In this document: positions 1 through 56,956 of the stretch, piece after piece | Numbering within the stretch: the stretch's first letter is position 1 | Layout: every line of letters starts with the position of its first letter | From: a virus | Direction: 5' to 3' (one strand) | Virus record (IMG/VR): IMGVR_UViG_3300036791_000660 | Coordinates: 1 to 56,956 of that record | DNA: 56,956 nt | Notes under the pieces: generated by a model | Database searches by the model: none | Seen by the model: only the letters and a program-made list of their open reading frames with translations | Told to the model about the DNA's origin: nothing | Position numbers and translations under genes: made by a program

Positions 1-545
1 CTAGCCCACCCCCGGCACGACACGGCAGGCGCGGCTCGGACTGGCGCGACAAGGATGGCGAGGAACGCGGGGCCGGGTCAGGCAACGCATGGTCTGGCGT
101 GGCAGGCCTGTCGAGTCTTGGCATGCCGAGACTTCTCCGGGCGTGACTTCGCTGCGCGAGGCGGGGCCGGGCATGGCAGGCGTGGCATGGTTTTGCGGGG
201 TTGGGCACGACGAGCCGAGCCAAGGCATGGCTGGTGCGGCTAGGCGAGGAAGCCAAGGGATGGCCAGCAGCGGCGCGGTGAGGCCGGCCACGGCACGGCA
301 GGTGCGGCGGGGCAACCCAAGGCGCGACGGGGGAGGCTTGGCTTCCCACGGTCCGGCACGGTGAGGCAGGCAAGTCGAGGCAAGACACGATGTGACATGG
401 CACGATGCGGTTCGGCAGGCGCGGCTAGGAGTTCGCGACGAGGTAGGCAAGGCGGGGCTGGGTGCGGCAGGTCTGGCGCGTCGAGGCGAGGGTCGCGGGG
501 CGTGGCGGGGCAAGGCACGCAATCACATGGCACGGCAGGCACGAC
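1..545. repeat. Degenerate pentanucleotide (GGCAN-type) tract, no gene
   Basis: The sequence is dominated by imperfect 5-nt units such as ggcac, ggcag, ggcat, ggcaa and gcgcg, with frequent phase slips. It is G-rich on the plus strand. ORFs exist in several frames only because stops are rare in such sequence; none has a convincing ribosome-binding site or protein-like composition. Shorter tracts of the same kind lie at 34.6, 40.0, 44.8 and 49.6 kb. The tract continues past the left edge. Confidence 0.75.
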
Positions 546-581
546 ATCTGCCAGTTACTGTCAGGCACTACTGACGGTCTA

Positions 582-610
582 TTGCCAACTTCTGTCAATA
601 AGCCTATATG
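582..610 (+). promoter_or_regulatory. Sigma70-like promoter for the Gly/Ser-rich gene
   Basis: TTGCCA (582-587), a 17-nt spacer and TATATG (605-610). The first 16 bases, TTGCCAACTTCTGTCA, recur with one change at 1517, which makes this a repeated promoter design. It lies 55 nt before the Gly/Ser-rich gene and just after the pentamer tract. A related GCCA-N5-TGTC element sits at about 550-562. Confidence 0.6.
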
Positions 611-665
611 CCAAGCTCGCCACGCACAGGCGTTGGCGGTGAACAACCTTTCAGGAGACCTTGTG

Positions 666-1457
666 ATGTTGCGGCGTAAATTGTTGATGGCCGTCCTCGG
701 AGTCGTGGCGGCTGGTGGAGCGATGACGGCGGCCGATGCCCTCGCCAAAGGTGGTGGCGGCGGTTCCGGTGGCGGTGGTTCGGGCGGCGGTGGCGGCTCG
801 GGCGGTGGTGGTTCTGGCGGAGGAGGTTCCGGTGGCGGATCAGGAGGAGGTGGCGGCGGCTCCGGCGGAGGCGGGGGTTCCGGCGGTGGTAGCGGCAGCG
901 GGGGCGGTGGCTCCGGTGGTGGCTCGGGTGGCGGCGGAAGCGGCTCGGGCGGCGGCAGCGGCGGAGGCGGCGGATCGGGCGGTGGCGGCTCGGGCGGTGG
1001 CTCTGGCGGCGGTGGTGGCGGCTCGGGCGGAGGCTCGGGCGGTGGAGGCGGCGGCTCGGGCAGCGGCGGCGGAGGCGGCTCAGGCGGCGGAGGGTCGGGC
1101 GGCGGCAGCGGCGGCGGTGGTTCGGGCGGCGGTGGTAGCGGTTCTGGTGGCGGTGGGTCTGGCGGCGGCGGTGGCGGCTCGGGTGGCGGCTCTGGCGGCA
1201 GCGGTGGCGGTTCTGGTGGTGGCGGTTCCGGTGGCGGTGGCGGTGGCGGATCGGGCTCCGGTGGCGGCGATGCTGGCGGTGGCGGTGGCGGCGGTGCTTC
1301 TGGCGGTGGGAGTGCTGGTGGCGGGTCGAGTGCTGGGTCTAGCTCCGGGTCTGGGGCTGGCGCTGGTGCCGGGGCCTCTGCCTCGGGCGCCTCGGGTCCG
1401 TCAGGAGCCGACGGCGTCAACAACGTGAACGAGTTCTTCCGTTCGCGTCGTCGGTAG
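666..1457 (+). CDS. Secreted Gly/Ser-linker protein (natural Gly4Ser-like repeats)
   Basis: A 263-residue protein. AGGAG lies 9 nt before the ATG. Residues 1-27 look like a Sec signal peptide: basic MLRRK, a hydrophobic core, and a likely cleavage after ALA. Roughly residues 29-205 are almost only glycine and serine in irregular GGGGS, GGGS and GSGGG units. The tail turns Ala/Ser-rich and ends in a unique segment with NEFFRSRRR. Codons for Gly and Ser vary along the repeat, so it is not a simple recent duplication. It forms its own unit between a promoter and a hairpin. Function is unknown; a flexible exported or surface polymer is one possibility. The antisense proline-rich reading frame is a shadow. 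Confidence 0.8.
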   Translation: MLRRKLLMAVLGVVAAGGAMTAADALAKGGGGGSGGGGSGGGGGSGGGGSGGGGSGGGSGGGGGGSGGGGGSGGGSGSGGGGSGGGSGGGGSGSGGGSGGGGGSGGGGSGGGSGGGGGGSGGGSGGGGGGSGSGGGGGSGGGGSGGGSGGGGSGGGGSGSGGGGSGGGGGGSGGGSGGSGGGSGGGGSGGGGGGGSGSGGGDAGGGGGGGASGGGSAGGGSSAGSSSGSGAGAGAGASASGASGPSGADGVNNVNEFFRSRRR

Positions 1458-1458
1458 G

Positions 1459-1511
1459 CTTGACGAGTCTTGTCAAGGGGCTTGATGGTGGGACCGATTT
1501 GTCCCACCATC
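1459..1511 (+). terminator. Two hairpins ending the Gly/Ser-rich gene
   Basis: The first hairpin is CTTGAC-N7-GTCAAG (1459-1478), immediately after the stop codon. The second is a perfect 11-bp stem, GATGGTGGGAC (1484-1494) with GTCCCACCATC (1501-1511), around a 6-nt loop. The following TTCCCTT is only weakly U-rich, so termination efficiency is uncertain. Confidence 0.6.
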
Positions 1512-1516
1512 TTCCC

Positions 1517-1549
1517 TTGCCAACTCCTGTCACCGCCCTATATTCAGGA
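1517..1549 (+). promoter_or_regulatory. Promoter with operator-like dyad, possibly leaderless
   Basis: TTGCCA (1517-1522), a 16-nt spacer and TATATT (1539-1544). The -10 box sits inside CCCT-N6-AGGA (1536-1549), a one-off match to the CCCT-N6-AGGG dyad of the other early promoters. The ATG at 1551 is 7 nt after the -10 box, where transcription should start. Confidence 0.6.
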
Positions 1550-1550
1550 C

Positions 1551-1670
1551 ATGAACTTACCCCCGCATCTTTACCACGGCACGTCGAGCAGACGATTGCG
1601 CGCCATCCTGAAGCGCGGACGGAGTCCGCGCGGCGAGCGCAAGCCCGTGAAGAAGGAGAGAGCAGCATGA
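1551..1670 (+). CDS. 39-aa peptide resembling the N-terminus of an ADP-ribosyltransferase/KptA fold
   Basis: The peptide begins with PPHLYHGTS and continues with LRAILKRG. This is the opening motif (LYHGTS..L..IL..G) of KptA/Tpt1 and related ADP-ribosyltransferase-fold proteins, but it stops after 39 residues with a lysine/arginine-rich tail. It therefore lacks the rest of the fold and looks like a decayed remnant or a repurposed peptide. Its ATG coincides with the predicted transcription start, so it may be translated from a leaderless mRNA. Its stop overlaps the next start. The assignment rests on one short motif. Confidence 0.45.
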   Translation: MNLPPHLYHGTSSRRLRAILKRGRSPRGERKPVKKERAA

Positions 1671-1843
1671 CAATCGTTGGCGTTCAAAAGTTGGTCACTG
1701 GCCAATTCGATCTCGTCCTTCGGCTCACCGAGAAGGAAGGCCTCGATCTGGCCAGCCTGATCGTCCAGCAGCAGGAACTCACACAGTCACCCCCACCACC
1801 ACCCTCAACCGAGGGCGGCACATCAGAGGAGCCGAAGTCGTGA
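1667..1843 (+). CDS. Small hypothetical protein, Pro-rich tail
   Basis: A 58-residue protein. AAGGAGAGAG lies 6-14 nt before the ATG, the typical early-gene ribosome-binding module of this phage. The first 40 residues could form a small alpha/beta unit (FDLVLRLTEKEGLDLASLI). The C-terminus is a proline/serine/acidic tail (SPPPPPSTEGG). No family is recognised. It overlaps the upstream stop and is closely followed by the next gene. Confidence 0.6.
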   Translation: MTIVGVQKLVTGQFDLVLRLTEKEGLDLASLIVQQQELTQSPPPPPSTEGGTSEEPKS

Positions 1844-2052
1844 ACATCTTCGCCCGAGGCTCGGACAACGTCCGGCTCAGCCGCAAGCATCGCATCACCA
1901 TCACGTCGGCGCTCAACCTCGCCGCCGACCAGTGGCTCGAAACGGCGGCCAAGGAGACGAACAACAAGGCGACGCTGCTCGCCTTGGCCGGCGAGGCGAA
2001 GGCGCTCGCCATCCTGCTTGAACCCGATGTCGAGGAGGAGCCGCAGTCATGA
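1840..2052 (+). CDS. Small hypothetical helical protein
   Basis: A 70-residue protein starting at GTG, with GAGGAG 9 nt upstream and a GTGA overlap with the previous stop. The body is predicted helical (LNLAADQWLETAAKE, LLALAGEAKALAILL) with an acidic C-terminus. No family is recognised. Confidence 0.55.
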   Translation: MNIFARGSDNVRLSRKHRITITSALNLAADQWLETAAKETNNKATLLALAGEAKALAILLEPDVEEEPQS

Positions 2053-2252
2053 GCGAGTTAGCCCACTGGACGTTCCTGCTGAACATCGTGCTCACCATAG
2101 CCAACGTCGGCCTGACGTGGCGCGCCATACGCGGCGAGAAACAGCTAATTCGCGGCCTGCTGTGGATCATCTGCAAGCGCATCAAAATGGGACAGTTCTA
2201 CTCGCCGTTCGAGAAGACCATCGTCGTCAAGGCCATCGAGTACGTCGGATGA
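2049..2252 (+). CDS. Small single-helix membrane protein
   Basis: A 67-residue protein overlapping the previous gene by ATGA. Residues 7-24 (WTFLLNIVLTIANVGLTW) form a likely transmembrane helix, followed by a basic cytoplasmic region. No family is recognised. Confidence 0.55.
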   Translation: MSELAHWTFLLNIVLTIANVGLTWRAIRGEKQLIRGLLWIICKRIKMGQFYSPFEKTIVVKAIEYVG

Positions 2253-2473
2253 GATCGCTCAGACGACACACCCGGCCGCTGCGCGCCGTCACGCCGATAG
2301 CCGCCGAGCTAGGATTCCGCTTCGATGGACTGACCCGGCGCGGCCACTTCAAATGGCGCAACCGCCATGGCTTCATGGTGATCACCGGCTCGAAGTTCGA
2401 TGAGCCGCGCAGCCTCAAGAACGCGACCACGCAATTCCGGCTGGCTGTCCACAGCCAACCTGCCATAAAGTAG
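2249..2473 (+). CDS. HicA-like small protein (tentative)
   Basis: A 74-residue basic protein. The segment AAELGFRFDGLTRRGHFKWR followed by a short strand pair and N-x-R resembles the small double-stranded-RNA-binding-like fold of HicA/YcfA proteins. In these a conserved histidine sits in a G-x-H context. A HicB-like partner is not evident beside it, so a toxin role is not supported; such stand-alone forms are common in phages. Confidence 0.4.
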   Translation: MRSLRRHTRPLRAVTPIAAELGFRFDGLTRRGHFKWRNRHGFMVITGSKFDEPRSLKNATTQFRLAVHSQPAIK

Positions 2474-2491
2474 CAATCAGGAGCACCCCCG

Positions 2492-3415
2492 ATGATCATC
2501 AGCAAGCCCGGCTTCTACAACGAAGTGCCGGAAACCGACTATCACGGCGACCCCGTGAAAGACCTGTCGCTAAGCTCGGACGTGGTCAAGCTGATGGCCC
2601 TGAAGTCGCCGCGCCACGCCAAGCACGCCCACCCGCGCCTGACCGATCAGCCCAAGAAGGACGCGCCCGACCGCGCCATGTGCATCGGCAGCGCCGCTCA
2701 CAAGAGGCTGCTCGGCCGGGGCCGCCAGATCGACGTGCTGGCCTACGACGACTATCGCAAGAACGACGCCAAGGACCAGCGCGACGCCGCACTGGCAGCC
2801 GGCAACGTGCCGGTGCTGGCCGCCGACATGGAGAAGGTCGAGGCCATGGTGAAGGCGGCCGAAGAACAGCTTGCCGAACTGGGCCACGCCGACATCTTCA
2901 CCGGCGGCCACGCCGAGGTGACGATGGTCTGGCAGGAGAGGAAGAACGGCGTGTGGTGCCGCTCGCGGCCGGACTACATCCACGACGAGGCGCGCAAGGG
3001 CGGCCACATCATCGTGCCCGAACTGAAGACGACCGAGGGCTCGGCCCATCCCGACGACTGGTCCACGACCTGCGCCGGCATGGGCCACGACTATCAGGCC
3101 TGCCTGCGTGAGCGCGGCCTGAAGGCGCTGATCCCCGGCCTCAAGAGCGTCGAGACGCTGTGGGTCGTGCTGGAGCAGAAGCCGCCCTACGGCCTGTCGC
3201 TCGTCACCATGGACAACCAGACGCGGACCGAGATCAGCGACATGGTCGCCCTCGCCATCGAGGCATGGGACGGCTGTCTGAAGACCGGCCAGTGGCCGTC
3301 CTACGAGCGCGGCGTGCTCGACGCCAAGCCGTGGCGCTCGATGTCCACCGAGCTTCGCCGGCAGGCGCTGCTCGACCGTGTCGCCCACTGGCAGCGCCCG
3401 CTGGAGAGCGCGTGA
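2492..3415 (+). CDS. RecE/exonuclease VIII-like PD-(D/E)XK nuclease
   Basis: A 307-residue protein matching the PDDEXK exonuclease family (DUF3799, RecE C-terminal type). These resect double-stranded DNA 5' to 3' for single-strand annealing. Visible motifs are G-SAAH (GSAAHKRLL, about residues 67-75), the catalytic D of RPDYIHDE (about 160) and the E-x-K core PELKTT (about 172-177). A conserved HDYQ (about 194-197) follows. AGGAG precedes the ATG. It opens a recombination module whose likely partner is the ATPase at 3958. Length is typical for the phage form. Confidence 0.8.
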   Translation: MIISKPGFYNEVPETDYHGDPVKDLSLSSDVVKLMALKSPRHAKHAHPRLTDQPKKDAPDRAMCIGSAAHKRLLGRGRQIDVLAYDDYRKNDAKDQRDAALAAGNVPVLAADMEKVEAMVKAAEEQLAELGHADIFTGGHAEVTMVWQERKNGVWCRSRPDYIHDEARKGGHIIVPELKTTEGSAHPDDWSTTCAGMGHDYQACLRERGLKALIPGLKSVETLWVVLEQKPPYGLSLVTMDNQTRTEISDMVALAIEAWDGCLKTGQWPSYERGVLDAKPWRSMSTELRRQALLDRVAHWQRPLESA

Positions 3416-3441
3416 ACCTCAACCCGCCGACGGAGACTGTC

Positions 3442-3624
3442 ATGACCGAACAGCAGATCGAGACCGAGATCGACGCTGCCATTGATCAAGTCGAGGAGCG
3501 CTGCACGCCGGACAAGATGAGCAAGAGCGAGGCGGTCGATTACCTCGAAGGCGTGATCGCCCGCCTGCGCACCTCGGTCGAGGCGCTGGAGGAGGAGATC
3601 GGCAACGCAGGAGACGAGGCATGA
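3442..3624 (+). CDS. Small acidic coiled-coil protein in recombination module
   Basis: A 60-residue protein, strongly acidic, with heptad-like helices (VEALEEEI). The ATG at 3442 has GGAG 7 nt upstream. A GTG at 3412 overlapping the nuclease stop is an alternative start that would add ten residues. Its position between nuclease and ATPase suggests a recombination accessory role, but no family is recognised. Confidence 0.55.
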   Translation: MTEQQIETEIDAAIDQVEERCTPDKMSKSEAVDYLEGVIARLRTSVEALEEEIGNAGDEA

Positions 3625-3965
3625 GAAAGAAACGGCAGATGGAAGTCCGCGCGCCCAACGCCATCGAAGACGAGCAACTGGACTCGCTGGCGCAGTATCT
3701 GGCCGACGCCATGGAGCACTGGCGCAAACACCGGCGCCTGCGCGGGCTCGACGCCGACGTGGCGATCAACGCCCACGCCTGCTGCATCGCGCGGATCATC
3801 ACGCACTGCCCCGACGACGAGAAGCGCTCCGCCATGACGGCGTCGCTGCTCTACTTCCTGTGCGCCGAGACCAAGAGCGACATCGGCATGATGCTCGACT
3901 ACGTCAACCTGATGAGCGCGCAGGACAAGGCCCTGCTGCTGCATGGAGTCGTCGGACATGGCTGA
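3621..3965 (+). CDS. Hypothetical protein in recombination module
   Basis: A 114-residue protein, mainly helical, with an ATGA overlap with the previous gene. It contains HACCIARIITHC near the middle, whose three Cys and two His could bind metal but show no CxxC pair. The 3' end overlaps the start of the ATPase gene, suggesting coupled translation. No family is recognised. Confidence 0.55.
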   Translation: MRKKRQMEVRAPNAIEDEQLDSLAQYLADAMEHWRKHRRLRGLDADVAINAHACCIARIITHCPDDEKRSAMTASLLYFLCAETKSDIGMMLDYVNLMSAQDKALLLHGVVGHG

Positions 3966-5067
3966 GATCGCGCACTACAAGTTCAGCCCCGCCAAGCGCG
4001 AGGGCGTCGGTCTGTTCATCGGCTTGGCCGGTGGCACGGGCTCGGGCAAGACCTTCTCTGCGCTCCGTCTGGCGCGCGGCATCGTCGGGCCTGACGGCAA
4101 GATCGCGGCGGCCGACAGCGAGGGCCGACGCATGAGCCACTACGCCGGCATGATGGGCGGCTTCGATGTCACCGACCTCGAACCGCCGTTCCGCCCGGAC
4201 AAGTACGAGCAGGTCGCCAAGGACGCCGAGGCCGCCGGCTACAAGGTGCTTATCGTGGATTCGATGAGCCACGAGTGGTCGGGCGACGGCGGCGTGGTCG
4301 AGTGGCACGACGAAGAACTCGACCGGGCCTACGCCAAGGCGGTGCAGAATGCCCGCGAGGGCGACACCGTCGATGAGGAGAGGGTCCGCAACGCCAACAA
4401 CATGCGCGCGTGGATCAGGCCGAAGACGGCGCACAAGCAGATGGTGCAGAGCTTCCTCCAGCGCCGCATCCCGGTGATCTTCTGCTTCCGCGCCGAGGAG
4501 AAGATCAAGGTGCTGCCCAACGGCCGCATCGAGGCGATGGGCTGGACGCCGATTGGCGACCAGCGGTTCATGTTCGAGTTGACGGTGATGATCACGCTGG
4601 CGAACGACCGGCCGGGCTGCGTCAACTACGACCTGCCGCGCAAGATTCAGGAGCAGCACATGCTGCTGTTCCCCGACAAGAAGCCGATCACCGAGGACGC
4701 TGGGGCCAAGCTGGCGGCATGGGCGCGCGGCGAGGACATCGTGCCGGAGAAGAAGGCCGCGCCGGCCAAGAAGGAGCCCGAGCAGAAGCCGGCGGCAGCC
4801 GCCACGACCAGCGGCGGCGAATTGGCACTGGGCGACAGCGACAAGGCGGCAGCGGCGGCCAAGCGGATTATCGACGGCGTGGCGGCGCTGAAGACGCGCA
4901 TCGCCGAGGCCAAGACCGGCGAGGCCGTGACGGCGATCCTTCAGGAGGCCGAGGTGCGCAAGCAACTGGCGTACCTGTCGAAGAACCGCAAGGACCTCAA
5001 CAAGGAAGTGATCGACGCCGCCAACGCCCGCCGCCGCGCCCTGCGCGACGCGAAGAAGGCGGCATGA
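3958..5067 (+). CDS. RecA/Sak4-like phage recombination ATPase
   Basis: About 369 residues. Walker A is GGTGSGKT (about 25-32) and Walker B is VLIVDSMSH (about 96-104), in the layout of the phage AAA/RecA-like family that works with RecE-type exonucleases in annealing-based recombination. The conserved DSMSHEW and WIRPKTAHK segments and the later FRAEEKI strand fit this family. The C-terminal third (about 265-369) is a Lys/Ala/Glu-rich linker and helical tail. An ATG at 3943 is possible, but the one at 3958 has GGAG at a better distance. It is translationally coupled to the gene before. Confidence 0.75.
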   Translation: MAEIAHYKFSPAKREGVGLFIGLAGGTGSGKTFSALRLARGIVGPDGKIAAADSEGRRMSHYAGMMGGFDVTDLEPPFRPDKYEQVAKDAEAAGYKVLIVDSMSHEWSGDGGVVEWHDEELDRAYAKAVQNAREGDTVDEERVRNANNMRAWIRPKTAHKQMVQSFLQRRIPVIFCFRAEEKIKVLPNGRIEAMGWTPIGDQRFMFELTVMITLANDRPGCVNYDLPRKIQEQHMLLFPDKKPITEDAGAKLAAWARGEDIVPEKKAAPAKKEPEQKPAAAATTSGGELALGDSDKAAAAAKRIIDGVAALKTRIAEAKTGEAVTAILQEAEVRKQLAYLSKNRKDLNKEVIDAANARRRALRDAKKAA

Positions 5068-5204
5068 GCGAAACCAAGAGCCAGCGCCTTTGACCAAGGG
5101 GCGAGGGCGGCCAAGCCGGGGCGAGTAGCCCGCTAACGTGTGAGATGAGGACGTTGCACGGATGCGGTTAGCCCCGGCGGGGTTGCCGAGACAGGGAGAT
5201 AGGC
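5068..5204 (+). other. Short intergenic region, possible structured leader
   Basis: A nine-codon ORF (5064-5093) overlaps the ATPase stop, but nothing shows it is translated. The rest is G-rich with short complementary blocks such as AGCCCCGGCGGGGTT, and AGGGAG ahead of the next ATG. No promoter is obvious. Confidence 0.35.
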
Positions 5205-5564
5205 ATGAAGTCGGTCGAATTGAGGCTGGTCGTGATCCTGCCCAACAGCGCGCTGGACGAGGTGATGGACATCGCCTGCCCGGTGAACGAGCGCGACGAG
5301 CCCGAGTTCACCAGTCTGCGCGGGCTGATCAAGGCCAAGCTCGATCACGCCGAGTTCGAGCACGTCACCGTTTTCTGGAACGACGAGTACCGCGATATGT
5401 TCGTGGATGACACCGGCGTGCTGAAGGGCCTTCCTATAAATGCGCGGGCCACCGCCATCTACTGGAACAACACGCGCATCCACATGCCGGACGACTACGA
5501 CCCGGAAACCATGGCGATGATCCACGGCCCGGCCGTGCTGTTCGACAAGAAGGTCTGGTTCTGA
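5205..5564 (+). CDS. DUF3846-like protein (copy 1)
   Basis: A 119-residue protein. The core FVDDTGVLKGLPINARATAI, followed by an I-x-GPAVLF strand near the C-terminus, fits DUF3846, a small family frequent in phages and conjugative elements with no known biochemical role. A second, divergent DUF3846-like gene lies at 19603. The next gene's ATG overlaps its stop. Confidence 0.55.
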   Translation: MKSVELRLVVILPNSALDEVMDIACPVNERDEPEFTSLRGLIKAKLDHAEFEHVTVFWNDEYRDMFVDDTGVLKGLPINARATAIYWNNTRIHMPDDYDPETMAMIHGPAVLFDKKVWF

Positions 5565-5833
5565 TGCGCGAGCGCGTGCATGCCCTGAAGCTGCCGAACC
5601 GGACGGCGTGCGGCCGTGAGGGCCGCCTCCAGCGGCTCGGCCATCTCGCCATGCTGCTCACCGAGGCCGATCTCAGCCTGCGCCTCGGCGACCGCAACGA
5701 GGTGACGTGCAAGGACTGCCTCCTCGCCATCGCCAAGCACGGCTACATGATCAACTGGACTGACGTGCCATCCCACGCGGCGAGCGCCGCCAAGGAGAAG
5801 CGGCGACGCCACCGCCGCCGCACGCGGGCATGA
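5564..5833 (+). CDS. Small basic protein with one CxxC
   Basis: An 89-residue protein with a central VTCKDCLLAI and an earlier Cys in RTACGREG, possibly a minimal metal site. It ends in an arginine-rich tail ([12 protein letters not shown]) likely to bind nucleic acid. It overlaps genes on both sides and directly precedes the HerA-like ATPase. No family is recognised. Confidence 0.55.
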   Translation: MRERVHALKLPNRTACGREGRLQRLGHLAMLLTEADLSLRLGDRNEVTCKDCLLAIAKHGYMINWTDVPSHAASAAKEKRRRHRRRTRA

Positions 5834-7617
5834 GCAGCAAGTTCCGGTTCGGCGGCATCACGCTCGACGCGCTCGACATCGGCAGCCGGGCGAACGGCGT
5901 GCTCGGCATCCGCGATTCGGGCAAGTCAGTGACGGCCAAAGCGTTGGCCGAGCACATCCACGACCACGGCATCCCGTTCGTCGGCTTCGATCCGTCGGGC
6001 GTGTGGCGCTTCCTGCGCGTGCCCGGCAAGGGCAAAGGCCGGCCCATCGTCGTGGCCGGTGGCGTCGAGGCCGACCTGCCGCTCAGTCCGGCGAGCGCGC
6101 CGCAGATCGTGGAAGCGGCCATGCAGCAGGGCCTGTCGCTGGTGCTCGACTTCCACGGCGTCGATCTCTCGAAGGCGCAGTGGCGCGCCATCGTGCGCGA
6201 CTGCGTGCAGTTGATGCTGCGCAAGAACCGCCTGCATGGCCTGCGCCATGTCTTCCTCGAAGAAGCCGCCGAATTCGTGCCGCAGCGCGTGATCGACGGG
6301 CTGGTCTACGCCGAGGTCGAGAAGCTGGCGCGCATCGGCGGCAACCAAGGGCTCGGCATCACGCTGATCAACCAGCGCGCCGAGGAAGTGAACAAGGCGG
6401 TGCTGGAGCTTTGCGACAACCTGTTCCTGCACCGTACCAAGGGCAAGAATTCGCTGCAGTCGCTGAACAAGTGGCTGGAGCTTGGCGCGGTCAAAGACGC
6501 CCGAGTCGTTATCGACTCGCTTTCGACTCTGCCGACCGGCGAGTGCTGGGCGTGGCTGCGCGAGGCCAGCCAGCCGGTGCACCTGCACGTCCCGCCGACC
6601 TCATCGTTCCATCCCGACCGGCGGGCGATGCGCGGCGACGTGAAGCTCGCCCACCGCCCGGTGGACGTGAAGGACTTCGTGGCGAAGTTGCTCGGCGAAC
6701 TGCCCAAGATCGAGGAGCAGGCCAAGGCCAACGACCCGGCCGAACTGAAGCGCCGCATCATCGCACTGGAGGCCGAGATCAAGGGCCAGCACGTCTCGCC
6801 GGCCCCGGAGGTGCTGAACGCCGCCCGCGAGGAAGGCTACCGCCAAGGCATGGACGCCTACCGACCGGGCCTGAAGCGGCTGAGCGAAGCCGCCGACAAG
6901 ATCGAGGCCGCGCTTGGTGATCTGCGCAAGGCTGTCGATCAGAAGCTGCTGACGGCTCTGGAACACGCCAAACTCATCGAGCCCGCTCACAGGAACACGA
7001 ATCCTCAGTACCACCGCACCGGGGGAAAAGGTGAGCGGCCGGTGCACTACATCGCCAACGTGACGTGGCCGTCCGGGCGCGTGGAGAGGCTTGAGAGTCA
7101 CCCAACGAAACCTGCTCACCGCATCGAGGAACCAAGTCACCTCACGAAACCGCGCCAGCGCATCCTCGACACGCTGGGCTTCCTCGAAACCATCGGCGAG
7201 CCAACGCCGAGCAAGGTGCAGTTGGCGCTGTGGTGCGGCGCGAGCCCGAAGTCGTCGGCCTACGCGAACAATCTCGGTGCCCTGCGCTCGGAAGGCCTGA
7301 TCGACTATCCGGGCGGGCAGGTGGCGCTGAGCGACGAGGGCCACAAGCTCGCCCATCCGCTGCGCATGTCACAGCCCGAGATGCAGCGCAGCCTGCTCGA
7401 CCGGCTGACCGTGCCGCAGGCCAACATCATGAGCTACCTGCTGGCCGTCTATCCGACGCCGATGGCGCGCGACGCGCTCGCCGAGCAGGTGGCGGCGTCG
7501 GCCAATTCGAGCGCCTACGCCAACAATCTCGGCACGCTGCGCTCGATGGGCGTGCTCGACTATCCGAGCCGGGGCGAGGTCGTGGCCACCAAGATTTGCT
7601 TCATGGGGCGGTCGTGA
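5830..7617 (+). CDS. HerA/FtsK-superfamily ATPase with two C-terminal winged helices
   Basis: A 595-residue protein. Walker A is GIRDSGKS (about 26-33) and Walker B is [10 protein letters not shown] (about 139-148), with the EEA signature of HerA/VirB4-like pumps. [11 protein letters not shown] (about 179-189) fits the sensor strand. A linker follows (about 290-430). Two similar winged-helix units come next, at about 440-509 and 527-595, each containing [16 protein letters not shown], so they are an internal duplication. HerA-type ATPases translocate along or pump double-stranded DNA, usually with a nuclease. Here it may act in DNA processing with the recombination genes at 2492-5067, or as a DNA-binding remodeller; this is inference. 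The start overlaps the preceding stop. Confidence 0.7.
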
Positions 7618-7913
7618 AGGCGGTCGGCAACGGTCTGGCCTGCCCGAAGTGCGGTGGCCTCGACCTCGACGTGAAGGACAGCCGGGCGGCCAACGGCATG
7701 ATCCGACGACGCAGACGGTGCACGGCGTGCAGCGAGCGCTTCACGACCTATGAAGCGGCGGCTGATGACGATGAACGTGGATCGTCGCTGATGCGGGCGC
7801 TCGACTTGCGGCGCAAGCTCGACGCGCTGCCGCCCAACCTGCGCCCGCTGATCGAGGCGCTGATCGACCGACTGAAGGAAAGCCATGCCACTGAAGATCA
7901 TCCCGACGCCTGA
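7614..7913 (+). CDS. NrdR-like zinc-ribbon protein without ATP-cone
   Basis: A 99-residue protein starting with GTG in a GTGA overlap. The N-terminus carries CPKCGG...VKDSR...[17 protein letters not shown], written here with gaps. This is the zinc-ribbon signature of NrdR, the repressor of ribonucleotide reductase genes. NrdR is about 150 residues, with an ATP-cone after the ribbon; here only about 50 unrelated helical residues follow. It may bind NrdR-box-like DNA without nucleotide sensing, but that is inference. Confidence 0.65.
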
Positions 7914-8199
7914 CTACATCATCACCAACTACGGCGACGTTGGTGCTGTCTACCTGATCGAGGCCGGGCCGTGGGCGGGCAAGCACGCCTGCTGCCTGTC
8001 GATGATGTTCACCGTCGGCATCGCGGTGATGGATGCCGACCAGTGGTACGCCCGCTGGTGCTACGACAAGCGCATCGAGGCATTGAAGGCGCTCACCGAC
8101 TGGGACGGCATGGGCGATCCGGGCGGCCCGTGGATCAAGTACAAGGGCCGGGGCGGTGAACGCCACGGGCCGGGCTCGACGGCCGAGGTGCGCGAATGA
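7885..8199 (+). CDS. Hypothetical protein
   Basis: A 104-residue protein overlapping the previous gene by 29 nt. It is rich in aromatic residues ([10 protein letters not shown]) and has a glycine-rich C-terminus. No family is recognised. Confidence 0.5.
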
Positions 8200-8420
8200 A
8201 ACTGGTCGATGTCACGTGGGGCGACCCGGTCAACATCCTGACGGTCGAGTGCTGCGGCGAGCAGTTCCGCCGGCCCTCGAACTACAGCCGGGTGCGTTGC
8301 CCTCGCTGCAACAAGATCGAGTTGTGGCATCGCGTGCAGCCGACCAAGCCCGGCAGCGGCTTCTTCGATGATCCGGTGATGGAGCAGCCGACATCACCCT
8401 TGACAAGTGTTGTCAGTTAG
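8196..8420 (+). CDS. Small zinc-ribbon protein
   Basis: A 74-residue protein. VECCGEQF followed by RCPRCNKIELW gives two Cys pairs typical of a zinc ribbon. It overlaps the previous stop by ATGA. Such isolated ribbons are common phage accessory genes; function is unknown. Confidence 0.55.
   Translation: MKLVDVTWGDPVNILTVECCGEQFRRPSNYSRVRCPRCNKIELWHRVQPTKPGSGFFDDPVMEQPTSPLTSVVS
8400..8414 (+). promoter_or_regulatory. TTGACA/GACA-N5-TGTC dyad
   Basis: TTGACA (8400-8405) is the left part of GACA-AGTGT-TGTC (8402-8414), overlapping the 3' end of the previous gene and 52 nt before the next ATG. The same dyad recurs beside late-region pentamer tracts. A convincing -10 box at the right distance is not seen, so it may be an operator or a divergent promoter. 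Confidence 0.4.
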
Positions 8421-8465
8421 TTCATTGGCCTTTGGTCGGGGAACGAGAGAGGCGCGACCACCTAA

Positions 8466-8903
8466 ATGAATCAGACGGGGAGCCTTGCAGCACGCCGGGC
8501 ATTCAATGAGCAGGTCAGCATCATCGGCACGCTGAGCGGCGATCTCGCGGCGATTAAGCAGACCGTCATCGCGGCGGCGACCGCCGGCATCATCGACATG
8601 CGCCACACTCACAATGTCTACGGCCTTTGGCAGCGCGTGCAGAAGCCGAAGCGTCCGCTGTGGAGCCGGCGCGCGGTCGAGTCGGTGATGGACCAGCGCC
8701 GCGCCCAGCAGGCCGCCGAGTTCAACACCATCAGGCAATGGGTAGAGACCGGCCGCCAGCGCTGGCGGAAAGGACAGGCACGTCATGGCCAAGGCGGAGA
8801 TACCGCAGCACCTGCGCCCGTATCACGAGGCGCGATGGAACGAATGGCAGGAACGGGTGGCCGAGGAGCGCGCCGAAGCCACCCGGCGCAACGTGGCGCG
8901 TGA
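8466..8903 (+). CDS. Hypothetical protein overlapping the next gene by 119 nt
   Basis: A 145-residue reading frame. The first about 107 residues look like a helical protein (FNEQVSIIGTLSGDLAAIKQ; RRAVESVMDQRRAQQAAEF). The last about 38 residues are Arg/Gly-rich and overlap the gene at 8785 in another frame, so they may be read-through after loss of an earlier stop. No family is recognised. Confidence 0.45.
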   Translation: MNQTGSLAARRAFNEQVSIIGTLSGDLAAIKQTVIAAATAGIIDMRHTHNVYGLWQRVQKPKRPLWSRRAVESVMDQRRAQQAAEFNTIRQWVETGRQRWRKGQARHGQGGDTAAPAPVSRGAMERMAGTGGRGARRSHPAQRGA

Positions 8904-9009
8904 ACAAGAAGACAAGAGGCAGCGACACGACTGCCGCAAGCGAACAGGGAATGCAATCGTCGGCATCTACGAGGTGCTGAAGATGTGGTGCAGATTCGGC
9001 TTCTACTAG
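8785..9009 (+). CDS. Small charged helical protein
   Basis: A 74-residue protein rich in Glu and Arg, with a long predicted helix (RWNEWQERVAEERAEATRRN). AAAGGACAGG precedes the ATG. It overlaps the previous frame. No family is recognised. Confidence 0.5.
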   Translation: MAKAEIPQHLRPYHEARWNEWQERVAEERAEATRRNVAREQEDKRQRHDCRKRTGNAIVGIYEVLKMWCRFGFY

Positions 9010-9029
9010 AGAGAGCGGGAGGCTATCAA

Positions 9030-9329
9030 ATGCTATCGTCTGGATTCGGCATGAGCCTGTTGTACGGGCTCGTGATGCTGTTGCTGATGGGCGGCGTGGT
9101 GTGGCTCGGTCAGTACGCCGAGCAGAAGCGGCTGGCGTGGGTGCGCGCGATCTACGATTATTCAGGCGTGCTGCTCGTGGCCGCCCCGATGCTGATCCTG
9201 ATATGGCATCTCTACCTGATGAAGGAGGATCGTCGGGGCCACCTCGCCAATCCGACGCCGGTGGTGGAGGGCGCCACCAAGGCGCTGGTCGGCACACTGC
9301 CGGCCGGCGTCGTGCGCGCCAAGGACTAG
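9030..9329 (+). CDS. Two-helix membrane protein
   Basis: A 99-residue protein. Helices at about 9-27 (SLLYGLVMLLLMGGVVWLG) and 45-61 (VLLVAAPMLILIWHLYL) are likely transmembrane segments, joined by a basic loop. GGGAGG lies 8 nt before the ATG at 9030. No family is recognised; a holin-like or superinfection-related role cannot be excluded. Confidence 0.55.
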   Translation: MLSSGFGMSLLYGLVMLLLMGGVVWLGQYAEQKRLAWVRAIYDYSGVLLVAAPMLILIWHLYLMKEDRRGHLANPTPVVEGATKALVGTLPAGVVRAKD

Positions 9330-9332
9330 GCG

Positions 9333-9479
9333 ATGAGACCCTTCGAGGTCGTCCTCATGTTGATCTTCTGGCTGATGTGCGCCGCCGTCTTCGCTATCAC
9401 CGGCGTGATCTCGTTCCTCGCGTGGGCAGCCGTCGTGACCGTCCAGAGAGCGCGTGCCCTTGCCCGACATTTCCTCTGA
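9333..9479 (+). CDS. Small membrane protein (48 aa)
   Basis: ATG at 9333, TGA at 9477-9479. About residues 4-40 are a long hydrophobic stretch (VVLMLIFWLMCAAVFAITGV, continuing to WAAVV), followed by a basic tail. It fits tightly between two genes, so it is probably real. Confidence 0.5.
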   Translation: MRPFEVVLMLIFWLMCAAVFAITGVISFLAWAAVVTVQRARALARHFL

Positions 9480-9481
9480 CG

Positions 9482-9832
9482 ATGCGAAACCTCGATGAAC
9501 TGAACCACTGCCGCGTGCCACTGCCCGACGTGGTCGGTGGCGGCAACGGCAACTATCGCAACGGCGCGTTCCTGCTGGTGCGCAACGGCGTCGAGCTTCG
9601 CATCATCGCCAGTGCCGGCGGCGGCTGGGACCATGTGTCGGTCTCGACGCCGGACCGCGTGCCAGATTGGAGCGAGATGGAATTTATCAAGCGCACCTTC
9701 TTCAAGGATGACGAGGTGGCGATGCAGCTTCACGTGCCGTCGAAGGACCATATCAACATCAACCCGCGCACGCTTCATCTCTGGAGACCTCGCCTCACCA
9801 AGATTCCGCTGCCGCCCAAGGAGTACGTGTGA
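9482..9832 (+). CDS. DUF7694-like conserved phage protein
   Basis: A 116-residue protein. SVSTPDRVPDWSEMEFIKRT, followed by FFKDDE and a C-terminal LHLWRP, matches a small family common in phages and prophages, known only as a domain of unknown function. It overlaps the next start by GTGATG. Confidence 0.6.
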   Translation: MRNLDELNHCRVPLPDVVGGGNGNYRNGAFLLVRNGVELRIIASAGGGWDHVSVSTPDRVPDWSEMEFIKRTFFKDDEVAMQLHVPSKDHININPRTLHLWRPRLTKIPLPPKEYV

Positions 9833-10014
9833 TGCGTCAGCCCACCCAGAACGACGCCATCGCCATCTGCGAACGGCTCGACCTGTTGATCGAACTGCTG
9901 CGGGAGCGCCTGCCCGTGCCCTGCGAGCACGAGTTCATCGCCGTGCAACACCCTGACCTGCCGAACACGGCTTACAGCGTGTGCTGCAAATGCGGCTATC
10001 GCCCGAATGGCTAA
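9832..10014 (+). CDS. Small Cys-containing protein
   Basis: A 60-residue protein. PCEHEF and a C-terminal VCCKCGYRPNG provide possible metal ligands. The first half is a helix (ICERLDLLIELLRERL). It overlaps the next gene by 8 nt. No family is recognised. Confidence 0.5.
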   Translation: MRQPTQNDAIAICERLDLLIELLRERLPVPCEHEFIAVQHPDLPNTAYSVCCKCGYRPNG

Positions 10015-10219
10015 GACCTACATCTGCGCGTCGTGTGGCGGCGAGTTCGAGCAGGGCTGGGCCGACGAGGACGCGCGAGCCGAGCGCGTGGAGAAGTTCG
10101 GCGCACCCAAGCCCGGCGAGGTCGATGACGTGATCTGCGACGATTGCTACGCCGAGTTCATGAAGTGGTTCGAGTCGCTGACGCCGGAGCAGCGTGCGGA
10201 GATCGAGCGCGACCAGTAG
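10007..10219 (+). CDS. Small zinc-ribbon protein
   Basis: A 70-residue protein with two Cys pairs, ICASCGGEF and VICDDCYAEF, spaced as in a treble-clef or ribbon. It is acidic overall. It is the last gene before a promoter/operator cluster. Confidence 0.55.
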   Translation: MAKTYICASCGGEFEQGWADEDARAERVEKFGAPKPGEVDDVICDDCYAEFMKWFESLTPEQRAEIERDQ

Positions 10220-10221
10220 TA

Positions 10222-10290
10222 CCCTCCTTCTAGGGCGACCCTCAACATAGGGCGGATTGACTTTTGCAAACGCCTGTCCTATAATTAGGG
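10222..10290 (+). promoter_or_regulatory. Strong promoter with three CCCT-N6-AGGG-type dyads
   Basis: TTGACT (10257-10262), a 17-nt spacer and a perfect TATAAT (10280-10285). Two upstream dyads, CCCT-N6-AGGG at 10222-10235 and 10239-10252, and one over the -10 box, TCCT-N6-AGGG at 10277-10290, form a cluster expected of a repressor-controlled promoter. TAGGAGAGAGC and the next ATG follow. Confidence 0.75.
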
Positions 10291-10314
10291 CGTTGTCAAT
10301 CACTAGGAGAGAGC

Positions 10315-10638
10315 ATGACACCGAACGACGAACTCCTGATCCCCGCGTTCCTGCGGGCGACAGGACCAGTGAAGAAGGTCCGCGCACCACGCTGGAAGAA
10401 GATGGCCAAGGTCGAGAAGCCGACGGCCGAGCGCTACGAGGACGCCGAACGCTACGAGGTGTTCATCGAGTCCACTGAGACCTTCCTGCGCAAGATCGCC
10501 TGCGGTCTGCGCCGGGTGTGGGTCGCCGAGGACGAGACCGGAGCGCGCAAGGTCTGGCTGCACGACGGCGAGACCGAGCAGAGCCTGCCGATGAGCGAGT
10601 GGCAGCGCATGTCCAACAAGGCGCGGAGGATCGCATGA
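10315..10638 (+). CDS. Hypothetical protein, first gene of an early unit
   Basis: A 107-residue basic protein with TAGGAGAGAGC directly before the ATG, behind the strongest promoter in the window. It contains an internal ERYEDAERYEVF duplication and a beta-like RRVWVAEDETGARKVWL. No family is recognised. Confidence 0.55.
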   Translation: MTPNDELLIPAFLRATGPVKKVRAPRWKKMAKVEKPTAERYEDAERYEVFIESTETFLRKIACGLRRVWVAEDETGARKVWLHDGETEQSLPMSEWQRMSNKARRIA

Positions 10639-11201
10639 CCGTCGCCGACGCCGTCTATACCGCGACCAACGCGCTGTGGATTCCGGTCGCCGACCAGATC
10701 GGAGTCTTCACGATGGCGGACGGGCTCAAGCTCGCCCGCCACCTGTGGGGCAAGTTCGGCGGGCGCACGGTGCGCTACCCCTACCGCGACGCCAACATGA
10801 TGCGGGGCCGGCGCGTCTGGGCGTCGTCGCCCACGAACCACCGCAGCCTCGCCCGTGGCGCGCGGCGCGTGGTGCACGATGTCAGCCACGCCCTGCATCA
10901 TGCGCGCTCGAACGGCCGCTTGCTCGATCACTGCCTGCCCCACGCCGAGCTTGAACGCGACATGGTGCGCTACGTGATCGAGGCCGGGCTGTACCGCAAG
11001 GTTGTCGAGCCGAAGCCCACCACCGACCAGCGCCGGGCGCGTGAGCTTGGTCGCACCATCGCCGGGATCAGGCGCTGGGAGACCAAGGCCAAGCGCGCCA
11101 ACACGGCCTTGAAAAAGCTGCGCCTCAAGGCGCGTCGGCTCAACGCCCTCGTTGCAGGGTCTGTGCAAGACTGCCAGAAACTGTCCACAGGTCCCTTGTA
11201 A
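10635..11201 (+). CDS. Hypothetical basic protein
   Basis: A 188-residue protein overlapping the previous gene by ATGA. A central VVHDVSHALHHAR holds four histidines in a helix, which could bind metal but is not HExxH. The C-terminal half is a very basic helical region (RWETKAKRANTALKKLRLKA). Its stop codon lies inside the -35 box of the next promoter. No family is recognised. Confidence 0.5.
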   Translation: MTVADAVYTATNALWIPVADQIGVFTMADGLKLARHLWGKFGGRTVRYPYRDANMMRGRRVWASSPTNHRSLARGARRVVHDVSHALHHARSNGRLLDHCLPHAELERDMVRYVIEAGLYRKVVEPKPTTDQRRARELGRTIAGIRRWETKAKRANTALKKLRLKARRLNALVAGSVQDCQKLSTGPL

Positions 11202-11231
11202 ACCCGGAGGTTCCACCCTATATTCAGGGTG
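11196..11231 (+). promoter_or_regulatory. Early promoter with perfect CACCCT-N6-AGGGTG dyad
   Basis: TTGTAA (11196-11201), a 17-nt spacer and TATATT (11219-11224). CACCCT and AGGGTG arms (11214-11231) flank and overlap the -10 box. The region to 11407 holds no gene, only a 177-nt leader including a conserved hairpin. Confidence 0.7.
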
Positions 11232-11314
11232 TCTCAGAGACACGTCCGACCGGCTATTTCGCCTTAACATCACAGGCATAACGCGAAACGCCCGACCGTC
11301 TCCTCGACCCCCAG

Positions 11315-11345
11315 CCCCGCCCGGCCCTGAAAAGCCGAGGCGGGG
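11315..11345 (+). other. Conserved intergenic hairpin, copy A
   Basis: Arms 11315-11325 and 11334-11345 pair over 11 bp with a single bulged A at 11338, closing the 8-nt loop CCTGAAAA. GCGTTGAGAGAACC follows. It is one of five hairpins sharing stem layout, bulge position and loop length. Confidence 0.65.
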
Positions 11346-11407
11346 TCGGGGCGTTGAGAGAACCGGCGAAGCAGCCCGAACGTAGGGCACGGCCACTAGG
11401 AGCGAGC

Positions 11408-11884
11408 ATGGCGAACCTTTTTGAGAGCGAGACTTGCAGCCGCTGCGGTGGCACTGGCCACTACAGCTACTGCCAGATGCACGGCACCACGTGCTTCGGT
11501 TGCAGTGGTCGCAAGGTCAAGCTCACCAAGCGCGGCTACGCTGCGCAGCAGTGGCTGATCAAGCAGCAGTCGAAGCCGGTCAGCGAGCTTCAGGTCGGCG
11601 ACCTGATCCGCGAGGAGGATTTCTTTTCGAGCCTGATCGCGTGGATGCGAATCGACAAGATCGAGGTCGATGCCGACGGCAGGTTCAACCTGTCGGTGTC
11701 GTACCAGCGCAAGCACGAGACCACGCGCCGCGAGCTTGGCTTCAACGGCCTCCCGGCGACCGACACCAAGCGGGTCCGGCCCGGCACCAAGGCCGAGCTT
11801 CGCTGGCAGCAGATGGTCGGCCTCGCTTATCAGGCGACGCTCACCAAGGCCGGTACGGTGCGCAAGGCCCGCAAGGCCGCCTAA
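11408..11884 (+). CDS. DnaJ-type zinc-finger protein
   Basis: A 158-residue protein with TAGGAGCGAGC before the ATG. The N-terminal CSRCGGTGHY followed by YCQMHG and CFGCSGRK gives the CxxCxGxG-like pattern of DnaJ Cys-rich fingers. The rest is alpha/beta with a VGDLIREEDFF segment and a basic C-terminus. J-domain residues are absent, so it is not a chaperone partner in the usual sense. It lies between two conserved hairpins. Confidence 0.6.
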   Translation: MANLFESETCSRCGGTGHYSYCQMHGTTCFGCSGRKVKLTKRGYAAQQWLIKQQSKPVSELQVGDLIREEDFFSSLIAWMRIDKIEVDADGRFNLSVSYQRKHETTRRELGFNGLPATDTKRVRPGTKAELRWQQMVGLAYQATLTKAGTVRKARKAA

Positions 11885-11891
11885 CCCTCTA

Positions 11892-11923
11892 GCCCCGCCT
11901 AGCCCTGAGAAGCTACGCGGGGC
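11892..11923 (+). other. Conserved intergenic hairpin, copy B
   Basis: GCCCCGC (11892-11898) pairs with GCGGGGC (11917-11923) and TAGC with GCTA, with a C-C mismatch at the position of the bulge in other copies. The loop is CCTGAGAA. It starts 8 nt after a stop codon and is followed by AGTCAGAGGGCC. Confidence 0.65.
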
Positions 11924-11940
11924 AGAGGAGTCAGAGGGCC

Positions 11941-11976
11941 TTGACAGTCCGGGGTCCACACCCTAAATCAAGGGTG
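11941..11976 (+). promoter_or_regulatory. Early promoter with perfect CACCCT-N6-AGGGTG dyad
   Basis: TTGACA (11941-11946), a 17-nt spacer and TAAATC (11964-11969). The dyad arms are at 11959-11964 and 11971-11976. AGGAGAGC and the next ATG follow after about 15 nt. Confidence 0.7.
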
Positions 11977-12001
11977 CCAGAAAACAGCAACAGGAGAGCA
12001 A

Positions 12002-12226
12002 ATGCAAGTGTGTGAGATGATCAATCAGGCGACCGACAGCTTCGACAAGGTGCAGTCGTTCGCCAAGGTGCAGAAGGCCATCGAGTTCAAGGAGGCCTAC
12101 AAGCACCGCACCGGCCACCGCCCGAGCCTCGTGAGCATCATCGTTCTGTGGCAGGACGCCGAGGCCAAGTTGGCGGCCCTTCACGCCAAGGTCGCGATGC
12201 TGGAGGCCGCCGGCGGCCCGCTCTAA
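12002..12226 (+). CDS. Small helical protein
   Basis: A 74-residue protein with AGGAGAGC before the ATG. It is largely helical (KVQSFAKVQKAIEFKEAY; AKLAALHAKVAMLEAAGG) and may dimerise as a coiled coil. It stands alone between a promoter and a conserved hairpin. No family is recognised. Confidence 0.55.
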   Translation: MQVCEMINQATDSFDKVQSFAKVQKAIEFKEAYKHRTGHRPSLVSIIVLWQDAEAKLAALHAKVAMLEAAGGPL

Positions 12227-12240
12227 ACGCCACCCGTACA

Positions 12241-12273
12241 GCCCCGCCACGGATTGAGCCCCGTGAGCGGGGC
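12241..12273 (+). other. Conserved intergenic hairpin, copy C
   Basis: GCCCCGC-CACGG (12241-12252) pairs with CCGTG-GCGGGGC (12261-12273), leaving bulged A 12266 and the 8-nt loop ATTGAGCC. It starts 15 nt after a stop codon. AAGGAGTCGGAAAGGCC follows. Confidence 0.65.
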
Positions 12274-12337
12274 CAAGGAGTCGGAAAGGCCTCGATAGTC
12301 GCGGCCTCAACGAGAAGCAAAGGAAGTCGAAATCGCG

Positions 12338-12541
12338 ATGAGAGCCGTACTAATCGCCGTCACGCTGTTGGCGTGCGCGATGTCTACCTCGGGCTGCGCT
12401 GCCCTTGTTGTGGGTTACTTGGTGGGCGATGGCATGGCCCGGTCCGACCGGATCAAGGCGTGCCGCACCAACCTGCAGACCATCAACACGGCGCGGATGG
12501 CCAAGAGCCAAGAGCCGTTCCCCGACCAGTGCGGGGGCTGA
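12338..12541 (+). CDS. Small lipoprotein
   Basis: A 67-residue protein. A basic start, hydrophobic core (VLIAVTLLACAM) and lipobox-like TSGC (about 17-20) predict signal peptidase II processing and lipid anchoring. The mature part is about 48 residues with two more Cys. It is flanked by conserved hairpins. It could be an entry-exclusion or lysis-associated lipoprotein; no family is recognised. Confidence 0.6.
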   Translation: MRAVLIAVTLLACAMSTSGCAALVVGYLVGDGMARSDRIKACRTNLQTINTARMAKSQEPFPDQCGG

Positions 12542-12550
12542 ACCACTCCC

Positions 12551-12583
12551 ACCCCGCCACGCCCTGAGAAGCGTGCGCGGGGT
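12551..12583 (+). other. Conserved intergenic hairpin, copy D
   Basis: ACCCCGC-CACGC (12551-12562) pairs with GCGTG-GCGGGGT (12571-12583), leaving bulged C 12576 and loop CCTGAGAA, identical to copy B. It starts 10 nt after a stop. AAGGCGTCGAGAGACC follows. Confidence 0.65.
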
Positions 12584-12615
12584 CAAGGCGTCGAGAGACC
12601 CAACTAGGAGAGAGC

Positions 12616-12798
12616 ATGACCCGCAAAGACTTCCAACTGATCGCCGACGTGGTCGCCACGATCACCGACGACGAGACCCGCCGCGCGGTCGCCGACGCCT
12701 TCGTCAAGAAGCTCGAAGCGACCAACCCCCGGTTCAGCCAGATGGCCTTCGAGGTCGCCTGCAAGGTGCCGGTGAGACTCGGCCGGAGGGTCGCGTAA
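12616..12798 (+). CDS. Small conserved phage protein
   Basis: A 60-residue protein with TAGGAGAGAGC before the ATG. The pattern RKDFQLIADVVA...NPRFSQMAF is that of a short protein frequent in phages of many hosts, with no known function. The next ATG overlaps its TAA. Confidence 0.6.
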   Translation: MTRKDFQLIADVVATITDDETRRAVADAFVKKLEATNPRFSQMAFEVACKVPVRLGRRVA

Positions 12799-13451
12799 TG
12801 CCGCGCGTTCATCATGTCCTGAAGGCGCGCAAGGCGCAGCCTGAGAACGGCATCGCGGTCGGCGACTCCTACTTCTGGTGGGAGTTCAAGACCGGGCCGC
12901 GTTCGAGCCGGCGCGTCGTCAGCAAGAAGGCGCCCCGGCCGTCGCAGTTAACGATGTCGGATTTCAAGTCGCAGTGGCGCGGCTTCGCCGAGGAGATGCA
13001 GGACCTCGCGCTGGACGACAGCCTGCACGACGCCTTGCAGGAGATCGCCGGCCGCATCCGCGACCTCGGCTCCGAGCAGGAGGACAAGCTCGGCAACATG
13101 CCCGACGGCCTGCAGCAGTCGCCGACCGGCGAGTTGCTGCAGGAGCGCGTCGATGCCTGCTCGAACTGGGCCGACGAGATCGAGGGGCTGGAGCAGCCCG
13201 AGCTTGAGGAGCCGGAGACACCCGACTTCGAGGACCGCGTCGAGGACGCGACGTACTACACGGCCGAGGTCGGCACCGACTTCGAGACCGCCGAGGACGC
13301 CTATGATGCCATGTACGACGCCGCCCACATCGCGTGGGAGGAGTACGGCACCGAAGTCCTCGATGCCATCGAGCGCGCCCGCGAGGAGTACGACTCCGCG
13401 CTGGAGAGCCTGAAGGAAGACGCCATCAACGCCGATCCGGGCGAGGTCTGA
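12798..13451 (+). CDS. Acidic helical protein
   Basis: A 217-residue protein. A short basic N-terminal domain (HHVLKARKAQ; DSYFWWEFK) is followed by a very acidic helical region (about 55-217), including ADEIEGLEQPELEEPETPDF and repeated acidic heptads. Similar frames are common in phage accessory regions. The acidity might mimic DNA, but nothing else supports that. No family is recognised. Confidence 0.55.
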   Translation: MPRVHHVLKARKAQPENGIAVGDSYFWWEFKTGPRSSRRVVSKKAPRPSQLTMSDFKSQWRGFAEEMQDLALDDSLHDALQEIAGRIRDLGSEQEDKLGNMPDGLQQSPTGELLQERVDACSNWADEIEGLEQPELEEPETPDFEDRVEDATYYTAEVGTDFETAEDAYDAMYDAAHIAWEEYGTEVLDAIERAREEYDSALESLKEDAINADPGEV

Positions 13452-13452
13452 G

Positions 13453-13665
13453 ATGGCGAAGAAGTTCACCATGACGCAGACGCAGTGGGAGGCACTGGTG
13501 AAGGCCAGCGTCCGGGTCAACAACACGGACGACGTGCCGAAAATCGCCGCCCTGTGCGTCGAGCACGACTGCGGGACGTGGCACGCCGCCGCGATGTTCT
13601 ACGGGCACCTGAACCGCTGCCCGTGCGCCACCTGCATCAAGGCGCGGGCCGAGGCGCTGCGATGA
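13453..13665 (+). CDS. Small Cys/His-rich protein
   Basis: A 70-residue protein. CVEHDCGTWH, then HLNRCPCATC near the C-terminus, could form a zinc site. It is part of a run of overlapping small genes (12798-14238). Confidence 0.5.
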   Translation: MAKKFTMTQTQWEALVKASVRVNNTDDVPKIAALCVEHDCGTWHAAAMFYGHLNRCPCATCIKARAEALR

Positions 13666-13898
13666 CCCACGACGAACTCGAACGCGGCATCAGGACGAAC
13701 CAGTGGCCGCGCCACACCCACACGCCATGGCCACAGCCGCAGGCTCCCGTCCGCCTGACCAACTCGTGGAACTCGCTGTACTGGCCCGAGGCCAACATGA
13801 GCCGGCCCGATTCGTATTTCGAGGCGCTGGCGCGCGAGGAGCAGCACCTGCGCGAGCAGCGCTACGAGTTGAAGATGAGGGCGCCATGGGCTTTCTGA
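13662..13898 (+). CDS. Hypothetical protein
   Basis: A 78-residue protein overlapping its neighbours. The N-terminal half is rich in Trp, Pro and His (WPRHTHTPWPQPQAP); the C-terminal half is a charged helix. No family is recognised. Confidence 0.5.
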   Translation: MTHDELERGIRTNQWPRHTHTPWPQPQAPVRLTNSWNSLYWPEANMSRPDSYFEALAREEQHLREQRYELKMRAPWAF

Positions 13899-14011
13899 TC
13901 TTCCTCGCCATCCTTTGGCTGCTGGCCGGCACGCGCGTGGGCAACTTCTTGTTCACCGTGCTGGGCGCGGCCATCTGGTTCGGCGTCGCCTACGTGGTGC
14001 TGCACTCATGA
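13886..14011 (+). CDS. Small membrane protein (41 aa)
   Basis: ATG 13886, stop ending 14011. Nearly the whole peptide is hydrophobic, with two possible segments (FLIFLAILWLLAG; FLFTVLGAAIWFGVAYVVL). It overlaps genes on both sides. Confidence 0.5.
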   Translation: MGFLIFLAILWLLAGTRVGNFLFTVLGAAIWFGVAYVVLHS

Positions 14012-14238
14012 GCGGCGGCAAGGCCTGCAAGTGCCCGGAGTCGAAGAAGACGCTGATGCGCTCGCGCAACTGGGTGGTCTACCAGCGCAACTGCAACCAC
14101 TCGGCGTTCAACGGCTACCGCTACACGCCGAGCGACTGGTCGTGCGTCGGCTGCCGCTCGTGTGGCGCGGTGTGGCGGACCAAGGCCAGCTACATCGGCT
14201 TTCTGCTCGACAAACATCAACTGAGGGACCCGTCTTGA
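14008..14238 (+). CDS. Small zinc-binding protein
   Basis: A 76-residue basic protein with CKCPE near the N-terminus, then RNCNH and WSCVGCRSCGAVWR. The last is a CxxCxxC ribbon-like cluster. Function is unknown. Confidence 0.5.
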   Translation: MSGGKACKCPESKKTLMRSRNWVVYQRNCNHSAFNGYRYTPSDWSCVGCRSCGAVWRTKASYIGFLLDKHQLRDPS

Positions 14239-14284
14239 CCGCCGGGTTTCGGCACCCTACTTTCATGGCAATAGGAGAGAGCAA

Positions 14285-14884
14285 ATGATACCGACAGAAG
14301 ACGTAGTGGCGGACACGCCCGCCCGGAAGATCGAGGCCGCCATGGCGCGCCACGGCCTCCTGATCACGGCCGAGTTCGTGCCGTACAGCCAGAGCCGCAA
14401 CAAGGACGAGGACAGGCCCTGCCTGAACTGGAAGGTCTCGCTGAAGCGCATGGCGTTCATCGGCGACACGTTCCGGCCGGGCTCGGAGCGCACCATCCTG
14501 ACGACCGACTTCTCGGCCGGCATCGCGCACTGCCCGAGCTACCGCAACAGCCGGCGCGACCAGTCGGTCGATGAGGCCGGCGCCATCGCGTGGGAGTGCG
14601 AGCACGGCCAGAGCCATGGCCTGTACCCGGCCGAAATGGGCAAGGGCTTCAAGCGGCAGGCGATCCTGCCCGACACCGCCAGCGTCATGCACTCGCTGGT
14701 GCTCGACTACGACGTGATGCGCTACCCGACCTACGAGGAGTGGGCACCCGAGGTCGGCTTCGACCCGGACAGCCGCAAGGGCGAGCGCGTCTACAACGCG
14801 GGACGCGAGATCGCGCACAAGATGTACGCCGCGCTCGGCGACAAGGTGATCGAGGACCTGCGCGCCGCCGGGGAGGACCTGTGA
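14285..14884 (+). CDS. Conserved phage protein of unknown function
   Basis: A 199-residue protein with TAGGAGAGAGC before the ATG. The C-terminal half has TYEEWAPEVGFDPDSRKGE and a preceding DTASVMHSLVLD, a pattern seen in a widespread phage protein of unknown role. The N-terminal half is beta-rich (LNWKVSLKRMAF). Confidence 0.55.
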   Translation: MIPTEDVVADTPARKIEAAMARHGLLITAEFVPYSQSRNKDEDRPCLNWKVSLKRMAFIGDTFRPGSERTILTTDFSAGIAHCPSYRNSRRDQSVDEAGAIAWECEHGQSHGLYPAEMGKGFKRQAILPDTASVMHSLVLDYDVMRYPTYEEWAPEVGFDPDSRKGERVYNAGREIAHKMYAALGDKVIEDLRAAGEDL

Positions 14885-15102
14885 TGTCCGACATCCAGAA
14901 CGGCCTGCACACGGTCGCCGTGCCGGCCTACGAACCACGCCGGCGCTGCTGGGCGGTTACGAACATTCGTCGCTGGAAGATCGGCGACCTCGACCTTGAG
15001 ATTTGCGGGCGCAAGCCGCGCAAGGGCCGCCTGACCTGTGACGCCCACGCCCAGTACGAGGCCGACGCGCAGGCGCTGCGCAAGAAGCGGGGGATCGCGT
15101 GA
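14884..15102 (+). CDS. Small basic protein
   Basis: A 72-residue protein with CGRKPRKGRLTCDAHAQYEA near the C-terminus, a C-x(n)-CxxH arrangement that may bind zinc. It overlaps neighbours. Confidence 0.5.
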   Translation: MSDIQNGLHTVAVPAYEPRRRCWAVTNIRRWKIGDLDLEICGRKPRKGRLTCDAHAQYEADAQALRKKRGIA

Positions 15103-15332
15103 TCGAGCACATCCTCTTGGGCATCATCGGCGTCATGGCGGCGATGCTGGTCGCCATGGTCGGCTTCTGGCTCATGCGAGTCGAACGCCTGATCACCAAC
15201 TTCGACGGCAAGTTCGACGGCCTGAGCAATCGGCTCGGCGCGGTCGAGCAGGGCGTCGCCGGGCTGAACGGCCGGATCGACGCCTTCGGCCAGCGGCTCA
15301 ACCGCATGGAAGCCAACGGCAAGGTGACGTGA
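15099..15332 (+). CDS. Membrane-anchored coiled-coil protein
   Basis: A 77-residue protein starting at GTG (GTGA overlap). One transmembrane helix (about 4-26) is followed by an amphipathic region with repeated LxxRxxxVExGVxxLNxRI spacing. It forms a pair with the next gene. The layout is compatible with holin-accessory or spanin-like roles, but the late lysis genes are elsewhere (24.4-25.3 kb). Confidence 0.5.
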   Translation: MIEHILLGIIGVMAAMLVAMVGFWLMRVERLITNFDGKFDGLSNRLGAVEQGVAGLNGRIDAFGQRLNRMEANGKVT

Positions 15333-15511
15333 TGGAATCGGACACCATCAAGTGGGTGATCGGCGGCCTGCTGGCCGTGATCGCCGCCGGGCTGGGCTAC
15401 TTCCTGATCAAGCTCGATGAGGACATCCGCCGGCTGAACAATTCGGTGCACCGCCTCGAAGTGACGTTCGCCAAGGTCGTGAAGCGCAAGCGCTGGAAGG
15501 CTCCCCGATGA
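15332..15511 (+). CDS. Small membrane protein with helical tail
   Basis: A 59-residue protein. A transmembrane helix (about 7-26, KWVIGGLLAVIAAGLGYFLI) is followed by a heptad-like tail (LDEDIRRLNNSVHRLE) and basic end. It is similar in design to the gene before it. Confidence 0.5.
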   Translation: MESDTIKWVIGGLLAVIAAGLGYFLIKLDEDIRRLNNSVHRLEVTFAKVVKRKRWKAPR

Positions 15512-15666
15512 TGAAGCCGCTCGCGATGATCGTCGGCGTGCTGCTCGTGGGCGTCGGCCTGTGGGGTGACGTGCCCCACTTCGGCGGTCTCCTTGTTGTG
15601 TGGATCGGCCTCGCGCTGATCCTCGGGCCGCTGATCGGCGCGTGGCTCGCCCGGCGGCAGCCATGA
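15508..15666 (+). CDS. Small two-helix membrane protein (52 aa)
   Basis: Starts at ATG 15508 or 15511. It has two hydrophobic segments (AMIVGVLLVGVGLWG and LLVVWIGLALILGPLIGAWL) with a positive C-terminus. The third of three consecutive small membrane proteins. Its stop overlaps the HNH gene start. Confidence 0.5.
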   Translation: MMKPLAMIVGVLLVGVGLWGDVPHFGGLLVVWIGLALILGPLIGAWLARRQP

Positions 15667-15926
15667 AGAAGCTCCTGCTCTGGCTGGCCGTGCTCGGGCT
15701 CGCGGTGGCTCCGGCGGTGGCGCGCACCCAACGCAATCCCGAGGTGCCGCGCCAGTTCCAGCGCTCGCATCCGTGCCCCTCGACCGGCCGCACGACCGGC
15801 GCCTGCCCCGGCTATGTGCGCGACCACATCGTGCCGCTCTGCAAGGGTGGCCCTGACAGCCCGAGCAACATGCAATGGCAGACCGTCAGGGACGGCAAGG
15901 CCAAGGACAAGTGGGAGTGCAAATAG
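15663..15926 (+). CDS. Exported HNH endonuclease
   Basis: An 87-residue protein. Residues 1-20 are a clear signal peptide (MKKLLLWLAVLGLAVAPAVA). The mature part has CPSTG...CPGY...RDHIVPLCKGG and SNMQWQ...AKDKWE, the compact HNH fold in which DH is the catalytic pair and later N/W/K residues complete it. Signal-peptide HNH proteins of this size occur in phages and alphaproteobacteria. A periplasmic nuclease could attack incoming DNA or salvage nucleotides; the role is inferred. Three membrane proteins precede it. Confidence 0.75.
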   Translation: MKKLLLWLAVLGLAVAPAVARTQRNPEVPRQFQRSHPCPSTGRTTGACPGYVRDHIVPLCKGGPDSPSNMQWQTVRDGKAKDKWECK

Positions 15927-15954
15927 GGGCTGCCAGAAATCGTCAATTCGGCCC

Positions 15955-15989
15955 TTGCAATGGGCTGGGAGATACCCTAAATAGAGGGT
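15955..15989 (+). promoter_or_regulatory. Early promoter with ACCCT-N6-AGGGT dyad
   Basis: TTGCAA (15955-15960), a 17-nt spacer and TAAATA (15978-15983), within ACCCT-AAATAG-AGGGT (15974-15989). A downstream CCGGGGACATTCCCGG hairpin and TAGGAGAGAGCC precede the next ATG. Confidence 0.7.
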
Positions 15990-16029
15990 GTCGCCGGGGA
16001 CATTCCCGGTTCTAGGAGAGAGCCAACAA

Positions 16030-17112
16030 ATGCAAAAAGGTCTTACGCTTGTAGAGATGGCCCAGAAGATCGAGGGCCTGAAGACGATGAAGAAGGACTT
16101 CATCGCCGATACGTCCAGCATGGAGATGGTGGTTGCGGACAAGAAGCCCGCGCTGCTGATCCCCTCGCAGGGCCAGTTCCCCGTGCTGCCGCTGGCGCAT
16201 AACCAGATCGCCGCGCGACTCGAAATGCCGGTCAAGTATTACGACCGCATGGCGCACGAAGCTCCCGAGCTTCTGGCGACCAACGTCAACCACTGGTTCA
16301 AGTCGTCCAGCGAGAAGCGGATGGTCCGCACGCTGTCGGGCAACACCCGCGCGTTCCTGTCGAACAAGTACCAGCGCATCGAGAACGAGGAGATCGCGCA
16401 GGTCGCCCTGCCGATCCTCATGAACACGCCCGGCCTCAAGGTCGTGTCGTGCGAGGTCACTGAGCGCCGCCTCTACATTCAGGCGGTCAACACCAACATC
16501 AAGCGCGAGATCAAGAGCAAGCGCGTCGGCGATGTCGTTGAGTCCGGCGTCGTGATCTCGAACTCCGAGGTCGGCCACGGCTCGGTGTCGGTCAGCGAAC
16601 TCGACTGGTATCTCGCCTGCCTGAACGGCATGATTGCCAGCAAGCTGATGCGGGCCAACCATGTCGGCCGGCTGATCGAGGACAACAACGACCTGTGGGC
16701 CGACGACACCAAGAAGGCCGACGACAAGGCGCTGGTGCTCAAGGTCCGCGACATGATCACGGCCGCGATGGACCCGACCCGGTTCAACGCTCGCATGGAC
16801 AAGGTGCAGAGCCTGACCGAGGTCAAGATCACGGGCAGCGTGCAGGCCTCGGTCGAGGTGCTGGGCCAGAAGATCGGTGCCTCGCAGGAGGAGACCGGCA
16901 ACATCCTGAAGGCCCTGATCGAAGGCGGCGACCTGTCCGCGTTCGGCATCCTTCAGGCGGTCACGGCGCAGGCGCACGACGCGCCGAGCTACGACCGGGC
17001 GGTCGAGTTCGAGGCGGCCGGTGGCCAGTTGATCGAACTGCAGCCGAGCGAATGGCGCGAAGTGCTGGAAGCCGACAAGGCTCCGGTGCGTCGCATGAGG
17101 AAGGCGGCCTAG
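16030..17112 (+). CDS. DUF932 family phage protein
   Basis: A 360-residue protein. RAFLSNKYQRIENEEIAQVA (about 117-136) and the later SEVGHGSVSV strand fit DUF932, a family found in phages and plasmids near recombination and replication genes. It is the largest product of its transcription unit, driven by its own promoter. The C-terminal region (about 255-345) is helical. The biochemical role is unknown. Confidence 0.65.
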   Translation: MQKGLTLVEMAQKIEGLKTMKKDFIADTSSMEMVVADKKPALLIPSQGQFPVLPLAHNQIAARLEMPVKYYDRMAHEAPELLATNVNHWFKSSSEKRMVRTLSGNTRAFLSNKYQRIENEEIAQVALPILMNTPGLKVVSCEVTERRLYIQAVNTNIKREIKSKRVGDVVESGVVISNSEVGHGSVSVSELDWYLACLNGMIASKLMRANHVGRLIEDNNDLWADDTKKADDKALVLKVRDMITAAMDPTRFNARMDKVQSLTEVKITGSVQASVEVLGQKIGASQEETGNILKALIEGGDLSAFGILQAVTAQAHDAPSYDRAVEFEAAGGQLIELQPSEWREVLEADKAPVRRMRKAA

Positions 17113-17131
17113 CCTTCCTCCTCTCCCCGAC

Positions 17132-17164
17132 CCCCGTCCCGGCCGCGTACTTGGCCGGGCGGGG
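17132..17164 (+). other. Conserved intergenic hairpin, copy E
   Basis: CCCCG (17132-17136) and CCCGGCC (17138-17144) pair with GGCCGGG-CGGGG (17153-17164), leaving bulged T 17137 and an 8-nt loop. The bulge is on the 5' side here. It starts 20 nt after a stop. AAGGAGACGGAAAGCC follows. Confidence 0.6.
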
Positions 17165-17190
17165 CGAAGGAGACGGAAAGCCGAAACACC

Positions 17191-17535
17191 ATGAAGAAAT
17201 TCATCACCACACTGGCGCTCTGCGCCACACCGCTGGCGGTTCACGCTGGCAATGCCGATCCGGCAAGCGCCGGGCTCGGCTTCCTGACCCTCGGCATCAT
17301 CTTGGCCTGCTACTTCCTGCCCAGCATCATTGCGATGGTGCGGGGCAAGGCCACTGGCACGGGCGGCGTGGTCTTCGTCAACTTCTTCTTGGGCTGGACG
17401 GTGGTCGGCTGGTTCCTCGCCTTCGTGTGGGCGTGCACCGGGCTGACCAACGCCGACAAGGCCCGCGAGCAGCGCCGCCACGAGGAAATGATGGCAGCGG
17501 TGAGCGGCCGGATTCCGCCGAGGGCGCGGTCATGA
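17191..17535 (+). CDS. Superinfection immunity protein (Imm_superinfect family)
   Basis: A 114-residue membrane protein. An N-terminal signal or signal-anchor (about 1-20), a helix around 28-48, and the family signature VNFFLGWTVVGWFLAFVWA (about 63-81) are visible. The family includes T4 Imm, which blocks DNA entry of superinfecting phages at the inner membrane. The charged C-terminus should be cytoplasmic. It overlaps the lipoprotein gene behind it, suggesting joint expression. Confidence 0.8.
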   Translation: MKKFITTLALCATPLAVHAGNADPASAGLGFLTLGIILACYFLPSIIAMVRGKATGTGGVVFVNFFLGWTVVGWFLAFVWACTGLTNADKAREQRRHEEMMAAVSGRIPPRARS

Positions 17536-17909
17536 AGAAGCTCATCCTGCTGCTGGCGCTGGCCGGCGGCGTCGCCGCCTGCGGCGAACCGGACTACAGC
17601 CACACCGGCTGCATCTACGAGAACACCGGCAAGCCATCGCCGGGGCCGTGCACCGAATACGCGACGCCGGCAACCTACGCCAAAATTCAGGCAGCAAAGG
17701 ACCACGAACGCGCGGTCATAGAGGACGACCGCAAGTTCTGGGCGCTGTCGCCCGAGGAACGTCAGCGCGAGGCCGACCGGCGGCAGCGTGCGGCCAATCA
17801 GACAATGGCGCGCATCGACGCGATGAACGCAGCGGTCGGCGCCTGCCGAGAGTGGGTATCGGTGCCGGGCGGCTACCATGGCCTGCCAGAGCCGGTGTGC
17901 GTGCGATGA
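17532..17909 (+). CDS. Lipoprotein paired with Imm-like protein
   Basis: A 125-residue protein. MKKLILLLALAGGVAAC shows a classic lipobox (GVAAC, Cys 17). The mature part is helical with several Cys (CIYENTG, CTEYA, CREW, CVR), probably disulfide-linked. Translational overlap with the Imm-like gene suggests an exclusion pair: phages such as T5 use lipoproteins to block receptors. The specific target is unknown. Confidence 0.6.
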   Translation: MKKLILLLALAGGVAACGEPDYSHTGCIYENTGKPSPGPCTEYATPATYAKIQAAKDHERAVIEDDRKFWALSPEERQREADRRQRAANQTMARIDAMNAAVGACREWVSVPGGYHGLPEPVCVR

Positions 17910-18118
17910 GCAATCCACAGATGACGGTGCGCCAGCTTCACGCGGCGCTCACCAAGATACTGCGCGAGCATGCCGACCGGCCTGTCACCATCTGGCTGCC
18001 GGGCTCGAAGATCGACCTGCATGGGGTGATCGGCCCGATGGCTGAGCCCAGAGGTGGGCCGGTCGAGGTGTTGATCGAAGGCAACCTGCGCGACGGGAGC
18101 GCTCTGGGCAATGAGTAG
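17906..18118 (+). CDS. Small hypothetical protein
   Basis: A 70-residue protein with a helical N-terminus (VRQLHAALTKILREHAD) and strands (PVTIWLPGS; PVEVLIEGN). This resembles short phage accessory proteins of unknown function. It overlaps both neighbours. Confidence 0.5.
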   Translation: MSNPQMTVRQLHAALTKILREHADRPVTIWLPGSKIDLHGVIGPMAEPRGGPVEVLIEGNLRDGSALGNE

Positions 18119-18470
18119 GAACTACAAGACCAAGATCGGCGTGCAGTGGGGCAGCCTTGCGCTCGCCAGCACGAACCTCTCCGACAAGGCCGAGACCCAG
18201 TTGCGGGTACGCCGGGTGAAGCCTTCGGACGAACCCGAGCACGTGCAGGTCGAGGTCGAGATCGTCCGCGTCGGCGCGATGCGGCGCGCCAGCTATCACG
18301 GCTACATCCAGCTTGACGCCAAGCAGGCCAAGGCACTGGCGACGGCGGTCAGCAAGGTCCAGCCGGACTACGACCGGGACTCGCCGCTCGCCGGCCTGCA
18401 AGCCGATTCGGACAAGGCGTGGGCCGAATTCTACGGCATCGACCCCAAGGATATGGCGAGGTTCCTGTGA
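18111..18470 (+). CDS. Hypothetical protein
   Basis: A 119-residue protein. The beta-rich first half (VQVEVEIVRVGAM) leads to a helical C-terminus. It overlaps the NADAR gene start by GTGA. No family is recognised. Confidence 0.5.
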   Translation: MSRNYKTKIGVQWGSLALASTNLSDKAETQLRVRRVKPSDEPEHVQVEVEIVRVGAMRRASYHGYIQLDAKQAKALATAVSKVQPDYDRDSPLAGLQADSDKAWAEFYGIDPKDMARFL

Positions 18471-18988
18471 AAAAATGTAACGTGAACCCCAAGCTTCTGA
18501 TCGACTTCTTCGACGGCACCGAGTTCGACTTCCTGTCCAATTTCCACCCGGCCTGCATCACGTGGGAGGGCAAGAAGTGGCCAAGCACCGAGCACGCCTT
18601 TCAGGCGGCCAAGACGACCGACGTGGCCTATGCCGAGCGCATCCGGCGCGCCCTGTCGCCGGGTCACGCCAAGTCGCTCGGCCAGCGGTCCTCGTTCATG
18701 CACTACGGCGTGGCGCTGCGGCCCGACTGGGACACGGTGAAGTACGACATCATGCTCGACCTGCTGCGGCTCAAGTTCGCCATCCCGTCGCTGCGCAAAG
18801 CCCTGCTGGCGACCGGCAACGCCAAGCTGGTTGAGGGCAACAGTTGGAACGACCGTGACTGGGGCGTCTGCGGCGAGGGCGCCAACAACCTCGGCCGCTC
18901 GCTGATGCTGGTGCGCGCCGAGATCAGGGCCGAGATCGCCGAGGCCAATCTGGAATATCTGACAGGAGAGAAGCATGGGACTCTTTAG
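18467..18988 (+). CDS. NADAR (YbiA-like) N-glycosidase
   Basis: A 173-residue protein starting with GTG. FLSNFHPACITWEGKKWPST with EHAFQAAK (about 24-52), then LLATGNAKLVEGNSWNDRDW and GVCGEGANNLGRSLM (about 107-142), cover the whole NADAR signature without gaps. Family members hydrolyse N-glycosidic bonds of ribosylated compounds. YbiA acts on riboflavin-pathway intermediates, and other NADARs remove ADP-ribose from nucleic-acid bases or act on ADP-ribosyl metabolites. The same genome encodes an ADP-ribosyltransferase (50808-55652), so an ADP-ribose-related role is likely but unproven. Confidence 0.85.
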   Translation: MKKCNVNPKLLIDFFDGTEFDFLSNFHPACITWEGKKWPSTEHAFQAAKTTDVAYAERIRRALSPGHAKSLGQRSSFMHYGVALRPDWDTVKYDIMLDLLRLKFAIPSLRKALLATGNAKLVEGNSWNDRDWGVCGEGANNLGRSLMLVRAEIRAEIAEANLEYLTGEKHGTL

Positions 18989-19244
18989 ACCGAGTGACGC
19001 TGAACTGGCCTTGCGCGCCGCCGAGGAACGCCGGCGAGTCGAAACCGCCGAGATCGAAATGATGATGGTCGATCCGGCTACCGGCAGCTACATGAAGGTC
19101 AGGCGCTACGCGCCCGGCCATGTCGCCGACCGGGCCATTGCCGTGGCGCTCGACCGCATGGTCAGCGCGCTCAACAATCAACCGGCGCTGCCGGCGCCCG
19201 CGCCCAGTGCCCCGGCACTGCTGACCGACCGCAGGAGCCGCTGA
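18975..19244 (+). CDS. Hypothetical protein
   Basis: An 89-residue protein with a charged helical N-terminus (ELALRAAEERRRVETAEIEM) and Pro/Ala-rich C-terminus. It overlaps the NADAR gene. No family is recognised. Confidence 0.5.
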   Translation: MGLFRPSDAELALRAAEERRRVETAEIEMMMVDPATGSYMKVRRYAPGHVADRAIAVALDRMVSALNNQPALPAPAPSAPALLTDRRSR

Positions 19245-19606
19245 TGGATGTCCTGCTGATCTTGGGCGGCGTCTTCGTCGTCTACTTCCTTGCCTTCAAC
19301 AGGGACACGAAGATCAAGAAGACCACGCATGTCGATGCCGATGGAACTCGTCATGAGACGCAAGTCGTGGGCGAGGTGCCTGTCTCGCTGGGCGAGCGCG
19401 CGGGGGTCGCTGCCATCATGACGATCTTCATGCCGTTCGTTGCCCCCTTCCTCGTGCTGGGCTGGCTGTTTGGCGAGCGCAAGCGGCCGACCATCCAAGT
19501 CGAGCACACCATGAGCCGGGACAACGAGAAGATCACGGTGCGCGGCACCGCCGATCCCAAGGCCAACAAGGACGTGATCGACATCCTGAAGCGGAGCGGG
19601 TCGTGA
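19244..19606 (+). CDS. Two-helix membrane protein
   Basis: A 120-residue protein. Transmembrane helices at about 2-18 (DVLLILGGVFVVYFLAF) and 55-77 (AAIMTIFMPFVAPFLVLGWL) enclose a polar loop. The C-terminus is a soluble strand-rich tail. No family is recognised. Confidence 0.5.
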   Translation: MDVLLILGGVFVVYFLAFNRDTKIKKTTHVDADGTRHETQVVGEVPVSLGERAGVAAIMTIFMPFVAPFLVLGWLFGERKRPTIQVEHTMSRDNEKITVRGTADPKANKDVIDILKRSGS

Positions 19607-19935
19607 AAGGCAAGCTCTACATCTTCAAGCCGGGTCAGCGCGTGCCCGAGACGCGCGACCTGTTCGCGCCGCTCGGCCATCTCGACATCCACGCCATCGT
19701 CGGCGGCCCCATCGAACTGGTGCCGGGCTTCAACGAGTTCGACGGCGAACGCTGCGCGGTCTTCTGCCACGAGGAGGGCAAGCTCATCGACCCGCCGCTG
19801 CCGGCCAACAACGTGGCCACGGCGCTGTGGGCCGACACGCTCGGCATGCCGGTCTACGTGCTGGCTGGGCGCGATTTCCTCGTCGGCACCATCGCCATCG
19901 TGACCGGCGACGATGAACTGATGAACGCGATGTGA
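19603..19935 (+). CDS. DUF3846-like protein (copy 2)
   Basis: A 110-residue protein starting with GTG. HLDIHAIVGGPIELVPGFNE, EEGKLIDPPLPANNVAT and a final GTIAIVTGDDE follow the DUF3846 order, more completely than the copy at 5205. Function is unknown. It ends just before a promoter. Confidence 0.6.
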   Translation: MKGKLYIFKPGQRVPETRDLFAPLGHLDIHAIVGGPIELVPGFNEFDGERCAVFCHEEGKLIDPPLPANNVATALWADTLGMPVYVLAGRDFLVGTIAIVTGDDELMNAM

Positions 19936-19970
19936 TTGACATATCCCGGCAGCATTCCTAAATATAGGGT
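19936..19970 (+). promoter_or_regulatory. Early promoter with half-conserved dyad
   Basis: TTGACA (19936-19941), a 17-nt spacer and TAAATA (19959-19964), within TTCCT-N6-AGGGT; the left arm is weaker than in other promoters. It drives the HTH gene that follows. Confidence 0.7.
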
Positions 19971-19994
19971 GTATGAGAAGGAGTATCACCTACG

Positions 19995-20252
19995 ATGACG
20001 ACCAAGCAGGAACGGGACAAGCGCCTGCTCGACCAGATCGGCACCTACCTGTACGGCGAACGCTGGCAGAGCACGCTGGCCGAGCACCTGAAGCTCAATC
20101 CGCGCACCGTGCGCGGCTGGCTCGAAGGCCGCTCGAACATCTTGCCGCCGGTCTGGGAGCAGATCGCGGTACTGGTCGAGAAGAAGGTCTCGCGCGGCCC
20201 AGACGTGGCCGAGCAGATGAAGAAGAAGCTGGCAACACTGGAGGCCGCATGA
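19995..20252 (+). CDS. Small helix-turn-helix DNA-binding protein
   Basis: An 85-residue protein. LAEHLKLNPRTVRGWLEGRS (about 29-48) is a helix-turn-helix with a recognition helix of the form NPRTVRGW. It is preceded by its own promoter, whose -10 box overlaps the CCCT-N6-AGGG-type dyad, so autoregulation through that dyad is a reasonable guess. Similar short HTH proteins occur in alphaproteobacterial phages. It may be the regulator of the early operator family. Confidence 0.6.
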   Translation: MTTKQERDKRLLDQIGTYLYGERWQSTLAEHLKLNPRTVRGWLEGRSNILPPVWEQIAVLVEKKVSRGPDVAEQMKKKLATLEAA

Positions 20253-20584
20253 AGGTCGCGATGAAGACGCTGGTCGATTTCGACAACGAACCGCTGAAGG
20301 CGGGCACCATCATCCTGACCACGCAGGTGGTGATGGTGAACTGCCTGATGGCCGACGTGCCGCCCAACGTGCCGCGCCGCACCGGGCAGGACGTGGCGAC
20401 GCGCGTGCAGCTTGCCATGGCGATCCACAAGATGAAGGAGGGCGAGGAGATCGAGATCAGCCTCGACACCGCCAAGATGCTGAAGGACGACGTGCTGCGG
20501 CTCTATCCGCCGATCACCAGCCACCAGCTTCTGGCGATGCTCGACCCGGCGCTGTTCTCGCCCGGCAAAGAGAAGGCCAACTGA
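20249..20584 (+). CDS. Hypothetical protein
   Basis: A 111-residue protein with a strand-rich start (VDFDNEPLKAGTIILTTQVV) and alpha/beta remainder ending in an EISLDTAKMLKDDV helix. The layout recalls small phage proteins that regulate neighbouring genes, but no family is recognised. Confidence 0.5.
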   Translation: MKVAMKTLVDFDNEPLKAGTIILTTQVVMVNCLMADVPPNVPRRTGQDVATRVQLAMAIHKMKEGEEIEISLDTAKMLKDDVLRLYPPITSHQLLAMLDPALFSPGKEKAN

Positions 20585-20991
20585 TGCAGGCCAAGATTCT
20601 CGAAATCCGCGACAGCGCCACGTACTTCGCCGTGGTGTGCGTCGATATGAACCCCGACATGGACCTGATCGACGTGGTCGCCGAGAAGCCGAGCGACCGC
20701 GTCCGCGAGCGCGCGGATCGCTACGACGCGCAGCGCTATCACCTGCGCCGTCGCGGCTTCCCGTGCGATGGCGTGCCGAATATCGCCATCCACCACATCA
20801 ACTGCGGCGGCGAGGCGGTGTGGAACGACCCCTACGGCTGGAGCCGCGACACACGCACCTACCGGGTGGCACATGAGTACATCTACGACCACTGGGCCGA
20901 GTTGAAGGACGGCGACGTGGTCGATGTCGAGTTCATCCTCGGCGAGACGACCGAGAAGAAAACCAGCGAGAGGATCAGCGACCCGTTATGA
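20584..20991 (+). CDS. Hypothetical protein
   Basis: A 135-residue protein, mixed alpha/beta, with a DVVDVEFILGETTEKK strand near the C-terminus. It overlaps neighbours. No family is recognised. Confidence 0.5.
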   Translation: MQAKILEIRDSATYFAVVCVDMNPDMDLIDVVAEKPSDRVRERADRYDAQRYHLRRRGFPCDGVPNIAIHHINCGGEAVWNDPYGWSRDTRTYRVAHEYIYDHWAELKDGDVVDVEFILGETTEKKTSERISDPL

Positions 20992-21248
20992 CCGACCGCG
21001 AGACCATCCAGCGCACCTACATCCGGGTGTGCGGCGACAGCGGCTTCCGCATGACGGCGGTCGAGGCGGCTGGCTTCACGTCGAAGCTGCTGGACCTCGG
21101 CACTCCCCTGATGGTTTGGCTGGCGCTGGGGCTCGACACCATGGAGGAGATCGCCGTCGGCCGGCACCCGGCGCTGCTCAACCCGCGCTACGCCGACGAG
21201 TGGACGCGCACCCGAGCGAAGACGATTCAACTAGGAGAGAGAGCATGA
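20988..21248 (+). CDS. Hypothetical protein
   Basis: An 86-residue protein, mostly helical, with an ATGA overlap upstream. No family is recognised. Confidence 0.5.
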   Translation: MTDRETIQRTYIRVCGDSGFRMTAVEAAGFTSKLLDLGTPLMVWLALGLDTMEEIAVGRHPALLNPRYADEWTRTRAKTIQLGERA

Positions 21249-21514
21249 GCAAGGAACGAGACAGGACGATCTTCAAGCGCCAGACGGTGCACGAGTTCGT
21301 CGGCGGGTTCACCTACGACACGGAAGCCGACGCCGGCTACCTCTACTTGGGCAACAGCGGCGACAGCAAGGTGGCCGTCACCCAGCGCTGCAAGGGCCGG
21401 CGCGATGTCTACCTCGACTTCGATGAGCAGGGCCGCCTGATCGGCATCGAGCTTCTGGGCCGCGATCTGCTCGCCCCGGATTTGATCGAGGCCCTGAAGG
21501 TGACCAGCGAATGA
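21245..21514 (+). CDS. DUF2283-like protein
   Basis: An 89-residue protein with TAGGAGAGAGAGC before the ATG. TYDTEADAGYLYLGN, then VYLDFDEQGRLIGIELL, matches DUF2283, a short all-beta family of unknown function found in bacteria, archaea and phages. Confidence 0.7.
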   Translation: MSKERDRTIFKRQTVHEFVGGFTYDTEADAGYLYLGNSGDSKVAVTQRCKGRRDVYLDFDEQGRLIGIELLGRDLLAPDLIEALKVTSE

Positions 21515-21963
21515 ACACGCGCGTCCTCCACATCAGCAACCACGTGCGCGCCGAGATCGCCGCGCTCAAGGCCAAGGCGGCCGAGCCCGGCAACGTCACC
21601 AAGCTCGCGACGGTGGTCGAGATGGCGGGCAAGCAGGCCAAGGGCGAAATCCCCTCCGGCTTCAACGAGGCCCACGTGCCCTTCACCATGGCGATCCCGC
21701 ACGGCTTCTACGTGACCTACACGCACGAGGAGCAGCACCAGTGCACCTGCCGCCACATCAGCGTCAGCGTTGAGTCGGGGCCGGGCAAGGGTCCGCACCC
21801 GACGGCGTTCGGGATGCTGCTGCGCGAGTTCGGTTTCGTGAACACGCTCGACGGCAAGACCAAGCCGTACATCTGGACCAGCACGACGCCGGGCGGCCGG
21901 CTGGTGATCGAGGCCATCGAACCGCTCGACGGCGACATGCACCGCTTACAGAGGAGTGCCTGA
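21511..21963 (+). CDS. Hypothetical protein
   Basis: A 150-residue protein with a helical N-terminus and a beta-rich core holding HQCTCRHISVSVES. The C-terminus has PYIWTSTTPGGRLVIEAIEP. Its stop overlaps the next start. No family is recognised. Confidence 0.5.
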   Translation: MNTRVLHISNHVRAEIAALKAKAAEPGNVTKLATVVEMAGKQAKGEIPSGFNEAHVPFTMAIPHGFYVTYTHEEQHQCTCRHISVSVESGPGKGPHPTAFGMLLREFGFVNTLDGKTKPYIWTSTTPGGRLVIEAIEPLDGDMHRLQRSA

Positions 21964-22232
21964 TGCGCAAGATCATCGCCATCGTCGTCGGCGGCCTGAC
22001 CGGATTCGTGATCGCGCAGGCCGTCTTCCTGCTGATCTCGTCGGCCAACGCCCAGACCGCCTTCGGTTCGGGCCAGAGCACCACCACGAGCACCTGCTAC
22101 AAGCAAGGCAGCGCCCTCGTCTGCGACAACCGGGTCGAGAGCAACACGCCGACGCCCTTTGGCTCGACGCGCAGCAAGACCGTCTGCATCAAGCAGGGCA
22201 GTGCCACCAAGTGCACGACGGAACCGCGATGA
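21963..22232 (+). CDS. Small secreted or anchored Cys-containing protein
   Basis: An 89-residue protein. Residues 1-30 are a signal sequence or anchor (IIAIVVGGLTGFVIAQAVF, then SSANAQ). The mature part has two similar pieces, CYKQGSALVCDN and CIKQGSATKCTT, each a Cys pair spaced by nine residues. The partial protein at the right edge ends with a related CEQVGNRLTCDNG, so this motif occurs in both early and late genes. Confidence 0.55.
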   Translation: MRKIIAIVVGGLTGFVIAQAVFLLISSANAQTAFGSGQSTTTSTCYKQGSALVCDNRVESNTPTPFGSTRSKTVCIKQGSATKCTTEPR

Positions 22233-22690
22233 GTGCCGACATCGCCCGCCTCTACGACATCCTGCGGCGGACCTGTCAGGAGTTCCGCAAGGGCGACGAG
22301 GTGGTGACGAAACAGCAACCCGGCGTCGAGGTGACGGAAGTCTTCATGATGCCGCACGAGAGCGAGGCGCTGCCGGTCTACGAACTGGTGGACCTGCACT
22401 TCATCAAGATCGGCGTGGACAAGGAGACGGCCCCGCTGTTCAAGGACGAGGTGCAGAGCATCCTGAAGGAGCTTGCGCCGCAGTGCCGGCTCGAAGACGG
22501 CCCGAGCTACATCAGTGTGGGGGCCGTGATCGGCGATCAAGGGGCCGCGCTCTGCCTGTTCGCGCTCGGCAAGGTGATGGGTCTGTGGGACATCGTCACG
22601 CCGGCCACGGTCTTCGCCAGCGGCGCCATGGCCGACCAGATGGCGGGCAGCGGCTTCATCATGTGCGCCGGCTGGAGGGCCGACCGTTGA
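22229..22690 (+). CDS. Hypothetical protein
   Basis: A 153-residue alpha/beta protein. The central LVDLHFIKIGVDKETA, then a glycine/alanine-rich ISVGAVIGDQGAALCLFALG, could bind a ligand. No family is recognised. Confidence 0.5.
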   Translation: MSADIARLYDILRRTCQEFRKGDEVVTKQQPGVEVTEVFMMPHESEALPVYELVDLHFIKIGVDKETAPLFKDEVQSILKELAPQCRLEDGPSYISVGAVIGDQGAALCLFALGKVMGLWDIVTPATVFASGAMADQMAGSGFIMCAGWRADR

Positions 22691-22800
22691 ACAGCGACTG
22701 GGAGGAGTGGAAGCGCACCTTGCTGATCGTGACGCTGGGCGGCGTGATCCTGCTGATCGCGATCTCGCTGCTCGGCGACCCCAGTGCGCTGACGATGTGA
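22687..22800 (+). CDS. Small membrane peptide (37 aa), TTG start
   Basis: TTG in a TTGA overlap with the previous stop. One transmembrane helix (TLLIVTLGGVILLIAISLLG) follows a charged start. The start codon is unusual but the coupling and composition support translation. Confidence 0.4.
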   Translation: MNSDWEEWKRTLLIVTLGGVILLIAISLLGDPSALTM

Positions 22801-22801
22801 C

Positions 22802-23212
22802 ATGATCGAGCAGCCCCGCCGGATGTACTACATCCTCAAGGGGCGCGAGCCAGTCGAGGTGACGTTGGATGAATGGTCGCGCTGGTTCGCGACGAACGAG
22901 CGCCACGTCGCCGACGAGGCGATTGGCAACTTCCGAATCTCGACGGTGTTCCTCGGCATCAACCACAACTTCAGCTTCAGCGGCGACGAGGACGACAGGC
23001 CGCCGATCCTGTTCGAGACCATGATCTTCATGGTCACGGAGGACCAGCAGACGCGCGAGCGCTGGCCCGACTGGGCAAGCACCTACCAGACGCGCTGCGC
23101 GACGTGGTCGGAGGCCGAGACCATGCACCAGATCGCCGTCGCACTAGTCAAGGGCAAGGTCTCGGGCGAGGCCATCCCCGGCCGGCGCGACCTCGAAATG
23201 GGCCTGCTGTAG
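22802..23212 (+). CDS. Conserved phage protein of unknown function
   Basis: A 136-residue protein. MYYILKGREPVEV, then RISTVFLGINHNF and PPILFETMIF, is the pattern of a protein found in very many phages, with no known activity. The C-terminal part follows the usual W..EA..MH arrangement. Confidence 0.65.
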   Translation: MIEQPRRMYYILKGREPVEVTLDEWSRWFATNERHVADEAIGNFRISTVFLGINHNFSFSGDEDDRPPILFETMIFMVTEDQQTRERWPDWASTYQTRCATWSEAETMHQIAVALVKGKVSGEAIPGRRDLEMGLL

Positions 23213-23213
23213 T

Positions 23214-23242
23214 CCGGGCGACGGTATATATACCTCGCCCGG
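23214..23242 (+). other. Long near-perfect palindrome
   Basis: CCGGGCGA (23214-23221) pairs with TCGCCCGG (23235-23242) and the core GGTATATATACC is itself a perfect palindrome. Only C 23222 is unpaired. It starts two bases after a stop codon. It has no U-tract, so it may be an operator, an RNA processing hairpin or a weak terminator. Confidence 0.6.
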
Positions 23243-23250
23243 CGCCATGG

Positions 23251-23279
23251 TTGACCTGACAGGTTACGGCACTTATGGT
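23251..23279 (+). promoter_or_regulatory. Candidate promoter before the last rightward genes
   Basis: TTGACC (23251-23256), a 17-nt spacer and TATGGT (23274-23279). It lacks the CCCT-N6-AGGG dyad but follows the long palindrome. The ATG at 23286 would be the transcription start. Confidence 0.5.
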
Positions 23280-23285
23280 CCAGCT

Positions 23286-23570
23286 ATGCTCGACCACGAA
23301 CACAAGCTGCCGATGAATCTGTGCCCGGCCTGCGGCTACGCCGCCGACCGGGCGACCGGCATCACCGGCAAGGAGAAACCCGAGATCGGCGACTACTCGG
23401 TCTGCATCAACTGCGGCGCGCTGCTGCGCTTCGGTGTCGGGTTCACGCTGGAGCACGTCAAAGATGTCAACGATCTCCTGCGCACGTGGAACAAACGGGC
23501 GATCATCAAGGCCAGCCAGTCGTTCATCAGAGCGCGGGGACCGATCCCCAAAAACGAGACGAAACACTAG
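23286..23570 (+). CDS. Zinc-ribbon phage protein
   Basis: A 94-residue protein. LCPACGYAADRATG, then SVCINCGALLRFG, is a four-Cys ribbon seen in a small phage family. There is no ribosome-binding site before ATG 23286, which sits at the predicted +1 site, so leaderless translation is possible. ATG 23247 would add 13 residues but also lacks one and would overlap the promoter. Confidence 0.6.
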   Translation: MLDHEHKLPMNLCPACGYAADRATGITGKEKPEIGDYSVCINCGALLRFGVGFTLEHVKDVNDLLRTWNKRAIIKASQSFIRARGPIPKNETKH

Positions 23571-23581
23571 GAGAGAGCATC

Positions 23582-23818
23582 ATGGGCAGCAAATTGAAAC
23601 CCGGACGGTGGGACTGCTACGCCAACGCCGAGCCCGACGAGCCGATGTTCATCCTGCTGGCGCGCGACAGCAGCGCCCCGACCATGGTGCGGATGTGGGC
23701 GGCGCGCCGGATCAAAGCCATCGAAGTTGGCGAGAAGCCCAAGGACGACGAGCAGCAGATCACCGAGGCGCTCGATCTCGCTGACGCCATGGAAGCGTGG
23801 CGCAAGGAGCACCGATGA
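23582..23818 (+). CDS. Conserved small phage protein
   Basis: A 78-residue protein behind TAGGAGAGAGC. KPGRWDCYANAEPDEPMFIL, then LARDSSAP and a C-terminal AMEAWRKE, is typical of a short family widespread in phages. It has no known function. Confidence 0.65.
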   Translation: MGSKLKPGRWDCYANAEPDEPMFILLARDSSAPTMVRMWAARRIKAIEVGEKPKDDEQQITEALDLADAMEAWRKEHR

Positions 23819-23970
23819 CCAAGGCCCAGATGCAGGCGCGCGTCGCCGAACTGGAGGCCTTGCTGCGCCACATCGAGACCGTCATCGAAGCGCTCGGCCC
23901 CAAGGTCATGAAGGAGTTGGCGGCGCTCCGCCGAGAGTGTGACGAGAAGTCGAAGGCCAAGCACCCATGA
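23815..23970 (+). CDS. Small coiled-coil protein (51 aa)
   Basis: ATG 23815, TGA 23968-23970. Continuous heptads (MQARVAELEALLRHIETVIE) are followed by a basic tail. It overlaps both neighbours by ATGA. Confidence 0.5.
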   Translation: MTKAQMQARVAELEALLRHIETVIEALGPKVMKELAALRRECDEKSKAKHP

Positions 23971-24164
23971 CCGATGACGACCTCACCAAGTTCCTCGGGC
24001 TCACGCCGGCCGAGGCCGAGGTGATTCTGCCCACGCTGACCCAGAGCCTGCGCCAGACCTACGAACGGCTGCACGACGCCGAGATGGCGATCCGGCTGTG
24101 GCAGCAAGGCGTTGCCCCGCTGCCCAAGGGCATCATCGTGCTGCCCGACCGGGGCAACGAATAA
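23967..24164 (+). CDS. Last gene of the rightward block
   Basis: A 65-residue helical protein (FLGLTPAEAEVILPTLTQSL) ending in a VLPDRGNE strand. A CCCAGCG-CGA-CGCTGGG hairpin (about 24165-24182) starts at its stop codon. No family is recognised. Confidence 0.5.
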   Translation: MTDDDLTKFLGLTPAEAEVILPTLTQSLRQTYERLHDAEMAIRLWQQGVAPLPKGIIVLPDRGNE

Positions 24165-24235
24165 ACCCAGCGCGACGCTGGGAAATTGAGGGGGCGCTTC
24201 CGGCCATGATCGTCGGGGCCGGGAGTGTTCAAACT

Positions 24236-24290
24236 GGGAAGGACGCGCCGGGGGTTCTACCCCACCCGACTGGCCGTCCTTCCCTCTTTT
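24236..24290 (+). terminator. Rho-independent terminator of the rightward block
   Basis: GGGAAGGACG (24236-24245) pairs perfectly with CGTCCTTCCC (24275-24284), enclosing a nested GGGGGT-tct-ACCCC hairpin, and TCTTTT follows. Confidence 0.8.
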
Positions 24291-24360
24291 CCCCCGGCCG
24301 ATAGGCCGCCGGGCTCGCCTGACGCGATTCGCGGGGTGGCCAGTTCAGGACCCCAGACGC

Positions 24361-24392
24361 AGAAAAGGCCCCCAGCGGGCGCTGGAGGCCTT
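24361..24392 (-). terminator. Terminator of the leftward late block
   Basis: AGGCCCCCAGCG (24366-24377) pairs with CGCTGGAGGCCT (24380-24391) with one mismatch. Read on the minus strand it is followed by TTTTCT. It lies 27 nt beyond the last late gene, opposite the rightward terminator. Confidence 0.75.
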
Positions 24393-24418
24393 CCTGAAGC
24401 GGTAATTTTATTGCTCCG

Positions 24419-24868
24419 TCAGGCGAAGCCGTAGCGCATGCCCGAGTGGTCGATGGTCATCGCCATGTACCTCGGCGACTCGGCGATGCCGAGATGCACC
24501 CAGCTACCGTGCCCGAAGTGCTCGTGAATCAGTTGGTCGATTCCGAGATCGCGCATCAGCGGCTGCAGCCGCTGGCAGATCGCCAACGGTGAGCCGAAGC
24601 CGGGCGCGATGAAGTCGGCGGCTTGGCCGGTGGCGTGGGCGCTGTTCACCGCGCCGCCGATCTCGGGATGGCTGTTGAGCGCGGGCGAGCGGTAGCCCGA
24701 GGTGATCTGGATGGGGTGACCCAGCACCTCGCGCACGTTCTCCAGACATTGCGCGAGGTCCGTCAAGTTCTCCAGCACCTCGGGCGTCGGGGTGTTGTCG
24801 ATGCCGTGCTTGGCGGCGGTCGCGCTCGCCGTCAATTCTGCCAAGGTGAAATGCGCGGAGAGGTTCAT
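24419..24868 (-). CDS. Endolysin: zinc peptidase M15 (D-Ala-D-Ala carboxypeptidase-like)
   Basis: A 149-residue protein of the Peptidase_M15_3 type. It shows ITSGYRSPALN (about 55-65), the zinc-binding NSAHATGQAADF (about 75-86, H and D ligands) and WVHLG (about 127-131, third ligand). These enzymes cut peptide cross-links of peptidoglycan. No cell-wall-binding domain or signal peptide is seen, so it should need a holin. The two membrane proteins upstream in transcription are candidates. It is the last late gene. Confidence 0.85.
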   Translation of the reverse strand: MNLSAHFTLAELTASATAAKHGIDNTPTPEVLENLTDLAQCLENVREVLGHPIQITSGYRSPALNSHPEIGGAVNSAHATGQAADFIAPGFGSPLAICQRLQPLMRDLGIDQLIHEHFGHGSWVHLGIAESPRYMAMTIDHSGMRYGFA

Positions 24869-25110
24869 GGCTTCTTCACTCCGCCGACCAGCAGCGCCAT
24901 GGCGACCGCCAAGGCGCCGGTCAGCAGGTCGCCCAGTCGGTTGTCGGGGTCACATTTCACGTTGGGATCGCTGATGATCATTGCCGAGTGGATGACGCAC
25001 GCCCCGACCGACGCCAGCACGACGATGCCCTCGACGCCGAGGATCGCTGCCAACAACCAGAACGCTGCTCGCACCAGATCGAACGGCGGGCGGTCATCCA
25101 CACTGGCCAC
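24865..25110 (-). CDS. Putative holin or lysis membrane protein
   Basis: An 81-residue protein starting with GTG directly after the previous stop. Two transmembrane helices are likely (about 16-40 and 60-77). It overlaps the endolysin gene by ATGA, the usual place for a holin or lysis accessory gene. No family is recognised. Confidence 0.55.
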   Translation of the reverse strand: MASVDDRPPFDLVRAAFWLLAAILGVEGIVVLASVGACVIHSAMIISDPNVKCDPDNRLGDLLTGALAVAMALLVGGVKKP

Positions 25111-25281
25111 CTAGCCGTGCAATGGCGGGCCGAACACTTTCCAGCCGAGCAGCGCGAGCAGTGCGAACACAAGGATGGTGCCGCCCCACGGGCCGTAGAT
25201 GCCGAGCACGCCGGCATGCCATGCGAGACCGAACACCAGCCAGATCAGCATCAGAATCCAAAATGCGAGACCGAGGCTCAT
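25111..25281 (-). CDS. Putative holin, 56 aa
   Basis: ATG at 25281 with GGGAGG 7 nt upstream; TAG at 25111-25113. Two hydrophobic helices (LAFWILMLIWLVFGLAW and ILVFALLALLGW) are separated by a glycine-rich turn. First gene of the lysis cassette, after the tailspike. Confidence 0.55.
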   Translation of the reverse strand: MSLGLAFWILMLIWLVFGLAWHAGVLGIYGPWGGTILVFALLALLGWKVFGPPLHG

Positions 25282-25307
25282 GGTGATCCTCCCTTGCTAG
25301 GCCGTGA

Positions 25308-26342
25308 TCATGCTCCGATGACAACACTCGGACCGTTGATCTCGCAGAGCGCTGGGTTGGTGCCGATGAGTTCAACCGACCCGGCCCCCGTCAACTGGGC
25401 GATCTTGGGGTTGCCGCCGCCGTAACCTGTCACATCGCAGGTATCGAGGCGGACCTTGTTGACCACGTAGCCCTGCATCAGCCACGACTGCGGGCCGTAG
25501 GTCGAGCCCGTGCACCGGCGCAGGTAGGCGAAGTTCTCGGCGTAGATCGCCGCCCCGCCGAAGTTGTTCTCGAAGCCGCAGGCATCGACCAGTTCGAGAC
25601 CGCACAAGGCGTTGATGCCGTTCTTGCCGTTCTCGCAGAAGTACAGACCATAGAGCCGCATGTCGTGCGGGCCATCGTAGCCCTCGTAGTAGATGCCATG
25701 GCCGCCGTTCTGGCGCTGCGTGCCACCGAACCAGCGCATCGCCGACATCACGCCGCCTTCGAGATTGGCGAGGTGGATGCCGTCGCCCTTGCAGTTCATC
25801 GTGGACACGCCGTAGAGGTTGCCCTCGAACAGGTCGCCCATCAGCCTGATGCCGACATTGCCTGAGCCTTCGCAGTAGATCGTGCGAAGCTCGGGGTTGA
25901 CCAGCCACTTGTCGGGACGCGCCACGTCGATCTGCAGCAAAGCATCCTCGTTGCCAGCCCCTTGGAACTTGAGGTTGCCGACGAACATCGAGCGCGCACA
26001 CACGCCGGCCGGCACGCTGCTGTCCATGTAGAACCGCAACGCCGGCTGGCCCGACACCCGGCTGTTGATCTTGTGCATGGCGCCATCGAGACCGAACCAG
26101 CCTTGGAAGCTGTCCTTGATCTTGATGGCGACCGGGGCGTCGAGCGTCACGTCGCCGGTCAGCGTCAGCACCGAGTTGTTGTCGATGGCGTTCTGCAACG
26201 CCGTCTGGAAATCGCTGTCGGGGGTCGGTGGCACAGGCGTTCCTCCATTGCTTCCTGATTGAATCATGCTGAGCGCCTTGGCCGATTGGACAGGCGCATC
26301 CTGCAGCCACTTGATGGCGGCATCTTCCTCGGGCGTGCTCAT
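25308..26342 (-). CDS. Tailspike with right-handed beta-helix
   Basis: A 344-residue protein. An N-terminal helical segment (about 1-45) probably attaches to the virion. The body (about 60-330) consists of repeated short strand-turn units (GIRLMGDLFEGNLYGVSTMN; GIHLANLEGGVMSAM; GINALCGLELVDACGF), as in pectate-lyase-like beta-helices. Such proteins bind or degrade surface polysaccharide. Catalytic residues cannot be assigned by eye. Confidence 0.7.
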   Translation of the reverse strand: MSTPEEDAAIKWLQDAPVQSAKALSMIQSGSNGGTPVPPTPDSDFQTALQNAIDNNSVLTLTGDVTLDAPVAIKIKDSFQGWFGLDGAMHKINSRVSGQPALRFYMDSSVPAGVCARSMFVGNLKFQGAGNEDALLQIDVARPDKWLVNPELRTIYCEGSGNVGIRLMGDLFEGNLYGVSTMNCKGDGIHLANLEGGVMSAMRWFGGTQRQNGGHGIYYEGYDGPHDMRLYGLYFCENGKNGINALCGLELVDACGFENNFGGAAIYAENFAYLRRCTGSTYGPQSWLMQGYVVNKVRLDTCDVTGYGGGNPKIAQLTGAGSVELIGTNPALCEINGPSVVIGA

Positions 26343-26476
26343 GGTTTACCCGGCGGATAGTCGCGCGGCTTCGGTTGCGGTAGCGGGTTGGGGATGCCGG
26401 TGTGATGAGGCGGCTCGAACTTCCAGTTCGTCGGCCGAGGCGGCTTGGAGATAGCGGGCTCGGGGGGTTTAACCAT
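26339..26476 (-). CDS. Small proline-rich protein (45 aa)
   Basis: ATG at 26476 with AGGAGG 6 nt upstream. It is rich in Pro and Lys (KPPEPAISKPPRPTNW; PNPLPQPKPRDYPPGKP). Its stop overlaps the tailspike start, so it is probably translated. Function is unknown. Confidence 0.5.
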   Translation of the reverse strand: MVKPPEPAISKPPRPTNWKFEPPHHTGIPNPLPQPKPRDYPPGKP

Positions 26477-26514
26477 TGTCATCCTCCTTGGGTGAACTGC
26501 GCCAGTCTACTCGA

Positions 26515-27867
26515 CTAAGGGAAGACGCTGAACCACGCTTCCGTTTGCGGGTCGATGAACGCGGTGCCGACGTTGTTGAAGATGCCGAAGCTGAACTGGC
26601 TCAGCGTGCGTGGGGCCGCTCCGGCTTGGGTGTACTCGGGCGTCGAGCCGGGGCCGGTGGCTCCCGAGTTCTGAACGCCGATGCTCGTGCGATAGAACAG
26701 GTCGGCCATCGGCGTCGTGAGGTTGACCGTGAACCACGGGCCGACGCTGCCCGACGTTTGCCGGATGATGCTGGCGATGTTGGACGACTTGTTGATCGTC
26801 ACCAGACCGCCCGACACCGAGAAGTTGGCGGCGGCGACCGGGCCGCCGAGACCCGGCGAACCCTGCACGCCGGGCGGTCCCTGCACGCCTTGGCCAAGTT
26901 CCTCGATGCTGAAGATGCACGCTGCGCCGGGCAGGAAGAACGAACTGTTAGTGCTGACGAGGTAGAAGATGCCGCCGTCGTTGGTGCCGCCGCGCACCTC
27001 GAAGGTGTGCGCGCCCGGCGACAGAACGCCTTGCCAGTCCAGAATGATCGCCGTTCCATAGCCGCTGGCACCGGGCGTACAACTGGTAAAGCGGTTGGCG
27101 GTCGCCGCGCCGTCGATGAACAGACCGACGGCGATTTGGTGAGCCGCGTTCGATCCGAAGGCGGCCACCATCCTGACGCGGACTGGGTTCGCCGGGTTGA
27201 GCGCCGTGTAGCTCTGAAAGAACATCCGCGCGCCCGCCGTGATCGGCATGGGCGACGCATTGAACGTCACTGTAGCGGTAACGGACGCTGTCGGGTCGGT
27301 GATCTCCTGACGGAATGGGGCTGCAACCATGGCGGCGGCGGGCTGCTGGAACAGCGAGATCGCCGAGGCCGAGAAGTTCGTGTAGGTGGCGTCGAGGGTC
27401 TGCCCGGCCGACGAACTAATCCACGCCTCGAAGTAGTCGGTGCCGTTGGCGACGACGATGCCCGACACCGTCGCGCCGGTGCTGCCGCCTGATCCGACAT
27501 TGTTGGCGCTGGAGAGGATCGGCGTGGTGACGCTGTTCTTCCTGATCTGCATCACCACGTTCCACGCGACGCCGGTCGCGCCGAGACCGGCGCTCGCCTC
27601 GATGTAGTAGACGCCAGCGGGCGGCGTGAAGCGGCTGGTGCCGGGATTGAAGTAGTTGCCGATGTTGAACAGCGGGGCCTGCAAGGGCAGCAGCGCTGCC
27701 GCAGGCGACAGACCAGCGACGCCGGGCGCGAAGAAGCTCGGCACCTGACCGGGCTGGCCATTGTTGTACGTCACCCAGAGCGTGCCGTTGAACTGGTAGG
27801 TGACGCCTGACGGCGCAACGAACAACTGCCCGGAGGTCGGCGCGTTGGGGAAATTCAGGGCGGCCAT
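26515..27867 (-). CDS. Tail fibre with C1q-like units and collagen-like hinge
   Basis: A 450-residue protein. The N-terminus (FPNAPTSGQLFVAPSGVTYQ, about 6-25) matches the N-terminus of the next fibre. The middle holds beta-sandwich segments with YFEAWISSSAGQTL and WQGVLSPGAHTFEVRGG. A short collagen-like GPPGVQGSPGLGG hinge (about 332-344) precedes the C-terminal domain. Shared blocks with the gene at 27875 show domain shuffling among neighbouring fibres. Confidence 0.7.
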   Translation of the reverse strand: MAALNFPNAPTSGQLFVAPSGVTYQFNGTLWVTYNNGQPGQVPSFFAPGVAGLSPAAALLPLQAPLFNIGNYFNPGTSRFTPPAGVYYIEASAGLGATGVAWNVVMQIRKNSVTTPILSSANNVGSGGSTGATVSGIVVANGTDYFEAWISSSAGQTLDATYTNFSASAISLFQQPAAAMVAAPFRQEITDPTASVTATVTFNASPMPITAGARMFFQSYTALNPANPVRVRMVAAFGSNAAHQIAVGLFIDGAATANRFTSCTPGASGYGTAIILDWQGVLSPGAHTFEVRGGTNDGGIFYLVSTNSSFFLPGAACIFSIEELGQGVQGPPGVQGSPGLGGPVAAANFSVSGGLVTINKSSNIASIIRQTSGSVGPWFTVNLTTPMADLFYRTSIGVQNSGATGPGSTPEYTQAGAAPRTLSQFSFGIFNNVGTAFIDPQTEAWFSVFP

Positions 27868-27885
27868 CAGACCCTCACTGGTAGA
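27863..27885. repeat. 23-bp direct repeat at fibre gene boundary, copy 1
   Basis: Identical to 28944-28966. It covers the start codon of one fibre gene and the stop codon of the next, as left by duplication or recombination of fibre genes. Confidence 0.8.
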
Positions 27886-28948
27886 CTGTCACGGTGTAGC
27901 GAGCGGCATCAGCGAGTGCGGAACTACCATTCACACTGGCAACGGAAATTGCGGTCGCTGACGGGGCCGCACCAGCGGCAAGAAAACCGATGAAGCCATT
28001 GCCCGCCAGACTTTGGATCGTCAGTGAGACCTGTGGAGCGGGCGGGAAGGTGCCGTTGAGAGTGAACTGACCCGCGCTGGTCTTGGTGACGCTCGATGCC
28101 GAGTAGCCACCCGCGTTAATCTGCTGGAGGATCGTACCCGTGTTGTCGAATGTGCAAACGACGACAGGGAAAGTCGAGCCACCGGCTGGCCCGATCGGAC
28201 CCTGCGGTCCCTGCGCGCCGACGCCGATCTCCTTGATCGTCATCGTCGTCCGCATCGCGCCGCCGCCAACGCGACCACCGGGCATACCGTTCAGGGCCGC
28301 AGCGGTGCTGCCGCTGCTGCTGGCGAGCCGGACCGAGAACGTGTGCGGTCCCGGCGACAGTACACCTTGCCAGTAGACGCGAAGGTCATTGCCCGTCGAG
28401 GCGTTGATATTCTGGCCCTTCTGCGCCACGGCATTGGCCGCGCCGTCGATGAACAAGGCAAGCTGCGCCCACACCCCGGTGGTGCCGACTCCCATGAAGC
28501 CCGAAATATCGACTTCGATGGGATGCGCCGGATCGACGGCGGTGAAGCTGCGGCTGAACACCTGCGTGCCGTTGGTGATCTGCAACGGCGTATCGACGTT
28601 GCCACCCGTGCCGCTGACATCGGTCAGCAGCGTGTTGAAGATGTCGTAGGTCGGCGTCGCGACGGGAGCCGGGCCTTGCGCCGCTGGCGCGGCCGGGACC
28701 CACTGGGTGGAATCGGCGTCCTGAAAGTAAATGTAGAGTTGGCCGCCGCCCGGCGACGTGTCGTTGGAGTTCCACCACAACTGGTTCACGACCGGCGACG
28801 CGGGCGGCGTCGTGCCGACATAGATCACGGGCGTGCCCGCGATGGGCAGCCAGATGCCGGGCGCGGCCTTGAACTGATAGATCGTGCCGTTCGGCGCGAC
28901 GAACTGCTGGCCGTCGGTCGGAGAGGCCGGGAAGTCGATGGCTGCCAT
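27875..28948 (-). CDS. Tail fibre, paralogue of its neighbours
   Basis: A 357-residue protein starting at ATG 28948. The N-terminus (FPASPTDGQQFVAPNGTIYQ) is shared with the fibre at 26515. It has an LWWNSND...GGGQLYIYF segment and the C-terminal about 95-residue knob (FDNTGTILQQ...GQFTLNGTFPPAPQVSL) in common with the fibre at 28956, and a central WQGVLSPGPHTFSVR block shared with 26515. A GPQGPIGPAGG collagen-like hinge precedes the knob. Confidence 0.7.
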   Translation of the reverse strand: MAAIDFPASPTDGQQFVAPNGTIYQFKAAPGIWLPIAGTPVIYVGTTPPASPVVNQLWWNSNDTSPGGGQLYIYFQDADSTQWVPAAPAAQGPAPVATPTYDIFNTLLTDVSGTGGNVDTPLQITNGTQVFSRSFTAVDPAHPIEVDISGFMGVGTTGVWAQLALFIDGAANAVAQKGQNINASTGNDLRVYWQGVLSPGPHTFSVRLASSSGSTAAALNGMPGGRVGGGAMRTTMTIKEIGVGAQGPQGPIGPAGGSTFPVVVCTFDNTGTILQQINAGGYSASSVTKTSAGQFTLNGTFPPAPQVSLTIQSLAGNGFIGFLAAGAAPSATAISVASVNGSSALADAARYTVTVYQ

Positions 28949-28966
28949 CAGACCCTCACTGGTAGA
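28944..28966. repeat. 23-bp direct repeat at fibre gene boundary, copy 2
   Basis: Second copy of the 27863-27885 sequence, 1081 bp away, at the equivalent gene boundary. Confidence 0.8.
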
Positions 28967-30260
28967 TTGCGGCGTAGTAGCGACCGCAATCAGCAAAGCC
29001 GAAGCTCGAATTAAGGGAGTTGATGATGATGGTGGTGGCTGACGGCACCGTGCCCTGCTGGACGTAGCCAAAAAGACCAGCCCCCGATCCAGCCAGAAAT
29101 GACAGCATCACCTGCGGGTTGGCCGGGAAAGTGCCGTTGAGCGTGTAGTTGCCCACGCTGTTCTTGGTGATGCTCGTCACCGAGAAGCCGCCCGTGCTGG
29201 TCTGCTTGAGGATCGTGCCGGTGTTGTCGAAGCTGACGACGACCGACGGAATGGTCGTGGGCAGCGTGGGTGTCGTGCCGTTCGTTCCGTTCGTGCCCGG
29301 CGGGCCTTGTGGCCCCACCTGACTGATGGCGGCCGGGACCCACTGCGAGGTGTTCGGGTCGGTGTACCAGAGATAGAGGATGCCGCCGCCGGGCGTGCCG
29401 TCGGAGTACCACCACAGCGAGCCGTTGTTGGGCGACGCGGGCGGGGTGACGCCGACCACCGCGCCGCCCGGATTGGCGGCGATGGCGGCGGCGACGAACG
29501 CCGTGGTCGCCCCGAGGGTCGTGTTGTTGCCGGGCGCTTGCGTGGCGAAGCTGACGTTGGCGTCGGCTCCTGCCGAGACGGTCCTGAACGCCGCCTGACC
29601 GTTGGTGGCGAAGTCGATCACGATGCCCGCGTTGGCGGCGGCGTTGGCGAAGCGAAGCTGCTGCGCGCCGAGCCGCGACACCGTGGTATCGACCGGGCTG
29701 CCGAACTGGAGCACCTGCCCGGCCATGCCGAGCGGGCCAGCCATGGTGCCGCCTGAGAGCGCCAGCGCGCCGATGGCGCTGGGCGTGATCAGCGTCGAGG
29801 CGGCGGCGGTGAGGCGGCCCTGCGCATCGACCGTGATCGAGGAGGTGTGGGCGTTGTCGCCGTAACTGCCCGCCGACACCGCCGTGTTGGCGAGCGAGAT
29901 GCTGCCCGAGCCGGTGATCGGGTTGGGCGACAGCACGATGCCGACGCCCTGCGTGAGGTTGCTGACGCCGGTCGAGGGGACCGCCTGAACGCCTGCGAGG
30001 GTCAGTTGGCCGCGCGCATTGACGGTGAAGGTCGGGTAATTCAGCGCGTCGCCGTAGGCTCCTGCCGTGACGCCGGTCGGCGCGGTGATCTGCACGCCCG
30101 CCTCGTAGACGCCCACGGCGTTGATCGTGCCCGGTCCCTTGTCGCCACCGGCCACGCCGGCCGGCAGCGTGACGCCGCCGTCGTTGTAGGAGAGCGTCGG
30201 CCCGGCTTGAGTCCACGGGCTCGACAGCGGCTGTGGGCCGGGATTGGTGAGATCAACCAT
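28956..30260 (-). CDS. Long tail fibre, paralogue of 27875
   Basis: A 434-residue protein. The N-terminal two thirds contain two similar AYGD...FTVNARGQLTLAG and SYGD...ITVDAQGRLTAAA units (about 67-90 and 132-155), a fibre-shaft motif common in phages. PPASPNNGSLWWYSDGTPGG and a GPQGPPGTNGTNG hinge follow. The C-terminal knob (FDNTGTILKQ...NYTLNGTFPANPQVML) is homologous to that of the next fibre. Confidence 0.7.
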   Translation of the reverse strand: MVDLTNPGPQPLSSPWTQAGPTLSYNDGGVTLPAGVAGGDKGPGTINAVGVYEAGVQITAPTGVTAGAYGDALNYPTFTVNARGQLTLAGVQAVPSTGVSNLTQGVGIVLSPNPITGSGSISLANTAVSAGSYGDNAHTSSITVDAQGRLTAAASTLITPSAIGALALSGGTMAGPLGMAGQVLQFGSPVDTTVSRLGAQQLRFANAAANAGIVIDFATNGQAAFRTVSAGADANVSFATQAPGNNTTLGATTAFVAAAIAANPGGAVVGVTPPASPNNGSLWWYSDGTPGGGILYLWYTDPNTSQWVPAAISQVGPQGPPGTNGTNGTTPTLPTTIPSVVVSFDNTGTILKQTSTGGFSVTSITKNSVGNYTLNGTFPANPQVMLSFLAGSGAGLFGYVQQGTVPSATTIIINSLNSSFGFADCGRYYAAIYQ

Positions 30261-30266
30261 CGGGGA

Positions 30267-30575
30267 TCACCAGTAGATCACTGAAAAGCGATGCCCTGAA
30301 GTCAGGGCGTTCACCGAGGTCGGCGTCGTCTGGCCGGGGATGATCGTCCACGATTCGCCGGGTCGCAGCGCGAACGTCGTGCCGTTGGCGATCAGCGCGG
30401 CCGGGCCGACGGCGTTGATGTAAAGCGGCTCGGCCGGCGTCGGGCTGATGCCCTGATCGCCCGGCGTCGCCGGGTTGGTGATCAGGCCGCCGTTCACGTT
30501 GGCGGGTACAGCATTGACGGCGCTGCCGCCGGTCGTGACGACCGAAGTGAGTCCTGCGACGGGAGTGGCGGCCAT
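30267..30575 (-). CDS. Small tail protein, single beta domain
   Basis: A 102-residue protein. About residues 28-102 align with residues 28-105 of the baseplate protein at 31739: GLITNPATPGDQG versus GFIVNPEKAADQT, then LYINAVGPAALI versus LFIDLVHPAGLI, and GTTFALRPGESW versus ATTFKLQPGQSF. It is probably a stand-alone copy of that domain used as a fibre or baseplate decoration. Confidence 0.6.
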   Translation of the reverse strand: MAATPVAGLTSVVTTGGSAVNAVPANVNGGLITNPATPGDQGISPTPAEPLYINAVGPAALIANGTTFALRPGESWTIIPGQTTPTSVNALTSGHRFSVIYW

Positions 30576-30588
30576 GGTGCTGCTCCTC

Positions 30589-31725
30589 TCAGGTCTTGAT
30601 CAGCCAGTAGATGCCGGCCGACGGCTGGAGGTTGTTGTGCGGCAGGTCGCCGCCGGTCGGGCTGGTGGTGCCCGGATTGTTGACGCCGGGTGCGCCGCCA
30701 CCGGATGCGGCGTTGTTGACGTTGTTCAGGCCGACGTAGGCGTGGGTGTGCGATGGCATCTCAGGAACGGTCAGTTGGTGCTTGGCCTCGCCGACCTCTT
30801 GGCCGAGCGCGAAGGCGGCTCCCATCACGGTGCCGGCGGTATCGACGCCGGCCAGCACGCGGCCGACGAGGTTGGGCAGGTTGAAGGTGGTCGAGCCGTC
30901 GCCGACGCCCCACGTCGTGCCGATCACGGTGAACAGGTTGGCCTGCGCCGAGCGCGAGACTTGCGAACCGTCGCACAGCAGGAAGCCCGACGCCGGGAAG
31001 TGTGTGGGCGATCCGGCGAACGGCACGATCATGCCGGTCGAGACCGAGGTCACGGCGGCGGCGAACTGATGGGGCGTGATGAAGCTGTAGGCGTCGGTGC
31101 CGGCAGCGAGGGCCGCTGCGGTGGCCGGGGCGGCGTTGTCCTTGCGCCACTGCGTGCCGGTCCATGTGAGCCACGGCGCGTCGCCGGCGATCATCTCGCC
31201 GCCGATGAAGGCCGAGCCGTCGGAGCGCACGATGGGCGCGGCTCCCGTGCCGGGATCGAAGGTCGAGGGGCCGGTGTTGGTGTTGGCGATCAGCAGGCGC
31301 ACCGCCATGCCCTGCACGTTGGCCGTCAGCACCGGGTTGAGGACGCAGCGGTAGGCGTTGGCGATGCCGGTATCGACGCCGAAGGTCGAGGCGCCGGATT
31401 GCTCGTCGCCGTTCTGGAGCATCGTGGCGCACTGGCCGGCGGTCCACAGTTCGGCGATCAGGTCGTTGGCCGCCCACGTCTTGGGCGTGGTGCCTTCCTG
31501 ACCGCGCACGATGGTCAGGGTGTCGCCGACCACGGCCGTCACCCAGATGATCTCGTCCAGCAGGCCGGTGGCGGCGTCGATCAGGGTGCCGACCCAGTAT
31601 TGGCCGGCCGCCGGCACGGCGAACAGGATGCCGGTGCCAGCCGCCACGTTGAGCGAGGTCGCGGTCGCGCTGATCGAGCCGGCCAGCGTGCTCTGCGCAT
31701 TGTTTCTGAAGATCAGCTTCGCCAT
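30589..31725 (-). CDS. Tail collar/fibre protein (phage tail collar domain)
   Basis: A 378-residue protein. The C-terminus has GFLLCDGSQVSRSAQANLF, then GDGSTTFNLPNLVGRVLAG and EMPSHTHAYVG, the hallmark of the phage tail collar (microcystin-dependent) family. The N-terminus (about 1-95) has a beta-rich TLAGSISATATSLNVAAGTG segment common in fibre proteins. It is likely part of the short-fibre or collar assembly at the baseplate rim. Confidence 0.8.
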   Translation of the reverse strand: MAKLIFRNNAQSTLAGSISATATSLNVAAGTGILFAVPAAGQYWVGTLIDAATGLLDEIIWVTAVVGDTLTIVRGQEGTTPKTWAANDLIAELWTAGQCATMLQNGDEQSGASTFGVDTGIANAYRCVLNPVLTANVQGMAVRLLIANTNTGPSTFDPGTGAAPIVRSDGSAFIGGEMIAGDAPWLTWTGTQWRKDNAAPATAAALAAGTDAYSFITPHQFAAAVTSVSTGMIVPFAGSPTHFPASGFLLCDGSQVSRSAQANLFTVIGTTWGVGDGSTTFNLPNLVGRVLAGVDTAGTVMGAAFALGQEVGEAKHQLTVPEMPSHTHAYVGLNNVNNAASGGGAPGVNNPGTTSPTGGDLPHNNLQPSAGIYWLIKT

Positions 31726-31738
31726 GGTCCCCTCATCT

Positions 31739-32842
31739 TCAATTCGTGTTGACGATGAACTTGAACTGGAACGGCACTTCGAGAACGCCCGCGTCCATCG
31801 CCGCCTTGAAGATCGGCGCGAGTGGGTTGACCGGGAAGTTGGTCGAGGTGGTGTCGAACTCGTTGAGCGCGAAGGTGTTGAGCGGGCGCGTGTTGAGCAG
31901 CGCGCCGCCGACGAAGCGCCGCTTGGTGGTCTGGAGGTTGATGTTGACCTCGTTGTTCGCGCCGAAGGTGACGCTCACGTCGTAGGTCTGGTCAGGCTGG
32001 TAGGGGATCGGCGCGCCGCTCCTGCCGTTCTCGTAGCGCAGGAATCGCTCGACCCGTCGCTTCAGCCAGCGGATGTCGAAGACCTTGCCGTCTTCCTTGT
32101 AGAAGTGCCACGTGATGATGCGCTTGAAGATGTCATCGCTGGTCGCGTAGTAGCTGGCCGGCGGGATGTTGCGCAGCACGTTGAGCGCCAGCGTGTTGAG
32201 CGCGTAGGTGTTGAGCGGGCCGATGGTACGCGCCCGACCGGCGGGCAGCGCCGGGCGCTTGATGCCGTAGAGACCCGCCGCCACCCAGTCGAGCAGCGAG
32301 CCCGTGATCGTGTCGGCGGTGTAGACCGGCAGTTCGATGTAGGCGAACCACGAGATGTACTGCTGCATCAGGTTGTTGAACGACGTGACGAACGCCTGCA
32401 GGTCGTCGTCGTCGCTATACTGCTGGTAGAGGTACGACGGGATCGTCTTGCTGAGCGTCGTCGGAATCAGGTTGCCGTTGGCATCTGTCAGCGGGAAGTC
32501 GCCCGGCTTGGGCTTGGGCGGCGGCACCCGCACCTCGGTGAAGAACAGACCGGCGAACGAGTGGCCCGTGGTGGCGGCGTTGACGCTGACCTGCCCGGTG
32601 AAGCCCGCCGGCACCGGGAAGCTCTGGCCCGGCTGGAGCTTGAAGGTGGTGGCGCTCTCGATCAGGCCGGCCGGATGCACGAGGTCGATGAACAGCGTCT
32701 CGCTCACGGCGATGGTCTGGTCGGCCGCCTTCTCCGGGTTGACGATGAAGCCGCCCAGCACTGGGCCGAAGATCGCCGTGACCGGCGTGCCGCCGACACC
32801 GATGCGCGCCAGCGACAGCGGCCAGAGTTGGACCTGCGCCAT
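31739..32842 (-). CDS. Baseplate wedge-type protein (Mu gp48/P2 gpI/DUF2612-like)
   Basis: A 367-residue protein. Residues 28-105 are a beta domain shared with the small protein at 30267. From about 135 the order SYLYQQYSDDDDLQAFVTSF, QQYISWFAYIELPVYTADTI and GSLLDWVAAGLYGI follows the tail-protein-I/DUF2612 type of baseplate subunit found right after gpJ. Two copies of PLNT[YF]ALN (about 209-216 and 320-327) also occur; a third is in the protein at 43328. Confidence 0.65.
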   Translation of the reverse strand: MAQVQLWPLSLARIGVGGTPVTAIFGPVLGGFIVNPEKAADQTIAVSETLFIDLVHPAGLIESATTFKLQPGQSFPVPAGFTGQVSVNAATTGHSFAGLFFTEVRVPPPKPKPGDFPLTDANGNLIPTTLSKTIPSYLYQQYSDDDDLQAFVTSFNNLMQQYISWFAYIELPVYTADTITGSLLDWVAAGLYGIKRPALPAGRARTIGPLNTYALNTLALNVLRNIPPASYYATSDDIFKRIITWHFYKEDGKVFDIRWLKRRVERFLRYENGRSGAPIPYQPDQTYDVSVTFGANNEVNINLQTTKRRFVGGALLNTRPLNTFALNEFDTTSTNFPVNPLAPIFKAAMDAGVLEVPFQFKFIVNTN

Positions 32843-32845
32843 CGC

Positions 32846-34534
32846 CTAGCCCTGCACCACGGAGATTTGCGAAGTCGAGGTGAAGAAGTACGACTGCGGA
32901 TCGCCGAAGATCAGGAAGGTGCCGGCGCTGGGCAGCGTGCCGATGCCGTTGATCGACACCGCGAAGGTCAGCACCGAGATGAAGGTCGGGCCGAGCACGT
33001 TCTCGACGGCGGTCTGGAACACGTCCTCCATCACCAAGACGTTGAGCGGCTGGCCGACGATCACCGAGTTCACGTAGTCGGCGAGCGCCGGGGCGGCGAG
33101 TTGGGCGATGGCGGCGGCCGAGATGAAGTTCGGCGAGTCGGTGTTCCACGTCACCGTCATCGTCACCGTCTGCTGCGGCGGCACGACGAAGTTCACCACG
33201 TAGGTGTCGGGGTAGTCGGTGATCGTGACCGCGAGGTTGCGGTTGTTGGGCGTCACCACGCCGCCCGACACGTAGGCCGGCAGGCCGGTCGAATCGAAGT
33301 TGGCGATGCCCGCCTGAAGCTGGCCGAGCACCGTCTCGGCGCCGGGATTGGTGGCCAGCGGGAAAGTGATGGTGGTGCCCGACGCGGTGGTCGCCACGAA
33401 GGTGCCGTTCCAGCCGGCCGGCGTCGAGCCCGCCAGCGCGAAGGTCGAGCCCGGCGTCACGTTGTGCGCCACCAAGGTGGTCGCCGTGGCGACGCCAGCG
33501 GCCCACGCCAGCGACGCCAACTGGTTGGCCGGATAGGCCGTGCCAAGCTGGAAAGTCTTCTCCGAGGGCACCGCGAGGATGGCGTGGTTGCCGTTGAAGC
33601 CCACCGGGTTGACGCCGGCGAGCGTGATCGGCTGGCCGACCAGATAGCCGTGGTTGAGGTCGGTCGTGACCACCGCCGGGTTGGCGTTGGTGATGTTGGT
33701 GACGCTGACCGTCGAGCCGACCAAGTTCGAGATGTCGAACAGCGCAGTGTAGATCGCGTTGGCGACATCGTAGGGATCGCCGCCGCCCACGATGATCATC
33801 CAGCCACCGGCCGGGCCGGGCTGCTGCTGGATTCCAATCAGGCGCGATTGGACTCCGGGCACGTTCTCCAACAGCGTGCGCAGGTAGCGCGGCATGCCCT
33901 GTGAGGCCGCCAGCCCCGCCTGAAGCACCCGCGCCCGGTACATGCTCTCGGTCTCGGCGTCGGTGCCGGGGACGCCGGCCTCGGGATTAACGACGGTCAG
34001 CGTGAAGCCGGTCGGCGGCGGCGTGATCAGTTGCGTCACCACCCCCGGCGGCACGCTGAAAGAGCCGGCCTGCGTGGCGAGGGCGAACAGCGGATCGCTC
34101 TGGCCGGACTGGCCGATGATGCCGCCATCCCGCAGCGCATATTGGAAGTTGCCGTCGGAGACGATGAAGCCCTTGCCGATCACGAAGCCCGGCAGGCCGG
34201 AGAACACCACCAAGACGCTGGTGTTGCTGGCCGTACCGGGAACTACGCCATAGACCTCGCCAAGCTCGGCGAGGATGAAGGCGTTGCAGCCGAACGGCGT
34301 CAGCGAGTTGACGGTCTCGACGCGCGCCAGATCGGCCAGCACCAGCGACTGCACGTCGGTGCTGACGATGTCCTCGACCAGCGAGCCCGGCAAATTTCCG
34401 CTGAAACCCGGATTCGTCGCCGACACGCCGGACACCACCTCCTCGCGCAGCGTGAGAGGCGGCGTCGGCACCAGCCCGGCCGGGCCGATGACAGTCGGAA
34501 GTTCGCTCCCCGATGGCGGGATCGGATCGGCCAT
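32846..34534 (-). CDS. Baseplate J-like protein with two inserted Ig-like modules
   Basis: A 563-residue protein starting at ATG 34534. The N-terminal PLTLREEVVSGVSATNPGFS, then GSLVEDIVSTDVQSLVLADL, and the central AETESMYRARVLQAGL are typical of P2 gpJ/Mu gp47 baseplate wedge proteins. Two consecutive about 65-residue Ig-like modules (about 277-338 and 340-410) interrupt it, similar to those in the sheath and plug. The C-terminal part resumes the J fold. Confidence 0.8.
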   Translation of the reverse strand: MADPIPPSGSELPTVIGPAGLVPTPPLTLREEVVSGVSATNPGFSGNLPGSLVEDIVSTDVQSLVLADLARVETVNSLTPFGCNAFILAELGEVYGVVPGTASNTSVLVVFSGLPGFVIGKGFIVSDGNFQYALRDGGIIGQSGQSDPLFALATQAGSFSVPPGVVTQLITPPPTGFTLTVVNPEAGVPGTDAETESMYRARVLQAGLAASQGMPRYLRTLLENVPGVQSRLIGIQQQPGPAGGWMIIVGGGDPYDVANAIYTALFDISNLVGSTVSVTNITNANPAVVTTDLNHGYLVGQPITLAGVNPVGFNGNHAILAVPSEKTFQLGTAYPANQLASLAWAAGVATATTLVAHNVTPGSTFALAGSTPAGWNGTFVATTASGTTITFPLATNPGAETVLGQLQAGIANFDSTGLPAYVSGGVVTPNNRNLAVTITDYPDTYVVNFVVPPQQTVTMTVTWNTDSPNFISAAAIAQLAAPALADYVNSVIVGQPLNVLVMEDVFQTAVENVLGPTFISVLTFAVSINGIGTLPSAGTFLIFGDPQSYFFTSTSQISVVQG

Positions 34535-34535
34535 G

Positions 34536-34548
34536 GACAATACCTGTC
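34536..34548 (-). promoter_or_regulatory. GACA-N5-TGTC dyad at the baseplate J start
   Basis: GACA-ATACC-TGTC ends two bases before the start codon and borders the pentamer tract at 34567-34651. Any bound protein would occlude the ribosome-binding region. Confidence 0.5.
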
Positions 34549-34566
34549 AATTCGTGTTTGGTGGGT

Positions 34567-34651
34567 GAAGCCGCGCCACGGCAAGTCCCGGCGGGGCTAG
34601 GCACGTCGAGGCAAGGTCTGGCCCGGCGGGGTTCGGCAAGGCACGGCAGGC
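34567..34651. repeat. GGCAN-type pentamer tract, late copy 1
   Basis: A short tract of ggcac/ggcaa/ggcag-like units on the plus strand, between the gp25/W-like gene and gpJ. It contains no gene. Confidence 0.7.
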
Positions 34652-35044
34652 TTAGAGTGGGATCGGCACGCTCACGTCGATCTTCAGGCCAGCATGAGTG
34701 ACGATGTTGATGCGGTAGACCGGCGTCGTCGGATCAGGGACTTTGGCGATGATCAGCGAGGCGAACTGCGCAGCGAATCGCTTCTGGGTCATCACGACTT
34801 CAAAATCGGGGAAGACCTGCTGCAACACGCTGTAGGCCGCCGCGATGCCCCAGTCGGCATAAAACGGGCTCTCGCCTGCGTTCAGCAGCAGCACCTGCGC
34901 CAGCGCCGTCAGCATCACCATGTCGTTGAAGCCCTTGGCATCGGTCGTGACCACGACCCACTTCTTCGGCCCCTTGTTGAAGCTGATGTTGCTGCCGGGT
35001 GGACCGCCGAGCGGCGTGGCCGGGATGCGGCCGTAGGTCCTCAT
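34652..35044 (-). CDS. Baseplate gp25/W-like protein
   Basis: A 130-residue protein, the usual size of gpW/gp25 baseplate wedge subunits, in the usual position just before gpJ. The segment VMLTALAQVLLLNAGESPFY fits the helix of that family (lysozyme-like fold without activity). The C-terminus has strands ending KIDVSVPIPL. Identity rests on size, position and fold pattern. Confidence 0.6.
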   Translation of the reverse strand: MRTYGRIPATPLGGPPGSNISFNKGPKKWVVVTTDAKGFNDMVMLTALAQVLLLNAGESPFYADWGIAAAYSVLQQVFPDFEVVMTQKRFAAQFASLIIAKVPDPTTPVYRINIVTHAGLKIDVSVPIPL

Positions 35045-35706
35045 GGGACGACCGGGCCGCTGGTGCCCGAGCCGGGCTGCACATTCTGGTGGGTGTGCGC
35101 CGGGAAGACGTGGGTGATGTTGTCGATCAGGGTGCCAGCGGACGTGATGTCGAGGCCCATGCCTTGGAAGTTGAGGTGGAAGCCGCTGTCATCGACCCGC
35201 ATCAACACCTGCCCCTTCCATGTGACGGTGAGGCCGGTCTTGGTGTCGAGGTTGAAGATGATCTGCGAGTTCTCGTCGCGCAGGATCACGCCGTTGGGGC
35301 CGTAGATCAGCGTCTTCTCGGGATCGTCGGTCGGCGTGAAGTTGACGTTGCCACACGGGAAGAACACGCCGGTCGAGAGGTTGCCCGGCGGCGCGTAGGA
35401 CGCCTTGCCTTTGCCGAGCCCCGACATCTCGCCCATGTAGTAGTCGGCGCTGAGCACCAAGCCCTTGGTGCCCTTCTTCAGAGGCCAGCGACAGAACTCC
35501 GGGCCGTACACCGGCATCTTGATCTTGGGCAGCGTCCACTGCGACACGGTCTCGAACTTCACCGTGACGATGGTGCCGGTGGGATCGACCTCATCGACCG
35601 ACGCCGGGTGCGACTTCTGGAGCGCCTGATGGAAGCCGCTCAGCCGGTTGTCGGTGAGGCGGTTCAGACCTTGGATGGCTGGAAAGCGCTGTTGCGTCAG
35701 GTTCAT
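35041..35706 (-). CDS. Central tail spike (gpV/Gp138-like)
   Basis: A 221-residue protein. The N-terminal OB-like part is followed by a beta-stranded shaft (GVILRDENSQIIFNLDTKTG). The C-terminal HVFPAHTHQNVQPGSGTSGP carries the H-x-H apex motif that binds iron in P2 gpV-type membrane-piercing spikes. It overlaps the W-like gene by ATGA. Confidence 0.75.
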   Translation of the reverse strand: MNLTQQRFPAIQGLNRLTDNRLSGFHQALQKSHPASVDEVDPTGTIVTVKFETVSQWTLPKIKMPVYGPEFCRWPLKKGTKGLVLSADYYMGEMSGLGKGKASYAPPGNLSTGVFFPCGNVNFTPTDDPEKTLIYGPNGVILRDENSQIIFNLDTKTGLTVTWKGQVLMRVDDSGFHLNFQGMGLDITSAGTLIDNITHVFPAHTHQNVQPGSGTSGPVVP

Positions 35707-35715
35707 GGTTCTACC

Positions 35716-36849
35716 TCAGAGGGTGGTGCCCTGCTGGACCGGCGGCGCGTCCTGCTTGGTCAGCGCGAACAGGTCGAAGGCCGTGGTCCACGCCTCGCCG
35801 GTGGCCTGCCGGAAGCGGCCGTTGTGGTGCATCTCCTGCACCCGCCAGACGCCTTGGAAGACCGACTTGTCGCGCGACGGCGTCTGGATCGCGGCGATGC
35901 CGGCGGCCTTGGGGTTCGGCGTGGTCGTGTAGGGCTGTTGCAATTCCGTCGGCAGCTTCACGAAGTCGAGGCACTGGATGTCGCCGCGCATCATGGTGAT
36001 GATGCTGATCGTGTAGGCGTTCTTCCATGCCGGCTGGCCGATCAGGTCGTTGAACACGATCTGCTTCGGCTTATCGACGCTGCTGCCGCCGGTCGGCGAC
36101 TCGTTCTGGGCGGCGTCGCTGACATAGATCGTCTTATCCTGCGTGAGGAACTGCACGCCGTAGTAGGGCGAGCCGTTGACGCCCTTCAGGCTGGAGAACG
36201 GACTGCCGGGCAGGGTGCCGTTGGTGTACTTCCTGATCCAGTCGCCCATCTCCGACAGGTTCTGGGCCTGATGGAGGACTTGCCCCGGTGTCTGGAGGTC
36301 GTCGCTGACCTTGCCTTTCACCGTGTACGCACCCGCGCCATAGGTGCCATCGACCATCTGCCGGATCGCGCCGACGAAGTCGAAACCGGGACTCCAGTTG
36401 AAGGTCAGCGGCTGGCCGACGAAGCTCTTGGGGTCGATGCTGTCGGCGATCAGCGGCACGATGGTGAAGTCGATGAAGGTCTGGTTGCCGACCCAGTTGC
36501 CCGAGCTTTGCCAGATCGTGCCCTTGACCAAGAGGTCGGGCAGGTACTGGAGCGACAGCGGAAAGTCGCCCTTGGTCATGCCGGCCCAGATCGAGATGGT
36601 CGCGCCTTGCAGGTCGGTGTCCTGCGCCACCTCCCGAATATCGACGCCATAGATGCGAATCCGTCCGCCTTGGCGCGGCAGGTCGTAGGTAAAGACCGGC
36701 AGGTCGATCACGATGTCGAGCGCCGACGAGTTCGGGCTGCCGTTGATCACCGAGGTGTAGGACGCATCCTTGACGCTGGCGGGAAGCGACGACGACTGCC
36801 AGACCTCGGTCTGGCCGTGCTTGGTTATCGCAATTTTGTAATATCTCAC
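35716..36849 (-). CDS. Baseplate hub protein
   Basis: A 377-residue protein starting with GTG in a GTGA overlap. Position between plug and spike, size, and the beta-rich build (ALDIVIDLPVFTYDLPRQGG; RIRIYGVDIREVA; ISIWAGM) fit the gpD/gp27-type hub that holds the spike. The later part has STNATURE-free strands including GVWRVQEMHHNGRFRQATGE. Assignment is by context and general pattern. Confidence 0.6.
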   Translation of the reverse strand: MRYYKIAITKHGQTEVWQSSSLPASVKDASYTSVINGSPNSSALDIVIDLPVFTYDLPRQGGRIRIYGVDIREVAQDTDLQGATISIWAGMTKGDFPLSLQYLPDLLVKGTIWQSSGNWVGNQTFIDFTIVPLIADSIDPKSFVGQPLTFNWSPGFDFVGAIRQMVDGTYGAGAYTVKGKVSDDLQTPGQVLHQAQNLSEMGDWIRKYTNGTLPGSPFSSLKGVNGSPYYGVQFLTQDKTIYVSDAAQNESPTGGSSVDKPKQIVFNDLIGQPAWKNAYTISIITMMRGDIQCLDFVKLPTELQQPYTTTPNPKAAGIAAIQTPSRDKSVFQGVWRVQEMHHNGRFRQATGEAWTTAFDLFALTKQDAPPVQQGTTL

Positions 36850-37340
36850 GGGCTGATCTCGAACTGGTTGTTGGGCAGCCGGTAGATCAGCGAAGACTCG
36901 AAGAACGGCTTGGCGAGATCGAGCATGGCCGAGATCGTCCCGAGCAGAGTCGCTTGGCCGGGATTGGCCGCCAGTTGGTACTGGAAGGTGGTCGGGCCGG
37001 TGATGAAGACCATCGCGTCGGCCACGTTGTAGGCATCGGGCAGGCAGCCGGCGATGGTGAGCCTGAAGGTGTCGCCGATGCGCAGGTCCTGCGGCACCTC
37101 GGTGGTGCCCGAGACGCGGCCGTTGGCCCACGCCAGCGTCTGAATCTGCAGCCCGGTGCGCGTGCCGGTGAGCGCGCGATGGAAGATCAGGTTGCCGCCG
37201 AGGTCTTGCAGCGTGAGATACCAGCGCTGGCCGAAGATGTTCCACGTCACGCTGGCCGAGTAGACCTGCCCGTCGAGCGTCGGGTTGAAGGCGAACGGCG
37301 GGGCGCCGGGGCCGGGCTGGAAGTCGATGATCGTGGCCAT
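36846..37340 (-). CDS. Baseplate plug-like protein (DUF6983-like) with Ig-like module
   Basis: A 164-residue protein. ASVTWNIFGQRWYLTLQDLG with GNLIFHRALTG (about 30-60) resembles the small baseplate plug family (DUF6983). Residues about 69-136 (ANGRVSGTT...IGDTFRLTIAG...YQLAANPGQATLLG) are an Ig-like module closely related to those in the sheath and baseplate J. It overlaps both neighbours. Confidence 0.6.
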   Translation of the reverse strand: MATIIDFQPGPGAPPFAFNPTLDGQVYSASVTWNIFGQRWYLTLQDLGGNLIFHRALTGTRTGLQIQTLAWANGRVSGTTEVPQDLRIGDTFRLTIAGCLPDAYNVADAMVFITGPTTFQYQLAANPGQATLLGTISAMLDLAKPFFESSLIYRLPNNQFEISP

Positions 37341-38092
37341 CAGTGCGCCGCCGAATAGGACGGAGTGCCGACGACGGGCAGCGGCGTGTTGGTCGCGACC
37401 GGCACGATGGCCGACGTGCCCGGCGGGGCGCCTCCGGCGACGGCGCTGGTCTGCAGGCCGCTGAGCGGCGGCTGGCCGATCACCTGCTTGCCGCCGTTGG
37501 CGGCGTCGAGGATGTCGTTCAACTGGCTGGTGATGCCCTGCGCGTCGTCCAGCGTGATCAGCGGCTTCTCGAAGTCGAGCGCCCACGAGGTCTGCACCTG
37601 CTTGGTGCCCGACGAGGAAGTATCACGCATCGAGCGCATCACGCAGTTGGCGTAGAGGAACGACGGCGTCAGGCAGTGATAGAGGCCGCCTTGGCGGTTG
37701 TGCTGCTCGAACGCCGTCTGCAACAGCATCATCACCGGCAGCTTGGTGAACATGCCGAGCGCACCGCGTGCCGGGCAGATCATCTGGTAGGTGATCGACA
37801 GCGGCTTGGTCAGCGCCGAGTTGGCGGCCGTCACTTGATTTGCGAACGGGTAGTGGGCGATGTCCTGATCAATCATCGTCGCGCCGGGCATCGGCGTGTA
37901 ATGGCAGAAGCAGTTGTCGAGGCTGATGCCCTCGGGCGCGGTCAGCAGGCCCGTCGCGAAGTTGACGGCTTCTGTCAGCGCGATGATCGGCATCATCTGG
38001 AACGGAAAGTTCTTGAAGATGCCGCCCTTGAAGATGATCGGCGAAAGCTCGAAGGCGAGCTTCCATGCGTTGTAGCCCACGGTGCCAGCCAT
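37340..38092 (-). CDS. Tail protein between tape measure and baseplate
   Basis: A 250-residue protein. A globular N-terminal part (LSPIIFKGGIFKNFPFQMMP; ITYQMICPARG) is followed by a low-complexity Pro/Gly/Ala tail (about 205-250). Position suggests a baseplate initiator or hub-associated subunit. No family is firmly recognised. Confidence 0.5.
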   Translation of the reverse strand: MAGTVGYNAWKLAFELSPIIFKGGIFKNFPFQMMPIIALTEAVNFATGLLTAPEGISLDNCFCHYTPMPGATMIDQDIAHYPFANQVTAANSALTKPLSITYQMICPARGALGMFTKLPVMMLLQTAFEQHNRQGGLYHCLTPSFLYANCVMRSMRDTSSSGTKQVQTSWALDFEKPLITLDDAQGITSQLNDILDAANGGKQVIGQPPLSGLQTSAVAGGAPPGTSAIVPVATNTPLPVVGTPSYSAAH

Positions 38093-38100
38093 CGCTCACC

Positions 38101-39972
38101 TCACAGCGGGAACGGTGGCGGCGCGAACGCCGCCTGTTCGAGCGACGCCACGACCGAGCCGCCAGTGGCATCGTTGATCGTGACGCCGGCACCGCCGGCC
38201 GGCGCGCCGCCGGCGTACATGTTGCCGCCGAGCGCACGCTCGCGCTGGGCCACCATCTGGGCGACGCTGACGCCGGATACCTTATCGGCCCAGCGTGACG
38301 ACACGCTGTAGGGCTGGCCGCTAGCCCACATCGAGAACACGTCGCGGCTGGTGTGATACTTGTTGAGATATTCGTTCACCATGGCGGACGCGATCTGGTC
38401 CTGCATGCCGGGGTTCGACAGGTACTCTTGCGGCGACACGGTGCGGCCGAGCACGCGGCGGCTCATGGTGGCCAGCGTGCCCGGCATCAGTTGATAGGCG
38501 CCGAGCGCACGGCCTTGCCCCGGCACGTTCGCGCCGAGGATGCCGTAGTTGCCGCTGCTCTCGAACTGCTTGATGACCTGAAGAATCTTCTCCGGGCTGG
38601 CGACGATCTCGCCCTCGTGGACGCGGGCGTCCATGTCGTGCGGCACCACGCCGCCTTCTTGGTAGGCCCCGGTCGTGCCGCCCGACGAACTCGACGGCTG
38701 ACCCGACGCCAGCCAGTCCTGATAGGGCATCGGATTGATGCCGAGCTTCATCGACTCCCGCTGGTAGGCGTCATAGCGCCGCTTGTTGATGCGGTCGCGC
38801 TGCCAGCCCGGCATCTCCTCGGTGGTCGGCATGAAGCCGGGATTGCTGCGCAGCAGGTCGGGCGTGCTGGTGGGCGCGGCCGGCGGCGTGCCCGGCGCAC
38901 CCGTGAACCGCGCGATGAACTCGTAGATCGCCTTGCCGGCCTCAAACAGGCCCTTGGCGAACTTCTCGATGTAGTCCGGCAGCTTCTCCATGAACTCCTT
39001 GAACTCGGGCCGCTGCACCCACTCGCCGATCTTCTTCACGAACACCTCGGCGAAATGCTCCAGCGCCGGCAGGAGCGGCGTCAGGCCCTCGGCGATCAGC
39101 TTCCGCAACCGGCCGGTCACATCTTCCAGCGCGTCCTTGAACTCGCTCCACGCCTTCTCGGCGCCCTCGCGGATGCCGTACTTGCCGACGCCCGCCGTGA
39201 CGCTCTGTTCCTGCTTGGTGATGTCGGCGTCGCTCATGCCGACGGCGCGCTGGACATCCTGCGTGCTCAGCACGCCGCTCAGCCCCATCGCCTCCAGTTG
39301 CCCGGCCCACATGCCCTTGTTGACGCCGCCGAACTTGGACTTCAGCGCCCGGTTGAGGCCCCGGATGTTCTGGAACGCGCCGGCCTCGGGATTGAGCCCG
39401 AGCGCCCGCATGCCGATGTAGGCCGGGCTGCCGATGTCGGCCTGCGCGCCCGCGAAGGCGTCCATCAGCCCTTCGACGTTCATGCCGGTGCCGCCCAAGC
39501 CGATGCGCAGTGACTCGATCTGGCCGGGCGCCATGCCGAGCCCGGCGCGCGTCGCCCGCGTGCCCCGGATCGCATCGGCGAGCTTGTCGAGGCCAAATAG
39601 CAGGCCGCCGCCACCAACCGCACCCGAGATGCCGGCCCACCGCATGAAGCCGAGGCTGGCGTCCTTGATGTGGATCGCGAAGCTCTTGGCGTGCTCGCGC
39701 AGCTTGCCCCACGACACCACCGAATCGCGGGCGTGCACCGCCACGTCCTTGTGGTGGGCGACGATCTGGCGGCCGAGGCTGGCCTGCGCCGTCATCGCCG
39801 CCGTCATCCTCGACATATTTTCCATCGCCGCGCGCTGCTCGGCGGTGACGTTCTTCCAGTCCTTCGGCGTCTGCGCCAGCATCTTGGAGTATTTGGCGAA
39901 GGCGTCTTGGAAGCGCTTGAACTGTTGCTCGTTGACTTCAATGTCAACGACTGATTTTGCGTTTACTGCCAC
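38101..39972 (-). CDS. Tape measure protein with C-terminal lytic transglycosylase
   Basis: A 623-residue protein. GTG at 39972 has GGAGG 5 nt upstream; longer starts lack one. The N-terminal half is helical, with glycine-rich hydrophobic segments (GISGAVGGGGLLFGLDKLAD). The region about 465-590 has QFESSGNYG with the likely catalytic Glu, then GAYQLMPGT and a long helical end, as in SLT-type transglycosylases. Tail-tip muralytic domains open peptidoglycan during DNA injection. It follows the tail chaperones as usual. Confidence 0.8.
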   Translation of the reverse strand: MAVNAKSVVDIEVNEQQFKRFQDAFAKYSKMLAQTPKDWKNVTAEQRAAMENMSRMTAAMTAQASLGRQIVAHHKDVAVHARDSVVSWGKLREHAKSFAIHIKDASLGFMRWAGISGAVGGGGLLFGLDKLADAIRGTRATRAGLGMAPGQIESLRIGLGGTGMNVEGLMDAFAGAQADIGSPAYIGMRALGLNPEAGAFQNIRGLNRALKSKFGGVNKGMWAGQLEAMGLSGVLSTQDVQRAVGMSDADITKQEQSVTAGVGKYGIREGAEKAWSEFKDALEDVTGRLRKLIAEGLTPLLPALEHFAEVFVKKIGEWVQRPEFKEFMEKLPDYIEKFAKGLFEAGKAIYEFIARFTGAPGTPPAAPTSTPDLLRSNPGFMPTTEEMPGWQRDRINKRRYDAYQRESMKLGINPMPYQDWLASGQPSSSSGGTTGAYQEGGVVPHDMDARVHEGEIVASPEKILQVIKQFESSGNYGILGANVPGQGRALGAYQLMPGTLATMSRRVLGRTVSPQEYLSNPGMQDQIASAMVNEYLNKYHTSRDVFSMWASGQPYSVSSRWADKVSGVSVAQMVAQRERALGGNMYAGGAPAGGAGVTINDATGGSVVASLEQAAFAPPPFPL

Positions 39973-39975
39973 GAC

Positions 39976-39991
39976 ACCCTCCATTGAGGGC
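39976..39991 (-). promoter_or_regulatory. CCCT-N6-AGGG dyad overlapping the tape measure ribosome-binding site
   Basis: On the minus strand it reads GCCCTCAATGGAGGGTGT; the right arm supplies GGAGGG, the ribosome-binding site for the GTG at 39972. It is the same dyad as at the early promoters, without a -10 box. Confidence 0.5.
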
Positions 39992-40014
39992 AGAGGATGG
40001 CAGCCGTGAAGCCA

Positions 40015-40107
40015 CCATCCTCCCTTGCCGTGCCTCGACATGCCTCAACACGACACGCCCTGCATTGCAGCGCCTTGCCACGTCGCGCCATGTCTGATGC
40101 CAGAGAC
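40015..40107. repeat. GGCAN-type pentamer tract, late copy 2 (inverted)
   Basis: Units run as GGCAC/GGCAA/GGCAT on the minus strand, opposite to the other tracts. It lies between the tail chaperone gene and the tape measure gene. It contains no gene. Confidence 0.7.
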
Positions 40108-40114
40108 CGCATTG

Positions 40115-40127
40115 GACAGGAGGTGTC
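40115..40127. promoter_or_regulatory. GACA-N5-TGTC dyad beside the inverted pentamer tract
   Basis: GACA-GGAGG-TGTC at 40115-40127, adjoining the tract, on the side opposite to that in the other late copies. It is thus in the same relative order if the whole unit is flipped. Confidence 0.5.
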
Positions 40128-40136
40128 AATCATGGC

Positions 40137-40831
40137 CTACCCCCGACGTAGCAGTGCCACGAGATGGCGGTGCCGGTAGTCGTGCGCGGTGCGCCACTCG
40201 AACTCGGGCGTGCGGTCGGCGAACACGTCCACGAAGCCCTCGGTGACGATCCAGTCTAAACAGGAATGGAAGACGGATTCGCCGTCTCGCCAATACTCAC
40301 GGCCGGCGTCGATGTCGGCAAAGAACTGCGGTAGTCCGTACAGGTGGAGGAGGTGATCCGCGAACCGGACGCCGCGAACAGCGGGTAGATCATGTCCCGG
40401 CGCTCCGAGGGCGTGTGCGCCCACGAAGCTCCCGTAAAAAAAACCAGTTGGTTCCTGATGTTCTGCGCGTCGTCGTCGTTGATCAGCTTGTCGCTGATCG
40501 ACTTCTCGAAGGGCAGCATCTGCCAGCCGCCGCTGCCATCCGGGGCAAGGACGTTGGTCAGTCGCCAGATTTCGGCAAGGAGGTGTTGCTCGACGTTCGG
40601 GCGGTTCATCTTGGCCGCCGCGTCTTGCAGCATCAGGAGGCCCACGCGGGGCATCATGAAGGGGGCGATGCCTTCCTCGTACATGGCCGACATCATGCGG
40701 CTCAGCACGAGGAAGTTCGCCTCGTAAATCTCGCGCCTGACCGGCGTCGAGTGGACGAAGATGTCTTGGCCTTTTTCGTCCGTCACCGTGAAGACGATGT
40801 TCAGCTTGCGGTCGATCTGCGGGTCTGCCAT
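40137..40831 (-). CDS. Tail assembly chaperone frameshift product (gpGT-like)
   Basis: Predicted product of a -1 frameshift on T8 (40443-40436): 132 residues of the upstream frame joined to 99 residues of the downstream frame, ending at 40137. The downstream part looks like real protein (HLLHLYGLPQFFADIDAGRE; DRTPEFEWRTAHDYRH) and has no good start of its own. In many phages gpG and gpGT chaperone the tape measure, and this pair lies exactly between tail tube and tape measure. Confidence 0.75.
40256..40831 (-). CDS. Tail assembly chaperone (gpG-like), unshifted product
   Basis: A 191-residue product of the zero frame. It starts KLNIVFTVTDEKGQDIFVHS, like many small tail chaperones. The segment after the slippery site (residues 133-191) is Ser/Thr/Pro-rich and of lower quality than the -1 frame. 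The usual translation product would be this form, with a minority shifting. Confidence 0.75.
   Translation of the reverse strand: MADPQIDRKLNIVFTVTDEKGQDIFVHSTPVRREIYEANFLVLSRMMSAMYEEGIAPFMMPRVGLLMLQDAAAKMNRPNVEQHLLAEIWRLTNVLAPDGSGGWQMLPFEKSISDKLINDDDAQNIRNQLVFFTGASWAHTPSERRDMIYPLFAASGSRITSSTCTDYRSSLPTSTPAVSIGETANPSSIPV
40436..40443 (-). other. Slippery T8 site for -1 frameshift
   Basis: Zero-frame codons are GTT TTT TTT ACG. The heptamer T TTT TTT lets both tRNAs re-pair after a one-base slip back. The -1 frame then reads TAC GGG AGC and stays open to 40137. Confidence 0.75.
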
Positions 40832-40852
40832 GGGGTCTGCCTTTCTGTCTAT

Positions 40853-40868
40853 GCCCTCATTTGAGGGC
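40853..40868 (-). promoter_or_regulatory. CCCT-N6-AGGG dyad in the tail chaperone leader
   Basis: GCCCTCATTTGAGGGC is a perfect palindrome 22-37 nt before the ATG at 40831, and could also form a hairpin with a 4-nt loop. An ACCTAA...TTAGGT dyad lies next to it (40872-40893, overlapping the tail tube stop). Confidence 0.55.
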
Positions 40869-40887
40869 GTACCTAACTAGAGTCTAA

Positions 40888-41340
40888 TTAGGTCTCCCAC
40901 AGGAGCGAGTTGATCAGGACGTAGCCGCGCATCGAGACGCGGAAGCCGGCATCGGTGCCGGAGAACGCCTGCTCGGCGACGTTCTCGATGGCGCAGTTGA
41001 TCAGTTGGTAGATGCCGATGCCGGGCGAGTTGAGCGGCACGTCGGGGTGAACCTGCCCGTCGCCGATCATCGCATCGCTCTCCATCTTGGCCTTGTAGAG
41101 TTGGGCAAGCTGCTGGGTCTTCAGCAGCGCCATCGTCATGGTGAACATCTGGTAGGGCTCGGGGCTGGTGACCGCGCCGGTCATCGACGGCAGGAACACC
41201 GTGGTGCCGCCGTCGAGCGCGAGCCGGATGCCTTCGGCCCCCAGATAGGACGCCGTGACGTTAAGGTCGGGGAAGTCGGGCCAGATGACCGACGCCCGCA
41301 GCCGGTTCAGCGAGCCTTGCGCAACAAGCGGATTCGCCAT
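40888..41340 (-). CDS. Tail tube protein
   Basis: A 150-residue protein, the typical size of contractile tail tube subunits, placed between sheath and chaperones. It is beta-rich (RLRASVIWPDFPDLNVTASY; GTTVFLPSMTG), with a helix around TMALLKTQQLAQLYKAK. Identity follows from position, size and fold pattern. Confidence 0.7.
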   Translation of the reverse strand: MANPLVAQGSLNRLRASVIWPDFPDLNVTASYLGAEGIRLALDGGTTVFLPSMTGAVTSPEPYQMFTMTMALLKTQQLAQLYKAKMESDAMIGDGQVHPDVPLNSPGIGIYQLINCAIENVAEQAFSGTDAGFRVSMRGYVLINSLLWET

Positions 41341-41358
41341 GTCTGTCTCCCTTCAGCC

Positions 41359-43008
41359 CTACGCCGCCGCGACGAAGTCGGTGACGTTGATGTGAAAGAT
41401 GATGTGCTCGAAGCCCCGCGCCGGCGTGTAGACCATGGTCAGCCCGCCGTACTTGCCGATCTTGTAGTCGCCGGGGTTCTTCGACAGGTACGAGGTGAAG
41501 GGGTCGGCATCGACCGCCACCTGCCCGGCGTAGAGGCCCTTGTTCACGTTGATGATGAACTGGTCCTCGGGCAGCGTGAGCGGGATCACCCGGCCGATGG
41601 CGAGGCCGACCGAGATCGCGGTGGCCCCGGTCGAGGCGGCGACCGCCAGCAGGCGGTTGATGCCGTCCTGATTGTAGTAGAGCGGGTTCACCGTGGTGTT
41701 GCTGCCATTGATGATGGCGTTGCTGATGTTCAGGTCGATGTTGATCTGCATCCAATCGACGGAATACCAGTAGTTGAACGGCCGGGCGTCCAGCGTGTGG
41801 CCGAACTTCAGGATGTTGTCGCTGATGCCGCCCTCGGCGCCGAAGCCGACGATGTTGATGCTGGCCGCCTCCAGTGCGTCCATCACCGCTTGGTTGCCCG
41901 GTGACGGGAACGTCGTGACGCCGAACAGGAACGAGTAGCTGTAGGGCGGCACGCGGCTCGTGGAGGACGGGCTGTAGTTCAGCGTCACCCACCACGCGGC
42001 GGCCATCGAGAACTCGGTCGGCGGCACGCCGGCTGACGGATAGACCTGCTGTTGCAGGAAGCCCAGCGTGGTCTCTGCCCCCGGATTGGCGTCGAGCGCG
42101 TAGACCAGCGCCGTGCCGGTGGTGCCGGGTTGGGCGACGAAGGTGCCGTTGTAGGCCGCCGGCACCATGCCGATCACGGTGAAGGTCTGGCCGGGCTTGA
42201 CGGTGTGGTTGGTGGTGGTCTGCAGCGTGACCAGTCCGGCCGACCACGCGGCGCTGACGATGGCGTTGCGCGGCCACGCGCCGTAGCTCGGGGCCTCGAT
42301 CAGGGCGACCACGTCCTTCATCAGCGGCGTGTACGCGGTGTAGCTGCCGAGCGTGGTGGTGACGAAGAAGTAGGTCTTGCCGGTCGGGCTCTCGAACTGG
42401 GCGATCAGCGACAGGAACTCCGGCACCCCGTCCCATTCGCGCGGCACGAGGTAGCTGTAGAACATCTGCGCGTTGTCGTTCATGAACTGCTGGAGGTTGG
42501 CGACGCCCTGCGCCGGCGTGCCAGCCCCCAGTTCGAGCACGTAGCAGCCCTGCTGGAAGCCCTGCGCGAAGAACGTGTTCACCATCGCCTGAAGCTCGCC
42601 GGCGGCCGGCGACGTGAAGGTGCCGACTGTCGTCACCGTGCCCGGATTGGTGGCGAGGTAGTAGGTGAAGGACGAGGCACCGCTGGCCTGTGCCATGAAC
42701 TGGCCGTTGTACTGGGCCGGCACGACGCCCGCGATGGTCACCGGGAACAGGTCGCCGATCTCTGCGCCATGCGGCAGCGTGGTGTTGACCGTCACCTGCC
42801 CGCCATAGGCGGCGCTCCAAGCGAGCGAGGCCATGGCGGCCGGTGGCGCGATGATGTTGGTGAGGTCGGACGGCTGCTGAAGCAGCGTCGTGGAGCCGAC
42901 CGGCAGGACGGTGCCGCCTTGGCTCAGCATCGCTCCCATCTTCTGGAGCGTGTTGGGCGTCGGGGCCTGCGTCTGCGTGACATCGACAAGGACAATGGGA
43001 TTCGCCAT
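41359..43008 (-). CDS. Tail sheath protein with two Ig-like modules
   Basis: A 549-residue protein. The N-terminal part and the C-terminal domain (PEDQFIINVNKGLYAGQVAV; GFEHIIFHINVTDF) fit contractile tail sheaths, which end in a strand that links neighbouring subunits. Two Ig-like modules at about 61-131 and 251-318 (AYNGTFVAQ; DANPGAETTLGF) are inserted and should decorate the outer surface. It is followed by the tail tube gene. Confidence 0.75.
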   Translation of the reverse strand: MANPIVLVDVTQTQAPTPNTLQKMGAMLSQGGTVLPVGSTTLLQQPSDLTNIIAPPAAMASLAWSAAYGGQVTVNTTLPHGAEIGDLFPVTIAGVVPAQYNGQFMAQASGASSFTYYLATNPGTVTTVGTFTSPAAGELQAMVNTFFAQGFQQGCYVLELGAGTPAQGVANLQQFMNDNAQMFYSYLVPREWDGVPEFLSLIAQFESPTGKTYFFVTTTLGSYTAYTPLMKDVVALIEAPSYGAWPRNAIVSAAWSAGLVTLQTTTNHTVKPGQTFTVIGMVPAAYNGTFVAQPGTTGTALVYALDANPGAETTLGFLQQQVYPSAGVPPTEFSMAAAWWVTLNYSPSSTSRVPPYSYSFLFGVTTFPSPGNQAVMDALEAASINIVGFGAEGGISDNILKFGHTLDARPFNYWYSVDWMQINIDLNISNAIINGSNTTVNPLYYNQDGINRLLAVAASTGATAISVGLAIGRVIPLTLPEDQFIINVNKGLYAGQVAVDADPFTSYLSKNPGDYKIGKYGGLTMVYTPARGFEHIIFHINVTDFVAAA

Positions 43009-43027
43009 GGAGGAGGTCTCCTGTCGA

Positions 43028-43309
43028 TCACGAGAAGACGACGTTGTAACTGCCCGTCAGCGGTGCCTTGACCGAGATGCCGACCGACGCCGAGGAGTTG
43101 AGCGGCAGCAACTGCCCGGCCACCATGGTGGCGGGGAAGCCCGCGATGGCGAGACCCGCGCCGCCGGTCGTGACATCGTTGATCAGGTCGATGGTGCCCG
43201 GCGTCAGGCAGAGCACGCTGACGACGGTGCCGGGCTTGGCCTTCAGCACCTGCACCGTGTTGAGGCCGCGCTTGATGCCGGCGGTCAGGAACATCTGGTT
43301 CTGCGGCAT
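43028..43309 (-). CDS. Small structural protein next to sheath
   Basis: A 93-residue all-beta protein (VQVLKAKPGTVVSVLCLTPG; SASVGISVKAPLTGSYNVVF). Size and position before the sheath suggest a tail terminator or virion decoration protein. No family is recognised. Confidence 0.5.
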   Translation of the reverse strand: MPQNQMFLTAGIKRGLNTVQVLKAKPGTVVSVLCLTPGTIDLINDVTTGGAGLAIAGFPATMVAGQLLPLNSSASVGISVKAPLTGSYNVVFS

Positions 43310-43327
43310 GGCTTCGTTCTCCTGCTT

Positions 43328-44389
43328 TTAAGGAACGGGGATGGGCACCTGTTCGAGGAAGGTGTCCTGCGCGTAGACCTTCGCGAACGCCTCGGTGATC
43401 AGTTGCCGGGCGATCTGGCGCATGGCGAACTGGTTGTAGGACACGTCGAGGATGATGTGCTTGCGCTCGGCGAGAACCAGCATCTCGGTCTGGAACTTCT
43501 TGTCGTCGCGGATCACGCCCATGACCCCCGCGATGCCGAACAGTTCGGTGTCGAGCGTGTACTGGTAGAGCGCGGCGAGGAAGTCCTGCGCCATCCGGTT
43601 GGTCGCCCCGTAGAGCGTGATGGTGACGCGATCCTGCGCAAGCTGGAGCGACGACATCGTGTCATCGAACGCCGGGGCCATCTGGAGGGCGACCGTCGAG
43701 TCGGGCTCGATGTGCACCGTGCCGAACGGCGGGCGCAGGTTCAGCCCGGACAGGAACGACGGGTAGAGCGTGATCGACGGGAACGGGATCAGCACCGGAT
43801 AGAGCGGCGCATAGCGGTTGATGGCGAGGAACGCCGGCAGCGAGTTCGAGACGATCAGCGCGTCCACGTCGAAGCCCGACGGGTCGTCAATGATCTGCGA
43901 CTCCATGTCGGCGTTGATCGCCTGTCCGACATAGTGGTGCAGGTTCGACTGCTGGAAGTAGCTGCCGCGCGCCGAGAAGGCGAAGCGGATGCCGTCGAAG
44001 GCGCCGATGTAAAGCTGGTTCGGGCTGATGACGTTGAAGTCTTGGATCGGGTCCTCGGCCGAGAAGATCACCCGGTTGGTCGCGTAGTTCTCGTCCAAGG
44101 TCTGGTGCAGGTCGGTGATGTAGTGCACCGCGCCCATGATGGTCTTGGTCGGCGCCGGCACCGTGACCGAGGCCGCCTGATTGAGCGCGAACGTGTTGAG
44201 CGGCCCGCCCTTGCCGAGCACCGCGCCCATGTTGACGGTCGCGGCCTTGATCCAGAACACGAAGCCGTCGGCCGGCAGCACGAGCCGATTGTAGAGCGTA
44301 AAAACAATCTCCTGATCGAGGTCGAGCGTGTCGAGGCCGGCTTTGAGCGCATTGCCCATCGCTGTTCGGATGCCGTCGTCAATCGCCAC
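43328..44389 (-). CDS. Neck or tail-associated structural protein
   Basis: A 353-residue protein of unknown family. GPLNTFALN (62-70) recurs twice in the baseplate protein at 31739. The remainder is alpha/beta (ITDLHQTLDENYATNRVIFS; LQLAQDRVTITLYGATNRMA). Its place between neck genes and the sheath points to the neck or tail connector. Confidence 0.5.
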   Translation of the reverse strand: MAIDDGIRTAMGNALKAGLDTLDLDQEIVFTLYNRLVLPADGFVFWIKAATVNMGAVLGKGGPLNTFALNQAASVTVPAPTKTIMGAVHYITDLHQTLDENYATNRVIFSAEDPIQDFNVISPNQLYIGAFDGIRFAFSARGSYFQQSNLHHYVGQAINADMESQIIDDPSGFDVDALIVSNSLPAFLAINRYAPLYPVLIPFPSITLYPSFLSGLNLRPPFGTVHIEPDSTVALQMAPAFDDTMSSLQLAQDRVTITLYGATNRMAQDFLAALYQYTLDTELFGIAGVMGVIRDDKKFQTEMLVLAERKHIILDVSYNQFAMRQIARQLITEAFAKVYAQDTFLEQVPIPVP

Positions 44390-44390
44390 G

Positions 44391-44723
44391 TCAGACCTGC
44401 ACCTTCCAGCCGTAGGCCGCCAAGTAGGCCGCCGTGTAGGCGATGCGATGGCCCTGCATGGGCGAGATCGGTGCCCACTGCTTGCTCGCCTTTTCCCAGC
44501 GCATCAACTTGCGCTCGTCGCCGCCCGGCGTGATCAGCCACATCATCGCGCCGTCCTCGGTGCCCTCGGGCGGCAGGCACTTGCTCTCCGGGTTGATCGT
44601 CACGGTCGGCATGGGCAGCGCGCCCGCGCGAATGTGGCCAACTCCCGGCACAAACATATGCTCGGTCTTGGCGGCCATCGCCTGCGCGTGCGGGCTCAGG
44701 ATTCGCGAGAGGTCAGGCATCAC
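44391..44723 (-). CDS. Hypothetical structural-block protein
   Basis: A 110-residue protein. Its C-terminus has MMWLITPGGDERKLMRWEKA and HRIAYTAAYLAAYGW. It is the first gene after a pentamer tract. No family is recognised. Confidence 0.5.
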   Translation of the reverse strand: MMPDLSRILSPHAQAMAAKTEHMFVPGVGHIRAGALPMPTVTINPESKCLPPEGTEDGAMMWLITPGGDERKLMRWEKASKQWAPISPMQGHRIAYTAAYLAAYGWKVQV

Positions 44724-44734
44724 TGCACCTCATT

Positions 44735-44747
44735 GACAAATGTTGGC
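44735..44747 (-). promoter_or_regulatory. GACA-N5-TGGC dyad (imperfect)
   Basis: GACA-AATGT-TGGC on the plus strand. On the minus strand CATTTGTCAAT is identical to that at 49.5 kb. It sits 12 nt before the ATG at 44723 and adjoins the pentamer tract. Confidence 0.45.
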
Positions 44748-44752
44748 GGATG

Positions 44753-44892
44753 CGGTCAGTCGTCGGCAGCCACGGCCAGTCGCGGGATGGCAAGGCCTGT
44801 CACGGCAGCGCTAGGCAGCGCCCGTCGTGGCTCGCCACGGCAAGGCGAGTCGGGGAAGGCACGGCACGGGGAGGGACGGCTCAGCGATGGGC
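44753..44892. repeat. GGCAN-type pentamer tract, late copy 3
   Basis: Units such as ggcaa, ggcac and cgcca on the plus strand over about 140 nt between two late genes. It contains no gene. Confidence 0.7.
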
Positions 44893-44899
44893 CGTCCCT

Positions 44900-45406
44900 T
44901 CAGTCCACCCAAGCCCGAAAAGAACTCAAATACAAACCAGTATCGACAAAACTCGGACGCCGGCCGCGCTTGGCGTAGGGATGGGCGAAGCGGTGCGACA
45001 CGCCGTGCAGCGCCGCCATCGTCGGCGTGCCTGCGATACCAACGCGCTCGACTTCGCCCTCGCTGATGAATTTGTCGAACGCGACCTTGACCTTGTCCAA
45101 GTCGGTGTCGGTGAGTTTCATGGGCTCGTCGTCACTGCCCTGCTCACCCCGCGCACCGCGCATCATCAGAGTCTCGATCTTGCCCGCCATGGCGTCGGCC
45201 ATCGCCGTGTCGATGTCGCCGACATGCACCTCGAAGAACTTTTCCATGATGCCGTAGCGGTGTTCCAAGATTCGCGCGACATCGAATGTGGTGCGCGAGC
45301 CGATCTGGGCGCGCTTGCGGCGGCGGCCCTTGCCCTTGCGGCCGACAAGGGCCGGCCCGGCGGTGCGATAGGGCTGATCGACAACACCGAGATGCAGGAC
45401 GGTCAT
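44900..45406 (-). CDS. Neck/tail completion-type protein
   Basis: A 168-residue protein. It has a basic N-terminal half (VGRKGKGRRRKRAQIGSRT) and a C-terminal AKRGRRPSFVDTGLYLSSF, with the DTG-L--S pattern seen in HK97 gp10-like and virion-morphogenesis proteins. Position between head-connector and tail genes agrees. Confidence 0.5.
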   Translation of the reverse strand: MTVLHLGVVDQPYRTAGPALVGRKGKGRRRKRAQIGSRTTFDVARILEHRYGIMEKFFEVHVGDIDTAMADAMAGKIETLMMRGARGEQGSDDEPMKLTDTDLDKVKVAFDKFISEGEVERVGIAGTPTMAALHGVSHRFAHPYAKRGRRPSFVDTGLYLSSFRAWVD

Positions 45407-45612
45407 CGGCCTTCCTCCTGCTCCGCCAGATGGAAGCGCTGCAGCACCTGCGCCAGCTTGATGCCGTCATCTGTCTTGAGGAAGCGCACGATCTCGACCT
45501 GTGGCACGCCGGTGTCGAGCTTGATCGTCACCGAGCGCACGCCCGCGATGTCGATGTCGAGGGCGCGGCAGATGTCGCCGACGATCTTCAGGCGATTGTA
45601 GGATTCGGTCAT
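45403..45612 (-). CDS. Small hypothetical protein
   Basis: A 69-residue protein (LKIVGDICRALDIDIAGVRS; VPQVEIVRFLKTDDG) with a helix and strands, overlapping genes on both sides by ATGA. No family is recognised. Confidence 0.5.
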   Translation of the reverse strand: MTESYNRLKIVGDICRALDIDIAGVRSVTIKLDTGVPQVEIVRFLKTDDGIKLAQVLQRFHLAEQEEGR

Positions 45613-46139
45613 GCCGTGAGGTCCCAGATGGTCGGGCCGTAGGCCATCGCCAGCGTGATGTAGTCGCGACCCCATGGCGTCTTCATCATCTGGAGGTCGC
45701 CCGGCGTCATGGTCTTGGCCCAGTCGGGGATCAGGAAGCCGACCGAGCTTCCCTGATCCGAGGTGGACTGCACGAAGCCCGGCGTGAACGAGTTGAGCCC
45801 GTAGCTGGCGCGCAGGTCCTTCCAGTAGGTGTTGAGCGGCGGCGTCAGCGTCGCATCGTCGGCCGCGTAGTTGACCAGCCGGTCGCCGGCGAAGTTGTAG
45901 ATCGCCCACGCGATGTACGAGGGCGGCTGCGGGAAGAAGCTGGCGTAGGGCGTGGCCGACGGGGCCGCGCCCAGAAGCTGCGGCGCGCCGACCACGCCCA
46001 GCACCTCGTTGACGATCAATTCGGCCGCGTCGAGCGTCAGCGGGATGATGTTGGCGGTGTCCGGCAACACCGACGCCGGCACCATCATCACGTCGCGGAT
46101 GAAGGTCAGCCAGTCGGTGAGGTTGGCGTCGGCCGCCAT
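45609..46139 (-). CDS. Head-tail connector-type protein
   Basis: A 176-residue protein. It has a helical N-terminus (LTDWLTFIRDVMMVPASVLP) and AWAIYNFAGDRLVNYAADDA in the middle. Its place two genes after the capsid suggests an adaptor or connector. No family is firmly recognised. Confidence 0.5.
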   Translation of the reverse strand: MAADANLTDWLTFIRDVMMVPASVLPDTANIIPLTLDAAELIVNEVLGVVGAPQLLGAAPSATPYASFFPQPPSYIAWAIYNFAGDRLVNYAADDATLTPPLNTYWKDLRASYGLNSFTPGFVQSTSDQGSSVGFLIPDWAKTMTPGDLQMMKTPWGRDYITLAMAYGPTIWDLTA

Positions 46140-46140
46140 G

Positions 46141-46644
46141 TCACTCTGCCGTGCCGGTGTCGTCGCGAACCTTCATGCGGAAGCCCTCGGCGAGGCCCTG
46201 CTGGCCGCCGCGATCCATCGTGCCGGCCTTCTCCTCCTCGACCGAGAGCGCCACGTTGTCGGCCGCGTTGGGCGAGAAGTTGCGCATGCCGTGGCTGGCG
46301 GCGATGGCCGCTTCCTTCCTGATCGTGGCGCCGCGCTCGTGCAGGATGCGGGCGTTCAGTTCGATGATGCGCAGCATGGTGTCGTGCGCCACCGGCTTGT
46401 CGATGCTGTAGAGCATCGGCACCATGCCCTCGGCCGCGTAGTGCGCCGCGTCGCTCGCCTTGCGGCTGCCGTAGGTCTCGCACTGCGCGATCAGCGAGTC
46501 GATCTGAAGCTGGTTCAGTTCTCCCGCGATGCGCGCCTGCCGGCCCACGTCGATGTGCTGCACGGCGTGGCCGCCCAAGCGCTCGGGCAGCCGGTAATTG
46601 AACGTCTGCACCTGCGAGGTGCAGTTGGCGAGATAGAACTTCAT
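46141..46644 (-). CDS. Virion-block protein following the capsid genes
   Basis: A 167-residue protein starting MKFYLANCTSQVQTFNYRLP, a beta-rich opening, with a helical C-terminal half (MLRIIELNARILHERGATIR). The longer reading frame that extends upstream is a shadow of the capsid gene. Overlap with the previous stop supports this start. No family is recognised. Confidence 0.55.
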   Translation of the reverse strand: MKFYLANCTSQVQTFNYRLPERLGGHAVQHIDVGRQARIAGELNQLQIDSLIAQCETYGSRKASDAAHYAAEGMVPMLYSIDKPVAHDTMLRIIELNARILHERGATIRKEAAIAASHGMRNFSPNAADNVALSVEEEKAGTMDRGGQQGLAEGFRMKVRDDTGTAE

Positions 46645-46865
46645 CGGTGGTCTCCCTTCCTGTCTGCGCCGTTGACGAAGAAAGTCTCGATGGTCTTGCC
46701 GTCGGCGTTCAGGATGTAGGCGTTGGCCTCCAAGGTGAACGTCTTGGCGTGCAGTGTGCCGGCGTCGCACACCGCCACCGCTTCCGGGTGCCGACGGAAC
46801 GTGACGTGGCCGGCTTCGACCATGTCGAAGCCCTTCCCGCCCCGTTCCATCAGCTTCAGGAACAC
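46641..46865 (-). CDS. Small protein after the major capsid gene
   Basis: A 74-residue protein. The start is GTG 46865 or ATG slightly downstream. It is beta-rich (GHVTFRRHPEAVAVCDAGTL; LEANAYILNADG). It may be a small capsid decoration protein, from position only. Confidence 0.5.
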   Translation of the reverse strand: MFLKLMERGGKGFDMVEAGHVTFRRHPEAVAVCDAGTLHAKTFTLEANAYILNADGKTIETFFVNGADRKGDHR

Positions 46866-46871
46866 GGAACC

Positions 46872-47894
46872 CTACTGGTACTGCGCCGAGAGGATGGTGA
46901 TCGCCTCCGGGCGGATGCCCCAACCGGAAGTGATGCGCCACTCGCTCAGCACGTCGGTCGCCCCGCCGGCCAGCGGCGAGGTGATCTCCTTGGGAGCCGC
47001 CATGTCGCAGTACATCGCAAGGCAGGCATTGTTGCCCGGCGACAGCTTGGCGAACTCGTTGGTGTTGATGCCGTCCTCGGTCGGCTTCTCGACCTCCGGC
47101 ATGGTGATGATGATGGCGTCGTTGCCGCCGGCACCCTTGCCGATCAGCGTGTCGTCGTAGGTCCACAGCAGCGTGTCGCCGTTCATCATCGCCACTTCCT
47201 TGACGACGCCGGCCGTGGTGGTCGAGCCCGCGCCCTGACGCTGGTACTGCGTCAGTTGCACGATGCCGGGGTACTCGAACTGTTCGAGGTCCCGCTGCGG
47301 GCCGCAGATGGTGAACTTGCGCCCGACGCCCAACTGGTTGGTGCGGGTCTTGATCGCACCGAGAAGCTGGAGCAGCAGGAACGCCATCTGGCCGTTGTCG
47401 TAGGTGACGATGGTCGTGTTGCCGTTGGAGTCGGGCGGCAGGTTGACCGCCGTCGCGCCGGCCGCGTTCAGGATGCCCTCGCCCTGCGCCGGGTTCATGC
47501 CGTACAGCAGCGCGTTGCGGGCAAGCTGGAAGTGACCTTGGCGCATGCCGAGCCGGTAGGCTTCCGGCAGGCCGATGCCCCACTGCGAGGCCGCCGCCTC
47601 GTCGTGGTGGTTGTAGATCGAGCGGACCTGCAACAGGTAGGTCGGGGTCGAGAACTGCCCGAGGATGATCTGCACGCCCGGCAGGCTGTTGTACGACGCC
47701 GGCCCAGCGGCCATCGTCGTACGGACATCGACCCGCTTCATGTAGACGTAGAGATCGCCCTCATCGAGCTTGTTGCGCGGCTCGCCGCCTTCGATCAGGT
47801 CGAAAGCGCCGGACGCCTGCGCATACGGCAGCAGGAGGTCGGGTTCCACCAGCGACGGGTTGACGATGGTGAAGGCTGGCGCAAGCAGTGCCAT
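46872..47894 (-). CDS. Major capsid protein (DUF2184-like)
   Basis: A 340-residue protein. LRTTMAAGPASYNSLP-like and GINTNEFAKLSPGNN segments, VRSIYNHHDEAAASQWGIGL and a C-terminal SEWRITSGWGIRPEAITIL fit the DUF2184 family, a capsid type with the HK97-like role. Position after scaffold-like and decoration genes agrees. No N-terminal prosegment is obvious. Confidence 0.7.
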   Translation of the reverse strand: MALLAPAFTIVNPSLVEPDLLLPYAQASGAFDLIEGGEPRNKLDEGDLYVYMKRVDVRTTMAAGPASYNSLPGVQIILGQFSTPTYLLQVRSIYNHHDEAAASQWGIGLPEAYRLGMRQGHFQLARNALLYGMNPAQGEGILNAAGATAVNLPPDSNGNTTIVTYDNGQMAFLLLQLLGAIKTRTNQLGVGRKFTICGPQRDLEQFEYPGIVQLTQYQRQGAGSTTTAGVVKEVAMMNGDTLLWTYDDTLIGKGAGGNDAIIITMPEVEKPTEDGINTNEFAKLSPGNNACLAMYCDMAAPKEITSPLAGGATDVLSEWRITSGWGIRPEAITILSAQYQ

Positions 47895-47908
47895 GGTTCA
47901 GTCCTCCC

Positions 47909-48538
47909 CTAGATCACGACGAGGGCGGCGGCGCCGTTGCGATTCCACGTCGCGACGCCTGAGCCCGTCGTGAAGTTGACGGTCATGGAGTTGGTCGGCT
48001 TGACCCGCAGGATGCGGACCGGCAGCGGCAACAGCGCGCCGATGGCGATGATGCGCTGGTTGACGAAGTCCCACGACACCGCCTGCGTGATGATGTTGCC
48101 GTACAGGCCGACCAGCGCCGGGTCGATGGCGAGCGAGAGGCGCGCCCCCGAGCCGAGCCGGTAGAAGTTCACCTGCATGTAGCTGGTGGCCAGTGGCACC
48201 GGCGAGTTCGGCGTGTTGATCATGGCGTAGTCCTGATCGAACACCGAGAACCCGGTGATCGCCCCGGCGGTGCTCGCCGGGCTGACGATGGTGGCCCGCT
48301 TGATCGGGCCACCGAGTTCGGTGGCCGGGTTGGCGCCGCTCGCGGCGAGAGGCACCGCCTCGGTGATCGCGATGCCACCGAAGAACGGATCGGTTTCGCT
48401 CGGGTCCACGTAGCCGCCCGCGAGGGCGAACATGGTGGCGGGGTCAGGCTGGGCCGTGCCTTGGACAAGGCCATCCCAAGACACGCCAAAGGAGCCGGCC
48501 GCATTGCCGGTCTGTTGCGGGTTGAGGTTGATGGTCAT
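47909..48538 (-). CDS. Capsid decoration/cement protein
   Basis: A 209-residue protein rich in beta segments (FFGGIAITEAVPLAASGA; YMQVNFYRLGSGARLSLAID). It directly precedes the capsid gene in transcription, the usual place of the cement protein in DUF2184 phages. Identity is by context. Confidence 0.5.
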   Translation of the reverse strand: MTINLNPQQTGNAAGSFGVSWDGLVQGTAQPDPATMFALAGGYVDPSETDPFFGGIAITEAVPLAASGANPATELGGPIKRATIVSPASTAGAITGFSVFDQDYAMINTPNSPVPLATSYMQVNFYRLGSGARLSLAIDPALVGLYGNIITQAVSWDFVNQRIIAIGALLPLPVRILRVKPTNSMTVNFTTGSGVATWNRNGAAALVVI

Positions 48539-48545
48539 GGCTGGA

Positions 48546-49490
48546 TCAGTCCTTCTTCAGGTTGATCGCGGTGACGAACCGCTTGTTGGGCGCGTGGCGG
48601 TTCATCCACGAAGCCGGTGAGCCCATGAACCGGGTTTCGAGATGGCCGGAATCCCGGCGAGTCTGGATGGCGCGCAGCGTGCCGACGGGAACGCTTGCCG
48701 GATCGCGGGCGGCGGCCTTGGCCGCTGCGTAAATCTGGTCGCGCACGGTGCGCAGCGCGGCCTCATCGACCGCCATGATGGCGAGATCGACGCCCTTCCA
48801 TTGCGGCGAGTGCTTCTTGAAGCGCTCCATCTGCCGCAGGTCGTAGCTGGTCGCCGTGTCGCCGATCAGCGGACGCGGAGCTTGCAGGCCGAACATCCCA
48901 TCGACCGAATCGCAGGCATGCTGGTTGGGCGCGAGGTCGTGGTCCGAGCGCTCCTTCGGCATGCGCTTCTCCAGCGCCGCCATGCGCTTGCGCAGCGCAT
49001 TGAGATCGACCGCGTCGGTGGCAACCTCCTTGTCCTTGGGCGGCGGCGGTGGCGGCGCCTCGTCGTCGTCATCGTCGTCATCGTCCTTCTTCGCCTCGCC
49101 CTTCTTCTTGTCGGCCGCGACCGGCACCGGCTCGCCCGTGCCCGGAGGAGGCGGCGGCTTCTTGGCCGGCGGTGGCGGCGGCGCCTGATCGTCGTCGTCG
49201 TCGTCCTTCATCACCGGCGCGACGGGCGGCGACACTTCCTTGGGCGGCGGCGCCTCGGCGTCCTTCTTGGCGACGGCCGCAGCGGCTTCCGCCGGGCTGT
49301 GATCGTCGTCATCGTCGTCGTCCTTCTTGCCCTTGAGGCTGGCGAACTTGCTCTCGAAGGCGTCCATCCGACCGCCCATCGAGTCCAACTTTTTGTCGAG
49401 CGCATCCAAGCCCTTCAAAAGTTTGTCGAGATGCGTCCCACCGCCAGCATCGGCGGCGACCTTCGGCTTGTCCTTGTCCTTTTCAGCCAT
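48546..49490 (-). CDS. Scaffold-like protein with Asp and Pro tracts
   Basis: A 314-residue protein from ATG 49490 with GAGGAGAA upstream. The N-terminus is a coiled coil (LDKLLKGLDALDKKLDSMGG). The middle (about 55-175) alternates poly-Asp and poly-Pro runs (DDDDDDQAPPPPPAKKPPPP). A second coiled coil (LRKRMAALEKRM) leads to a C-terminal domain with LGALRAIQT-like and GSPASWMNRHAPNKRF segments. Composition and position between DUF2213 and capsid fit an assembly scaffold. Confidence 0.6.
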   Translation of the reverse strand: MAEKDKDKPKVAADAGGGTHLDKLLKGLDALDKKLDSMGGRMDAFESKFASLKGKKDDDDDDDHSPAEAAAAVAKKDAEAPPPKEVSPPVAPVMKDDDDDDQAPPPPPAKKPPPPPGTGEPVPVAADKKKGEAKKDDDDDDDDEAPPPPPPKDKEVATDAVDLNALRKRMAALEKRMPKERSDHDLAPNQHACDSVDGMFGLQAPRPLIGDTATSYDLRQMERFKKHSPQWKGVDLAIMAVDEAALRTVRDQIYAAAKAAARDPASVPVGTLRAIQTRRDSGHLETRFMGSPASWMNRHAPNKRFVTAINLKKD

Positions 49491-49519
49491 GACTGTTCTC
49501 CTCGGCTGGTTGGGTGATT

Positions 49520-49532
49520 GACAAATGCTGTC
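49520..49532 (-). promoter_or_regulatory. GACA-N5-TGTC dyad
   Basis: GACA-AATGC-TGTC, 30 nt before the scaffold-like gene and next to the pentamer tract. TTGACA is formed on the plus strand. Confidence 0.5.
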
Positions 49533-49550
49533 TGTCTGGATAGCCGATGC

Positions 49551-49620
49551 ATTCGACATGGCGCGGCGAGGCCCGTCGTTGCAACGCGAGGCAAGCCGAG
49601 GCAAGGCAAGGCGTGGCTAT
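49551..49620. repeat. GGCAN-type pentamer tract, late copy 4
   Basis: Units such as ggcgc, ggcga and ggcaa on the plus strand over about 70 nt. It contains no gene. Confidence 0.65.
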
Positions 49621-49648
49621 CTGGGACGGCGCTTACGCGCCGTCCCTC

Positions 49649-50623
49649 TTACTCTGGAAAGACCGCGTCCATTCGCGCGAGCAGATGCTCGATCTTCGAG
49701 TCAACGGCGACGATGGTGTTGCCGAGGTCGATCCCCTCGGGAACGCCGCCCTTGTCCCACACGCCTTGCCGACAGACGGCGAGGTGATCCAACAACGAGG
49801 GTTTGCCCTCGATCAGGATGTCGGTGCCGTCGCGGGTCTCGCCCATCGTGTTCACATCGGGATCGCGCCAGACGACGGCCGGTGAAGTCGAAAGCTGCTC
49901 GGTCTTCATGATGGTGGCAGCGTTTTGATCGTAAATCTTGGCGATGCCCCACACCTCGTCGCCCTTGATGTAGGGCAGCATGATCGTGCCGATGGCGCGG
50001 TCGCGGAACTCCTCGGTGTCGAGGATGTTCTGCGTCGCCGGGTGCTCCATGATCACCGGCAGGCCGTTGCAGCGCGCAAGGAACTCGTTGTTGAGGTAGA
50101 TCGCCGGATCGCGCTGCACGAACTCGCCCCACTTGTGCCTGAACGCCTGTCCGGTGCCGGTGACCCGCAGGTTGAACAGCGTAATGTTCTCGTAGTCCTG
50201 CGGCCCGCTCAGGATGCCGTCAGCCAGCGCGCGGGCGACGCCAAGCTCGTCCCAGTCGAAGCGCATCAGGGCGACCTCGCAGCCGGGATGGAGCGGCCGG
50301 GGTGGCGTCTTGGGATCGGCCCAGCGGAAGTCGGTGTGCTCGTAGTTCAAATTCGGCTCGAACTCGGTCACGCCGCGCACGATGAAGGTGGTGAACGCGA
50401 CGCCGCCAGTATCGGTGCGAGTCCAGAAGCTCAAGTGATCGGGCCGGGCGCGGATGTCGCACTCCTCCTCCAGTTCGCGCAGCGCCGTCTCGACCGGGGT
50501 CTCGTCGCCCTCGGTGCCGCCGCCGGGGATGCACCAGCGGCGCGGCATGTCGGAGCCGGGCGAGCGCTTGAGCAGCAGCACGTTGCCCTTGTCGCTCAGC
50601 AGCAGCGTGCCGGCAGCCTTCAT
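49649..50623 (-). CDS. NUDIX hydrolase fused to DUF2213 prohead-protease-like domain
   Basis: A 324-residue protein. Residues 1-140 are a NUDIX domain: GGTEGDETPVETALRELEEE matches the NUDIX box G-x5-E-x7-REUxEE, though the following Gly is Asp. From about 165, QRDPAIYLNNEFLARCNGLP, then VIMEHP, GTIMLPYIKGDEVWG and STSPAVVWR, fit DUF2213, a head-maturation protein seen between portal and capsid genes. The NUDIX part may hydrolyse ADP-ribose, NAD-type caps or other nucleoside diphosphates. Its substrate is unknown. It follows the ART-bearing gene with only one small gene between. Confidence 0.75.
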   Translation of the reverse strand: MKAAGTLLLSDKGNVLLLKRSPGSDMPRRWCIPGGGTEGDETPVETALRELEEECDIRARPDHLSFWTRTDTGGVAFTTFIVRGVTEFEPNLNYEHTDFRWADPKTPPRPLHPGCEVALMRFDWDELGVARALADGILSGPQDYENITLFNLRVTGTGQAFRHKWGEFVQRDPAIYLNNEFLARCNGLPVIMEHPATQNILDTEEFRDRAIGTIMLPYIKGDEVWGIAKIYDQNAATIMKTEQLSTSPAVVWRDPDVNTMGETRDGTDILIEGKPSLLDHLAVCRQGVWDKGGVPEGIDLGNTIVAVDSKIEHLLARMDAVFPE

Positions 50624-50808
50624 TTCTTCACCATGGCGTCGAGCTTGCGGCCGGCCTCGCGCAGCTTCTTGCGCTCGTCCTCGTGCTTGGCGCGGTGCTT
50701 GGCGCGCACGTCCTCGATCAGCTTGGCGTAGCGCGCGGACGGGTGCAGCCAGTGCTTGCCGCCCTCATTCAGCGCGTCGAATTGGGACATGTTGATCGTG
50801 TTCGGCAT
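50620..50808 (-). CDS. Small basic helical protein
   Basis: A 62-residue protein. ATG 50808 overlaps the previous stop (TGATG). It is highly charged (YAKLIEDVRAKHRAKHEDER). No family is recognised. Confidence 0.55.
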   Translation of the reverse strand: MPNTINMSQFDALNEGGKHWLHPSARYAKLIEDVRAKHRAKHEDERKKLREAGRKLDAMVKK

Positions 50809-53800
50809 CACGCGGCCTCGGCCAGTTCAGGCGGCGCGGCGTGGTGGCTGATCGGCACAGCGTCGAAGCTCGGGGCTTGGCCCTTCCACACGTCCCAGTC
50901 CTTGTAGGCCAAGCCGCCGATGACGACCTCGTGCTCGCCGTGCACGTTGATGCCGTAAGCGGGCAGCGAGATGACGGCGGTGCGCGGCACCCGGAAGCGC
51001 AGCGTGATCTTGGTGTCGCCCTTGCCGTTCCAGCCGTTGGCGACTCCCCGGTCGGTGGTGGTCGAGGCGGCGCCCGAGCGAATCAGGTTGAGGCCGGGCA
51101 TCTTGGCGAACCCGGTGCCGGTGCCCTTGGCGAGGACTTCAATGGTCTCCTCGTCCTGCATGCCGCTCACGCCCATGCCGCGATAGAGGTCGAGTTGGTG
51201 GATGCCGGCCTTGTGCAGCAGGTACTGGCTGGTCTCCCACTTGGCGCGCAGCATCGCCTTCAGGCCCTCGTAGCCGCCGACCGTGCTCAGGTCGCGGTCG
51301 GTCTGCTTGATGATGTCCTCGCGACTCGGCCACGAAAACTGCGAGGCGGCGCTGAACTTGGTGTTGGCCGCCTCCAGATTATCGCGGTCGATGCGCCGCT
51401 TCAGGATGTCGCCGTAGACGCTGGCTGCCGCCTCGAAGGCGCTCTTGTTCTCCTTGAGGAACGCCTTGCCCTCCGGGTTCCAGCCCTCGAACAGCGGGTC
51501 GCCGAGGTCGATGTCGGCCTTGAGGTCACCATTGGGCAGGCTCGACAGGTGCGTGGCCCGCGCGATGATGCCGGCGTTGGTGGGCAGCACGGCCGGCTTA
51601 TCGAAGGTGTCGATGAACTGCCTGTAGTGCTCGCCGAGTTGATTGCGCCATTGCGGGTTGCCGGAATTGAACCACTCGATGGCCTTGGCGTTGGTCGCCG
51701 GCTCGTAGCCCGCCCACTTCAGCTTGGCCGCGTCCTCGGCCTTGGACTTGCGCTCGCTGTTGGCGATCTCGGCCTTCTGGGCGATCTGCTTCTTGACGCT
51801 GGCCCCAATCGACAGGCCGTAGGCCTGCATCAGCTTCTTCTCGTCGTCGGTGAGCTTCGAGGCGTCGAACTCGACCTTGCCGAGACCATGCGTCGCCATG
51901 TCCTCCGGCGTTGGCGTCAACTGCATGACATTGGCGAGCTTCACGGCAAGCTGGCCCCTGCCTTCCTGTCCCGAGTACGCCGACGGCAACTCGCGCAGCT
52001 TCGACGGCAGGATGTTCTCCTTGGCGTTGATGATGCCGATCTCAACCGCGCGATAGAGCCACGGCGAGCGCTGCGCCGGGCTCTGGCCGGCGATCTCGGC
52101 GAAGTACGATTCGGGCGTGACCGGCGGCGGGGCCTTGTAGAACTTCGTGAGGTCAGGCTTCGCCGGCAGGCGCACGCGCCCGCCCAGTTCGTCGCCGACC
52201 GCCACCTGAAGTGCCATGCCGAGCGGGCTGGTCGAGGAGCCCTTCCATGCCTCCCAGATTCGACTGTCGGCCGCCTTGATCAGTTCGCGTTGCCGCTCGG
52301 CCGACTGGTCGAACCGCTTGCCGATGTGCTGGGTGATCTGATCCTTGATCATGTCTTCGAGGTTGCCCTTGCCGTAGCTCTCCAACTGCATGGCGTTCTC
52401 GGGCGACACCAGCGACTTCAGCTTGGCCATGTCGAGGTCGGCGTTGATGAAGCCGTCGCTGCCCGTCGCGAACTTGGCCGAGGTCAGCATCTTCGCCGCG
52501 AGATCACCCACCGTCGGCGTGTCCTTGGCGATGCTGATCAGGAACGACGATTCGGTCAGACCACGACCGACCTCGCCGATGGATCGCAGCGGCTTGCCGT
52601 GGCCATCGTCGGTGCCCATCACGTAGCGCACGCCGCGCCATGGCTCGCCTTTGTCGGCGAACGTGCTCTTGTTGGCCAGCCGCAGGTCGTCGTTCAGGGT
52701 GTCGGTCATCTGCGCGAACGAAGTCTTGGGCGGCGACACCTTCAGGATGCCACGTTCTGTCAGCAGTTGCTGGCTGCGGTCGTAGCTCAGTTGCCGCGCC
52801 ATGTACTGCGTCTTCTGGTAGTCCGCGCCCGAGGTCTCGTTCAGCGGATCGTAGCGTTTGGGCCGATCAATCGCCTTGGGCTTGGCCGACTTGAAGTCGG
52901 TCGGCGGCGCGGTCGCCGGCACGACGTAGGGCTTCGACGCCTCGTACTTCTCGTCCGGCTCCATCGCCTCGAACGACTCGCCCGTGCCCTCGTGGTCGGT
53001 CTCCCACCCCTGCTTGGCGGTCGCCTTCTCGTCGTCGGTCAGGAAGTCCCACTTGGTCGTCGGCTCCTCGGTGCCCTCGGGCTCGGGTTCCTCCTCCTCC
53101 TCCTCGTCCTCGTCGGGCTCGATCTCGTATTCGAGGTCGTCGCTGTCGAGATTTTCCTGCGCCTTCTGGAACTTCTCCTTGTCCGAATACTGGCCCCACA
53201 TCTCGTCCTGAAATTCCTCGACCGACTCGCCGAGGTAGTCGGGCGGGTCGATCTGGCCGCTGACCTTGTCCTGCTCCTTGTCGAACGCCTTGGTGAGCGC
53301 CTTCTCCAGTTCGTCGCGCATGTCCTGCGTCAGGTGGCCCGAGAGATCGGTCTGCTCCATGCCGGGCAGTTGACCCTGCTTCTCGGGGTCGTAGGCGAGG
53401 CCGATGGGCTTCTGGAGCTTGCTGTCGTCCCACTCCCACTCGGGGTCCTGCTTGGAGCCGTAGCCGGTCTTGTACTCGGCGGCCTTCAGCGCTTCCAGCA
53501 GTTGCGGCGTGTTGTAGGGCAGCGGTTGGTCCGGGTGCTCGTCGTCCCAGTCGTTGATCACGTCCTGCATCGTCTCGTCGGCCCAGTCCGTCTCGGTGCC
53601 GTCGTTGAAGTCGTTGACGATCTGCGAGCCGGCGTCATCGGCCGCGCCGCCGTTGTCGTACCAGTTGTCCTTCTCGCTCTGGAGGAAGTCGTCGTAGCTC
53701 GACTTCTTCCATTCCTGCTCGGCCTTCTCCTGAATGTGGTCCGGCAGCATGGACCATTCTTCGTACTCGGCCTTGTCGGGCTCGTGCTTGGCCTTCTTGG

Positions 53801-55652
53801 CCGGCGCAGGGTTGTTGGGCCGGCGCGAGTTCGCCTCCCACTCCGCGCTCGACACGATCTTGTCGGCCAGCGTGTCGAGTTCGGGCCGCGCCTGCTGGTA
53901 GTCGGTCTCCAGCTTGGTCGCGGTGTACTGGTTCCACTCGCTGCCTCCCACGTCGGTGGTCACGACGTTGAGTTCGTGCTCGGGCAGCTTCTCGGCCACC
54001 GCCTTGGCGCGCTCGCTGTACTCGTCGCCCTCCTTGGCGAAGAAGCTCATCAGGTCTTTTGAGCCAGTGCCCGTGGCGATCTCCTCGCCGCCGCCGGCCT
54101 CGCGCACCGTCCACTCGTCGGTCGTCTTGTTGTAGTCGATTTGGTGGTGCGGTCCCTCGGCGCGGGCCATGCCAGCTTCTGGCTCGCTCACGTCGAAGCC
54201 CCACTTGGCGAACGTGTCGCGCAGCGTCGGCGCGCCGCCACCACCACCGGATGTGAATTGCCCCCCGCCGCTCTCGCCCTTGGGCACGCGCGGGTGGCTG
54301 CTCTCGTCCCATGCGTCGGCGGCGGTCTCCAAGAAGCGCACGCGCCGCTCGCTGTCGTGACGGGCCTGTGGCTGCGGTTCAGGCGACGCCTGCACATCGA
54401 CCGGCGCGTGGCCAGCGCCGAACTGCTCGGCTTCCTTGAGCAGGTCGGTGATGCCGATGTTCACCCGGCTGATCTTCATGTGCTGCGTCAGCTTGCCCGA
54501 CGCCGCGTCGTTGCCGATCACCGCCGCCCAGCGGTGATGGCCGTCGAGGATGTAGTTGTCGCGGCTCACGATCAGGCGCGGCAGCTTCTTGTCGGGGTGC
54601 TGCTGCAGGCGCAGCGCGTTGGCCGCCACCTTGGCGCCGTTCAGTTCGTTCTGCGTCGCCCGCAGGTGGTCGGCGAGTTCCTTCTCCTTCGAGATCGTGT
54701 AACCCTTCGACAGCAGGTAGTGCTGGAACTGCTTGGTCTGGTCCTTGTCGAGTTGCGGCATCTCGATGCGCGGGATGCCCTTCGATTCGGCGCAGAACAG
54801 GTTGGTCTTGGCCACCGACACGTGACAGAGATCGAACACCGGGGCCTGCTTGCCGAGCTTGACCATCTCGGCCGTCACCTTGCCCAGCTTCTCGATCAGG
54901 GTCGAAACCTCGCGCGGCTGCGCCAGCACCACGTCGCGCCGCTCGTAGAGCGCCCGCACCGCGTCATCGACATCCTTGGTGTGAATGCGGCCCTGCCCGT
55001 CCACGAACGCGCTCGGGCTGTAGCCGTGGCCGGGATGCGCCCGGCCCTTGACCACGTCGCGCAACGGCTGGAGGCGGGCATCGATGTCGGTCTGCTTGAC
55101 GCCGTAGCTGCGGCCGATCTTGCGCGATTCCTTGATCAGCGCGTCGGCCTGCTTGGGGTCCATGCCGGCGAGCCGGCGCTTCCATACCTCGCCATGGCGG
55201 TCCGACGTGTCGAGCGGCGAGGGCACCAGCTTGCGCCCGATCTGGCTCTCGATGTGATCGTGCAGCGCGTGCGCCACGCCCTTGCCGGCGTGCTTGTCCT
55301 CGACCTGCATGGCCGACACGAACGGGTGCTTCTCGCTGAGATGGGCCGAGCCGGCGTACTCGCCGTTGATGTGGGCGCTGTAGAGACTGCCGGCGTGGCC
55401 GAACGTCATGCCCTCGGTCGCCTCGCCCTTGGCGACGAACTGGCCCTTGTTGGCGGGCTGGCCGCGCGGGTGGTCCTCCTCGACAAAGTCATCGGCGGCG
55501 GCGCTGCGCAGGATCGCCTGCATGTCCGCGATGGTGATGGTGTGCGAGTCGGCCGCTACCTCCGGGTCGAACCCATCCATGCGCGCGAGCAGCGCCTCGA
55601 TCTTGCCGCTGACCCTGATGGCGCGGCGCTTGATCGCGCGGGCGGACGGCAC
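50808..55652 (-). CDS. Polyvalent virion-region protein with C-terminal ADP-ribosyltransferase
   Basis: A 1614-residue protein, GTG start. About 57-74: HPR...NKGQFVAKG, a linker motif repeated at about 455-470 (HPRVPKGESGGGQFTSGG). About 85-150: GNAT-like, with VEDKHAGKGVAHALHDHIES. About 350-400: ParB/Srx-like, with YILDGHHRWAAVIG (about 363-376). About 500-1400: long charged, largely helical regions with acidic Glu/Asp tracts. About 1420-1600: ADP-ribosyltransferase of R-S-E type, with LYRGMG (Arg), SGAASTTTDRG (S-T-T) and GEHEVVIGG (E-x-E). Giant proteins of this kind (polyvalent proteins) are thought to enter with DNA and act on host targets. The arginine-specific ART is inferred from E-x-E. 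It lies in the head gene block. Confidence 0.75.
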   Translation of the reverse strand: MPSARAIKRRAIRVSGKIEALLARMDGFDPEVAADSHTITIADMQAILRSAAADDFVEEDHPRGQPANKGQFVAKGEATEGMTFGHAGSLYSAHINGEYAGSAHLSEKHPFVSAMQVEDKHAGKGVAHALHDHIESQIGRKLVPSPLDTSDRHGEVWKRRLAGMDPKQADALIKESRKIGRSYGVKQTDIDARLQPLRDVVKGRAHPGHGYSPSAFVDGQGRIHTKDVDDAVRALYERRDVVLAQPREVSTLIEKLGKVTAEMVKLGKQAPVFDLCHVSVAKTNLFCAESKGIPRIEMPQLDKDQTKQFQHYLLSKGYTISKEKELADHLRATQNELNGAKVAANALRLQQHPDKKLPRLIVSRDNYILDGHHRWAAVIGNDAASGKLTQHMKISRVNIGITDLLKEAEQFGAGHAPVDVQASPEPQPQARHDSERRVRFLETAADAWDESSHPRVPKGESGGGQFTSGGGGGAPTLRDTFAKWGFDVSEPEAGMARAEGPHHQIDYNKTTDEWTVREAGGGEEIATGTGSKDLMSFFAKEGDEYSERAKAVAEKLPEHELNVVTTDVGGSEWNQYTATKLETDYQQARPELDTLADKIVSSAEWEANSRRPNNPAPAKKAKHEPDKAEYEEWSMLPDHIQEKAEQEWKKSSYDDFLQSEKDNWYDNGGAADDAGSQIVNDFNDGTETDWADETMQDVINDWDDEHPDQPLPYNTPQLLEALKAAEYKTGYGSKQDPEWEWDDSKLQKPIGLAYDPEKQGQLPGMEQTDLSGHLTQDMRDELEKALTKAFDKEQDKVSGQIDPPDYLGESVEEFQDEMWGQYSDKEKFQKAQENLDSDDLEYEIEPDEDEEEEEEPEPEGTEEPTTKWDFLTDDEKATAKQGWETDHEGTGESFEAMEPDEKYEASKPYVVPATAPPTDFKSAKPKAIDRPKRYDPLNETSGADYQKTQYMARQLSYDRSQQLLTERGILKVSPPKTSFAQMTDTLNDDLRLANKSTFADKGEPWRGVRYVMGTDDGHGKPLRSIGEVGRGLTESSFLISIAKDTPTVGDLAAKMLTSAKFATGSDGFINADLDMAKLKSLVSPENAMQLESYGKGNLEDMIKDQITQHIGKRFDQSAERQRELIKAADSRIWEAWKGSSTSPLGMALQVAVGDELGGRVRLPAKPDLTKFYKAPPPVTPESYFAEIAGQSPAQRSPWLYRAVEIGIINAKENILPSKLRELPSAYSGQEGRGQLAVKLANVMQLTPTPEDMATHGLGKVEFDASKLTDDEKKLMQAYGLSIGASVKKQIAQKAEIANSERKSKAEDAAKLKWAGYEPATNAKAIEWFNSGNPQWRNQLGEHYRQFIDTFDKPAVLPTNAGIIARATHLSSLPNGDLKADIDLGDPLFEGWNPEGKAFLKENKSAFEAAASVYGDILKRRIDRDNLEAANTKFSAASQFSWPSREDIIKQTDRDLSTVGGYEGLKAMLRAKWETSQYLLHKAGIHQLDLYRGMGVSGMQDEETIEVLAKGTGTGFAKMPGLNLIRSGAASTTTDRGVANGWNGKGDTKITLRFRVPRTAVISLPAYGINVHGEHEVVIGGLAYKDWDVWKGQAPSFDAVPISHHAAPPELAEAA

Positions 55653-55653
55653 G

Positions 55654-55959
55654 TCATTCCTTCTCGGCGCAGTCGTCGTCCAGCTTCTTCATGCGCCGGT
55701 CCATCGCATGCGTGCGCTCGATCAGCGCGTCCATCCGGTTCTCGCACTCGGCCTCGTCGGCATCAGCGCGCGGCGCCGTGAGGCCAGTGCCGGGCGTGCC
55801 CGGCTTGCCGGCCTCGTGCGTCACCTCGCTCAGGTCGTCATCGACGCCGCTGATCGTGCCCTTGTTCTTCGAGGCGTAAAAAACCTTCTCGCCCTTCTCT
55901 GGCCCGTACTGCTTGGCCATGGCGGACTTGATTTCTTCGCCCTTGCTGGTCAGCGGCAT
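55654..55959 (-). CDS. Small conserved head-block protein
   Basis: A 101-residue protein. PLTSKGEEIKSAMAKQYGPE, then KGEKVFYASKNKGTI, is a pattern of short proteins found beside portal and capsid genes of many phages. The C-terminus is an acidic coiled coil (RMDALIERTHAMDRRMKKLD). GGGAGG lies 5 nt before the ATG. Confidence 0.65.
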   Translation of the reverse strand: MPLTSKGEEIKSAMAKQYGPEKGEKVFYASKNKGTISGVDDDLSEVTHEAGKPGTPGTGLTAPRADADEAECENRMDALIERTHAMDRRMKKLDDDCAEKE

Positions 55960-56002
55960 GGCGCGCCTCCCTCTTTCGTGGTCGAGAAAATTAACGCGGG
56001 GG

Positions 56003-56146
56003 TCAGCGACCGCTCAGGATCATCATGAAGATCGCCAGTACGAACAGGGCGGCCCCGAGGGTGCCGAAGGCGCGGTTGCCGCTGATCAGCCAGAGCGCGC
56101 CCAGCCCCATTGAGACGATCATCAGGACGACGCCGCCCTCGAACAT
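56003..56146 (-). CDS. Small two-helix membrane protein (47 aa)
   Basis: ATG 56146 overlaps the previous TGA (TGATG). Hydrophobic segments GGVVLMIVSMGLGALWLIS and FGTLGAALFVLAIFMMIL. The longer frame upstream is a shadow. Role unknown. Confidence 0.5.
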   Translation of the reverse strand: MFEGGVVLMIVSMGLGALWLISGNRAFGTLGAALFVLAIFMMILSGR

Positions 56147-56313
56147 CAGCGGGCCTGATAGAGTCGCCCGCGCAGGATCACGCGCCTGAGCTTCTGCACC
56201 ACCGGGTGGCTCTCCAGCGCCCGCAATTCGGCGAGCACCGGGCCGCGCACCACCTTGGTCCGCATCGCGCGGCGCGGCGTGCAGTAGACCCGCGTGCGCC
56301 AGCGCCACGCCAT
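56146..56313 (-). CDS. Small basic protein (55 aa)
   Basis: ATG 56313 to TGA 56146-56148, with TGATG overlaps at both ends. It is rich in Arg (WRWRTRVYCTPRRAMRTKVV) with a helix (VLAELRALESHPVVQKLRRV). It may bind nucleic acid. It is too short for firm assignment. Confidence 0.45.
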   Translation of the reverse strand: MAWRWRTRVYCTPRRAMRTKVVRGPVLAELRALESHPVVQKLRRVILRGRLYQAR

Positions 56314-56369
56314 CACAGCACCGCGACGAGAGCGACGACGAACACCAGCACGAGGATGGCCATGACCAT
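56313..56369 (-). CDS. Possible 18-aa membrane peptide
   Basis: ATG 56369 to TGA 56313-56315. It reads MVMAILVLVFVVALVAVL, a bare transmembrane helix, coupled to the next gene by TGATG. A longer alternative frame starting at 56516 has Arg-rich shadow composition. Weak evidence. Confidence 0.25.
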   Translation of the reverse strand: MVMAILVLVFVVALVAVL

Positions 56370-56395
56370 GGCGGCCGAGGGCGGATGCCGGCGGC

Positions 56396-56527
56396 TCAGG
56401 ACTTGCTCGCGATGACCCACAGGTCGTCGGCGACTTTCCTCCAGCATTGCCAGTTCGCGTGCCAGACGACGCCGCCGACGCCGAGCCACCAGCACGCGGT
56501 AACGAGCGGAAGCCACGGGTTCATCAT
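56396..56527 (-). CDS. Small Trp-rich membrane protein (43 aa)
   Basis: ATG 56527 or 56524, TGA 56396-56398. PWLPLVTACWWLGVGGVVWH suggests one membrane helix; the rest is WQCWRKVADDLWVIASK. Start overlaps the previous stop (ATGATG). Confidence 0.4.
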   Translation of the reverse strand: MMNPWLPLVTACWWLGVGGVVWHANWQCWRKVADDLWVIASKS

Positions 56528-56751
56528 GTGACGGGAGTCGCCGGGCCGGCGAGGGGCGGGCCAGCGACCGCCTGCATCGGTGTAGCCGGTCCCGCGAGTA
56601 CAGGGCGGCCTGTCACCACCATGATTGGGATCGGCGTTCCCGGCAGGACGGGCTGGCCCGTCACCAAGTGGTATGGCGTAGCTGGACCATCGAGTACAGG
56701 GCCGGTGGTGACGATCACGACCGGCGTTGCGCGTCCTGCGAAGTCGGCCAT
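56524..56751 (-). CDS. Small Pro/Val/Gly-repeat protein
   Basis: A 75-residue protein, ATG 56751 with AGGAG 6 nt upstream. It is built of imperfect repeats of about 13 residues, such as VLDGPATPYHLVTG, VLPGTPIPIMVVTG and VLAGPATPMQAVAG. Such low-complexity small proteins occur near head genes of phages; function is unknown. Confidence 0.55.
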   Translation of the reverse strand: MADFAGRATPVVIVTTGPVLDGPATPYHLVTGQPVLPGTPIPIMVVTGRPVLAGPATPMQAVAGPPLAGPATPVT

Positions 56752-56770
56752 GGACAACTCCTGAGCGTGG

Positions 56771-56956
56771 TCATTTCACGGTTGTCGAAAAGCCATTGTC
56801 GCAGGTCAGCCGATTGCCGACCTGTTCGCATTGCTTGGCCCCGGTGAACACCCGAAAGCCCCGGATCGGCGCTTCTTTGGCCGGACGGCTGGGCCGTTCC
56901 ATGGCCGGCGGCTGGCTCGGTGGATTGAGGTTGGGGACGGGCGCGGGCGCCTGTGC
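56771..56956 (-). CDS. Partial gene at right edge, Pro-rich with Cys motif
   Basis: The C-terminal 61 residues are visible; the start lies beyond the window. A Pro/Ala-rich stretch (PVPNLNPPSQPPAMERP) is followed by GFRVFTGAKQCEQVGNRLTC and DNGFSTTVK. The C-x(8)-CDN motif resembles that in the secreted protein at 21963. Confidence 0.55.
   Translation of the reverse strand, partial: AQAPAPVPNLNPPSQPPAMERPSRPAKEAPIRGFRVFTGAKQCEQVGNRLTCDNGFSTTVK

Follow-up and report, generated by a model that had tools for sequence, protein, structure and literature searches.

A YbiA-type NADAR protein and a head-block ART in separate gene blocks of a phage genome

The window, by which we mean the whole stretch of DNA analysed (56,956 nucleotides, the full extent of IMG/VR record IMGVR_UViG_3300036791_000660), comes from a soil-type phage and encodes a NADAR protein of the YbiA type in a plus-strand block and an ART domain in a minus-strand block of head genes. 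With confidence a little short of even, we favour the reading that the NADAR is a counter-defence ADP-ribosyl N-glycosidase and that the ART is a separate virion effector. This reading starts from the domains, residues, fold and co-occurrence that were observed and extends to a predicted activity, timing, injection and substrate.

The NADAR gene and the neighbours relevant to its site are as follows.

15988..17112, plus strand: DUF932-like protein, anchoring the synteny to the left of the NADAR (phrog_1362, E 2e-51)
17191..17535, plus strand: Imm_superinfect family protein (PF14373, 52.9 bits; cut-off 27.9)
18467..18988, plus strand: NADAR domain protein, YbiA-type, 173 aa (Pfam, alignment with 8bau, fold match)
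20584..20991, plus strand: 135-aa orphan protein, often near this NADAR (repeated proximity to NADAR)

The Pfam NADAR family (PF08719) matched 18467-18988 with 85.3 bits (E = 7.1e-24; cut-off, 35.1 bits). The start is predicted: the GTG at 18467 was used, giving a 4-base overlap with the preceding gene, and the frame is also open from an alternative GTG at 18419. The catalytic residues of the NADAR from the oomycete P. nicotianae (8bau) are E43, K50 and E125 (PMC11543638), and a phmmer alignment placed E42, K49 and E123 of the window protein at these positions. All three were invariant in the 41 phage NADARs of alignment A4, which consists of 38 of 53 loci and the NADAR copies of the window and of records G001 and G003. 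An AlphaFold2 model of the protein had a pLDDT of 90.7 and matched YbiA (2b3w; Z 18.6, rmsd 2.4, 153 aligned) as well as the ADP-ribose-containing structure of the oomycete enzyme (8bau; Z 17.0, rmsd 1.8, 143 aligned), while the next-best entry in the fold comparison had a Z of 2.9. A complete NADAR signature had been noted originally, and this was borne out by the domain score, the presence of all three residues and a YbiA fold predicted with high confidence.

The last catalytic position separates the NADAR types, with Glu in the YbiA type, His in the gp30.3 type and Asp in the DarT1-linked type (PMC11125620). By E123, the window NADAR is assigned from its sequence to the YbiA (Glu) subfamily; the gp30.3 type was ruled out because E123 stands where a histidine is required, and the DarT1-linked type because an aspartate (D171 of C7) would be expected there. 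The Glu type as such is not exceptional among phages, with E123 in 41/41 rows of A4, an alignment gathered with the window NADAR as the query, and a tblastn search detected a NADAR relative in 682 phage records, all at less than 60% identity. A DarT next to the NADAR was not detected, the frames at 18111-18467, 18975-19241 and 19244-19603 having no Pfam match, although a strongly diverged DarT would escape this search.

In the plus-strand block, an exonuclease VIII-like gene, a UvsX-like ATPase gene, the DUF932-like gene and the Imm_superinfect gene precede the NADAR, and it is from these neighbouring recombination genes that early expression of the NADAR would be expected. The DUF932-like protein scored 15.1 bits against Pfam DUF932, which is under the cut-off, and was 60% identical in G002, a relative whose corresponding site is without a NADAR. 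The Imm_superinfect gene lies 0.9 kb upstream of the NADAR; a homolog was also present near the NADAR of G003 and was not found in G002. The 135-aa orphan had no match in Pfam or PHROG. In G076, a gene of its family shares a few bases with the NADAR gene; members also occur near the NADAR in G001 and G003 and in the ART-carrying record G057, which has no NADAR. A role for this orphan as a true partner of the NADAR was unsupported, as a NADAR was present in the available flanks of only 2 of 21 orphan loci, both from the G001 phage.

The minus-strand block comprises tail and head genes, and the gene for a NUDIX-DUF2213 protein lies between those for the capsid and a polyvalent protein.

46872..47894, minus strand: major capsid protein, which defines the relatives (phrog_6671, E 8.7e-142; major head protein phrog_264)
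49649..50623, minus strand: NUDIX fused to a DUF2213-like head maturation protease region, 324 aa (Pfam, PHROG)
50808..55652, minus strand: polyvalent head-block protein, 1614 aa, with a C-terminal ART, adjoining the NUDIX-DUF2213 gene and near the capsid gene
50850..51317, minus strand: putative R-S-E ART domain with E-x-E (A3 profile, conservation, ART folds)

The 1614-aa protein resembles polyvalent virion proteins in its size, its multiple domains and its location in the head block, and packaging and injection are predicted for it. A weak GNAT-like match and a phrog_2859 region were detected at its N terminus, and its C terminus was assigned as an R-S-E ART. Within the last 175 residues, R52, E134 and E136 were conserved in 34/34 and S91 in 33/34 sequences of alignment A3 (built from the window sequence and 33 of 56 loci; P0001 numbering). 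The A3 profile gave 215 bits for the window ART, a score that is high by construction since the window sequence is one of the A3 rows. No Pfam ART model, ART-PolyVal (PF18760) included, matched the polyvalent protein at an E of 0.1; among the A3 members, 2/34 matched DRAT (best E, 1.2e-4) and 1/34 matched ADPrib_exo_Tox weakly. The ART sequence P0001 had no match in the phages collection, and searches of PDB sequences by phmmer and profile gave nothing useful. A structural model of the domain (pLDDT 78, from an alignment that includes the window sequence) retrieved mostly ARTs, among them TreX (Z 5.7), Scabin (5.3), ScARP (5.0) and KptA (4.8). All of these values were under 8, and given such modest scores the assignment depends jointly on the motif and the fold. 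In the protein at 49649-50623, NUDIX (PF00293) scored 57.2 bits against a cut-off of 21.1 and the translation contained the Nudix box pattern; DUF2213 scored 18.5 bits, under its cut-off, and matches to phrog_6216 (E = 2.9e-93) and the head maturation protease phrog_530 were detected. The expected ART and NUDIX were therefore both located in the head block, the former at the C terminus of 50808-55652.

Co-occurrence of these genes was examined among 49 capsid relatives, comprising the window and 48 of 80 loci for the major capsid protein (contigs of at least 25 kb); the capsid tree included the window and 34 of these 48 loci. Most records are possibly fragments, which weakens each absence. NUDIX-DUF2213 was present in 46/49 relatives, with or without a NADAR. 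By Pfam search, the main test, the NADAR was present in the window, G001 and G003 (3/49); the A4 profile gave no match in 27 capsid relatives, a search that had no positive control and in which the sensitivity of the profile is indicated by an E of only 0.0025 for T4 gp30.3. The A3-type ART was detected in the same three records (3/49), PF18760 in one (G001) and PF03496 in two (G005 and G030). A weak P0001 match of 36 aa in G045 was not confirmed by A3 and was not counted. Thus, 5/49 relatives had any ART, and three of these five were the NADAR carriers (Fisher p = 5.4e-4, kinship ignored). In the capsid tree, the window paired with G001 (98/94) and G002 with G003 (99/93). G002 lacked both NADAR and ART: this 79-kb record covers the NADAR site and retains the DUF932-like and DUF3846 neighbours with the NADAR missing between them, Pfam matched nothing in its large polyvalent protein and the record yielded no ART. 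The presence of both genes in G003 and of neither in its sister indicated that the two traits had changed together at least once.

Five isolates were also compared. All carried the NUDIX (5/5), and neither a window-like NADAR nor an A3-type ART was detected (0/5 for each). In three of them, Klebsiella phage Chronis, Yersinia phage 29.18 and Pantoea phage PdC23, the preceding gene directly adjoins the NUDIX gene and no polyvalent gene intervenes. By the isolate pattern, the NUDIX is core and ART and NADAR are accessory. Capsid matches were to phages of Klebsiella, Yersinia, Pantoea, Shewanella and others at less than 60% identity and to a Rhizobiales MAG at 67%. A three-part linkage including the NUDIX was rejected, the frequencies of 46/49 and 5/5 for NUDIX contrasting with 3/49 and 0/5 for NADAR. 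The co-occurrence of NADAR, ART and NUDIX that had been proposed for this phage therefore stood for NADAR and ART, which were found together in the closest relatives above expectation, and failed for the NUDIX, which was present regardless of the NADAR.

Beyond the capsid lineage, the ART set contained 54 loci besides those of G001 and G003, and the 33 in records of at least 16 kb were tested for NADAR. One of these 33 records with an A3-type ART (G076) had a NADAR, and none of the 11 of at least 50 kb did. In the NADAR set, 44 of 53 loci were tested for ART with A2 and PF03496; A2-type ARTs were detected in G001 and G003 and PF03496 ARTs in G082, G083, G111, G112 and G119. A NADAR tree placed the window, G001, G003, G082, G083 and G076 in one group (89/97). 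An ART was present in 6/6 phages of this window-like clade versus 3/39 records with more distant NADARs (p = 1.0e-5), the clade having been scored by A2/A3 or PF03496 and the controls by A2 and PF03496 only; a weak A2 match in one control, G086 (39 positions, E = 0.0097), was not counted. This comparison is optimistic because the hypothesis came from the window itself and G076 was located via its ART. Without these two, the counts were 4/4 versus 3/39 (p = 2.8e-4) or, with size-matched controls, 4/4 versus 3/13 (p = 0.015). Kinship connects three of the six clade phages with one another and likewise G082 with G083, leaving two to three lineages in total; counted as two lineages against 3/39, the p value was 0.012. 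G084, which has a NADAR and no detected ART, was discarded as a counter-example, as it is the same phage as G001 (99.9 to 100% identity over the overlaps) and ends at about 23 kb on the G001 scale, without reaching the ART (15.6-16.1 kb of G001). These two IMG/VR records of one phage each hold what the other is without.

Different ART families were represented in the clade: A3-type in the window and G003, A3-type together with ART-PolyVal in G001 and G076, and PF03496 in G082 and G083, the ART of G083 matching an Alt-like PHROG. The PF03496 genes are on the same strand as the NADAR, 13 to 15 kb from it, away from capsid genes and, according to gene labels read from sequence, beside nucleotide-metabolism-like genes, so that head packaging is less clear in these two phages. 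A NUDIX was found in the window, G001, G003, G076 and G082 and was not found in G083.

Further features of the polyvalent proteins were noted. In G002, the place of the window polyvalent protein is taken by two proteins (L083:2263-7827 and 7623-9998), one with a GNAT domain and a segment sharing 59% identity with window residues 55-413 and the other carrying HExxH close to its end. The G001 protein at C1 10009-12090 had ART-PolyVal matches in addition to its C-terminal ART, giving several ART domains per protein. A short tag, [DE]ES.[HE]PRD..G[KQR][FW]T.GGG, recurred one to six times in ART-bearing and other polyvalent proteins, often before a domain. It was present in 26/56 ART-bearing frames (0.05 expected from shuffled sequences) versus 19/536 other open frames, and could be a head-packaging or protease-processing tag. 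The window protein bears two copies in the form HPR...GQF, and G082 and G083 carry the form HPR..GKF. Tag sites were as follows.

Window 50808-55652, minus strand: tags at aa 58 and 449
L083:2263-7827: six copies of the tag
L324:5898-8549: tag site
L295:172-2001: tag site

The acceptors of the two enzymes may differ. An E-x-E motif was present in 34/34 A3 ARTs and, by reading, in the ARTs of G076, G082 and G083, and this motif points to an arginine acceptor on protein. Guanine specificity of the window ART was considered, since Scabin and ScARP were among the top folds, about level with TreX, and was rejected because E-x-E replaces the Q-x-E of the pierisin-type guanine-modifying ARTs (PMC7828395), in which the glutamine, as described for ScARP, reads the guanine (PMC11543638). 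T4 gp30.3, YbiA and other NADARs remove guanine-linked ADP-ribose from DNA and RNA and are inactive on thymidine-linked or phosphate-end ADP-ribose (PMC11125620, PMC11833690). With E-x-E ARTs on one side and guanine-acting NADARs on the other, a simple toxin-antidote pair acting on one known bond is unlikely. NADAR activity on arginine-linked ADP-ribose, which is also N-glycosidic, is possible.

The counter-defence reading would work as follows. The stand-alone YbiA-type NADAR would be an intracellular product of the recombination/replication block and would strip ADP-ribose placed by a host defence on phage or host molecules or cut ADP-ribose-derived signals. The head-block ART would be a separate Alt-like virion effector with E-x-E and the NUDIX a core head-protease fusion; ART and NADAR would share a host-takeover programme and not necessarily the same bond. 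This reading is favoured by the NADAR residues and fold, the published guanine chemistry, the consistent E-x-E of the ARTs, the lack of NADAR in 32/33 other ART records and the proximity of the Imm_superinfect gene. It leaves the tight association with ARTs (6/6) unexplained. Furthermore, cells were rescued from DarT1 only by the C7 and EPEC NADARs and not by T4 gp30.3 or E. coli YbiA (PMC11125620), so that in-vivo protection by NADARs of the latter kind is unproved.

The association itself has a quite plausible ecological origin in shared hosts and gene pools, chance and kinship. The small number of lineages and the relatedness within them agree with such an origin, whereas the clade ARTs belong to different families (A3, PF18760 and PF03496/Alt-like) and stand in different capsid backgrounds, which argues against it. 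This explanation concerns the association rather than the enzyme and is compatible with counter-defence. Alternatively, the NADAR could act as an eraser paired with the virion-borne ART of the same phage. The ART would mark host targets at entry, and the NADAR would later clear or limit the mark; in a variant, the NADAR would shield the infected cell from the ARTs of superinfecting relatives. Both genes occur in the window, G001 and G003 and neither in G002 with its syntenic NADAR-free site, and the clade association persisted in the reduced sets. We nevertheless consider an eraser role unlikely: the records are related and the support falls when lineages are counted, 32 other A3-type ART records (11 of them of at least 50 kb) had no NADAR, the protein arginine acceptor predicted by E-x-E is no known NADAR substrate, and G005 and G030, both possibly fragments, have a PF03496 ART and no NADAR. 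The same motif and the ART carriers without NADAR weakened an earlier proposal that the phage combines a host toxin with self-protection. The stronger claim is that this YbiA-type clade works in functional coupling with E-x-E ARTs of several families carried in virions, the ART marking host proteins at entry and the NADAR later erasing this arginine-type N-glycosidic mark or shielding against the ARTs of superinfectors. It is doubtful; if true, NADARs would have a substrate of a new kind, and ADP-ribose marks would be written and later erased by enzymes encoded in two separate blocks.

Two further explanations concern the substrate. A NADAR that cuts only soluble ADP-ribose derivatives (cADPr-type or ADPr-1''P) and no macromolecular marks is a narrow form of the counter-defence explanation and, taken by itself, improbable. 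This activity has been proposed from context for phage NADARs (Iyer et al.; PMC9503650, PMC7824862); the accessible text of these papers holds no direct enzymatic demonstration, and NAD salvage, SLOG and Macro genes were not found among the scanned subset of window proteins. A role in riboflavin metabolism or overflow, as cited for some NADARs in PMC11125620 and known for some YbiA proteins, would fit the YbiA-type glutamate. It is very improbable here, no riboflavin gene being found among the scanned window proteins and the ART association being left unaccounted for.

Phage NADARs are common and their role in infection is unsettled. A small NADAR clade found entirely in ART phages, with a close sister phage (G002) in which both genes are missing, provides a concrete protein pair that bears on whether the ADP-ribosylation targeted by phage NADARs is that of the phage itself or of the host. 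In the titles and abstract openings retrieved by literature searches, there was no study testing a NADAR against a virion-borne ART, and a literature search on NADAR, bacteriophage and NAD+ depletion found no paper.

Several known systems resemble this arrangement. The DarT1-NADAR and YarT-YbiA toxin-antitoxin systems also pair a NADAR with an ART, the NADAR of the YarT system being YbiA-type; those genes are adjacent, whereas the window NADAR and ART are approximately 32 kb apart in opposite blocks, and the window ART has R-S-E with E-x-E and is neither DarT-like nor YarT-like (H-Y-E). Like the polyvalent proteins of Iyer et al. 2017 (PMC5512222), the window protein is large, comprises several domains, belongs to the head block and has an ART at its end; it differs in having no match to the Pfam family ART-PolyVal. 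In T4, a head-carried ART (Alt), an intracellular NADAR (gp30.3) and a Nudix (NudE) occur in one phage, the identities of NudE and gp30.3 being taken from PMC9503650 and PMC11125620. The T4 record places alt (123454-125502) and 30.3 (128307-128765) 2.8 kb apart on one strand, notes Alt in the capsid and labels 30.3 as hypothetical. The gp30.3 protein is of the His type (PMC11125620) and the window NADAR of the Glu type, and the window ART is inside a polyvalent protein on the opposite strand from the NADAR and in another block. NADAR followed by Nudix processing of ADP-ribose was proposed in a jumbo-phage survey (PMC7824862). Another precedent is the viral network of Iyer et al. 2022 (PMC9503650), in which ARTs occur in head-packaged polyvalent proteins, Nudix domains are fused to MuF, portal and capsid-processing peptidase, and T4-like phages express NADARs early, together with ARTs; the window matches it in its predicted head-packaged ART, its Nudix-peptidase fusion and its predicted early NADAR. 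The original suggestion that this could be an undescribed phage system was too strong, since that paper had already proposed one NAD-ADP-ribose network joining virion-borne ARTs, Nudix-head protein fusions and early NADARs. The link between a NADAR subclade and ARTs was found here and does not appear in the accessible parts of PMC9503650. The general scheme is thus already published, and the window adds to it an example with suggestive linkage.

Follow-up and report, generated by a model that had tools for sequence, protein, structure and literature searches.

The window, by which we mean the whole 56,956-nt stretch of viral DNA (57-kb contig), is linear and fragmentary, and on the left it ends within a repeat array. 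Four late intergenic gaps (near 34.5, 40.1, 44.7 and 49.5 kb) each contain a TTGACA-N5-TGTC dyad followed by 12–20 GGC-N2 pentamers (units U1 to U4, Table 1). A sequence-only reading had described dyads, one of them imperfect, next to degenerate pentamer tracts in these gaps, and both elements were confirmed, with the best phased GGC scores on the strand it had named for each tract. The distance from dyad to array is constant at 31–37 nt (36 in U1, 35 in U2, 31 in U3 and 37 in U4). The genes at the unit-bearing junctions (protease/scaffold, neck/neck, tail-chaperone/tape measure and baseplate/baseplate) agree with the description of the units as separating scaffold, neck, tape measure and baseplate modules. 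At 40 kb (U2) the order of dyad, tract and hairpin and their strand are reversed together, with the internal order kept, so the reported flip is real.

Comparison of the four junctions revealed gaps of 117–179 nt in the window phage, and spacings of 0–10 nt or overlap in its nearest relatives, where protease and scaffold form one fused reading frame. No array and no gap were found at the four equivalent junctions in these relatives. Because related phages have no gap there, the units are clean insertions, and the gapless relatives together with the preserved internal order of the inverted copy support the proposal that dyad and tract behave as one movable unit.

Table 1. Coordinates of the units, other dyads and the phage's own copies of the target genes.
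Feature	Position	Strand	Remarks
U1 dyad GACAATACCTGTC	34536..34548	+	2 nt from baseplate wedge start codon (minus-strand gene); candidate promoter/operator of U1
U1 array	34570..34647	+	16 triplets (GGC/GTC/GGT/GCC); guide dinucleotides AC AA CC GG TA AC GA AA CT CC GG TC
U2 dyad TTGACACCTCCTGTC	40115..40127	-	perfect, sequence on minus strand
U2 array	40020..40094	-	15 triplets; orientation opposite to U1/U3/U4; guide dinucleotides AT GC GT AA GC AA AG GT GT GA AT GA
U2 tail hairpin GGATGGTGGC-TTCAC-GGCTGCCATCC	39995..40020	-	fold z -4.3
U3 dyad GACAAATGTTGGC	44735..44747	+	one mismatch
U3 array	44764..44863	+	about 20 triplets; most degenerate of the units
U3 tail hairpin GGGACGGC...GCCGTCCC	44873..44898	+	
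U4 dyad GACAAATGCTGTC	49520..49532	+	perfect
U4 array	49555..49619	+	13 triplets; guide dinucleotides AT GC GA CC GT AA GA AA GA AA AA GT TA (lysine/glutamate-rich)
U4 tail hairpin GGGACGGCGC-TTAC-GCGCCGTCCC	49623..49646	+	fold z -3.4
U0, long degenerate array	14..545	+	about 110 GGC-like triplets; contig left end
Dyad without array (TTGACAAGTGTTGTCAG)	8400..8416	+	perfect GACA-N5-TGTC at 8402
Two further dyads (548, 582)	548..598		582 overlaps promoter-like TTGCCA-N17-TATATG before gene at 667
Two dyads (1460, 1517) flanking hairpin	1460..1533		1517 overlaps TTGCCA-N16-TATATT
Own U1 target copy, wedge gene	34379..34417	-	20/26; recoded at 4 dinucleotides
Own U2 target copy, tape-measure start	39934..39972	-	21/26; departs from guide at GTG start and TCA serine
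Own U3 target copy, antisense of last neck-gene codons (gene 44900-45406)	44907..44957	+	24/34
Own likely U4 target copy, scaffold start	49452..49490	-	16/26, not significant alone

The periodicity of the tracts was evaluated by phased GGC scores. The best 12-triplet scores were 33, 29, 31 and 32 of 36 for U1 to U4, and none of 500 dinucleotide shuffles per gap attained the real score (shuffle maxima 25, 23, 27 and 24), which bears out the 5-nt period in every gap. At a score of 28 or more, a scan detected five matches in the window versus one in 1.40 Mb of the relatives' late regions. Exact GGC accounts for 7–10 of 12–16 triplets per unit (50–70%), with GTC, CGC and GCC common, while in ordinary arrays of this kind the proportion is above 90%. 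Tail hairpins were seen in U2, U3 and U4 and not in U1. No match to the arrays was found in Rfam, in GenBank phages by blastn with two queries (a third gave weak chance-level matches only), or in the literature when searched by repeat strings before the name Vipr was known. Two other identities for the tracts were considered. A TRAP-like ring protein as array reader was dropped once Vipr had been found, PF02081 being absent from 20 array-bearing contigs, and a two-quartet G-quadruplex or R-loop element was set aside by reasoning, since it would neither require the invariant C nor permit GTC.

There are four perfect GACA-N5-TGTC dyads in the window (34536, 40115, 49520 and 8402) against 0.6 expected, a number equal to the maximum among 200 order-2 Markov sequences, while one-mismatch dyads were not enriched (27 vs 22.8 expected). 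A 17-bp TTGACA-N5-TGTCAA matrix built on six sites scored them at 21–28 bits, compared with best scores of 10–19 in 20 random sequences, although the comparison is partly circular because the scored sites also trained the matrix. By consensus search, no sigma70 promoter and no standard -10 box were found at 34.4–49.9 kb. Within the unit, the dyad most plausibly serves as promoter/operator.

Pentamer arrays of the same kind proved to be widespread among viral contigs. An unbiased scan identified 332 arrays in 109 loci, with a mode of 9–13 triplets, and 9 of 398 proteobacterial genomes also matched, of which about four carry an array that is degenerate and not pure-tandem. One protein family occurs once per locus in 126 array loci, in 96 of them within 400 nt of the array (P-value = 3e-47). 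Its profile matches PDB 36pp, 'SUSP1 Vipr protein' (E = 6e-36), and its predicted structure matches Csm3/Cas7 RAMPs, so we identify this array-linked family as Vipr. Among the searched contigs of the window's head-gene family, just one contig (G025/L197/L358) carries an array, and the sole Vipr gene is found in that contig too. A 2026 preprint introduced VIPR (Viral Interference Programmable Repeat) as guide arrays that occur in clusters and are directed against satellites, prophages and other VIPRs, with types that include Escherichia phage SUSP1 and a Pseudomonas fulva prophage; its vrRNAs comprise 9–16 YNNGG (GGY/NN) repeats and a structured tail, and read DNA with a 1-nt skip (PMC13142463). 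Arrays of the present kind match vrRNAs in their GGY/NN repeats and structured tail; in the window the units have 12–20 phased triplets each, a consensus looser than that of typical arrays, and a tail hairpin in three of four cases.

In the 57-kb contig itself, no Vipr gene was found with subgroup profile models, with PHROG 4652 or by reading the remaining early ORFs, and no vap gene was found in a search for the famB-type accessory. That the contig breaks off on the left within an array is no evidence for a Vipr gene beyond it. It is conceivable, at low probability, that the units are relics, that is, decaying vrRNA genes from a lost VIPR system, as the missing Vipr gene and the degradation of the triplets to 50–70% GGC might suggest. 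Against such decay, the spacing between TTGACA and array, the pentamer phase and the tail hairpins with paired changes are all kept, and on the left of the contig an array of 110 triplets remains. Decay should be quickest in the guide dinucleotides, yet they still match rival phages at up to 24/24 bases.

These matches were obtained by reading the variable dinucleotides under the VIPR rule, with one base skipped on the target DNA. For each of the four units, a skip of one outscored skips of zero and two. The best scores in relatives were 23/26 for U1, 22/26 for U2, 29/34 for U3 and 21/26 for U4, which were reached by 0, 3, 0 and 34 of 1000 order-shuffled guides, respectively. A 1-nt-skip match to competing phage DNA was thus found for U1, U2 and U3, and was marginal for U4. 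The best sites of U1 to U3 lie in homologues of the gene adjacent to the unit, with the skipped base at the codon wobble: U2 spells the tape-measure start and U3 the end of the adjoining neck gene. When 2.9 million viral contigs were scanned for exact matches to nine U1 dinucleotides, a single match was obtained, in the wedge gene of a distant relative (wedge 48% identical), and this match extends to 24/24 bases over 12 dinucleotides. The exact pattern of U3 matched seven times, on each occasion in a homologue of the adjoining neck gene, while that of U2 matched four contigs, all unrelated, and that of U4 none. The best site of U4 is an ATG-GCC-GAG start in one contig (L200), where scaffold should begin, so U4 probably spells the scaffold start, a marginal match that is not significant alone. 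No target above shuffles was found for U0.

That GC-rich intergenic sequence produced both periodicity and matches by accident is hardly credible and has already been refuted for U1 to U3; the unenriched one-mismatch dyads and the marginal score of U4 alone would fit it, but the shuffle tests and the position of the U1–U3 best sites in adjacent-gene homologues do not. The sequence-only reading had offered recombination hot spots between modules or late regulatory sites as roles, and the evidence points to neither: the variable dinucleotides read as guides instead, matching neighbour-gene homologues in relatives. A version of the regulatory role in which the dyad is a repressor or activator operator resembling the L5 stoperators, and the tract an accident or a structural spacer, is very improbable. 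The same dyad does overlap promoter-like boxes (at 582 and 1517) and is found at 8400 with no tract, but an operator leaves both the pentamer phase and the guide–target matches unexplained, and the latter rule out the tract as a structural spacer.

To what extent the guides match the phage's own genes was also determined. Within 1 kb on either side, the best own-genome match is the adjacent gene for U1, U2 and U3 (P-value = 0.0005, 0.0005 and 0.001), and the target sites lie 40–150 nt from the arrays. The own alleles are mismatched at 6/26, 5/26, 10/34 and 10/26 bases for U1 to U4, and each target homologue is better matched in relatives than in the phage's own copy, narrowly so for U2 (21/26 against 22/26 in the best rival). 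It might be argued that the guides serve to control the late genes beside them in the phage itself, for example by holding scaffold, tape measure and baseplate genes off until late, given that their best matches in the own genome all fall in the adjacent gene, in codon register, and that U2 matches its own tape-measure start so closely. We regard such self-control as unlikely. A self-regulator could easily stay perfect because guide and gene are less than 200 nt apart in the same genome, and here the own alleles are mismatched while U1 matches a distant relative perfectly.

Since the targets are adjacent-gene homologues and the phage's own copies fit the guides less well, the units are probably dispersed, stand-alone VIPR-type guide-RNA genes, directed against the alleles that rival phages carry of the late gene next to each unit. 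Each would consist of a TTGACA palindrome as promoter/operator, a vrRNA of GGC-like triplets and guide dinucleotides, and a hairpin tail. The dinucleotides, with the skipped base at wobble positions, would spell the rival phages' version of the gene beside the unit. In a co-infected cell, the units would be transcribed and the vrRNA loaded on Vipr, which would attach to the rival's genes for baseplate wedge, tape measure, neck and probably scaffold and either silence them or mark them for cutting; the mismatches in the own alleles should spare the phage. The earlier suggestion of a minimal mobile element may be kept in changed form, as an RNA gene directed at the uninserted allele. More tentatively, at somewhat less than even probability, guide and resistant allele form one linked selfish unit, in which a vrRNA gene inserted next to the phage's own recoded structural gene would attack rivals' uninserted copies. 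Recombinants would then retain the unit along with the immune allele, as a kind of RNA-guided allele exclusion or 'homing'. If this is true, programmable repeats could move through a phage population one gene at a time, with no need of CRISPR-like acquisition machinery.

Adjacent-gene matching was not enriched in 564 ordinary arrays and was rejected as a general property of VIPR; a second scan found it in 12 of 816 arrays at P-value ≤ 0.005, the window's own units included. A similar single array stands antisense beside a partly matching baseplate gene in contig L295, and another beside its own partly matching vipr gene in L069. These two arrays suggest that the linked arrangement of guide and allele is not confined to this phage.

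The units share with VIPR vrRNAs the pentamer of fixed triplet and hypervariable dinucleotide, the array length, a hairpin tail in U2, U3 and U4, the 1-nt-skip match to phage genes with wobble skip, the intergenic site and the phage carriers (PMC13142463). They differ in having GTC, CGC and GCC triplets in quantity and no vipr gene in the fragment, and in being scattered singly through the late operon, while VIPR arrays cluster at the vipr locus. Three of the four are antisense to their neighbours and both strands are used, unlike ordinary VIPR loci: none of 77 multi-array loci has arrays on both strands, and in the class 415 arrays are sense to both neighbours and 17 antisense. VIPR targets are satellites or lysogeny regulators, whereas in the window the targets are homologues of the neighbouring gene. 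CRISPR guides pair without interruption and depend on repeats and cas genes, none of which were seen in the window; the predicted fold of Vipr is RAMP-like, as in Cas7/Csm3 effectors. The L5-type stoperators are spread through their genome as the TGTCAA dyads are, without a guide array. Freestanding homing endonuclease genes of T-even phages (SegF and MobE type) insert between genes near the site they attack, which is the uninserted neighbour allele in a related phage, the own allele being resistant. In functional terms the window units may be likened to them, with units near their targets, relatives uninserted and own alleles mismatched, although the SegF/MobE type is a nuclease gene and the window units carry an RNA guide, with no nuclease identified. 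Here the guide code was recovered independently from raw metagenomic sequence, which supplies evidence from nature for the one-base-skip rule. The four guides of this operon each read as a rival's neighbouring gene, three firmly and one probably, which gives a clear prediction of attacker, victim and site of attack. The linkage of guide and own allele, which recalls freestanding homing endonucleases, seems to be new. It may explain the origin and spread of guides in the absence of an adaptation module, with the guide placed next to the resistant allele.

The window belongs to a myovirus whose late genes (about 24-56 kb) all lie on the minus strand. Each of its four late intergenic units (U1-U4) holds, on its own strand, a TTGACA-N5-TGTC palindrome (dyad), then an array of 13-20 near-GGC triplets separated by two variable bases, and then, in U2, U3 and U4, a GC-rich hairpin. 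The first base of the palindrome lies 31-37 nt from the first triplet in all four, and the hairpin stem reads GGGACGG..CCGTCCC in U3/U4 versus GGATGG..CCATCC in U2, with the pairing kept and the sequence changed. The pentamer tracts and the dyads pointed out in the sequence-only reading were both borne out: on the strand proposed for each unit, the 12-triplet phase score was higher than in all 500 dinucleotide shuffles, and four perfect dyads occur in the window against 0.6 expected. The same phase scan gave one match in 1.40 Mb of relatives' late regions. The proposed inversion at 40 kb also holds, U2 having the own-strand order of the other units but on the minus strand; if the units are guide genes this is no puzzle, and U2 would be a gene on the opposite strand.

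The inserts at the four junctions are 117-179 nt long. At the same junctions, the most similar of the relatives found (IMGVR_UViG_3300046675_000480; identity to the window 86% for the head protein and 69% for the sheath) and two others have either stop and start codons that overlap or 3-10 nt between the genes. No array was found anywhere in the two of these contigs that were read whole. Protease and scaffold, separate genes in the window, form a single open frame in both relatives where the junction is readable (L129 and L130). In L129 an internal ATG with a Shine-Dalgarno sequence lies at the scaffold start, and U4 is located exactly at the protease/scaffold split.

Features of the window and guide matches in relatives (L-numbers are other viral contigs; null, 1000 order-shuffled guides per unit at skip 1)
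Feature	Position	Strand	Context or reading	Best relative site	Shuffles reaching score	Location of best site
U1	34.5 kb	array plus	baseplate/baseplate wedge junction	23/26	0/1000	near codon 40 of the baseplate wedge gene (L007)
U2	40.1 kb	array minus	tail-assembly chaperone/tape measure junction	22/26	3/1000	tape-measure gene, first 13 codons including start (L006/L131)
U3	44.7 kb	array plus	junction of two neck genes	29/34	0/1000	antisense of neck gene's last codons (L147, L139, L202, others)
U4	49.5 kb	array plus	protease/scaffold junction	21/26	34/1000	ATG-GCC-GAG start in L200, where scaffold gene expected
Protease and scaffold genes	48546-50623
Paired dyads	548-598; 1460-1533		ahead of early genes; one copy per pair overlaps the promoter-like box (582; 1517)
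Dyad without array	8400
Secreted-looking protein	667-1457		mostly Gly/Ser repeats
Anti-TRAP match (zinc-binding CxxCxGxG)	11354-11884		weak, sub-threshold; probably a generic DnaJ-like zinc motif
NADAR-domain protein	18419-18988		possible counter-defence
Lar-type restriction-alleviation match	23247-23570		weak; possible counter-defence
Tail-assembly chaperone pair	40256-40831; 40137-40424	minus	two frames, T run between (near 40436-40444); likely programmed frameshift

Many viral contigs carry GGC-N2 arrays (L009-L128, L212-L322). At least 120 stretches with eight phased GGC were found, and 109 of these loci held 332 arrays with a mode of 9-13 triplets, with which a biased sample of array loci agreed. 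None of the 77 multi-array loci had arrays on both strands, and of the intergenic arrays 415 run in the same direction as both flanking genes and 17 are antisense to them (simple gene caller). The pattern matched 9 of 398 proteobacterial genomes, mostly as pure tandem repeats, with a degenerate array in about four. Clustering of 2404 proteins from array loci revealed one family (PHROG 4652) present once per locus in 126 loci and adjoining arrays (P-value = 3e-47); its profile matched PDB 36pp, 'SUSP1 Vipr protein', at 6e-36, and its AlphaFold model (pLDDT 91) also matched Csm3/Cas7 subunits. A second small family (PHROG 15946; 35 loci, beside arrays in 32) is probably an accessory (vap) protein. 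As outlined in the one preprint from which our definition is taken, the guide RNAs (vrRNAs) of the Viral Interference Programmable Repeat (VIPR) carry 9-16 YNNGG repeats with conserved GGY, hypervariable NN and a structured tail, and in DNA recognition by Vipr every NN pairs and one base is then skipped (PMC13142463). The repeats of the GGC-N2 arrays, including those of the window, match the RNA type described there. Among the contigs searched of the window's head-gene family, the sole array-bearing one (L197/L358) is also the sole one with a Vipr gene. Exact GGC accounts for 7-10 of 12-16 triplets in the window's units; since they are more degenerate than ordinary arrays, some may be decaying.

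For guide decoding, unit dinucleotides were spaced by 0-3 skipped bases and relatives were scanned on both strands. Skip 1 scored above skips 0 and 2 in all four units; the perfect skip-3 score in the first scan was the array matching itself. At the best sites it is the wobble position of the codon that is skipped, in antisense too for U3. In the window, the counterparts of the genes hit adjoin the units, at a distance of 40-150 nt. When 2.9 million viral contigs were searched for exact matches to nine U1 dinucleotides, a single stretch came back, in the wedge gene of another relative (L361); the agreement there continues over twelve dinucleotides (24/24; guide, ACn AAn CCn GGn TAn ACn GAn AAn CTn CCn GGn TCn; L361, ACC AAT CCC GGC TAC ACC GAC AAT CTG CCC GGT TCG). 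The U3 pattern occurred in seven stretches, each within a homologue of the neck gene beside U3, and the U2 and U4 patterns gave no true target in viral contigs. The scaffold protein did not align at the U4 site in L200, and this probable target is assigned mainly by position.

Within the window, the best local match was the adjacent gene for U1 (P-value = 0.0005), U2 (P-value = 0.0005) and U3 (P-value = 0.001), and the adjacent-gene match of U4 was not significant. The own alleles differ from the guides at guide positions, as in the wedge gene (ACG AAT CCG GGT TTC AGC GGA AAT TTG CCG GGC TCG), and some changes are synonymous yet outside the wobble base: the wedge gene has Leu TTG in place of CTN, and the tape-measure start has Ser TCA for AGN and GTG for ATG. 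Such differences would be visible to the skip rule. They argue for guides aimed at rivals' alleles, the own alleles apparently having been recoded, with U2 almost as good on its own tape-measure gene as on the rival's.

The dyad stands alone once and twice overlaps a promoter-like TTGCCA-N16/17-TATAT, so it is probably a regulatory element independent of the arrays, and the two regions with paired copies are probable operator/promoter regions of some phage regulator. Its constant distance from the array fits a -35/operator box with transcription starting at or near the first triplet; a good -10 box was looked for at the units and not found. Each unit would be transcribed as a vrRNA and loaded on a Vipr encoded either in the part of the genome beyond the fragment, whose left end lies within a 110-triplet array, or by another element. 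In mixed infections, the loaded vrRNA would repress or mark the rival's structural gene.

Ordinary arrays do not match adjacent genes (564 arrays), and a second scan, whose sample includes the window's units, gave 12 of 816 arrays at P-value <= 0.005, with about 4 expected; the 12 include arrays of contigs L295 and L069. In an unrelated phage, a lone plus-strand array (L295:6168) lies between baseplate genes and antisense to them, as in the window; its guide matches 19/24 in codon register inside the adjacent gene and may be another linked guide. In contig L069, the guide of an array (minus-strand offset 8079) beside vipr (432-1154, minus) partly matches that vipr gene, as would fit guides aimed at the VIPR systems of rivals.

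The freestanding homing endonucleases of T-even phages sit by their own resistant allele and attack the uninserted one, and the units would follow the same logic. Were the target cut, its repair would carry the unit across along with the resistant allele; were it only silenced, linkage would still hold guide and immunity together in recombinants.
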